Position numbers and translations under genes: made by a program
From: a virus
DNA length: 20,921 nt
Reading direction: 5' to 3' (one strand)
IMG/VR virus record: IMGVR_UViG_3300021963_000786
Span: 1 to 20,921 of that record
Notes under the pieces: model-generated
Seen by the model: only the letters and a program-made list of their open reading frames with translations
Told to the model about the DNA's origin: nothing
The model's database searches: none
In this document: one piece after another, positions 1 through 20,921 of the stretch
Layout of the letters: every line of letters starts with the position of its first letter
Numbering within the stretch: the stretch's first letter is position 1

Positions 1-47
1 GGCTGCAGGTGATTAAGCTGTTCTTGACTCTCGACGATATAAAACAT
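1..47 (-). CDS. 5' end of an unidentified gene, cut by the window edge
   Basis: An ATG at 47-45 opens a frame that runs off the window; the 15 complete codons read MFYIVESQEQLNHLQ. It lies 40 bases downstream of the stop of the preceding gene on the same strand. The competing ATG at 60-58 is in another frame and meets TAA after 15 codons, so it was rejected. The N-terminus, a short hydrophobic strand followed by a Q/L-rich helix, vaguely recalls the start of the exonuclease domain of some phage family A DNA polymerases. Fifteen residues cannot establish this, and the function is unknown. Confidence 0.45.
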   Translation of the reverse strand, partial: MFYIVESQEQLNHLQ

Positions 48-87
48 AACCGATTTCCATAACCTTTAATAATATACGAAAGCCTGC

Positions 88-690
88 TCATAATACAAAC
101 TGTGCTAGATTGTTTAAGAACTTCGCAGCTCCTGGTAGCTCTTTGTCTGCAATCTCACGGGCTTGAGAATTTCTAGATGCTGCACCTGGTATAATATACG
201 ATCCGTTTTTGGTATCTTCCAACGGTCCGACTATAGTCCAGTCTAGCTTGACTGTTGTGTATCCGGGGTAGTAGTACCTGGTATCGTTGCCGTTTAGGGC
301 TATGTAGGTATCTAAAGATATTTCAAATACCTTTCCGGTTAGTCTTTCTTTGGCCAGGTATCGGGTGAATGAAAGATTGAGGTAGTCCTGGCGGGTAGGT
401 ACAGGGTAGTGAGTAGGTACCGGTAATGTTCTTTTTAAAGCAAATGCCTGGATATCATTGCTAATGATATCGTAGGTTGATTTATTTACTGTACGGTCAA
501 TATCCTCTGATAGTCCTATATACGGAAGTAACGGGTCATTAGCACCGTCGCCGGGTCTTCTTCCGGTAAACACCTTTCCTTCCCAGGTCTTATAGTAGTA
601 CCCGGTGTAGGGAGTTGATTCTCCTTCCTTGACCCAGTCCTCTCCTAGGGTGTAGATATCTCCGATGTATTTAGACTTTGGTAGGTACAT
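88..690 (-). CDS. Probable baseplate-associated protein, 200 aa, function unknown
   Basis: A 200-residue protein with no signal peptide or membrane segment, rich in aromatic residues and glycine. Visible landmarks are YYKTWEGKVFTGRRPGDG at about residues 32-49 and the aromatic YYYPGY near residue 140. Its ATG follows the TAA of the hub-lysozyme gene by one base (TAATATG), so it is probably translationally coupled to that gene and made in similar context. I recognise no catalytic motif. Being the last gene in the tape measure to baseplate run, it is most simply a baseplate wedge or hub accessory protein. That role comes from position, not from a recognised domain. Confidence 0.75.
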   Translation of the reverse strand: MYLPKSKYIGDIYTLGEDWVKEGESTPYTGYYYKTWEGKVFTGRRPGDGANDPLLPYIGLSEDIDRTVNKSTYDIISNDIQAFALKRTLPVPTHYPVPTRQDYLNLSFTRYLAKERLTGKVFEISLDTYIALNGNDTRYYYPGYTTVKLDWTIVGPLEDTKNGSYIIPGAASRNSQAREIADKELPGAAKFLNNLAQFVL

Positions 691-691
691 A

Positions 692-3600
692 TTAGACTAA
701 AAGATCTCTAAGTAGGGTTTTGCGAGTGATAGGCGTAGTACTGTTGCGGCTTAATGTTGCAATTAAGCTAGCAATATACCCTTCTGTCTTATTTTCAGTA
801 GGGGGAGCGTACGTGTAGATTGTTTGGGCGAGAGTCGGCGGTGTACCTTTCTTCCACTTTTCTTTCAACGGCATGTTATCTATACCACCGGTAGGCATAT
901 TACCTGTTGACCATCTTTCAAGTTTTTGTACAAGCGCCTTGGCTCCTAGCTCTGCTGTGGTGAAGTGTGCAAATCTAGCTTCTAAGCCACTCTCTAGAGT
1001 TACGTTAGGATCTACTTGTTTAAGAGAATCGCTATAGTTCAAATTACCCGGGTTATTATTACGGTAGGCACGAGTTCCGCGGCCGCTGTTTGCTTCTCTA
1101 TTCCAACCTTCTTTAGTACCTATAGCTAGTGCTAGCTCATGCTTAGCAGTTCCTGCAGGGTAGCCGGCTCGTATCAATACCTGCTTAAGGTCCGGATTAC
1201 CTGTTAGTGCTCTAGCATTTCCAGGTCCGGATTCACCAGGTATTTCCTTTAGATCTCTAAGAATATGTCTACGAGTCTTGTACTTGCTGCCGATTACATA
1301 AATTTGAGATCTAACCACAGTAGTCCAGGCCTGTGCGTTGATCTGGTGTTCTAGTCCTGTAACAAGGAAAGCAATATCATTAGTCTCGGTACCTCTGTAG
1401 GTATAGGGGAGTACTAACTTATTAACTCTAAAACTCTCCATAATCCTAAATCCTGAAATTCCTTCTAGGGTGAGTTCTAGCTCAAAAGGAATAATAAACG
1501 AATAGGCAGGTTTATTTTTTTGACCTACCAGGTAAGGTATATAGCTACTGTACTGACTTCTTGCAGCTTTGACTGCAGCATCATCGTACACATAAAGCCC
1601 TTCCTGTTTACCGTAGAGTTGAATAATTACCGATTTGACTTGAACTAACTTTTCAAGCTCAATTAATTTTTCTTCTACTGCTTCGGCTTGCTGCTGCTGA
1701 GCTAGTTTTGTTTTTACCTTAGCGGACTGAGAGTCGTTTTTCTCTCTAATAATTCGGTCTTCTAATCCTTTATTAAAAAATGCTAGACCTGTTCCTTCGA
1801 TACCCGTAGTGTATGGTGAGGCTTGGGCTGAGATGCTTACCATCTGTCCCAGACGCGGGCTTAACTTACTTGTAAGATTGAAGTTACGTACAACACTATT
1901 CTGTCCGATGATACTAATCTGAGAGATCTCTTCTGGAAATTGTGAAATTACGTTTCTATCTACGATTGCAAATTTAGCAGCATCTTCAAAGTATTGTAGC
2001 TGGAAGTTATTTAGTCCGCCAGTTGCAATGTTTATATCTTTAAGAAGCTGTTCAAAGAAAGAGTACATTGTTATTTCTCCATCTGCGTCAATAGAGTTAC
2101 TCAGAATAGAGGTAATATGGTCTATATTAACAAAAATATCCAGTACGTTCTCTTGTGAGGTTTGTTTTTCCTTAGATTTAAGGTAAGTATCCACCGTGTC
2201 GGGTAATAGACATATTGAAGGATCTATTGATACATGATCGTCAATAGTCTTGTACTTGTAAAGTCTTCTATTTGTCTCTAATGTAAAAAACGGCTCATCT
2301 AATGCAGTTGCTGTTAGAATAGTACGGTTAATAATTTCTAAAAAGAGCCCTAATCTAATAAAATAAAAAGCGGTTAGCTCTGTGTCTGCTGCTGTATCTT
2401 CTGTATTGGTGGCAGAATCGTAGATTGCATAGATGTAGTCCTTATATGCTTCGTCGATATCGGAAACTGCTTTTAAATTTTCTGGGAAAAGTTTTGTAAC
2501 AAGTTCGTCTGAAAGTTTTCTTGGAAAGTAGCCTGTGGTTTTGAAGTAGCTTAAGTTATCAAATAGCTCTTTCTTTAACACAATTAGAAGTAGGTAATGT
2601 AACTGGCTTTTGTAAGCATCTATTACGTCTAATGGAGGAACATCTTTTTCAGGCTTTACAGGCTGTGTAGTCGGTGCAACAACCGCAGCGTTAGTTTGAT
2701 CCTGTACTGCTGTAGTCTGTTGAAACTGTCGGGCTACGAATTCAGTCTGAGTTTGAGTGGCAGGAAAAAATGTACTTAAGGGTTTAAGCTCTTGATTTTC
2801 CTCTTTAGGAGTTTCATTAAAAGGTCCAGTTTGGGGCGGTTTTTGAGTAACCTTAGATGTATCGACAGTCCCTGTTTCGGTGTACGCTATGTTTATTTTA
2901 TAGGATTCAATAATCTCTCCTGTTGATACTATATCTGCCCTACAATCATAACCTCCGTCAGGTCTTAAAGACCAAGAAAAGTTTTTTACAACTCCGTACA
3001 TTCCATCGTAGTTGTAGGTGTACTTTTTCTTTTGCTGGGTTATGAGGTTAGTGATAGTGCTTCTCTTCTTGTTACTTCCAAAAAAGTCAATAGCATACGT
3101 ATTTACCGATTCTGTCTTTGCAATATCCCCCTCTTTATAAAGGTATTTAGAATGTCCCCATTCAAGTAGAACTGTGTACCCGGGTCTCATATAAAGTACC
3201 TCTAGTACTTCTAACTGCTCAACACTCCAGCATACAAAATTAACTGTAGCTGTTCTTAAAGAACCAAATGTATTATGGGTTCTTAGGTTCATAGAAGTAA
3301 TACCGGGTAGCGGACGTATTCCATATGAATCTGTGAGTTCATAGCCAGGTAGATCTGACAGTCCTCTAGACTTTATAGGAGCTCCAACCATGTTTGCAGC
3401 ATCTACGTAGGGGTTACCCGTAGTTGTAATCTGAGATAAGTCTTTTTCAGTTAAGTTAAAAAGTACATTCCTTTTTGCTAACTCGTCTCCTACTAGAGTA
3501 GGATCGCTGAGTAGTCGCTGGGCTACTCTTCTACCATCATCATTATTTGCTAGATTGACTCCTGAGCTTAGTTTGATCCAAGGAGTTTTTTCAAAAAAGA

Positions 3601-3715
3601 ATCCGTAACTTGTATCTGATCCAAACAATCTGTAATCATTCCCGATCACGTCCTGACGGAGTAGCAGCTGTTCAGCAGCTGTAAAATCAATAGGTTTACC
3701 TATTTCAAAACTCAT
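692..3715 (-). CDS. Baseplate hub protein fused to a C-terminal peptidoglycan hydrolase
   Basis: A 1007-residue, apparently two-part protein. The N-terminal two thirds carry YGIRPLPGITS near residue 132 and a segment ending RPGYTVLLEWGHS near residue 190, a pattern I associate with hub subunits of non-T4 myophages. A Pro/Gln/Thr-rich low-complexity linker spans about 285-365. From about residue 829 there is a lysozyme-like domain: KEGW (E869 is the candidate general acid), RNNNPGNL at 885-892 and YAPPTENKTEGYI at 969-981, typical of virion-associated muralytic domains. It probably forms the tail tip and locally cuts peptidoglycan during DNA entry, as the T4 gp27/gp5 complex does with separate chains. 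Its ATG overlaps the upstream stop as ATGA, implying translational coupling. Hydrolase confidence is high, the hub role moderate. Confidence 0.85.
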   Translation of the reverse strand: MSFEIGKPIDFTAAEQLLLRQDVIGNDYRLFGSDTSYGFFFEKTPWIKLSSGVNLANNDDGRRVAQRLLSDPTLVGDELAKRNVLFNLTEKDLSQITTTGNPYVDAANMVGAPIKSRGLSDLPGYELTDSYGIRPLPGITSMNLRTHNTFGSLRTATVNFVCWSVEQLEVLEVLYMRPGYTVLLEWGHSKYLYKEGDIAKTESVNTYAIDFFGSNKKRSTITNLITQQKKKYTYNYDGMYGVVKNFSWSLRPDGGYDCRADIVSTGEIIESYKINIAYTETGTVDTSKVTQKPPQTGPFNETPKEENQELKPLSTFFPATQTQTEFVARQFQQTTAVQDQTNAAVVAPTTQPVKPEKDVPPLDVIDAYKSQLHYLLLIVLKKELFDNLSYFKTTGYFPRKLSDELVTKLFPENLKAVSDIDEAYKDYIYAIYDSATNTEDTAADTELTAFYFIRLGLFLEIINRTILTATALDEPFFTLETNRRLYKYKTIDDHVSIDPSICLLPDTVDTYLKSKEKQTSQENVLDIFVNIDHITSILSNSIDADGEITMYSFFEQLLKDINIATGGLNNFQLQYFEDAAKFAIVDRNVISQFPEEISQISIIGQNSVVRNFNLTSKLSPRLGQMVSISAQASPYTTGIEGTGLAFFNKGLEDRIIREKNDSQSAKVKTKLAQQQQAEAVEEKLIELEKLVQVKSVIIQLYGKQEGLYVYDDAAVKAARSQYSSYIPYLVGQKNKPAYSFIIPFELELTLEGISGFRIMESFRVNKLVLPYTYRGTETNDIAFLVTGLEHQINAQAWTTVVRSQIYVIGSKYKTRRHILRDLKEIPGESGPGNARALTGNPDLKQVLIRAGYPAGTAKHELALAIGTKEGWNREANSGRGTRAYRNNNPGNLNYSDSLKQVDPNVTLESGLEARFAHFTTAELGAKALVQKLERWSTGNMPTGGIDNMPLKEKWKKGTPPTLAQTIYTYAPPTENKTEGYIASLIATLSRNSTTPITRKTLLRDLLV

Positions 3716-4011
3716 CTTGTTGCGTTTACACTTTCGTAGGCCTGGAGTACTCTAGTAAGAGGTGAAGGAATTCTTAGCTGCAATCCCGGTTCAATAAACA
3801 GAGTATCTTTTCTAACATCAGGATTAGCACTAGCGATTGCCCACCAGTAGTCGGTACTGCCGTAGAATTGCTGAGATAGAATATCGAATCTATCTCCGGA
3901 GGTTGAAATGACGTAGTAGTCGCTTTCAGCTTCCGGAACAAAAGGATAGACTGTCGTAGCCTTGTACGGAGTATCTGTACCTATTACCTGTATGTCTTTG
4001 TACCTTTCCAT
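3712..4011 (-). CDS. LysM-domain baseplate wedge protein, T4 gp53-like
   Basis: A 99-residue protein dominated by a LysM-like fold at about residues 30-82. YYVISTSGDRFDILSQQFYG begins the domain, YWWAIASANP forms its middle, and PGLQLRIPSP closes it. LysM folds occur in T4 gp53 (baseplate wedge) and in small tail proteins such as P2 gpX. The protein is shorter than T4 gp53, so it may be a reduced version with the LysM core only. It sits between a baseplate/tube protein and the hub-lysozyme gene and overlaps the latter by four bases. LysM here is more likely a structural baseplate fold than a free cell-wall binder. Confidence 0.8.
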   Translation of the reverse strand: MERYKDIQVIGTDTPYKATTVYPFVPEAESDYYVISTSGDRFDILSQQFYGSTDYWWAIASANPDVRKDTLFIEPGLQLRIPSPLTRVLQAYESVNATR

Positions 4012-4017
4012 CTTCTA

Positions 4018-5154
4018 TTAAAGTAAAAACTGTGCATTTTCAACTCCTGTAGTAGTTACAACACCTTGTAGTTCTCGATCTCTGTTATAATTAATATACG
4101 GAAGTTTTTGTCCCGGAGTTGTAAAGCGCTGAGGAAGTAGGTTGTGTATAACTGTAAAGTTTAGAGCTATAGTAAGTACTTGTGGCAGGAAAGTATTTTT
4201 ATGCTCGCCATCCGACCAGGGTACGTTATCTGCAACAGTAACAGTAGCTGTATTTAAAAAGCCCATACTGTTAAGGTAGTCTCCTACTCTTAATTTAAGA
4301 AAAGTTCCTTCCGGTAACCCTGAAAGATTATACTTAGGAGCAGTATAAGATACTAAAGAGTTAACCTTTTCGTACAAGGGATACTGCTCTAACTTGTTAA
4401 ATACCGGTACTGTTAAGGTAAAGGTTACAGAGCGTGCAAATTTGCTATAGGTATATAAGCTTTCTGCTCTACCTACGTAATCAACCGGTGACCAGGCACC
4501 GTTGTAGCTGTCGCTAAGTCCGGTAACAAATCCTCTGAATAAAAGTAGAGAAGCTGGGTCATTATACACCTGAAATGTTACAGGCATGGTGTCGTAGAGA
4601 GCTGGGTCGACAGTTGGTGTTTCTACCGGTACCATTCCTACTGGTCCTACTAATCTCTGCTGGTCGGGTGTTGTAGGCTGTACCCCTCCAATAGTGCCAC
4701 CAGGATTTCCAGTCTCCATAGAGTACTTTGATTCCAAGCTTACCCGGTAATCTTTGTCGGCAGCTCTAACAGTACGTATTCGTATCTTACCTCCGTACTT
4801 AGCCTGCGAAGCTGCTTCAGTAACGTTAGTGTACTTGTAGTTAGTGGAAAGAGGTAGGAAGTGTGTACCTGTGCCGTTGACAGCTACCTGTCCTAGGATA
4901 TTTCCTAGGGTAGAAACTGTACCTAATAACCGGCTTTGAACCGTTCCTCCGGACTGAAGGAGTGCCTGCTTGCCGGCAAAAATAGCTCCTTTTGTACTAA
5001 ATAGAAAGCTAGAAACTCTAGCAACATCATCTACCCGGGCCTGGATCTGGTTACTGGCTTTTGTTCCGGGATTATTAATATCTTTCTGTACAGCCGGACC
5101 GTTACCCTGGTAGGTAAGTGATTTAAACTGGGTTTGTAGGTCTAATAATGGCAT
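4018..5154 (-). CDS. Baseplate or tail-tube-tip structural protein, 378 aa
   Basis: A 378-residue protein without membrane segments. The stretch LFRGFVTGLSDSYNGAWSP at about residues 204-222, followed by VDYVGRAESLYTYSKFARSV, resembles a motif recurring in myophage proteins that join the tape measure or tail tube to the baseplate. The remainder is beta-rich. The start codon lies six bases after the tape-measure stop, and the next gene starts six bases after this stop, so it belongs to the tape measure-baseplate operon. A role like T4 gp48 or gp54 (tube initiation at the baseplate) would fit the position, but I see no sequence proof of that specific role. Confidence 0.75.
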   Translation of the reverse strand: MPLLDLQTQFKSLTYQGNGPAVQKDINNPGTKASNQIQARVDDVARVSSFLFSTKGAIFAGKQALLQSGGTVQSRLLGTVSTLGNILGQVAVNGTGTHFLPLSTNYKYTNVTEAASQAKYGGKIRIRTVRAADKDYRVSLESKYSMETGNPGGTIGGVQPTTPDQQRLVGPVGMVPVETPTVDPALYDTMPVTFQVYNDPASLLLFRGFVTGLSDSYNGAWSPVDYVGRAESLYTYSKFARSVTFTLTVPVFNKLEQYPLYEKVNSLVSYTAPKYNLSGLPEGTFLKLRVGDYLNSMGFLNTATVTVADNVPWSDGEHKNTFLPQVLTIALNFTVIHNLLPQRFTTPGQKLPYINYNRDRELQGVVTTTGVENAQFLL

Positions 5155-5160
5155 CTTAGT

Positions 5161-7191
5161 TTACACTCTGTAGTTAGTTACTGATAACCCTTGACCTAGT
5201 TTGTTGCCGTCTAGCATTAGTTTAACTTCTCTTTCGGCTAGCTGTCTTAGGAGTTCGCTTTGTTTTTCTGCACGCTGGGTTTCGGCTTGATTCTTTTTCT
5301 CTTCGGCTGCTTTTTCTCTTTCTTCTTTTCTCTCCATGTAGCCCATAAAGCCTCCGATTACTGCTCCTAATCCTGCTCCGATCGCCATGCCGGCTGGTCC
5401 GCCAAAGCTGCCTATCATCGCACCAGTACCTGCGTATTGAAGTGCATTACCCCCTATTCCTAATCCCATGGCAGCACCGCTACCAGGTTCGTATTGATCT
5501 GCTGCGTACTCTAGACCTGTACCTGCTAGGGCTGCAGCTGCACCTAATCCTAGGCCTCTGGCCATTTTACCTTTCAACGCACCTCCTAGTCCGCCGGCTG
5601 CTCCAGCACCACCTGCTCCTACTTCAGAAGTATAGAGCGGGAAGAAAGGAGCGGCTCCTCTCATACCGGTATACATCTTTGCAGCAGAAGTTAGAGCTCC
5701 TACAGAAGCTATTGATAGGACTGCAACCTTAGCAAATGGAGATTCTGCTAGGCTTTTAACCATCTCAGCCACTGAGTCGATAATTGGTTCCATCTTACTG
5801 AAGATATCAGTGAAGATTGTTTGAAGTTTTCTTACAGAGTCTTGAAATTTGTCAGTAGCATTTTGCTCGGCTTGAATCTTTTCTAGGGCTTCACCCAGAC
5901 TCAAAGTTCTACCTTTCTCGGTATTTTGAAGCTCTCGGGCAGCTTTTAACTGTGCATCAGTTGCTTCTTTACCTTTCTCCCCTAGCTGATTAATTGCCTC
6001 TTGTTTAAGGAGCATTTCAGACATCTGGTCTACGTTTAGACCTAGTGACTGAGCTAGTGATTGACGTGCAAGCACGTTCATATTTTCAAACTCTGCCAGG
6101 CTACCGGCTGCAGTAGCGATTTCTCTCATTAGAGTGTTCTGATCACCGGTCAGGGCAGCAGCTCTTGCTCTTTCTAGATTAAGCTGACGGCCGGTTAGTA
6201 GCTCGGCTTCAAGTTCATTTCCAATAGACTCTTCAAAGTTTAGTAGAGAATTAGCAATTCCGCTTAAGGAACCTAACTCCATACCCAGTCTTCTAGCTTG
6301 AACGACGGCTTCAGTTAACTTTTCAGGAGATCTTCCTAGAGTAACAACCGTACTTGCTGAAAGTTTACCAATCTCTTCATAAACATCTCTAAGATTCATG
6401 TTTATGTTGTTGGCTTTCAGAGTAGGTATTAATGCATTAGCAATACTCTCTCTATAATCTTCAGCAGATTGTCCTAAGCTAACTCCGATTCTAGCAAGTC
6501 CTCCGGCTGCTTCTTTAGATAGTCCGATGTATTGGGTTGCTTTTACAAAGTCAGCAGCAAAATCAGCACTAAACTGTACGTTAGTACCTAGTGCCTGTCC
6601 TAAATCAACTGTAGCTTGAGTTAATCTTTGAGCATCGATTCTGGTATTACCTAATGAATACTGCTCAAACTGCTCTCTTAAATCTCTAGAAGCTGCTACT
6701 CCCTGTCCTAATGTCTTACTTAATGTATAGACATCGTTATTGACAGTGAAAAGACTTTTGCTGAGGTTAGCTAAAGAAACTGTAGCTGTTACTGCCTGTA
6801 AGGCTTTAGAAACTCCTAAAGAATCTTTTAGAGTACCTAGACTTTTTTTTAGTTCGGCTCCTTTTTGAGTCTGTTTTGCTAAACCTTCTGTGTCTACCTT
6901 CAGCTCATCTCTCTTTTTTGTAAGCTGTTCAGAGGAGTAAGACAGAGCTCTGGCTTGCTGTTCTAGCTGACGTGCTCTTCCAATGTTACCTTGCTGGGCA
7001 TACGCAACTGCTTGAGCTTCTAAGTCAGCTGCTTTAGATGCATTGGCGGCAATAGTCTTATTAAAGTTATTTAATAGAGCTTGATTGTCAGCTAACTGCT
7101 GCTGAATTTCAGCCTGCTCCTTTAACCTGTCGTTTTGACGGGAAAAGAGATCAAGAAGTTCCTGAGCTAAGTTATTCTGATTGTCGGCCAT
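5161..7191 (-). CDS. Tail tape-measure protein
   Basis: A 676-residue protein with the expected tape-measure architecture. A Gln/Ala/Lys-rich coiled coil covers about residues 1-125 and a long helical middle about 125-470. A hydrophobic Ala/Gly-rich segment spans about 490-620 and could act in membrane passage of DNA. A charged coiled coil and a short tail, MLDGNKLGQGLSV, end the protein. At roughly 0.15 nm per residue it predicts a tail near 100 nm. It follows the frameshifted chaperone gene, the usual order in tailed phages. The leader CTATTTATATGTATATAG holds a copy of the recurring intergenic motif, 11 bases before the ATG, and no Shine-Dalgarno sequence. Confidence 0.9.
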   Translation of the reverse strand: MADNQNNLAQELLDLFSRQNDRLKEQAEIQQQLADNQALLNNFNKTIAANASKAADLEAQAVAYAQQGNIGRARQLEQQARALSYSSEQLTKKRDELKVDTEGLAKQTQKGAELKKSLGTLKDSLGVSKALQAVTATVSLANLSKSLFTVNNDVYTLSKTLGQGVAASRDLREQFEQYSLGNTRIDAQRLTQATVDLGQALGTNVQFSADFAADFVKATQYIGLSKEAAGGLARIGVSLGQSAEDYRESIANALIPTLKANNINMNLRDVYEEIGKLSASTVVTLGRSPEKLTEAVVQARRLGMELGSLSGIANSLLNFEESIGNELEAELLTGRQLNLERARAAALTGDQNTLMREIATAAGSLAEFENMNVLARQSLAQSLGLNVDQMSEMLLKQEAINQLGEKGKEATDAQLKAARELQNTEKGRTLSLGEALEKIQAEQNATDKFQDSVRKLQTIFTDIFSKMEPIIDSVAEMVKSLAESPFAKVAVLSIASVGALTSAAKMYTGMRGAAPFFPLYTSEVGAGGAGAAGGLGGALKGKMARGLGLGAAAALAGTGLEYAADQYEPGSGAAMGLGIGGNALQYAGTGAMIGSFGGPAGMAIGAGLGAVIGGFMGYMERKEEREKAAEEKKNQAETQRAEKQSELLRQLAEREVKLMLDGNKLGQGLSVTNYRV

Positions 7192-7202
7192 GCAAATCTA
7201 TA

Positions 7203-7214
7203 TACATATAAATA
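7203..7214 (-). promoter_or_regulatory. Candidate late promoter upstream of the tape-measure operon
   Basis: The transcript-sense strand reads TATTTATATGTA, 11 bases before the tape-measure ATG and 8 bases after the stop of the frameshift extension. It matches the window-wide consensus TATTTATATAAA at its first nine positions. It would drive the tape measure and the four packed genes that follow, none of which has its own copy. Confidence 0.5.
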
Positions 7215-7222
7215 GAAACTCC

Positions 7223-7492
7223 TTACTTTCTAGCAACTTTTGTGCTGTAGGTAGGTGTGCTGATAGCAGGACCTATTGGTCTGGTATTCTCTACAGTAGC
7301 TTTTTGCTTATTCTGGGATCTTTCCATAGCTTCTTTTTCGTCGTCGTAGTGCTTTTCGATCATACGGAAAGTAAGCTTTCTCAGCCATATAGGCATGTTG
7401 TAGACTGTTTCCCAGTCGTAACCTCCTTTACCATGAAAGACTATTTCATGGATTTGACTAAACAGGGCTGTTCTATACTCAGGCGTCAGGCC
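7223..7492 (-). CDS. Frameshift extension of the tail-assembly chaperone, 89 aa
   Basis: An open frame starting GLTPEYRTALF and containing NMPIWLRKLTF, ending at TAA 7225-7223. It has no usable start at its 5' end: upstream in frame there is a TAG but no ATG, GTG or TTG, and the first ATG (7396) falls inside the NMPIW motif, 32 residues in. It is +1 relative to the gp26-like gene, which it meets exactly at the T7 run. It is therefore best read as the C-terminal part of a 328-residue (+1) or 329-residue (-2) fusion protein. In lambda (G/GT) and P2 (E/E') such extensions recruit the tape measure or tube during tail assembly; the same role is inferred here. The charged, helical C-terminal half fits a chaperone. 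Confidence 0.8.
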   Translation of the reverse strand, partial: GLTPEYRTALFSQIHEIVFHGKGGYDWETVYNMPIWLRKLTFRMIEKHYDDEKEAMERSQNKQKATVENTRPIGPAISTPTYSTKVARK

Positions 7493-8210
7493 AAAAAAAG
7501 TTAAGCCCGATTGGTAGATCGACGTCCTCCTCTACGCCGTTTACTACTACCTTTGTTGTGTAGTCAATACCTGGTAATAATGAGCTGTAATGCTCTCTAA
7601 AAGCTCTAGCTTCACGGGCCAAAAATGCATTATCTACGAAATCTCTAATGTCTTTCTGCTCTCTAGATCCGTTGATAGATGTGATAATATATTTTAGACG
7701 GGTAGTGACTTGTGTAGAAGACTCTTGGTTAATCTTTTGTAGACCCTTAATCTCTGCATCTATCTTACCTTCATCTCCGTGGGTAAGTAATCTAAAGGTG
7801 AGTACGTTTCCGGTGTCTGGTAATGAGTATGTAAACTCATTAGTACCGGCAGTATACTTGCTTTCATCTAGCTCCCTGGCCTGATAGGTTGTTAGATCTA
7901 CAGGATGTTCTTTTCCTTTATAAAAGAAAGAATATTCTTTTCCGTAGGATAGAATTCTAGCAGCTAGCATCAATGCATCTCTATCTCCAATCAAAAGATC
8001 ATTGTAACTGATAGGAGATACAATCATAGACTGCAAAAGCTTATCAATTGCAATGCCTTGACGTAGGTAGTTCTGGTTGGTTAGGATGTCTTCTTCTTTA
8101 GCGGTCATGTACTTCATTTCGACTTTTCCGCTGGCAAGAGGACTGTCTACCGGGTAGAGTAGACCTTTAGATGGAAGTTCAACGACTTCTGTAGGTAGGT
8201 TAAATGCCAT
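7479..8210 (-). CDS. Tail/baseplate assembly chaperone, T4 gp26-like
   Basis: A 243-residue protein beginning MAFNLPTEVVELPSKG, then GKVEMKYMTAKEEDILTN near residue 28. This is the pattern of the T4_baseplate (gp26-like) family: an extended ELPSKG strand followed by a compact helical domain. It ends IGLNFFWPDA and stops with TGA at 7481-7479, 12 bases past a TTTTTTT run. The product is probably non-virion or minor and assists baseplate-hub or tail-tube assembly. It lies between the tube terminator and the tape measure, the usual position of frameshifted tail-assembly chaperones, and a second frame continues past the slip site. The ATG is preceded by an AT-rich leader with a promoter-like motif and no clear Shine-Dalgarno sequence. 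Confidence 0.8.
   Translation of the reverse strand: MAFNLPTEVVELPSKGLLYPVDSPLASGKVEMKYMTAKEEDILTNQNYLRQGIAIDKLLQSMIVSPISYNDLLIGDRDALMLAARILSYGKEYSFFYKGKEHPVDLTTYQARELDESKYTAGTNEFTYSLPDTGNVLTFRLLTHGDEGKIDAEIKGLQKINQESSTQVTTRLKYIITSINGSREQKDIRDFVDNAFLAREARAFREHYSSLLPGIDYTTKVVVNGVEEDVDLPIGLNFFWPDA
7493..7499 (-). other. Slippery heptamer for programmed +1 or -2 frameshifting
   Basis: In sense orientation the codons are AAC TTT TTT TGG. With UUU in the P site and a UGG codon awaiting, Phe-tRNA can re-pair perfectly after moving +1 or -2. Either move places the ribosome on GGC and the 89-residue extension; -1 leads to a stop after two codons. A purine-rich AGGAGG lies at 7531-7526, 26 bases upstream of the run, farther than known internal SD stimulators usually sit. 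No strong downstream stem was visible. Confidence 0.7.
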
Positions 8211-8226
8211 ATTAATATAACTTTCT

Positions 8227-8238
8227 TTAATATAAATA
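8227..8238 (-). promoter_or_regulatory. Candidate late promoter upstream of the assembly chaperone
   Basis: Sense strand TATTTATATTAA, 16 bases before the ATG and 9 bases beyond the T-tract of the tube-gene terminator. The terminator-motif-gene order argues for a new transcript start here. Confidence 0.5.
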
Positions 8239-8247
8239 CGTTAAAAC

Positions 8248-8276
8248 AAAAAACCCGGCCATATAGACCGGGCTTT
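8248..8276 (-). terminator. Rho-independent terminator after the tail tube gene
   Basis: On the sense strand the arms AAAGCCCGG and CCGGGTTTT pair through five G-C pairs, a G-U and A-T pairs, with a TCTATATGG loop that can close two further pairs. The downstream arm runs into six T residues. It lies 24 bases after the tube stop, so it would end transcripts of this abundant protein before the chaperone gene. Confidence 0.85.
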
Positions 8277-8299
8277 GTGCTGTTTGACAGGGCGGGGGT

Positions 8300-8788
8300 T
8301 TAGAAGTTCAATACGCAGTAGTCCATTGAAAGCGTTAGTGTGATATTGATAGCTTCTGAAGCTGACCAATCGTACTGTCCGAAGTTCGAAGACTTAACGT
8401 AAGCACCTTTGATAATCCACTCACCGATAATATCACCTACTGGTCCTAGAGCGTTTAGAGTCACATCCTTCTTGTAGAAGTCTGAGTATCCAGCACGGCC
8501 GGTAACTGATTCGTATCCTAGACGAGCCCACTCCATAACGGCTTGTGCACCTGAAGGAGTGATTGGATCGTAAAGGTTAAGGGTCATGTCACTCCACATT
8601 CTCTTACCTCCACGAATCTTTCTGTAGGTGTTGATGTGGTCTAGCTGGATAGTACCATCCTCAAATGAAGGAGATGTTACACTCTTCACTAGGTAAGATG
8701 GAATTCCATCGATGTACATGATGAATCTGTTCTGCACCTTCGGTTCGAAGGCGGTGAACATGATTTCGTTTGGATCTAGTACTGGCAT
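8300..8788 (-). CDS. Tail tube protein, T4 gp19-like
   Basis: A 162-residue protein, almost the length of T4 gp19 (163). It starts MPVLDPNEIMFTAFEPKVQN, followed by FIMYIDGIPSYLVKSV and the SPSFEDG turn, and ends in a beta strand (ITLTLSMDYCVLNF). This matches the gp19/Hcp-like tube fold, which stacks as hexameric rings through which DNA passes. It follows the sheath gene by 27 bases and is followed by a strong terminator, so it can be transcribed with the sheath or alone from the motif at 8804-8815. No Shine-Dalgarno sequence precedes the ATG (leader AAACAGTAAC). Confidence 0.92.
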   Translation of the reverse strand: MPVLDPNEIMFTAFEPKVQNRFIMYIDGIPSYLVKSVTSPSFEDGTIQLDHINTYRKIRGGKRMWSDMTLNLYDPITPSGAQAVMEWARLGYESVTGRAGYSDFYKKDVTLNALGPVGDIIGEWIIKGAYVKSSNFGQYDWSASEAINITLTLSMDYCVLNF

Positions 8789-8803
8789 GTTACTGTTTTT
8801 ATT

Positions 8804-8815
8804 TATTTATAAATA
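8804..8815 (-). promoter_or_regulatory. Candidate late promoter upstream of the tube gene; two-way octamer
   Basis: Sense strand TATTTATAAATA, 15 bases before the tube ATG and directly after the sheath stop codon. It is the only copy holding the T4 late octamer TATAAATA on both strands (sense 8811-8804, antisense 8808-8815), because the core is palindromic. Confidence 0.5.
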
Positions 8816-10528
8816 TTACGCTCCAAAAGTTGCTCCTGTAGGCTGAACTACGAAGTCAAGTACGATGAATTCTGCAGTCTTGGTTGGCTGGATGAAGATC
8901 TGACCTACTAACTGGTTTCTATCGATAACGTCAGCAGTGTTGTTGGTGTCGTCCATCACAACTCTGTAAGCGTAAAGTCCTTGGCGCTGTACTACAGTCT
9001 CAAGGTATGGGTTAACAGCTGCTAAGAATCTGTTACGAGTAGCGATTGTGTTCTGCTCGAATACTAGGTTGTTAGCCTGATCTCCGATGAAGTTCTTAAG
9101 GTTGATAAGAAGTCTGCGAACATTTACGCGGTCTAATGCAGATGCCTTAGTCTGTAATGTCTTTTGTCCGTATGCTACTACACCAGAACCTGGGAAGGTA
9201 GCAATTGGGTTAACTTTACCTAAGTAAAGAGTATCTCTGTCGGTCTGAGAAAGCTTTCTTTCTGCCATGATCACTGAAGGAATACCTCCTCTTAGTAGAC
9301 CTGCTGGTGCGAACCATTCAGCACCTACTCTGTCAGTGAAGGCGTAAACACCTCCCATTACTGTTGAAGCAGGAGCCCAAACATTCTTTCCTAGTTCGTT
9401 GTTAGCTACCTTAACCCAAGGCCAGTAAGCGGCTGCGTATGAGCTGTTCATTCCTGAAGCTTCTGCTGTAGCAGTGGCTGTTGAACCTCCGTAGTTAACT
9501 GGGTCGATAACGTAGATTGCATCTCCTCTAGTTTCTACTAGATCGATGAATCCAGTAACTTGTGAAGAGTGTAGATCTTTTGTAAGACCTGGTGTTACAA
9601 GTACATTGAATCTGAACTCGTCTCTGTTTGCAAGAGTTAAGATTGCAGTGTCGTAGGCTGTTGAAGGAGCAATACCCTGTGTGTCGGTAGAGGTTAGTGA
9701 TGTAAAGTTAGCAGCGTATGCAGACTGGAATAATGTTCCTGCACCTCCAGAGAAGGCTCCGTGTAGTGATCCGCTACCGATTACAAAGTTAGCAAACGAT
9801 GCTGAGTATGCTGAATTAGCTACTCCGTTGTTATCAAGGTAGTCAGGCATCTTAGTGTTAACGGCAGATACATAAACGTACTTAGATACATTTGGATATT
9901 CTCCGTTTACAGTCACGGCACCGGCTGAGTTAGTACGGTACTGATCACCGATTACTTTTGCAACGTAGTTAGGTGATTTTGGATCAAGTGATAGGTTCTG
10001 GTAAGATTCAAGGATGATCTTATTTTTCTCATTATCATCTCCTCTTCTGATTGCGAGTGAGAAAGTTCCTTGAGCTGTATTCTTAGAAGTTACTTCCCAT
10101 CTTACGTTGTCAGCAGAGCCGCTTACAAGTGCGTTGTTTGTACCGGCACTTCCGCTGTTATTCATGATCGTACCCTCTGCAATAGTAGATAGAGTGATCC
10201 AGGCTGTAGAACCGCTATTGATTGTAGCAGTAGCTGCTCCAAAGTTCTGATCAGATACTCTGGTTACTAAGAGAGAAGTTCCGCCTTGTTCAAAGTACTT
10301 TTCAGCAGCAAGGGCAGTGTAGTGGGTGTAGTAGTCACTACCTGATTTAAAAGCACCGCCGAATACATTTAAGTACTCGCCGTAAGAACGCACTACAGTT
10401 GGGATGTCTTGTGGACCTTTAGTAGTAGGACCTACAAGAGCTGTAGAGATCTCGGCGGCTGCTGGGGTGATGAAAGACAGGTCATTCTCTCTTGAAAATA
10501 CACCTGGTGATAAAATTCTTTCTGCCAT
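8816..10528 (-). CDS. Contractile tail sheath protein, T4 gp18-like
   Basis: A 570-residue protein (T4 gp18 is 659). The N-terminus ILSPGVFSRENDLS is the usual sheath start. The C-terminal core carries LSQTDRDTLYLGKVNPIATF at about residues 426-445, GVVAYGQKTL, and SALDRVNVRRLLINLKNFI around 460-480. It ends in strands like those that interlock sheath subunits. The middle, about residues 100-330, is Ser/Thr/Ala-rich and probably forms the surface-exposed domain. Sheath subunits surround the tube and contract to drive it through the envelope. A promoter-like motif lies 22 bases upstream, and the leader AACCCTTCCCAACG lacks any Shine-Dalgarno sequence. Confidence 0.95.
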   Translation of the reverse strand: MAERILSPGVFSRENDLSFITPAAAEISTALVGPTTKGPQDIPTVVRSYGEYLNVFGGAFKSGSDYYTHYTALAAEKYFEQGGTSLLVTRVSDQNFGAATATINSGSTAWITLSTIAEGTIMNNSGSAGTNNALVSGSADNVRWEVTSKNTAQGTFSLAIRRGDDNEKNKIILESYQNLSLDPKSPNYVAKVIGDQYRTNSAGAVTVNGEYPNVSKYVYVSAVNTKMPDYLDNNGVANSAYSASFANFVIGSGSLHGAFSGGAGTLFQSAYAANFTSLTSTDTQGIAPSTAYDTAILTLANRDEFRFNVLVTPGLTKDLHSSQVTGFIDLVETRGDAIYVIDPVNYGGSTATATAEASGMNSSYAAAYWPWVKVANNELGKNVWAPASTVMGGVYAFTDRVGAEWFAPAGLLRGGIPSVIMAERKLSQTDRDTLYLGKVNPIATFPGSGVVAYGQKTLQTKASALDRVNVRRLLINLKNFIGDQANNLVFEQNTIATRNRFLAAVNPYLETVVQRQGLYAYRVVMDDTNNTADVIDRNQLVGQIFIQPTKTAEFIVLDFVVQPTGATFGA

Positions 10529-10550
10529 CGTTGGGAAGGGTTAATTAATC

Positions 10551-10562
10551 TTTATATAAATA
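10551..10562 (-). promoter_or_regulatory. Candidate late promoter upstream of the sheath gene
   Basis: A perfect TATTTATATAAA on the sense strand, 22 bases before the sheath ATG and 20 bases after the stop of the 349-residue gene. It is one of four copies identical to the consensus. Confidence 0.55.
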
Positions 10563-10582
10563 TGTTACTTGATTGCAAACCA

Positions 10583-11632
10583 TTAGACTGCGAAGTAAGA
10601 AGATATGACGTTTGAGCCTAATACTACACTTCCTGACAGCTGTAAAGGAACTTGCTTGGTTGCTAGACTTCCTGTAGTTTCTACTGCAAAGGGGTTTCCA
10701 ATTGGTTCTTGGAAAGTGTATACTCTAAATACTCCTGGAACGCTTGTCAGATCCTTAGGTTTGAGCTGTCCTTTTACTACTTTGGATACAGTATCGTCAT
10801 AGAATACACCGGCACTTAGCGGTGCGGTAGGTGTAATCTTCTTAAATGCAACAAATCCTATGCTGCCTGCGAAGTTTCTACCAGGCTGGAACTGAGTACC
10901 TCCGATATAGAGGTGGTCTGCGGTTGCAAAAGAAGCACTCATTCCTGTAGCACTTCCAAAAGTACCGTATCCTTCGTTCGATGTGCCTACATAGAAACTT
11001 GCTCCTGTTAAAGGCTGTGTGGCTCCGGTAGAGCTCAATAGGTTATAAGTTATCAGAGTGTAGCCGTTACCTAGAGTCCCTCTTTGATTTGCCGGTACTG
11101 AAATAGTTTGCGTGTAAGTTGCTCCATTATCCTGGAAGACAGCTGTTAGTTGGCTATTTTGTAAGACAAGACTAAATGACTGGCTGGCAAAGCTGCCTGA
11201 GTACATATGGAAGAGAGTCTGGATACTTCCAGTCTGCCAAATGAATGGCTTGATTGCCATCATAATTCCAAAGGAGCTAGTTAGGTTGACCGGTAGGTCA
11301 ACATTTTCTAAGCTAGAGCTTGCAATATTCTCAAAAGTAAAATATGCTGCAGTTTTACTCCATTCTACGGGAACTGTGCTTGCTGCTGGAGTTGGAGTTG
11401 GAACCGGTGCCGGTGGTGGTGGTGGGATGGTAGCAGGTGCCTGTAGAGAAACAGGAGCCGGTGCATTAACAAATGCTGATACTGCCGGACGGGCATTAGC
11501 CGGTGCTGATAATCCTCCTGTCTGTGTTGGAGGCACTACACCACCCGGGGCAAGATTTGAATACTGCAGACGGTACTGCTGTGCCTGGGTAGAGCTAGGC
11601 TGTAGCAACGATTTTTTATCTCCTATGGCCAT
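10583..11632 (-). CDS. Lectin-like (LamG/concanavalin fold) structural protein, 349 aa
   Basis: N-terminal region: a Gln-rich start (MAIGDKKSLLQPSSTQ) and an Ala/Pro-rich linker with a proline run, IPPPPPAPVPTPTP, near residues 68-81. From about residue 93, AYFTFENIASSSLENVDL begins a beta-sandwich region resembling LamG/concanavalin-like domains, with HLYIGGTQFQPGRNFAGSIG near residues 243-262 as the typical late strand. Such folds bind glycans or decorate virions. The gene sits just upstream of the sheath and below a terminator, so it may be a tail or capsid decoration or an adhesin. It lacks the catalytic residues that would mark a glycanase, as far as I can see. The domain call rests on pattern, not on alignment. 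Confidence 0.7.
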   Translation of the reverse strand: MAIGDKKSLLQPSSTQAQQYRLQYSNLAPGGVVPPTQTGGLSAPANARPAVSAFVNAPAPVSLQAPATIPPPPPAPVPTPTPAASTVPVEWSKTAAYFTFENIASSSLENVDLPVNLTSSFGIMMAIKPFIWQTGSIQTLFHMYSGSFASQSFSLVLQNSQLTAVFQDNGATYTQTISVPANQRGTLGNGYTLITYNLLSSTGATQPLTGASFYVGTSNEGYGTFGSATGMSASFATADHLYIGGTQFQPGRNFAGSIGFVAFKKITPTAPLSAGVFYDDTVSKVVKGQLKPKDLTSVPGVFRVYTFQEPIGNPFAVETTGSLATKQVPLQLSGSVVLGSNVISSYFAV

Positions 11633-11646
11633 AATGGGAAAAGATT

Positions 11647-11658
11647 TTTATATAAATA
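11647..11658 (-). promoter_or_regulatory. Candidate late promoter upstream of the 349-residue gene
   Basis: A perfect TATTTATATAAA on the sense strand, 14 bases before the ATG, separated by one base from the T-tract of the preceding terminator. Confidence 0.55.
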
Positions 11659-11659
11659 G

Positions 11660-11684
11660 AAAAAGAGGGCCTAAACCCTCTCTT
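11660..11684 (-). terminator. Rho-independent terminator after the 92-residue gene
   Basis: The sense-strand arms AGAGGG and CCCTCT enclose the loop TTTAGG, and the second arm is followed by TTTTT. It lies 23 bases after the stop codon of the coiled-coil gene. The stem is short (6 bp) but the T-tract follows immediately. Confidence 0.8.
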
Positions 11685-11707
11685 CCTGTAGCACGGCATG
11701 CAAGTGC

Positions 11708-11986
11708 TTATTCTGCTGCTGGAGCTTCTTCGGCCTTAGGAGCTGGTACGAACTCGCCTGTAGAAAGGTCTACAGTACCATCGCCGTACTTCTCAGAAAG
11801 ATCCTTTCCGAAGGTGTTTTCTTCTTCACGAAGCTCGGCTAAGAATTTCTTAGCATTTTCAGCTCTACGCTCTAGGTTAAGCTTGATCAATTCGATCTCG
11901 CCAAACTCCATTACGATAGCGCGGTTTTTTTCTTGAAGCTGCTGGATTGTTTGCAGTTCTTCTTGAGAAAGTTTTGTGTTTTCCAT
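11708..11986 (-). CDS. Small coiled-coil phage protein, 92 aa, function unknown
   Basis: Residues 5-60 form an almost continuous heptad-rich helix (LSQEELQTIQQLQEKN onward), then LSEKYGDGTVDLSTGEF, and an Ala/Glu/Pro tail. I recall similar small proteins, helix plus a KYGxGxxDLxTGxF end, as recurrent unnamed proteins of environmental phages. Acidic and soluble, it could be a scaffold, chaperone or minor structural helix bundle. It has its own promoter-like motif 33 bases upstream and its own terminator, so it appears to be a single-gene transcription unit. That suggests a dose different from its neighbours. Confidence 0.8.
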   Translation of the reverse strand: MENTKLSQEELQTIQQLQEKNRAIVMEFGEIELIKLNLERRAENAKKFLAELREEENTFGKDLSEKYGDGTVDLSTGEFVPAPKAEEAPAAE

Positions 11987-12019
11987 ATTATAACGTTAAT
12001 TTAGTTTTAACCGGTTAGT

Positions 12020-12031
12020 TATATATAAATA
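12020..12031 (-). promoter_or_regulatory. Candidate late promoter upstream of the coiled-coil gene
   Basis: Sense strand TATTTATATATA, 33 bases before the ATG and 17 bases after the stop of the 130-residue gene. The leader that follows contains the palindrome AACCGGTT and a TATAAT immediately before the ATG, so a second start point is possible. Confidence 0.45.
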
Positions 12032-12048
12032 TATGCAAAAAATGTTTT

Positions 12049-12441
12049 TTAACAACCTCTCTGTGCAGTTATTTTTCCTGCTGAGTCTATTTCATAAACA
12101 GTGTTGCCGGATTTGTACCATAGTACTCCTCCGTTAAAAGAAGTAGAGAGAGTATTATCCGTATACAGGCTAACGTTAACACCTAGGGAAGTACTAGAAG
12201 AATATAATGTAATCGGATCATAGGCTTCAGCACAGGCTTGAGACCAGTCACTGTATCCTTGCTGTCCGTCTCCCATATAAAAAGTATATGCTGTAGCAAA
12301 GGTAAATCCGTAAAATTCATTTATACTGTCCGGAGTTGAAAATCCGGCTGCAGCATGCAGGGTTCTAAAGTCATTAGCGCTAGATCCTAGCTCGGTTTTA
12401 ATATCACTCAAAGATATGGGTCCGTTACTTTGTAAGGTCAT
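12049..12441 (-). CDS. Fibre-associated protein with SLSDIK/EFYG N-terminal module, 130 aa
   Basis: The N-terminal part, about residues 1-48, reads GPISLSDIKTELG and later SINEFYGF. This module is seen at the start of many phage fibre or adhesin proteins and also opens the 368-residue protein at 19653-20759. The C-terminal part has SLYTDNTLSTSFNGGVLWY and ends in Cys, a small aromatic/glycine-rich beta domain resembling repeats at the tips of phage fibres. Its start codon overlaps the end of the giant S74 fibre gene by 17 bases, so the two are probably translationally coupled and act together at the fibre tip. The function is inferred from the module and neighbourhood. Confidence 0.8.
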   Translation of the reverse strand: MTLQSNGPISLSDIKTELGSSANDFRTLHAAAGFSTPDSINEFYGFTFATAYTFYMGDGQQGYSDWSQACAEAYDPITLYSSSTSLGVNVSLYTDNTLSTSFNGGVLWYKSGNTVYEIDSAGKITAQRGC

Positions 12442-15400
12442 GAATAAGTGCTTTTAGTTCATCGATTTGCTTTTGCTGTTGATCAATCAAGGCTTGCTGA
12501 TCTTTAATTGCTTCAATCAGTAGGCCGGCCATGTTTCCGTAAGCTACATTATACATTCCGGAAGCATCCTGAGATACTACTTCTGGTACTACTGCCAGTA
12601 CTTCCTGGGCGATAACTCCCATATTAGTACTTCTATCATCAGAATCTGTTCTTTTAAAGGTCACACCTCTTAGCTGTTTTACCTTCTCTAAAGCATTTCC
12701 GATGGTCTGGATGTCGGTTTTAATTCTGGCATCAGAGTAACCTGTTACGTTACCGGCAAAGGTTACGTTACCGGACATATCAAGCTGCATTCTGTTTGCA
12801 GATGCACTCCATCCTCCGATACGCAGTACGTTATCGTCGTCAAGCCCCATATTTACAGCATAATGTCCTGATTTATGGAAGGACATAAATGCCGAGTTAT
12901 TGTTTGTTGAATAAGCTTGAAGTTTTGCAGAGTCTGTTGCTCCTGATTTACCTCCGTTGTTTGTCTGGAAGTATGCAATGCCTGTTACAGTCCCTCCTGA
13001 TAACGGTAGAGCGTAGCTTGAATAGTTACCAGCATGTAATACAGCATTACCGGTAGTTATACCCCCGCTAGTTCCGTTAACATACAGCATACCGCGGATC
13101 TTTGTATTACCACTTCTGTCAATGCTTAGACGGGCATGATGTCTGTCATCCCCGGACCATGCATCACCAACGCCGTAGTGCGGGTTATTATCTCCACTTG
13201 CATTATATCCAATACTGAAGATATAAGGGTTACTGTTTGGTATACCCATATTCCACTGTCTTGCGGAACTTCCTTCTGTTCCTACAAAAGAAAATACAGC
13301 TCCGTGATTTGTATTGTTGGCACCGGTTGCAACAAGAGCTATATGTGGGTAGTAGTCTGCAGATACTACAAGCTGTTTTCTTGCATCGTCTGCCGTATAT
13401 ACACCGTGTGTTGATGCATTTCCTACATTAAGAGATACCCCGCTTGAAACACCGGTAGCATTAAGCTGGCCGGCAACAGTAGTTCCGCTATTAAGTACGA
13501 TAGCATTTCCTACCGGGTTTAGGTACAACGGCTGGCCAGAATGCGATTGAACGTAAGAATAAGATCCGTTATTTCCAATGGAGATTGTAAAATTATTTAC
13601 ATTATTTGGATTGGTTGTGCCTCTTAGGAATCTTCCGTCTGATTCACTTTCTGTGTAGTAACGGTCATCATGAGTATGAGAAGATGCAGCTTTACCGTCT
13701 AGTGCAGTCTGCAGTCCTGTTACATCAGAAATAGCGTGGGTGTGAGAAGATGCTGCATAGGAGCCTCGAGCCTGGAAGTATTCATGTAGCCATCCGTATG
13801 TATTAGTCCAAAGATCTCCGTTGGTATTTAGGATCATTCTTCTGGTGCTATCGGCAGATCCTCCGTAATACCATATGTAAGCATAGGCTCCGCCTCCGTG
13901 ATCGTTAGTATTACCATCAGTTCGGAAAATCATAGTTCGGCTGTTGCCGTAGAGCTGTACCTGATTATCATCGCTAGTTGCTCGGAACCAAGCATCAGCA
14001 GTGTAGTAACTTCCTAAGTTAGTGGCTGTGGTAGCGGTAGTAGCAGAACCTGCTGAGGTTGCATAGTTTACAGACTGTGATCCAATGTTAGCAGATGTAA
14101 TGATATCCACCCATGAGCTCCAGTTGTCGCAACAGTCTCTTAGTGTACGCAATCTTAGACTGGGGCTGGTAGTGCTCAACCAGTCTGCTGATAGTTCGAA
14201 TGCTCTACTACTGAATGCAAATTGAGCTGCTATATCATAAGTAGAAGGTGAATTAGAACCGCCAGAATATGCTCCATAGATAGCCAGTCCATTATCTACT
14301 TTTAATCTTCTATCAGTATCATAACTAATTCCTCCTCCAAGTACTTTAAAATTACTTGTAGATACTCTTGCTCCAAGCAGGCTGTCTACTTCTGATTCGG
14401 TGTAGTAACGGTCATCGTGGTTGTGAGAGGGTAAGGAAGTTAGATAGGATCCTGCTGCTTGTTTACCGTCTAGAGCTGTCTGTAATCCTGTCACATCTGA
14501 GATAGCGTGGGTGTGGGAAGAGGCTGCTTTAGTAGCTAGCTTTGTATCAATTTCAGATTCGGTATAGTACCTATCGTCGTGGGTATGAGATATGGCTGCA
14601 TACCTAGAATCAAACTGAGATTGCTTTTTGGTACGTAGTCCGTCTATACGGGCACTGTTTACTTGGTTGAGTCTAAGCGGTGCTGGAGCAGCAACGTCGT
14701 AAGCGTTAGTACCAGACCAGCTTTCATCGTAGAACAAAGTCGAGGTGCTGTAGGCAATATCCGGAGTACCTTCTTGATAGGTTCCTCTAATAGGCTGGTC
14801 AGAGAAAATATGGTAGATAGCCCCGGTAGTCCCACCGCCTCTAAGCATGAATACATATCCCATAGAGTGGGTCCAGATAAACATATCCGCACACACATCG
14901 GTATAGGACTGGTTAAATACTCTAAGTCTATCGTAGTATTCGGCTCCGCCCCAGCCTCCAAAGTTACCTTCCCAATCTAAGAGAAGTCCACCATGGTGTA
15001 CCCCGGTACCAATAGGGTCCCAAGGGGCCTGTTCACCGTATCCGCGTTTGATAATAATCCTACGAAGTACATCCTGATCCCCAAACATAAAGTGCACTGG
15101 GTAGAAGGTATCCGGATCTCCATTTAGTACGATATCGCAGGAGTACGGAAGGCCTGTAACACCTAGAGTTGTCTTTAGCTGGTTAACCTGAGTTCTTGAA
15201 ATATCTGAAACGCTTATTCTATTTCCTAGTGCGGTACTCAGCCAGCCGTTTGTAGTTGAATAAAAGTCACCTCCATTGCTGAAGTAGAATTTGTCTCCGT
15301 CTCCGTTTCTATGTAACCCTAAATTACCGGAATCGGTGGTTACCCACCAGTAGGCTCCTGTGCTTGTATTGTTCCAAGCCTGAGAGTATCTGTCAGAGTT

Positions 15401-17116
15401 GTATCTAAATTCTACTCTACCGGAAATATTACCTCCTGTTGAAGCAAATTTTGAATCTAAAGATGTCTGTAAGTTGGTTACATCTGAGATAGCGTGGGTA
15501 TGAGAAGAAGCTGCATAAGATCCTGCTGCTTGTTTACCGTCTAAAGCTCTTTGTAGATCTGTTACATCGGAAATAGCATGGGTGTGAGAAGATGCTGCAT
15601 ATGAACCAGCAGCCTGCTTACCGTCTAAAGCTGTTTGCAGACCTGTAACGTCTGAGATGGCGTGGGTGTGAGAAGAAGGAGTAAACGAAGAAGGCTTATT
15701 GTAGATTAAGTCCCAGTGTGTCTCTGAGGTCTGTGTTCCGTCTGTATCTACTTCCTTAGACCATCCTATACCCTGTAAGTGTAGTCTTCCGCTCTGATTG
15801 GTGATGCGTAGTGCTCGCATTCCATCCAATCCAGATACTTTAATGATCTGTTGACCGTCGTGGTTCCCGCTATGACTGGTATTTTCAATGGTATTTTTGG
15901 AAAGGAATCTTCCTCTAAATACAAGAGACCCGTCTGACATTACAGCATGAACATCAAAGTATCCACCGGTATCCCACCTTAACTGTCCAATATAAGCAGT
16001 TGTGTATCCGGAAGGTATGTTATATTGTACATAACCCGGGGCATCGTTCCAGCTATATCCTGCTGTAGAATCATTACCTGGTTTGTAGTCTCCCCAAGAT
16101 GAGTCATTTGATGATTCATTCCAAGTTCCAGATTTTTCATCTTCGGCGGTTATAGCTGTTTGTGCTGCAAAATCGTTTAATACAAATCTAGCATCGGATT
16201 CAGTTTCGGTGTAGTACCGGTCATCGTGAGTGTGCGAAGATGCTGCTTTTCCATCCAGAGCTGTTTGTAGCCCGGTAACATCTGAGATAGCATGAGTATG
16301 AGATGCTGCTGCATAAGTACCTGCTGTAACACTAAAAGTAGTACCTGATAATGTTAAACCGGTACCTGCACTGTAGGTTGTATTTGTGTCAGTATCGGTT
16401 GAAGAGATTGTCAGTGTATTGGTAGTGGTGTCGTAGTTAACTGCGGTTGCTCCTGAACCTCTAACGATCAGAGTATTCCCAGATCCAATTGTTTCTGATC
16501 TTGTAGAATCACTAATAGTCCATCCTCCGTAGTTATCGGCACTAGCTGCAATACCGTCTAGCTTGGTTTTTAAAGCTGTTGTAAAGTTCTTCTCTGTTAA
16601 TCCTCCGTCTCCTACTGAGTAGGTGGTGTTTGTGTCTGTTGAAGAGATAGTAAATGTGCCGTTGCTGTAACTTACCGTGGTTGCTCCCGATCCTGCAAAG
16701 GTAAAGTCTCCGGCTACTAGTGTACCGCCGGACTGTCTTAATCTAGTAACTGTGTTAGTAGGAGTTTGCCAGGTTCCGTCTCCTCTTAGAAACTGCAGAG
16801 CCTGTCCTGAAGTTGCTGCAGGTACGTATCCTGCTATACCGTCAGAGCCTTCGCTTCCTCCTATGGCTGCTCCTGAAGCTCCTTCGTAAGTTTTAGCATT
16901 TAAAATTCCTGAGGAGATAGTAAGAGTATTTCCTACTTTGATTCCTCCTAAGACTGTTGATGTGGCAGTGGGTAGAGAATATCCGGAAACCGATCCGGCA
17001 ATAACGTTACCTTGGGCGTCAGTACCTAGTACATTCTGACTGGTTAGATTCTCTAATTTAAGGTGTGCTAAAGATCCTGAAGATCCGTGCAACACCACTT
17101 TTTTCCATGATGGCAT
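12425..17116 (-). CDS. Giant tail fibre with HxH repeats and C-terminal S74 autoprotease chaperone
   Basis: A 1563-residue fibre. The N-terminus MPSWKKVVLHGSSGS is shared with the 255-residue neighbour and is probably the attachment module. Ten HTH/HNH motifs occur as six HTHAISDVT and four H(T/N)HDDRYYTE units. In T4 gp37, HxH motifs coordinate iron along the trimer axis, and the same is expected here. Residues about 655-810 form a distinct Trp/Gly-rich globular segment. The last 103 residues, from SDARIKTDI, form a peptidase S74 intramolecular chaperone with candidate dyad S1461/K1466; trimer-dependent self-cleavage before S1461 is the family mechanism. It ends in a Gln/Leu coiled coil. It overlaps the 130-residue gene. 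The leader is the longest in the window and holds two small hairpins. Confidence 0.92.
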   Translation of the reverse strand: MPSWKKVVLHGSSGSLAHLKLENLTSQNVLGTDAQGNVIAGSVSGYSLPTATSTVLGGIKVGNTLTISSGILNAKTYEGASGAAIGGSEGSDGIAGYVPAATSGQALQFLRGDGTWQTPTNTVTRLRQSGGTLVAGDFTFAGSGATTVSYSNGTFTISSTDTNTTYSVGDGGLTEKNFTTALKTKLDGIAASADNYGGWTISDSTRSETIGSGNTLIVRGSGATAVNYDTTTNTLTISSTDTDTNTTYSAGTGLTLSGTTFSVTAGTYAAASHTHAISDVTGLQTALDGKAASSHTHDDRYYTETESDARFVLNDFAAQTAITAEDEKSGTWNESSNDSSWGDYKPGNDSTAGYSWNDAPGYVQYNIPSGYTTAYIGQLRWDTGGYFDVHAVMSDGSLVFRGRFLSKNTIENTSHSGNHDGQQIIKVSGLDGMRALRITNQSGRLHLQGIGWSKEVDTDGTQTSETHWDLIYNKPSSFTPSSHTHAISDVTGLQTALDGKQAAGSYAASSHTHAISDVTDLQRALDGKQAAGSYAASSHTHAISDVTNLQTSLDSKFASTGGNISGRVEFRYNSDRYSQAWNNTSTGAYWWVTTDSGNLGLHRNGDGDKFYFSNGGDFYSTTNGWLSTALGNRISVSDISRTQVNQLKTTLGVTGLPYSCDIVLNGDPDTFYPVHFMFGDQDVLRRIIIKRGYGEQAPWDPIGTGVHHGGLLLDWEGNFGGWGGAEYYDRLRVFNQSYTDVCADMFIWTHSMGYVFMLRGGGTTGAIYHIFSDQPIRGTYQEGTPDIAYSTSTLFYDESWSGTNAYDVAAPAPLRLNQVNSARIDGLRTKKQSQFDSRYAAISHTHDDRYYTESEIDTKLATKAASSHTHAISDVTGLQTALDGKQAAGSYLTSLPSHNHDDRYYTESEVDSLLGARVSTSNFKVLGGGISYDTDRRLKVDNGLAIYGAYSGGSNSPSTYDIAAQFAFSSRAFELSADWLSTTSPSLRLRTLRDCCDNWSSWVDIITSANIGSQSVNYATSAGSATTATTATNLGSYYTADAWFRATSDDNQVQLYGNSRTMIFRTDGNTNDHGGGAYAYIWYYGGSADSTRRMILNTNGDLWTNTYGWLHEYFQARGSYAASSHTHAISDVTGLQTALDGKAASSHTHDDRYYTESESDGRFLRGTTNPNNVNNFTISIGNNGSYSYVQSHSGQPLYLNPVGNAIVLNSGTTVAGQLNATGVSSGVSLNVGNASTHGVYTADDARKQLVVSADYYPHIALVATGANNTNHGAVFSFVGTEGSSARQWNMGIPNSNPYIFSIGYNASGDNNPHYGVGDAWSGDDRHHARLSIDRSGNTKIRGMLYVNGTSGGITTGNAVLHAGNYSSYALPLSGGTVTGIAYFQTNNGGKSGATDSAKLQAYSTNNNSAFMSFHKSGHYAVNMGLDDDNVLRIGGWSASANRMQLDMSGNVTFAGNVTGYSDARIKTDIQTIGNALEKVKQLRGVTFKRTDSDDRSTNMGVIAQEVLAVVPEVVSQDASGMYNVAYGNMAGLLIEAIKDQQALIDQQQKQIDELKALIHDLTK
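13625..13767 (-). repeat. Fibre repeat cluster nearest the C-terminus (DRYYTE plus ISDVT units)
   Basis: Encodes one HTHDDRYYTE unit and one HTHAISDVT unit with the TALDGK linker. The DNA is close to the clusters at 14395-14610, 15470-15685 and 16190-16320. Confidence 0.8.
14395..14610 (-). repeat. Fibre repeat cluster, three HxH units
   Basis: Encodes HTHDDRYYTE, HTHAISDVT and HNHDDRYYTE units separated by GLQTALDGKQAAGSY. The HNH variant is the only departure from HTH among the ten motifs. Confidence 0.8.
15470..15685 (-). repeat. Fibre repeat cluster, three tandem ISDVT units
   Basis: Three consecutive HTHAISDVT units spaced by about 30 residues of LDGKQAAGSYAASS. This is the most regular tandem in the fibre and a likely site for length change by recombination. 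Confidence 0.8.
16190..16320 (-). repeat. Fibre repeat cluster nearest the N-terminus
   Basis: One HTHAISDVT unit followed by one HTHDDRYYTE unit that ends in SDARF, at about residues 265-308 of the fibre. Confidence 0.8.
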
Positions 17117-17179
17117 ATATTACTATTTATCGAGGTTGGTTACAGGTAGTGCCTGCCCACTTCCCTTTCGGGCCTTCAA
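17117..17179 (-). promoter_or_regulatory. Structured leader of the giant fibre gene
   Basis: A 63-base leader, long for this window. It can form CCC-GAAA-GGG (17158-17171 region) and CAGG-CACTA-CCTG (17144-17156 region), both short. GATAAATA lies 7 bases before the ATG. No Shine-Dalgarno sequence is seen. The hairpins might modulate translation or stability, but the stems are only 3-5 bp. Confidence 0.3.
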
Positions 17180-17191
17180 CTTTAATAAATA
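17180..17191 (-). promoter_or_regulatory. Candidate late promoter upstream of the giant fibre gene
   Basis: Sense strand TATTTATTAAAG, one base after the stop of the 59-residue gene and 63 bases before the fibre ATG. It is a variant copy, as at 18775-18786. Confidence 0.45.
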
Positions 17192-17192
17192 G

Positions 17193-17372
17193 TTAGCTAC
17201 CTCCTAGTGTGATGTACTGGTTCTGTAGTTTGACTACCGCTCTGGTTAAGATATCCAGTTCTTCACCGGTAAATCTCATCTTCTTGATCTTAATCAAAAT
17301 GAATTCTAGCTCCTCAACCGTTAGCTGGTTAGGATCTGCTTGTTTCTGTGTAACCTTATCTAATAACCCCAT
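17193..17372 (-). CDS. Small protein, 59 aa, function unknown
   Basis: ATG at 17372-17370 opens a 59-codon frame ending with TAA at 17195-17193. The product begins MGLLDKVTQKQADPNQLTVE and continues as a basic amphipathic helix pair (IKIKKMRFTGEELDILTRAV) ending LGGS. The codon and amino-acid pattern looks real: charged helices, no low complexity. It exactly fills the gap between the 255-residue protein and the fibre leader, and it lies 19 bases after the upstream stop. It may assist fibre assembly or be a minor structural protein. I do not recognise a named family. Confidence 0.8.
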   Translation of the reverse strand: MGLLDKVTQKQADPNQLTVEELEFILIKIKKMRFTGEELDILTRAVVKLQNQYITLGGS

Positions 17373-17391
17373 AAAACTTTAAAATTAATTC

Positions 17392-18159
17392 TTATAGACC
17401 CGGACCGTCTGGTGCATTACCTTCAGGGGCTGTACCTCCTGAGGACTGTCCTGTTTCTACGTAAATGTAAACATCCCCGGTGGCAGTGTCTACGTGCATG
17501 TTGCCGATGCCGTTGTTTGTTCCACCAAATCCTGGAGCAGTTGCTGGAGCTCCTGAGGTAGGACTAAATGTTGAGGATACTGCCCAGGCAGCGATCGTAG
17601 CGCCGGCCGTAGTAACGGGTGTACCCTTGCTAAAGCCCCATCTAACAACGTTGTTGTTATAGGCAAAGCCGTAACCTACTTCTGTACCTGTAACTGAACC
17701 TGATACTACTACAATACCTCCATTTCCTCCAGAGGTAGTGCCGCTACCAAGAGCGATGTACTTATCTTCAACTGCTAGGTTAGTGGTACTAATAACTGTA
17801 GTAGTACCGTTAACTGTTAAGTCACCGGAAATAGTAACGTTATCGCTGAAGGTCTTATCACCTCCAATGGTCTGTGCGCCGGAAGTCTTAACTACATCCG
17901 TTAGCTGAGCTGAAGAAGAAACTAATCCAATTGCTCCGGCCAGTTTAGCAGCCGTAACTGCGCCGGCAGCAAGTTCGGTAGTACCTACAGCCCCGGCTGC
18001 AATCTGGGCACTGCCAGCATTGCCGGTCAGATCACCGCCCATCGTAATTTGTGCCGAACTTGATACTAGTCCCGACGGTAGTCCTGTTATGTAACCGGCA
18101 TCGTTAGCAAGCTGGGATACGTTGCTGCCCGATACTAAGAGTTTCTTCCACTGTGCCAT
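17392..18159 (-). CDS. Short tail-fibre-like protein sharing the giant fibre's N-terminal module
   Basis: 255 residues. The start MAQWKKLLVSGSNVSQL parallels MPSWKKVVLHGSSGS of the 1563-residue fibre. Repeated GLVSSSAQ (about residues 28 and 78) and Ala/Gly repeats (AAGAVGTTELAAGAVTAAKL) follow, then DLTVNGTTTVISTTNLAVED, typical of beta-helical phage fibre shafts. The C-terminus is Gly/Pro-rich (APEGNAPDGPGL). No S74 domain is present. It may be a connector or a second fibre using the same baseplate socket. A perfect promoter-like motif lies 20 bases upstream. Confidence 0.8.
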   Translation of the reverse strand: MAQWKKLLVSGSNVSQLANDAGYITGLPSGLVSSSAQITMGGDLTGNAGSAQIAAGAVGTTELAAGAVTAAKLAGAIGLVSSSAQLTDVVKTSGAQTIGGDKTFSDNVTISGDLTVNGTTTVISTTNLAVEDKYIALGSGTTSGGNGGIVVVSGSVTGTEVGYGFAYNNNVVRWGFSKGTPVTTAGATIAAWAVSSTFSPTSGAPATAPGFGGTNNGIGNMHVDTATGDVYIYVETGQSSGGTAPEGNAPDGPGL

Positions 18160-18179
18160 ATTGCTGCTGTCTGTTTTAC

Positions 18180-18191
18180 TTTATATAAATA
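18180..18191 (-). promoter_or_regulatory. Candidate late promoter upstream of the short fibre gene
   Basis: A perfect TATTTATATAAA on the sense strand, 20 bases before the ATG and three bases after the stop of the 189-residue gene. Confidence 0.55.
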
Positions 18192-18194
18192 GGT

Positions 18195-18764
18195 TTAAGG
18201 TCCTAGAGTTCCTCTATCTGCATTTGCTTCACCTGGATCTCCGGTAAATCCTACGTAGTATCCTTCCGGTAGTACGGCACTGCCGGAGATATACACCAGT
18301 CCTGAAACTAGCGGGGGCAGTACGCTCTTAGGTTGCATGAAAGGAATACCTGTTGAAGTGATTCCAAACTGAATGTTGTTATTAGTATCCCGGGCAGTAA
18401 AGGTATGATTGCTTCCTGTAGCAACTACATTGACCTGGGCTAGATTTATCTGACTGTTCAGACTGATAACTAATGCTCCGTTTTCAACCCGGGTATTAAC
18501 GTTGGAACCTCCAATAGCCGATAGGTTGGTCTGTGCTATATTAAAGGTTACTGTACCTGTGTTACCTCTTAGGGTGAGGTTTGAACTTACTATTCCGGTA
18601 GTAGTTCCGGTCATAGAGCCGCCGTTGGCTGTTGAAGTAGCTGCTGTAGTGACAATATTGTCAACAGTACCGGTAGATGGGATAGTACTCTTGATGATCT
18701 TACCTGTGTTATCTACTGCAAGAGTAGATCTAAGCTCGGTTAATCTAAGGGTACGTAATGCCAC
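18195..18764 (-). CDS. Beta-rich structural protein, probable fibre component, 189 aa
   Basis: Begins at GTG (18764-18762), giving MALRTLRLTELRSTLAVDNT. No ATG is available upstream before the promoter-like motif, so GTG is chosen. The body is Thr/Asn/Ser/Gly-rich with alternating strands, as in fibre shafts. A hydrophobic VLPPLVSGLVYISGSAVLPE segment precedes a short Gly/Pro end. It lies between a terminator-promoter pair and the short fibre gene. No enzyme motif or signal peptide was seen. Fibre or collar component is the best guess, from composition and position only. Confidence 0.75.
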   Translation of the reverse strand: MALRTLRLTELRSTLAVDNTGKIIKSTIPSTGTVDNIVTTAATSTANGGSMTGTTTGIVSSNLTLRGNTGTVTFNIAQTNLSAIGGSNVNTRVENGALVISLNSQINLAQVNVVATGSNHTFTARDTNNNIQFGITSTGIPFMQPKSVLPPLVSGLVYISGSAVLPEGYYVGFTGDPGEANADRGTLGP

Positions 18765-18774
18765 AGGAATAGTT

Positions 18775-18786
18775 TTTTAATAAATA
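18775..18786 (-). promoter_or_regulatory. Candidate late promoter upstream of the 189-residue gene
   Basis: Sense strand TATTTATTAAAA, 10 bases before the GTG start and two bases after the preceding terminator. Confidence 0.5.
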
Positions 18787-18788
18787 GG

Positions 18789-18811
18789 AAAAGCCGGCTA
18801 TTGCCAGCTTT
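18789..18811 (-). terminator. Rho-independent terminator after the 121-residue gene
   Basis: The sense-strand arms AAAGCTGGC and GCCGGCTTT pair over nine positions (one G-U) around the loop AATA, with TTTT at the end. It lies 22 bases after the stop codon. Confidence 0.8.
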
Positions 18812-18833
18812 CACCTTAAATTTAATTAAATTC

Positions 18834-19199
18834 TTAAAGAATATCGATCGAACCTGAAAATGTAGGTAAGGTCTTGATGTGGTTGTAAGCCTGCTCAATC
18901 CAAGTATCTTCGCTGGTAAGATCGTAGTTGAATGAGAAGTGAGTTCTTGCTAGAGACTCTGAATGAGCTGTTCTAGCTGCTTCTGTTGCATAGGTCTCAA
19001 CTTCACCGTTACCGTAAGCTCTTTTAGCCCACTGATTTTCGTACACAGGTGGAATGATGCTTCCGCTAACACCTACTGATCCGGTTACTACCATTACTGG
19101 CTGGATGTACTCCTCGATTCTGTAGTTAAGATTTACAATACGGTGGTAAGCGTCTTCGAATGTTACGCCAAATTTTGAAAAGTCTTTTTGTAAGCCCAT
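18834..19199 (-). CDS. Conserved-looking phage protein, 121 aa, function unknown
   Basis: A soluble, mixed alpha/beta protein starting MGLQKDFSKFGVTFEDAYHR. It has a strand VVTGSVGVSGSIIPP in the middle and SFNYDLTSEDTWIEQAYNHI near the C-terminus. I recall small proteins of this pattern in fibre regions of environmental myophages without assigned function. It is flanked by a promoter-like motif 9 bases before the ATG and a terminator, so like the 92-residue gene it appears to be its own transcription unit. It could be a fibre chaperone or a minor structural protein. Confidence 0.75.
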   Translation of the reverse strand: MGLQKDFSKFGVTFEDAYHRIVNLNYRIEEYIQPVMVVTGSVGVSGSIIPPVYENQWAKRAYGNGEVETYATEAARTAHSESLARTHFSFNYDLTSEDTWIEQAYNHIKTLPTFSGSIDIL

Positions 19200-19208
19200 C
19201 TTTTAATT

Positions 19209-19220
19209 TTTATATAAATA
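19209..19220 (-). promoter_or_regulatory. Candidate late promoter upstream of the 121-residue gene
   Basis: A perfect TATTTATATAAA on the sense strand, 9 bases before the ATG and three bases after the preceding stop codon. With so short a leader, a transcript from here would be nearly leaderless. Confidence 0.55.
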
Positions 19221-19223
19221 GTT

Positions 19224-19472
19224 TTATTCTACGTCAACATTAGGTTCTGCACCTTCTAAGTCTACTTTAACGATTTTGTATACACGGCCTGTTTCATCAG
19301 CCGCTGTTAAAGCATTCTTTTTAGTTCTAGCAGCCGTTAGAGTTGTAGTTTCGTCAATAGTATCTTCGCTATTGATTTTCTGTACCCATACCTGACGTTT
19401 TGCCCATGAAGGATCTGAAGCGTTTAAGGGTACAGGGATTAGCTGCTTGTAAATTACATACTTGTAAGCCAT
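19224..19472 (-). CDS. Small protein, 82 aa, function unknown
   Basis: Begins MAYKYVIYKQLIPVPLNASD, a beta hairpin, then RQVWVQKI and a Thr/Ala-rich helix (TLTAARTKKNALTAADETGR), then an acidic end. Its ATG lies two bases after the stop of the CGC-motif protein, so the two are coupled. There is no promoter-like motif in the tiny gap. I recognise no family. Position suggests a part of the fibre-assembly cluster. Confidence 0.7.
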   Translation of the reverse strand: MAYKYVIYKQLIPVPLNASDPSWAKRQVWVQKINSEDTIDETTTLTAARTKKNALTAADETGRVYKIVKVDLEGAEPNVDVE

Positions 19473-19474
19473 GT

Positions 19475-19636
19475 TTAATCTTTTTTATATGGAAATAATT
19501 GGTTTAATCTTTCTTGTCTTTGTTTGCAACCGCAATCTTTTTTTCCTCTTGCTGTAGCCATTTTTTCAGCCAGACGGTCTAAACCGGTAGCATGAGTAAC
19601 TCTTGCAATTGAATCTCCTAAGCCCTTATCTTCCAT
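19475..19636 (-). CDS. Small CGC-motif protein, 53 aa
   Basis: ATG at 19636-19634 and TAA at 19477-19475. The product starts MEDKGLGDSIARVTHATGLD and ends DCGCKQRQERLNQLFPYKKD. The CxC followed by a basic helix and LFPY is a pattern I recall from small proteins of many marine and environmental phages, where it has no assigned role; the two cysteines might bind metal with a partner or as a dimer. AAAGGA stands shortly before the ATG, one of the few Shine-Dalgarno-like leaders here. It fills the space between the 368- and 82-residue genes. Confidence 0.8.
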   Translation of the reverse strand: MEDKGLGDSIARVTHATGLDRLAEKMATARGKKDCGCKQRQERLNQLFPYKKD

Positions 19637-19652
19637 AGTCCTTTTATTATAA

Positions 19653-20759
19653 TTATGGGAAGATTGAATTATCCCAGGTAGCTGTTATTACATCAAGAGT
19701 TGCACCAACACCGTTATAATCGGATTGAGGGTCTGCATTGCTACCAAACTCGTAGTGAATCATATTAGGATCAAGGCCGGTAATATTACCTTGTGACGGG
19801 GTAGTGCCGCTGTTATACAGCGTATCCACACTTGTTTGGTCTGCGGCAAAGTTGTTACAGTAGCTCATCCATCCTATCCATCCATACCACGGTGCTTCCC
19901 ATGGACTTGCCAGACCTCCTATCGGACCTATTCCAAAGTGAGCAAACTGTCTACCGTTGTAAGCTATGGCTGAAGGTCCGCTACCACCACCGCCTGTATT
20001 GTAGGCATTAGTATCCAGGAGGTCTCCATTCCAGTAAACTACAAACTTATCTGTGTTTGTGGTCTGGGTGTCGTCGTACACAAATACTAGGTGGGTAAAT
20101 CCACGGGTGTTAGCAGAGCCGGAGTTAGAACTAGACCAGTTTATGTTCTCCTGTACTCCGGTGATGTTGCTGTTACCTCCAGGGTTATCAATCTCAATAT
20201 TCCAGCTTCTAAAATTAGTAGAGCCGCTGGATGCTGCAATGATCAGCTGTAACTCATTGTAGTTACCGGTAGTGGACTGAGGTGCATACTGTATAGTTGC
20301 TACGTATCCGTTATCCTGATCTTCCATCCACCACAAGCCGTAGTAGCGCTGGTAGCCCGGATCACCGGCACCGGGTTCAAACGTTCTGTAGATTCTAACC
20401 CACATCGACAGCGTCCACTTATTCTGGATCTCAGCCTGGAGTACATCCCAGGGTGAACCATCTACCTGTCCGTTACTTACTAGTTCGTCGGTGTCTTGCA
20501 CCCCTCCATCAAAGTAAAACGAAGCAGTTGCTCTGGTGCAAGGTGCATCGTGGTCATAGCCGTACCACTCGGACATACTAGCTGGGTTAGGTGATAGCGG
20601 ATATAGAGCAGAGCATATATTAATAGTACCGTAAGTGCCGTTTTCAGCCGGATCTAATCCGGTAGCAGCTGAAGTATACGGGCCACCGGCATAGTTGGCG
20701 GTCTGTAACTCTTGCCTGATTTTACCTAATGATAACTCTCCTGAACCTGGGACTGCCAT
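19653..20759 (-). CDS. Lectin-like fibre accessory protein with SLGKIR/EWYG N-terminal module
   Basis: 368 residues. The N-terminal part carries GELSLGKIRQELQ, then MSEWYGYDHDAPC by about residue 70, the same module as in the 130-residue protein at 12049. The rest looks like a LamG/concanavalin sandwich: ATASFYFDGG, WTLSMWVRIYRTF, FTHLVFVYDDTQTTNTDKF with VYWNGDLLDTN, and WYGWIGWMSYCNNFAADQTS. Such domains bind glycans, so it is a candidate for contact with the host surface. Its ATG follows the stop of an S74 fibre gene by one base, repeating the fibre-accessory pairing at 12049-17116. AAGG precedes the start. Confidence 0.8.
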   Translation of the reverse strand: MAVPGSGELSLGKIRQELQTANYAGGPYTSAATGLDPAENGTYGTINICSALYPLSPNPASMSEWYGYDHDAPCTRATASFYFDGGVQDTDELVSNGQVDGSPWDVLQAEIQNKWTLSMWVRIYRTFEPGAGDPGYQRYYGLWWMEDQDNGYVATIQYAPQSTTGNYNELQLIIAASSGSTNFRSWNIEIDNPGGNSNITGVQENINWSSSNSGSANTRGFTHLVFVYDDTQTTNTDKFVVYWNGDLLDTNAYNTGGGGSGPSAIAYNGRQFAHFGIGPIGGLASPWEAPWYGWIGWMSYCNNFAADQTSVDTLYNSGTTPSQGNITGLDPNMIHYEFGSNADPQSDYNGVGATLDVITATWDNSIFP

Positions 20760-20760
20760 A

Positions 20761-20921
20761 TTACCTTGATTTTAGATTTTTAATTTCTGCTTTCAGTTCA
20801 TCGATCTGTAGCTGCTGCTGCTTAATAGCTTCAATCAGCACGGCTGTAATGTTGCCGTAAGCAACCGAGTATGTTCCTTCAGAATCCTGCTGTACTACTT
20901 CCGGTAGTACCTCCAGGACTT
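20761..20921 (-). CDS. C-terminal end of a second S74 tail fibre, cut by the window edge
   Basis: 52 codons read VLEVLPEVVQQDSEGTYSVA, then YGNITAVLIEAI, then a Gln/Leu/Lys coiled coil, and end at TAA 20763-20761. This aligns with the end of the giant fibre (VLAVVPEVVSQDASG, VAYGNMAGLLIEAI). It is therefore the tail of a second peptidase S74 chaperone domain; the catalytic Ser/Lys part lies outside the window. Confidence 0.85.
   Translation of the reverse strand, partial: VLEVLPEVVQQDSEGTYSVAYGNITAVLIEAIKQQQLQIDELKAEIKNLKSR

Follow-up and report, generated by a model that had tools for sequence, protein, structure and literature searches.

Late transcription in phage T4 is the standard textbook example of how a phage sigma factor works with a single short promoter element. 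The gp55 family has no region 4 of its own, and gp33 is a sigma-4 mimic. The T4 late promoter system is described as comprising gp55, gp33, and gp45 (PMC2988020, PMC7892883), with a late octamer that starts at -13 (PMC2988020). The late octamers of KVP40, 44RR, and S-PM2 are described as highly similar to that of T4, and that of Aeh1 as having a/gC at -13/-12 (PMC2988020). Geiduschek and Kassavetis stated that there is either no natural one-piece late sigma or none discovered so far (PMC2988020). In KVP40, 44RR, S-PM2, and Aeh1, a single octamer likewise precedes late genes, but it stays near the T4 consensus, whereas the element described here is its reverse complement. Across the open PMC literature, we found no title or abstract on this motif in these phages.

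The window (i.e., the whole stretch of DNA analyzed) is a 20.9-kb fragment of 20,921 nt from IMGVR_UViG_3300021963_000786, and all of its genes lie on the minus strand. The features relevant to this analysis are as follows.

7203..7214, minus strand: motif copy TATTTATATGTA, before a tape-measure-like gene (5161-7191)
8227..8238, minus strand: motif copy TATTTATATTAA, before the baseplate-hub gene, directly after a terminator-like hairpin
8804..8815, minus strand: motif copy TATTTATAAATA, before the tail-tube gene
10551..10562, minus strand: motif copy TATTTATATAAA, before the tail-sheath gene
11647..11658, minus strand: motif copy TATTTATATAAA, before gene 10583-11632, directly after a terminator-like hairpin
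12020..12031, minus strand: motif copy TATTTATATATA, before gene 11708-11986
17180..17191, minus strand: motif copy TATTTATTAAAG, in the gap before a tail-fibre gene (12425-17116), 63 nt from the start
18180..18191, minus strand: motif copy TATTTATATAAA, before gene 17392-18159
18775..18786, minus strand: motif copy TATTTATTAAAA, before gene 18195-18764 (GTG start), directly after a terminator-like hairpin
19209..19220, minus strand: motif copy TATTTATATAAA, before gene 18834-19199
8250..8276, minus strand: terminator-like hairpin, upstream of the copy at 8227
11658..11687, minus strand: terminator-like hairpin, upstream of the copy at 11647
18789..18812, minus strand: terminator-like hairpin, upstream of the copy at 18775
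7479..8210, minus strand: baseplate hub gene (phrog_150, E 6.2e-11), behind the copy at 8227
8300..8788, minus strand: tail tube gene (phrog_4542, E 6.5e-21), behind the copy at 8804
8816..10528, minus strand: tail sheath gene (phrog_23, E 1.3e-71), behind the copy at 10551

The initial annotation had reported a recurring 12-mer in the gaps of this window. All 10 copies were found where it had placed them, on the same strand as the genes there, and they lie 9-63 nt from a start codon, as counted by hand from the coordinates, starting at the lower-numbered end of the 12-mer. Four of them (10551, 11647, 18180, and 19209) are exactly TATTTATATAAA, as had been claimed. The recurrence of the element was upheld, with one refinement: what the copies share is a core, TATTTAT(A), rather than the 12-mer, with TATTTATTAAAR at 17180 and 18775.

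Noncoding DNA accounts for 762 of the 20,921 bases (675 without positions 1-87 at the left end), and the coding-strand TATTTAT is intergenic in 10 of 10 cases. When both strands of the window were counted, none of the 13 occurrences fell within a gene; the three on the opposite strand (8800, 8804, and 17124) are intergenic too, and those at 8800 and 8804 overlap a near-palindromic stretch of the copy at 8804. TATTTAT is present in 10 of the 13 gaps of at least 12 nt, and five shorter gaps (1-6 nt) are too small for a 7-mer. One of the motif-free gaps, 7397-7478, is probably coding, since the frame of ORF 7223-7396 continues upstream without a stop and runs into the end of the gene before it. 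The 10 copies of TATTTAT compare with a mean of 0.56 and a maximum of 4 in 2,000 dinucleotide-preserving shuffles of the window gaps, and the eight gaps with TATTTATA compare with a mean of 0.23 and a maximum of 3 in such shuffles. We rejected chance or AT-richness as an origin, as the shuffles did not reproduce these counts. The crude gene caller that we used for relatives returned 9 sense-intergenic copies, 3 antisense-intergenic copies, and 1 copy in a called gene when applied to the window, because it admitted one plus-strand ORF.

The order terminator, motif, start codon is seen at some window copies. More specifically, a hairpin lies directly upstream of 3 of the 10 copies, and none is listed beside the other 7; 14 terminator-like sites were found in the window versus 9.4 expected by chance. 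These three copies, the AT-rich composition of the gaps, and the raw TATTTAT counts of AT-rich relatives, which are close to those of the backward control, would suit an element that simply belongs to the terminator of the gene upstream or reflects the AT-rich base composition between genes. We regard this explanation as extremely improbable, given the seven copies that lack a listed adjoining hairpin, the failure of the shuffles to give the observed counts, and the rarity of antisense copies in the sheath and hub gaps of relatives. In AT-rich relatives, TATTTAT also occurs within genes, far more thinly than between them. The crAss001 phage, which also belongs to the phages of Bacteroidota and has its own RNA polymerase, differs from the window lineage as well: in the 49-kb stretch checked, 0 of 8 copies of TATTTATA or TATAAATA are intergenic, which again speaks against a compositional origin, and one TATTTATA lies inside crAss001_84.

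The sense sequence had been suspected to differ from the T4 octamer, and this was borne out. Eight of the 10 window copies have TATAAATA on the opposite strand, and the sense strand carries TATTTATA eight times versus TATAAATA once. In the T4 control, the plus-strand virion block showed the reverse, with 10 TATAAATA and 0 TATTTATA (3 versus 0 in 15 tandem gaps); with divergent gaps included, the counts were 9 versus 6 in 23 gaps. T4-type promoters that merely face the other way were ruled out, as the window genes are one-stranded and orientation follows the genes in relatives. The likeness to T4 lies elsewhere. Here, too, the element is -10-like and stands alone, without a -35 element; it precedes virion genes, as judged by gene identity and virion-block enrichment, and follows hairpins, and the leaders would be short. 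In T4, the order hairpin, TATAAATA, start is visible by eye, and the octamer ends 14-28 nt from the start codon, with one case at 73.

We then compared the regions upstream of orthologous genes in relatives whose sheaths are ~49-80% identical to that of the window and which do not count as independent samples. We discarded loci whose start could not be read or whose upstream sequence was shorter than 60 nt, and identical upstream regions were merged (sheath, 79 to 68; tube, 82 to 67; hub, 64 to 57). Sense TATTTAT precedes the sheath gene at 66 of 68 distinct loci, the tail-tube gene at 65 of 67, and the hub gene at 55 of 57. The same orientation preference holds for the octamer, with TATTTATA versus TATAAATA in sense at 44 versus 0 sheath loci, 65 versus 1 tube loci, and 47 versus 0 hub loci. 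The sheath and hub gaps contain few antisense copies, and the antisense 7-mer ATAAATA is found in 16 of 67 tube gaps, mostly via the A-rich stretch that follows. The backward control ATATTTAT was frequent (61/68 sheath, 57/67 tube, and 52/57 hub) and is uninformative because it overlaps the motif itself. In agreement with the initial annotation, gapless coupled genes almost entirely lack the motif: for the three gene kinds that have no true gap ahead of them in the window, it was found at 1 of 47 loci in relatives.

The proximity to start codons raises the question of whether the motif could act within the leader, in translation initiation or in mRNA processing. Spacing between the 7-mer and the start codon does cluster gene by gene, with medians of 28 nt for sheath, 17 nt for tube, and 29 nt for hub, and Bacteroidota are described as lacking Shine-Dalgarno sites (PMC6847099); both would fit such an element. 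Nevertheless, the distance varies from 14 to 37 nt in relatives, even among orthologues of one gene (sheath, 18-37; tube, 14-27; hub, 14-32), and from 9 to 63 nt in the window, rather than being near-constant as for a ribosome-binding site. Moreover, gapless genes manage without the motif, and several genes of phage Mel-JY01 have a GGAGA-type site between motif and start. Altogether, we consider a leader element highly unlikely.

Mel-JY01 was recorded from Microcystis, a cyanobacterium. In a targeted count, TATTTAT was present in 9 of its 21 gaps versus 2 of 21 in antisense, and 22 copies occur in the whole 38.3-kb block. Two genes display, by eye, the order hairpin, motif, Shine-Dalgarno, start. 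Its sheath gap has no TATTTAT, and de novo expectation-maximization recovered the Shine-Dalgarno site and no other motif. In LR756508, TATTTAT was found in 0 of 40 gaps around the sheath gene (crude gene calls), with no clear de novo motif.

The closest complete relative is the Flavobacterium phage immuto (recorded host, Flavobacterium sp. LMO8), which made it possible to compare late genes with the rest of a genome. The motif is present in 24 of 43 gaps of its virion block versus 11 of 73 elsewhere (Fisher 7e-6), with TATTTATA in 7 of the 73 non-late gaps; antisense TATAAATA occurs in 3 of 43 and 4 of 73, respectively. De novo motif discovery in the late block returned cTATTTATAaa first, and other blocks yielded other motifs. 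A block of small genes carries a separate, bipartite motif, whose TTG lies precisely 20 nt upstream at 18 of 18 sites. Early-type sites of the relative G016 show the same arrangement in 17 of 17, whereas TTG at 20 nt was found in 0 of 17 late sites of immuto and 0 of 29 of G016. When spacers of 17-23 were allowed, TTG was found at 4 of the 17 immuto late sites (background, 11.5%) and TTTG at 2 of 17; two of those four TTG sites, at spacer 22, are of a hybrid early/late type. Thus, no -35 element marks the immuto late sites. The TATTTAT motif is spread more widely in G015 and G016 than in immuto, and the early-type motif TATATTTAG[GA]T did not recur in G015, G002, or G001 (0, 0, and 1 noncoding copies, respectively).

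These data also bear on the alternative that the motif is a late promoter used by the host primary sigma, helped by an activator from the phage, rather than by a phage sigma. According to the study cited above, the Bacteroidota primary-sigma promoter combines TTTG at -33 with a -7 box, TANNTTTG (PMC6847099), and the bipartite early-type motif of immuto (TTG-N20-TATATTTAG) resembles it. The late motif has a similarly AT-rich -7-type box, and TANNTTTG agrees with TATTTATA at 4 of 6 fixed positions. Moreover, a TTG-N20-TATATT arrangement is overlaid on the late core in 35 of 57 hub gaps, and a T-rich block (TTTTGA/TTTCGA-like) lies upstream in the sheath gap. However, TATTTATA differs from TANNTTTG at the other 2 of the 6 positions and has no regular -33 partner, so that the late motif does not have the composition of such a promoter. 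The presence of the motif in Mel-JY01, with its cyanobacterial record, and of a lineage-encoded protein whose predicted fold is sigma-like also argue against it, and we consider recognition by the host sigma unlikely.

A gp55-like factor had been suggested as something to look for. No sigma gene was seen in the 20.9-kb window, and a candidate with a gp55-like predicted fold was found in immuto. It is the product of gene 153, which is unannotated and probably encodes a divergent sigma factor, as judged from its predicted structure. Homologues are present in G015, G016, Mel-JY01, and LR756508 (40% in the last). The gene is flanked on one side by the gap before 76244, where the last TATATTTAG[GA]T site is found, and on the other by a TATTTATA site at 78885. 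Its model (pLDDT 77.5, pTM 0.58) has a predicted sigma region 2 fold and aligns with T4 gp55 (7d7c_F) over 127 residues (Z 10.1, rmsd 6.9), where Z values below ~13 can reflect an arrangement common in helical proteins. All 50 of the matches listed for the model are sigma-factor or RNA-polymerase entries by title; Foldseek gave a best E of 0.45.

Sequence profiles gave weaker signals. The T4 gp55 family profile, phrog_234, matched gene 153 at E 0.008 in a one-genome search, with 1 of 10 records matched, and it also matched 2 of 14 cellular control genomes; it was absent from an hmmscan of gene 153 against all PHROGs (E<=0.05). A search with phrog_12791 gave no matches. Our gp55 set, A2, comprised 7 of 8 gp55 loci, with Atu_ph07 left out. 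By hhalign, gene 153 was collinear with the gp55 family (1-105 to 1-107), albeit weakly (P 0.012, probability 3.5). Sigma70_r2 matched 26 of 37 members of the gene 153 family at E<=1, with the best value, 0.0072, falling under the cut-off, and it detects T4 gp55 itself at an E of only 0.0045. In a genome search with this profile at E<=1, only T4 and G016 of 13 records matched, and immuto and G015 were missed. No sigma was listed when the sequences of solved structures were searched with a profile. Among 18 partial contigs (G001 and G002 included), most of which carry the motif, no sigma was found at E<=0.1, and local HMMs returned weak fragments only.

Unlike T4 gp55, which it resembles in predicted fold, the candidate carries an additional helical domain of ~100 residues at its C-terminus (predicted pLDDT 90.5). 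We do not claim a sigma region 4 there, as the best Foldseek E was 1.5 and the best VIA-align Z was 5.9, among unrelated rows. A further difference from T4 is that no clamp was detected in five relatives, either of gp45 type (phrog_223, 0/5; T4 control, E 3.4e-86) or of beta type (PF00712, 0/5; controls matched, 11/14); a diverged clamp or the host clamp may act instead.

Collectively, the window counts, the enrichment in the immuto virion block, the rarity of antisense copies, and the gp55-like candidate support a late-promoter reading. We think it fairly likely that TATTTAT(A) is the lineage-specific core of a late promoter and is read by a divergent gp55-like sigma of the phage. Counting against this reading are the weak sequence signals for the sigma, the lack of TATTTAT in the gaps around the LR756508 sheath gene even though that record encodes a homologue of the candidate, its absence from the Mel-JY01 sheath gap, the failure to find a sigma in the 18 partial contigs, the non-late copies in immuto, and the wider spread in G015 and G016. 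The core would serve in vivo as the sole promoter element, -10-like and unaccompanied by a -35 partner. It would sit beyond the end of one late unit, with the start codon of the next unit 9-63 nt downstream. Host RNA polymerase carrying a sigma of the immuto gene 153 family would recognize it, and transcription would be restarted at most gaps of the tail-gene block. Because the T4 octamer starts at -13 and so ends at -6, initiation might be expected 6 bases past the last base of TATTTATA, and window leaders would then span ~8-62 nt (calculated by hand).

A more speculative and doubtful proposal is that the immuto-type sigma represents a natural one-piece late sigma. Its gp55-like region 2 would be joined to a C-terminal domain that takes the role of gp33 on the polymerase flap, and it would read the inverted octamer with no need for a sliding clamp from the phage.

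A large group of aquatic phages, most of them uncultured, appears to use the reverse complement of the T4 word, together with a diverged sigma and with no clamp detected. If confirmed, this would constitute a second design of late control, permit simple late-gene calling in metagenomic contigs, and help to test why the late sigma of T4 comes in two parts.

All 21 frames taken as genes in the window lie on the minus strand, without exception, and profile matches show that the window encodes a contractile-tail module (sheath, tube, hub, baseplate protein, fibre, and others), including the following.

Tail genes of the window
Minus strand, tail sheath (phrog_23, E 1.3e-71)
Minus strand, tail tube (phrog_4542)
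Minus strand, baseplate hub (phrog_150)
Minus strand, baseplate protein, LysM-size
12425-17116, minus strand, large tail fibre

Among isolates, Flavobacterium phage immuto (160 kb) has the sheath most similar to that of the window (52.7% identity), and the order of eight tail genes is the same there. Residues about 840-986 of the baseplate protein at 692-3715 match endolysin, transglycosylase, and tape-measure families. The frame truncated at the window end (20761-20921) looks by eye like the large tail fibre at its C-terminus, and this resemblance suggests two putative fibre genes with similar ends.

The initial annotation had proposed that a recurring intergenic motif, TATTTAT, is a phage-specific late promoter, and all ten of its copies were found where it had placed them. 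These are the only copies on the coding strand, and each is intergenic (10/10), in a window where noncoding sequence makes up 762 of 20,921 bases. The three opposite-strand copies are likewise intergenic, and the concern that the motif might be equally common inside genes was not borne out, there being none within the window genes on either strand. Shuffling each gap separately with dinucleotides preserved gave a mean of 0.56 copies in the gaps and a maximum of 4 (2000 shuffles) versus the 10 observed. Thirteen gaps are 12 nt or longer; TATTTAT is present in 10 of them, and 1 of the remaining three is probably coding. The frame of a 57-aa ORF (7223-7396) has no stop in the sequence just upstream and runs into the last part of the hub gene (region 7223-7513), so that positions 7397-7478 are probably coding rather than a gap. 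The fibre gap (17117-17192) holds a sense copy at 17180 and an opposite-strand TATTTAT at 17124-17130, near the start codon, with a possible GC-rich stem between them (by eye).

To follow the motif across relatives, we inspected 80 nt upstream of orthologous starts in the best 80 sheath-encoding IMG/VR loci among the matches listed, together with the window, immuto, and two long contigs (G015 and G016), and counted distinct upstreams. Sense TATTTAT was found in 65/67 tube, 66/68 sheath, and 55/57 hub upstreams, and the 8-mer form TATTTATA in 65, 44, and 47 of these, respectively; as the loci are mutually related, such counts are not independent trials. Composition-shuffled upstreams gave mean TATTTATA counts of 0.8, 1.6, and 2.7 for tube, sheath, and hub (maxima 4, 5, and 8; 200 shuffles). 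The T4 late octamer TATAAATA, which is the opposite-strand version of TATTTATA, occurred in sense in 1, 0, and 0 of them, and the shorter ATAAATA in 16, 1, and 2. Before three genes that lack a real gap in the window, TATTTAT was found in 1/11, 0/21, and 0/15 upstreams. The motif is kept although the sheaths diverge from that of the window by about 20-51%. Three loci without TATTTAT (L038 and L055 in the tube gap, L081 in the sheath gap) carry TATGTATAA or TACGTATAA at a similar place, perhaps a co-varied variant of the motif. In many relatives the sheath gap also has a TTTTGA/TTTCGA-like block about a dozen bases upstream of the motif; none was seen in the tube gap.

In relatives of 40-43% GC, TATTTATA is almost restricted to gaps, as in contig G006 (13 sense intergenic, 1 sense coding, 0 antisense). 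It also occurs within genes in the 33% GC contigs G004 (11 sense intergenic, 9 sense coding) and G003 (11 and 7), of which gaps make up only about 2%. Intergenic copies in immuto number 24/30 on the plus strand and 7/15 on the minus strand, with 7371 of 160410 bases noncoding. Raw strand counts were balanced in contig G001 (46 vs 43); such gene-blind counts are little informative in AT-rich records, where a backward control is equally common.

Motif discovery in immuto, using a simple EM finder on gapped upstream regions split by genome block, returned cTATTTATAaa as the top motif of the 78-160 kb block (virion genes), TTCnTATATTTAGgTATc for the 60-78 kb block (small genes), and TTTCtTATATT for the 1-60 kb block. 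The proposed late specificity fared well here: with the late block defined by gene content rather than timing, TATTTAT is present in 24/43 late gaps versus 11/73 others (Fisher 7e-6) and TATTTATA in 17/43 versus 7/73 (2.4e-4), and antisense TATAAATA in 3/43 versus 4/73. Two of the seven non-late TATTTATA gaps precede a lectin-domain gene and a chitinase/holin stretch, which may themselves be late; the genes behind the other five have no known role or no telling name. The motif appears more widely distributed over the genome in G015 and G016 than in immuto.

A second class of sites, TATATTTAG[GA]T, lies mainly at 60-78 kb of immuto (loci L085-L088). TTG stands exactly 20 nt upstream in 18/18 of these early-type sites (GTTG in 16, TTTG in 0) versus 0/17 late sites, and in G016 the corresponding counts are 17/17 and 0/29; therefore, early-type sites are bipartite, whereas late sites consist of one box. 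GTTG-N20-TATATTTAG[GA]T is a candidate early-type promoter, and it resembles the Bacteroidota host promoter, given as TTTG/TANNTTTG in the part of PMC6847099 that describes it. Noncoding TATATTTAG[GA]T sites are nearly absent elsewhere (G015 0, G002 0, G001 1). A looser GTTG-N-TATATT was found at spacer 20 only (spacers 17-22 tried), with 23 sites in G016, 5 in G015, 8 in G002, and 0 in G001. TTG-N20-TATATT is overlaid on the late core in the hub gap of 35/57 distinct loci and in 0/68 sheath and 0/67 tube gaps; this hub-type hybrid is matched by two late sites of immuto, in which the TTG distance is 22 nt.

In region 7000-20921 of the window, 14 terminator-like sites were found versus 9.4 expected, and the three top-scoring ones lie directly upstream of the copies at 8227, 11647, and 18775. 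The complete phage Mel-JY01, for which Microcystis is the recorded source, has TATTTAT in 9/21 gaps of the block (antisense 2); the tube gap is among these, and the sheath gap lacks it. Before its gene 14755 and its tube, a hairpin, the motif, a separate Shine-Dalgarno sequence, and the start codon follow in that order (by eye). T4 hairpins likewise lie upstream of TATAAATA (by eye). The 7-mer lies 14-37 nt from the start in relatives, clustering by gene (medians 28 for sheath, 17 for tube, and 29 for hub), and the T4 octamer ends 14-28 nt from the start codon, with one at 73. This order and these distances speak for a promoter more than for a ribosome-binding site. The late motif differs in sequence from that of T4, where the sense counts of TATAAATA versus TATTTATA are 10 and 0 in the plus-strand virion block, 3 and 0 in tandem gaps (n = 15), and 9 and 6 when divergent gaps are included (n = 23). 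In the relevant part of a T4 review (PMC2988020), KVP40, 44RR, and S-PM2 are described as having a consensus highly similar to the T4 octamer, and Aeh1 a close variant.

The late sigma factor of T4, gp55, is a member of phrog_234, and a profile search of 10 records with this family gave a single match (E 0.008), namely the following gene.

Sigma candidate of immuto
78174-78872 (L086:28174-28872), gene 153, "hypothetical," 232 aa

Conversely, phrog_234 was not among the matches of gene 153 to all PHROGs at E<=0.05. Its family is widespread (at least 80 loci, plus Mel-JY01 at 36% and phage LR756508 at 40%). When 37 members were aligned, Sigma70_r2 matched 26 at E<=1 (best 0.0072, under its cut-off), and the runner-up family matched 5 (best 0.0025). 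A genome search of 13 records with Sigma70_r2 gave only two matches, both under the cut-off (T4 gp55, E 0.0045; G016 homologue, E 0.011), and missed the immuto and G015 homologues. The predicted structure (pLDDT 77.5, pTM 0.58) aligns with gp55 of the T4 open complex (7d7c_F) at Z 10.1 and rmsd 6.9 over 127 residues, a range (Z under about 13 for helical proteins) in which, as the aligner warns, the arrangement may be a common one. All 50 of the 50 listed entries are sigma-factor/RNA-polymerase structures by title, in a list that re-examines Foldseek's own candidates. By itself, Foldseek gave weak evidence (best E 0.45, also a sigma factor), as did hhalign against seven gp55 sequences (P 0.012, probability 3.5, collinear from the N-terminus). 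The C-terminal 101 residues form a confident helical domain (pLDDT 90.5, pTM 0.81), for which no convincing structural match was found; it may possibly take the role of T4 gp33. Section 9 of the T4 review (PMC2988020) raises the question of why a fused late sigma is not known. The last TATATTTAG[GA]T site (in the gap that precedes 76244) comes ahead of gene 153, and a TATTTATA site at 78885 directly follows the gene, as expected for an early product opening the late block; seven immuto TATTTATA sites lie at lower coordinates. Neither a T4-type clamp (phrog_223; T4 control 3.4e-86) nor a bacterial beta clamp (PF00712; controls positive 11/14) was detected in five relatives.

Three results count against this reading: the 484-kb phage LR756508 (L234, L238) has the homologue and TATTTAT in 0/40 gaps around its sheath, the sigma search gave zero matches in 18 partial contigs, which may reflect incompleteness or divergence, and no sigma gene is present in the 20.9 kb of the window. 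On balance, the motif is a real, lineage-wide, single-box promoter candidate favoring late genes, and we consider it very probable that it is a late promoter. If so, the gene 153 family is its likely reader. The most fitting interpretation overall is a T4-like late system whose octamer is reversed and whose sigma has diverged.

Follow-up and report, generated by a model that had tools for sequence, protein, structure and literature searches.

A candidate programmed +1 frameshift joining a gp26-like tail assembly chaperone to its extension in a T4-related phage

The locus and its reading frames

The window, that is, the whole stretch of DNA analysed here, is a virus contig of 20,921 nt (IMG/VR record IMGVR_UViG_3300021963_000786, positions 1 to 20,921). 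The features that concern us are given below from upstream to downstream.

8816–10528, minus strand: tail sheath gene, matching phrog_23 (E 1.3e-71), PF04984 and PF17482
8300–8788, minus strand: tail tube gene, upstream of the gp26-like ORF, matching the tail tube family phrog_4542 (E 6.5e-21)
7479–8210, minus strand: gp26-like G-domain ORF of 243 aa, the putative short form of the tail assembly chaperone (TAC), recognized from the ORF list, Pfam PF12322, phrog_150 and an AF2 model
7525–7533, minus strand: Shine–Dalgarno (SD)-like element AGAGGAGGA, recognized from codon-level conservation beyond the protein sequence and from anti-SD energy
7493–7499, minus strand: run of seven T with the candidate slip site TTT TTT TGG; the +1 slip is proposed at the second TTT (7496–7494), with TGG (7493–7491) in the A site
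7223–7492, minus strand: +1-frame extension (T domain), GLTPEYR...VARK, consisting of 89 codons (7492–7226) and a stop (7225–7223)
5161–7191, minus strand: tape-measure-like gene, directly downstream, recognized by BLASTP to the annotated tape measure protein of Flavobacterium phage immuto

The gp26-like ORF and the extension lie between the tail tube gene and the tape-measure-like gene, the latter matching the immuto tape measure with an E-value of 5e-24 (29% over 265 columns). This order of tube, G/GT and tape measure is that of other TAC loci, and the chaperone position and the lambda- and P2-like logic that a reading of the sequence alone (hereafter the sequence-only reading) had proposed for the locus hold. 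Elsewhere on the minus strand, positions 692–3715, in the baseplate hub region, encode a 1007-aa protein, the C-terminal part of which (approximately residues 875–985) matches endolysin and tail transglycosylase PHROGs, and positions 12425–17116 encode a probable tail fibre protein of 1563 aa containing numerous AASSHTHAISDVTGLQTALDGK-type repeats.

The G domain matches Pfam PF12322 (T4_baseplate) with an E-value of 7.6e-7 and 29.5 bits, compared with a cut-off of 24.5, and phrog_150 with an E-value of 6.2e-11; PF12322 is also recognized in 47 of 65 relatives (E up to 0.001). The G domain and the extension were modelled separately. The AF2 model of the G domain has a pLDDT of 92.6, and its matches in BFVD are baseplate hub proteins of T4-like phages, including those of Bacillus phage SP-15 (TM 0.84) and Campylobacter phage CP220. 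Against the PDB this model gave no significant match, the TAC of HK97 (gp13, 2OB9_B) being found at an E-value of 3.0 and a probability of 0.35 over 66 columns. The model of the extension consists of three helices, with a pLDDT of 78.5 overall and 85–94 over residues 1–60; it showed no significant fold match in BFVD, and sequence searches of the PDB with gp51 and with the extension returned nothing useful.

The 243-aa ORF ends in ATC GGG CTT AAC TTT TTT TGG CCT GAC GCC TGA (GLNFFWPDA*), and the T run at 7499–7493 is exactly seven T long. When one base is skipped after TTT TTT, the sequence reads GGC CTG ACG CCT GAG TAT and so forth, and the product continues as FF-GLTPEYRTALFSQIHEIVFHGKGGYDWETVYNMPIWLRKLTF... 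(GLTPEYRTALF...VARK, 89 aa) to a stop 31 nt ahead of the tape-measure-like gene. The −1 frame reads TTG GCC TGA and closes after two codons. The +1 frame is open for 39 nt 5′ of the GGC codon, these 39 nt contain no ATG, GTG or TTG, and the earliest in-frame start of the extension is an ATG at residue 33, within the conserved core. The sequence-only reading had described a gp26-like frame ending in NFFWPDA and a start-less frame that meet at TTTTTTT, and had excluded a −1 shift in the window on account of the early stop; we find its coordinates and statements to be correct.

Conservation of the junction and direction of the shift

A search of IMG/VR with the gp26-like ORF found at least 596 relatives, of which the best 80 were kept (WIN group); further homologue searches based on Microcystis phage Mel-JY01 (MIC), LR756508 (LR) and Listeria phage LIS04 (LIS) yielded 80, 20 and 2 loci, respectively. 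The junction sequence TTT[T/C]TTT(GG/TC)CCTGA, together with an extension in +1, is common to the best 80 of the at least 596 IMG/VR relatives. More widely, the alignment of relatives that the sequence-only reading had suggested as a check shows that the T run is kept, in identical or closely similar form, and with it both frames, across approximately 180 relatives, down to 26% identity. By automatic call, the extension is in +1 in 78 of 80 WIN, 74 of 78 MIC, 16 of 18 LR and both LIS loci; four more loci (L059, L152, L183 and L190) are also +1 on reading by eye, the last three of these being three of the four MIC exceptions. Among 125 distinct loci, a stop occurs within 60 codons in frame 0 in every case and in the +1 frame in none. 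The X_XXY_YYZ arrangement of −1 shifts does not apply here, because the −1 frame closes after the slip in the window and in 122 of the 125 loci. The distant gp26-like gene of a 595-kb phage (LR756511, L087) differs from its +1 relatives: its sequence reads GGT TTT TTC, and its extension appears to lie in −1.

The extension is under purifying selection. Between the window and its nearest relative (L002), its dN is 0.099 and its dS 1.50 (dN/dS 0.07), and the median pN/pS of 53 pairs is 0.21 in the +1 frame compared with 1.09 and 1.24 in two control frames. The homopolymer context in a metagenome contig might suggest that a missing or extra base, arising from sequencing error or gene decay, has split a single ORF. 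However, the split recurs in approximately 180 contigs, selection acts on both frames, and the same arrangement is present in the isolate genomes of Flavobacterium phage immuto, Microcystis phage Mel-JY01, Listeria phage LIS04 and GXN1. Since these phages were sequenced independently, the arrangement is no error of assembly or sequencing; the isolates already refute such an origin, and we regard its probability as negligible. The isolates also dispose of a run of six or eight T, which the sequence-only reading had named as the finding that would place everything in a single frame.

Public annotations of these phages omit the extension or call it wrongly. In immuto it is annotated merely as a 36-aa hypothetical ORF (L082:6839-6949), and in LIS04 (L086) it is absent from the annotation. 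Many relatives have a +1-frame TTG at −11, which the annotation of the Microcystis phage takes as the start; it was rejected as a start codon, since the window and many other loci lack it.

The slip pair is TTT TTT, TTT CTT, TTC TTT (14 LR loci) or CTT TTT (three loci), and the codon that follows it is TGG or, rarely, TTC or TAC. The second slip codon, read with the base after it, is TTT T or CTT T in every resolved WIN and MIC locus and in 17 of 18 LR loci, so that a P-site YUU_U slip of the prfB type is present at the sequence level; TTC never occupies this position, and the protein does not explain its absence. A P-site +1 slip on the second codon, from YUU to UUU, would fit all of the slip-pair variants. 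Certain loci have a stop in the +1 frame 9 nt 5′ of the first extension codon, and the shift must therefore occur at the run. CCT after TGG is fully conserved, which is accounted for by its contribution to both reading frames, as Pro in one and Leu in the other. Downstream of the junction, RNA folding over 70 nt was not distinctive as a stimulator, the mean fold z being −1.2 (WIN), −0.8 (MIC) and −0.7 (CYA).

A −2 ribosomal frameshift at the U run, of the kind reported for phage Mu, would enter the same downstream frame as +1 and would produce the fusion NFFFGLT, and the sequence TTTTTTT permits it. PRFect (PMC10885494) mentions −2 sites resembling +1 sites. On the other hand, in the 14 LR loci with TTC TTT TGG a −2 shift would place tRNA-Phe on UCU, and in the loci with TTT CTT TGG it would give poorer pairing than +1, an argument that assumes one mechanism throughout the clade; we consider a −2 shift improbable. 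The sequence-only reading had left the choice between +1 and −2: the downstream frame that it deduced stands, and the shift is refined to +1, since −2 sets the tRNA on UCU in the TTC TTT TGG relatives. Transcriptional slippage on the seven-T run, which could in principle occur, would by loss of one U from some mRNAs and normal translation of these give a fusion protein identical to that of the +1 shift. Seven Ts are, however, short for polymerase slippage, and the run is interrupted in homologues with a +1 extension, as TTTCTTT in nine WIN loci and TTCTTTT in 14 LR loci; an origin of the fusion in the polymerase is thus very unlikely.

The extension could also be a separate gene whose translation either begins at a non-canonical start of its own or is coupled to termination at the gp26 stop; public annotations place short separate ORFs at internal starts. 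Two contigs, L203 and L209, show what such a gene looks like: the extension has an ATG a few bases past the gp26 stop (around position 2215 in each) and approximately 20 extra N-terminal residues, and the slip is TTC TTG TAT or TTC CTT TGG CCA. The sequence-only reading had taken a homologue with its own start codon as evidence against frameshifting. Such homologues do exist, in these two contigs, but both fall inside the frameshifting clade of the G-domain tree, so that their own start appears to be a derived replacement of the frameshift and does not refute it. In the other direction, no ATG, GTG or TTG occurs in frame through residue 25 in 28 of 68 WIN, 13 of 62 MIC and 4 of 10 LR distinct loci, the earliest ATG of the window falls inside the core domain, and conservation of the slip site extends to the nucleotides, its loss or alteration coinciding exactly with the presence of an own start. 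We therefore give little credence to separate initiation of the extension in the window.

The SD-like element AGAGGAGGA lies 26–34 nt (about 25) upstream of the slip site (7525–7533 in the window, minus strand) and is kept in most relatives. The Glu codons at −11, −10 and −9 from the slip are GAG in 117 of 121 cases, compared with 17% GAG elsewhere in the gene, and the element matches the anti-SD strongly, with a mean of −9.6 kcal/mol compared with −3.4 kcal/mol for synonymous shuffles. In the Microcystis group the element is weaker; most LR loci have it, and L210 and L211, where the slip is intact, lack it. To our knowledge, a spacing of 26–34 nt is farther upstream than in known frameshift sites and is not used by them. 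The −1 cyanophages have a similar element 9–17 nt upstream of the slip, which is the usual distance for −1 stimulators. The element of the window clade may stimulate frameshifting.

Taken together, the comparisons argue for a programmed +1 ribosomal frameshift at YUU_UGG that would yield the short and long TAC of a T4-related contractile-tailed phage, a reading to which we assign a probability of about 0.88. The efficiency of the slippage would be such that most ribosomes end at TGA, giving the 243-aa gp26-like short form, and that a fraction of them slip +1 on the Phe codons, where the P-site UUU, probably the second, would re-pair with the overlapping UUU while UGG is waiting in the A site. 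The resulting long form would be approximately 328 aa long, made up of 239 residues through NFF and the 89-aa extension. If the lambda G/GT analogy applies, the part common to both forms would coat the tape-measure protein and the extension would recruit tail tube subunits.

Relation to gp26 and gp51 of T4

Both gp26 and gp51 of T4 match PF12322 (E 8.8e-64 and 3.9e-52, respectively) and phrog_150. The match covers profile positions 14–235 in gp26 and 13–280 in gp51, and gp51 thus consists of a gp26-like domain followed by a C-terminal tail. The number of phrog_150 genes is two in T4 and in RB43, where gp51 and gp26 are in tandem and overlap, and one in each frameshift genome or contig examined. 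On sequence grounds, gp26 and gp51 are paralogues of the window gene, gp26 corresponding to G and gp51 to GT, and the T4 equivalents of the two proposed forms would be the products of these two paralogous genes. The sequence-only reading had suggested that the window might hold a frameshift-linked counterpart of the separate gp26 and gp51. That link is borne out, but gp51 is not a mere extension; it is a full gp26 paralogue with a C-terminal tail.

In the cyanophages P-SSM2 (L112) and Syn9 (L113), the annotated gp51 continues gp26 in the −1 frame, and the cyanophage-like junction is U_UUU_UUC, a classic −1 heptamer, in 80 of 80 loci. What is named 'gp51' in cyanophage annotations is part of the extension that a −1 frameshift adds to gp26, its ORF having been called from an internal start. 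The window-type extension matches that of the cyanophages with an hhalign probability of 88% and a score of 32.2, the highest score among 100 column shuffles being 18.8; in a profile comparison the cyanophage extension matches the C-terminus of T4 gp51 with a probability of 97% (E 2.6e-10). The best E-value of the extension against phrog_634 is 0.0013. Compared directly, the window extension and T4 gp51 match weakly (17% profile probability), and a single-sequence comparison of the two gave no match; when the entire fusion and the entire gp51 were compared by local profile alignment, the match was also weak (E 0.098), and the extension was aligned with the gp51 C-terminus. By way of the cyanophage intermediates and of its position, the extension appears to resemble the C-terminal tail of gp51.

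In the G-domain tree, which has 76 rows, a midpoint root only and several long branches, T4-type gp26 and gp51 form one group (98/91) adjacent to the cyanophages (100/100), and opposite these stand the +1 phages (100/100). It is conceivable, at somewhat less than an even chance, that YUU_UGG, with a sense codon in the A site and a conserved internal SD sequence about 25 nt upstream, is a distinct kind of bacterial +1 site, and that the shift in this TAC gene is −1 in cyanophages and +1 in the window clade at the same Phe–Phe codons, having given way to gene duplication in T4 and to an own start codon in L203 and L209. As read here, the T4 family itself arrives at the short/long pair by four routes in a single gene family, namely a +1 shift, a −1 shift, a duplicated gene and a separate start. 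This natural series allows the reasons for frameshifting, and the way in which its direction can change, to be studied. The poorly understood hub chaperones gp26 and gp51 of T4 also gain a testable role.

Comparison with known systems

Nearly all long-tailed phages have frameshifted tail chaperones; T4 was long listed as the exception to G–T frameshifting, as in a 2016 review (PMC5009743). The kind of system described here is already known, and it includes the TAC genes of T4-like phages, which according to citations in PMC10885494 and PMC12846349 were published as a short gene and a fused long gene (Vladimirov et al. 2022, Virology 566:9–15). What may be new is the +1 variant and its breadth: in the literature searched, mostly outside subscription papers, we found no +1 YUU_UGG site in a large T4-related clade, no such SD-like element and no change of direction within one family.

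The lambda G/GT and P2 E/E+E' systems use a −1 shift, whereas the window would use +1, and they are likened to it here by position and logic; similarity in sequence would not be expected. In prfB (RF2), at CUU_UGA, a P-site YUU slips to UUU, as is proposed for the window. However, prfB has a stop codon in the A site and an SD sequence approximately 3 nt upstream, a combination that does not occur in the window, where the A-site codon is the sense codon UGG and the SD-like element lies 26–34 nt upstream. Contractile-tailed viruses of the HF1 group of haloviruses, and HSTV-2, have a TAC gene with a probable +1 frameshift at TTT-CGC (PMC7230728, PMC5009743), the site having been proposed for the HF1 group in PMC7230728. 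These viruses differ from the window phage in their archaeal host and in their rare codon and TTT_C context, and the likeness drawn here is one of mechanism.

T4 shares with the window the PF12322/phrog_150 family, short and long forms with a common N-terminal domain, and a helical C-terminal tail on the long form. In place of one gene with a frameshift it has a pair of paralogues, which lie on opposite strands; the corresponding pair of RB43 is in tandem. The cyanophages (Kyanoviridae) are alike in having one G-domain gene with an overlapping extension frame, a Phe–Phe slip and a related extension. They differ in that their shift is −1 at U_UUU_UUC with the SD-like element 9–17 nt upstream, whereas the window clade is predicted to shift +1 with the element at 26–34 nt.
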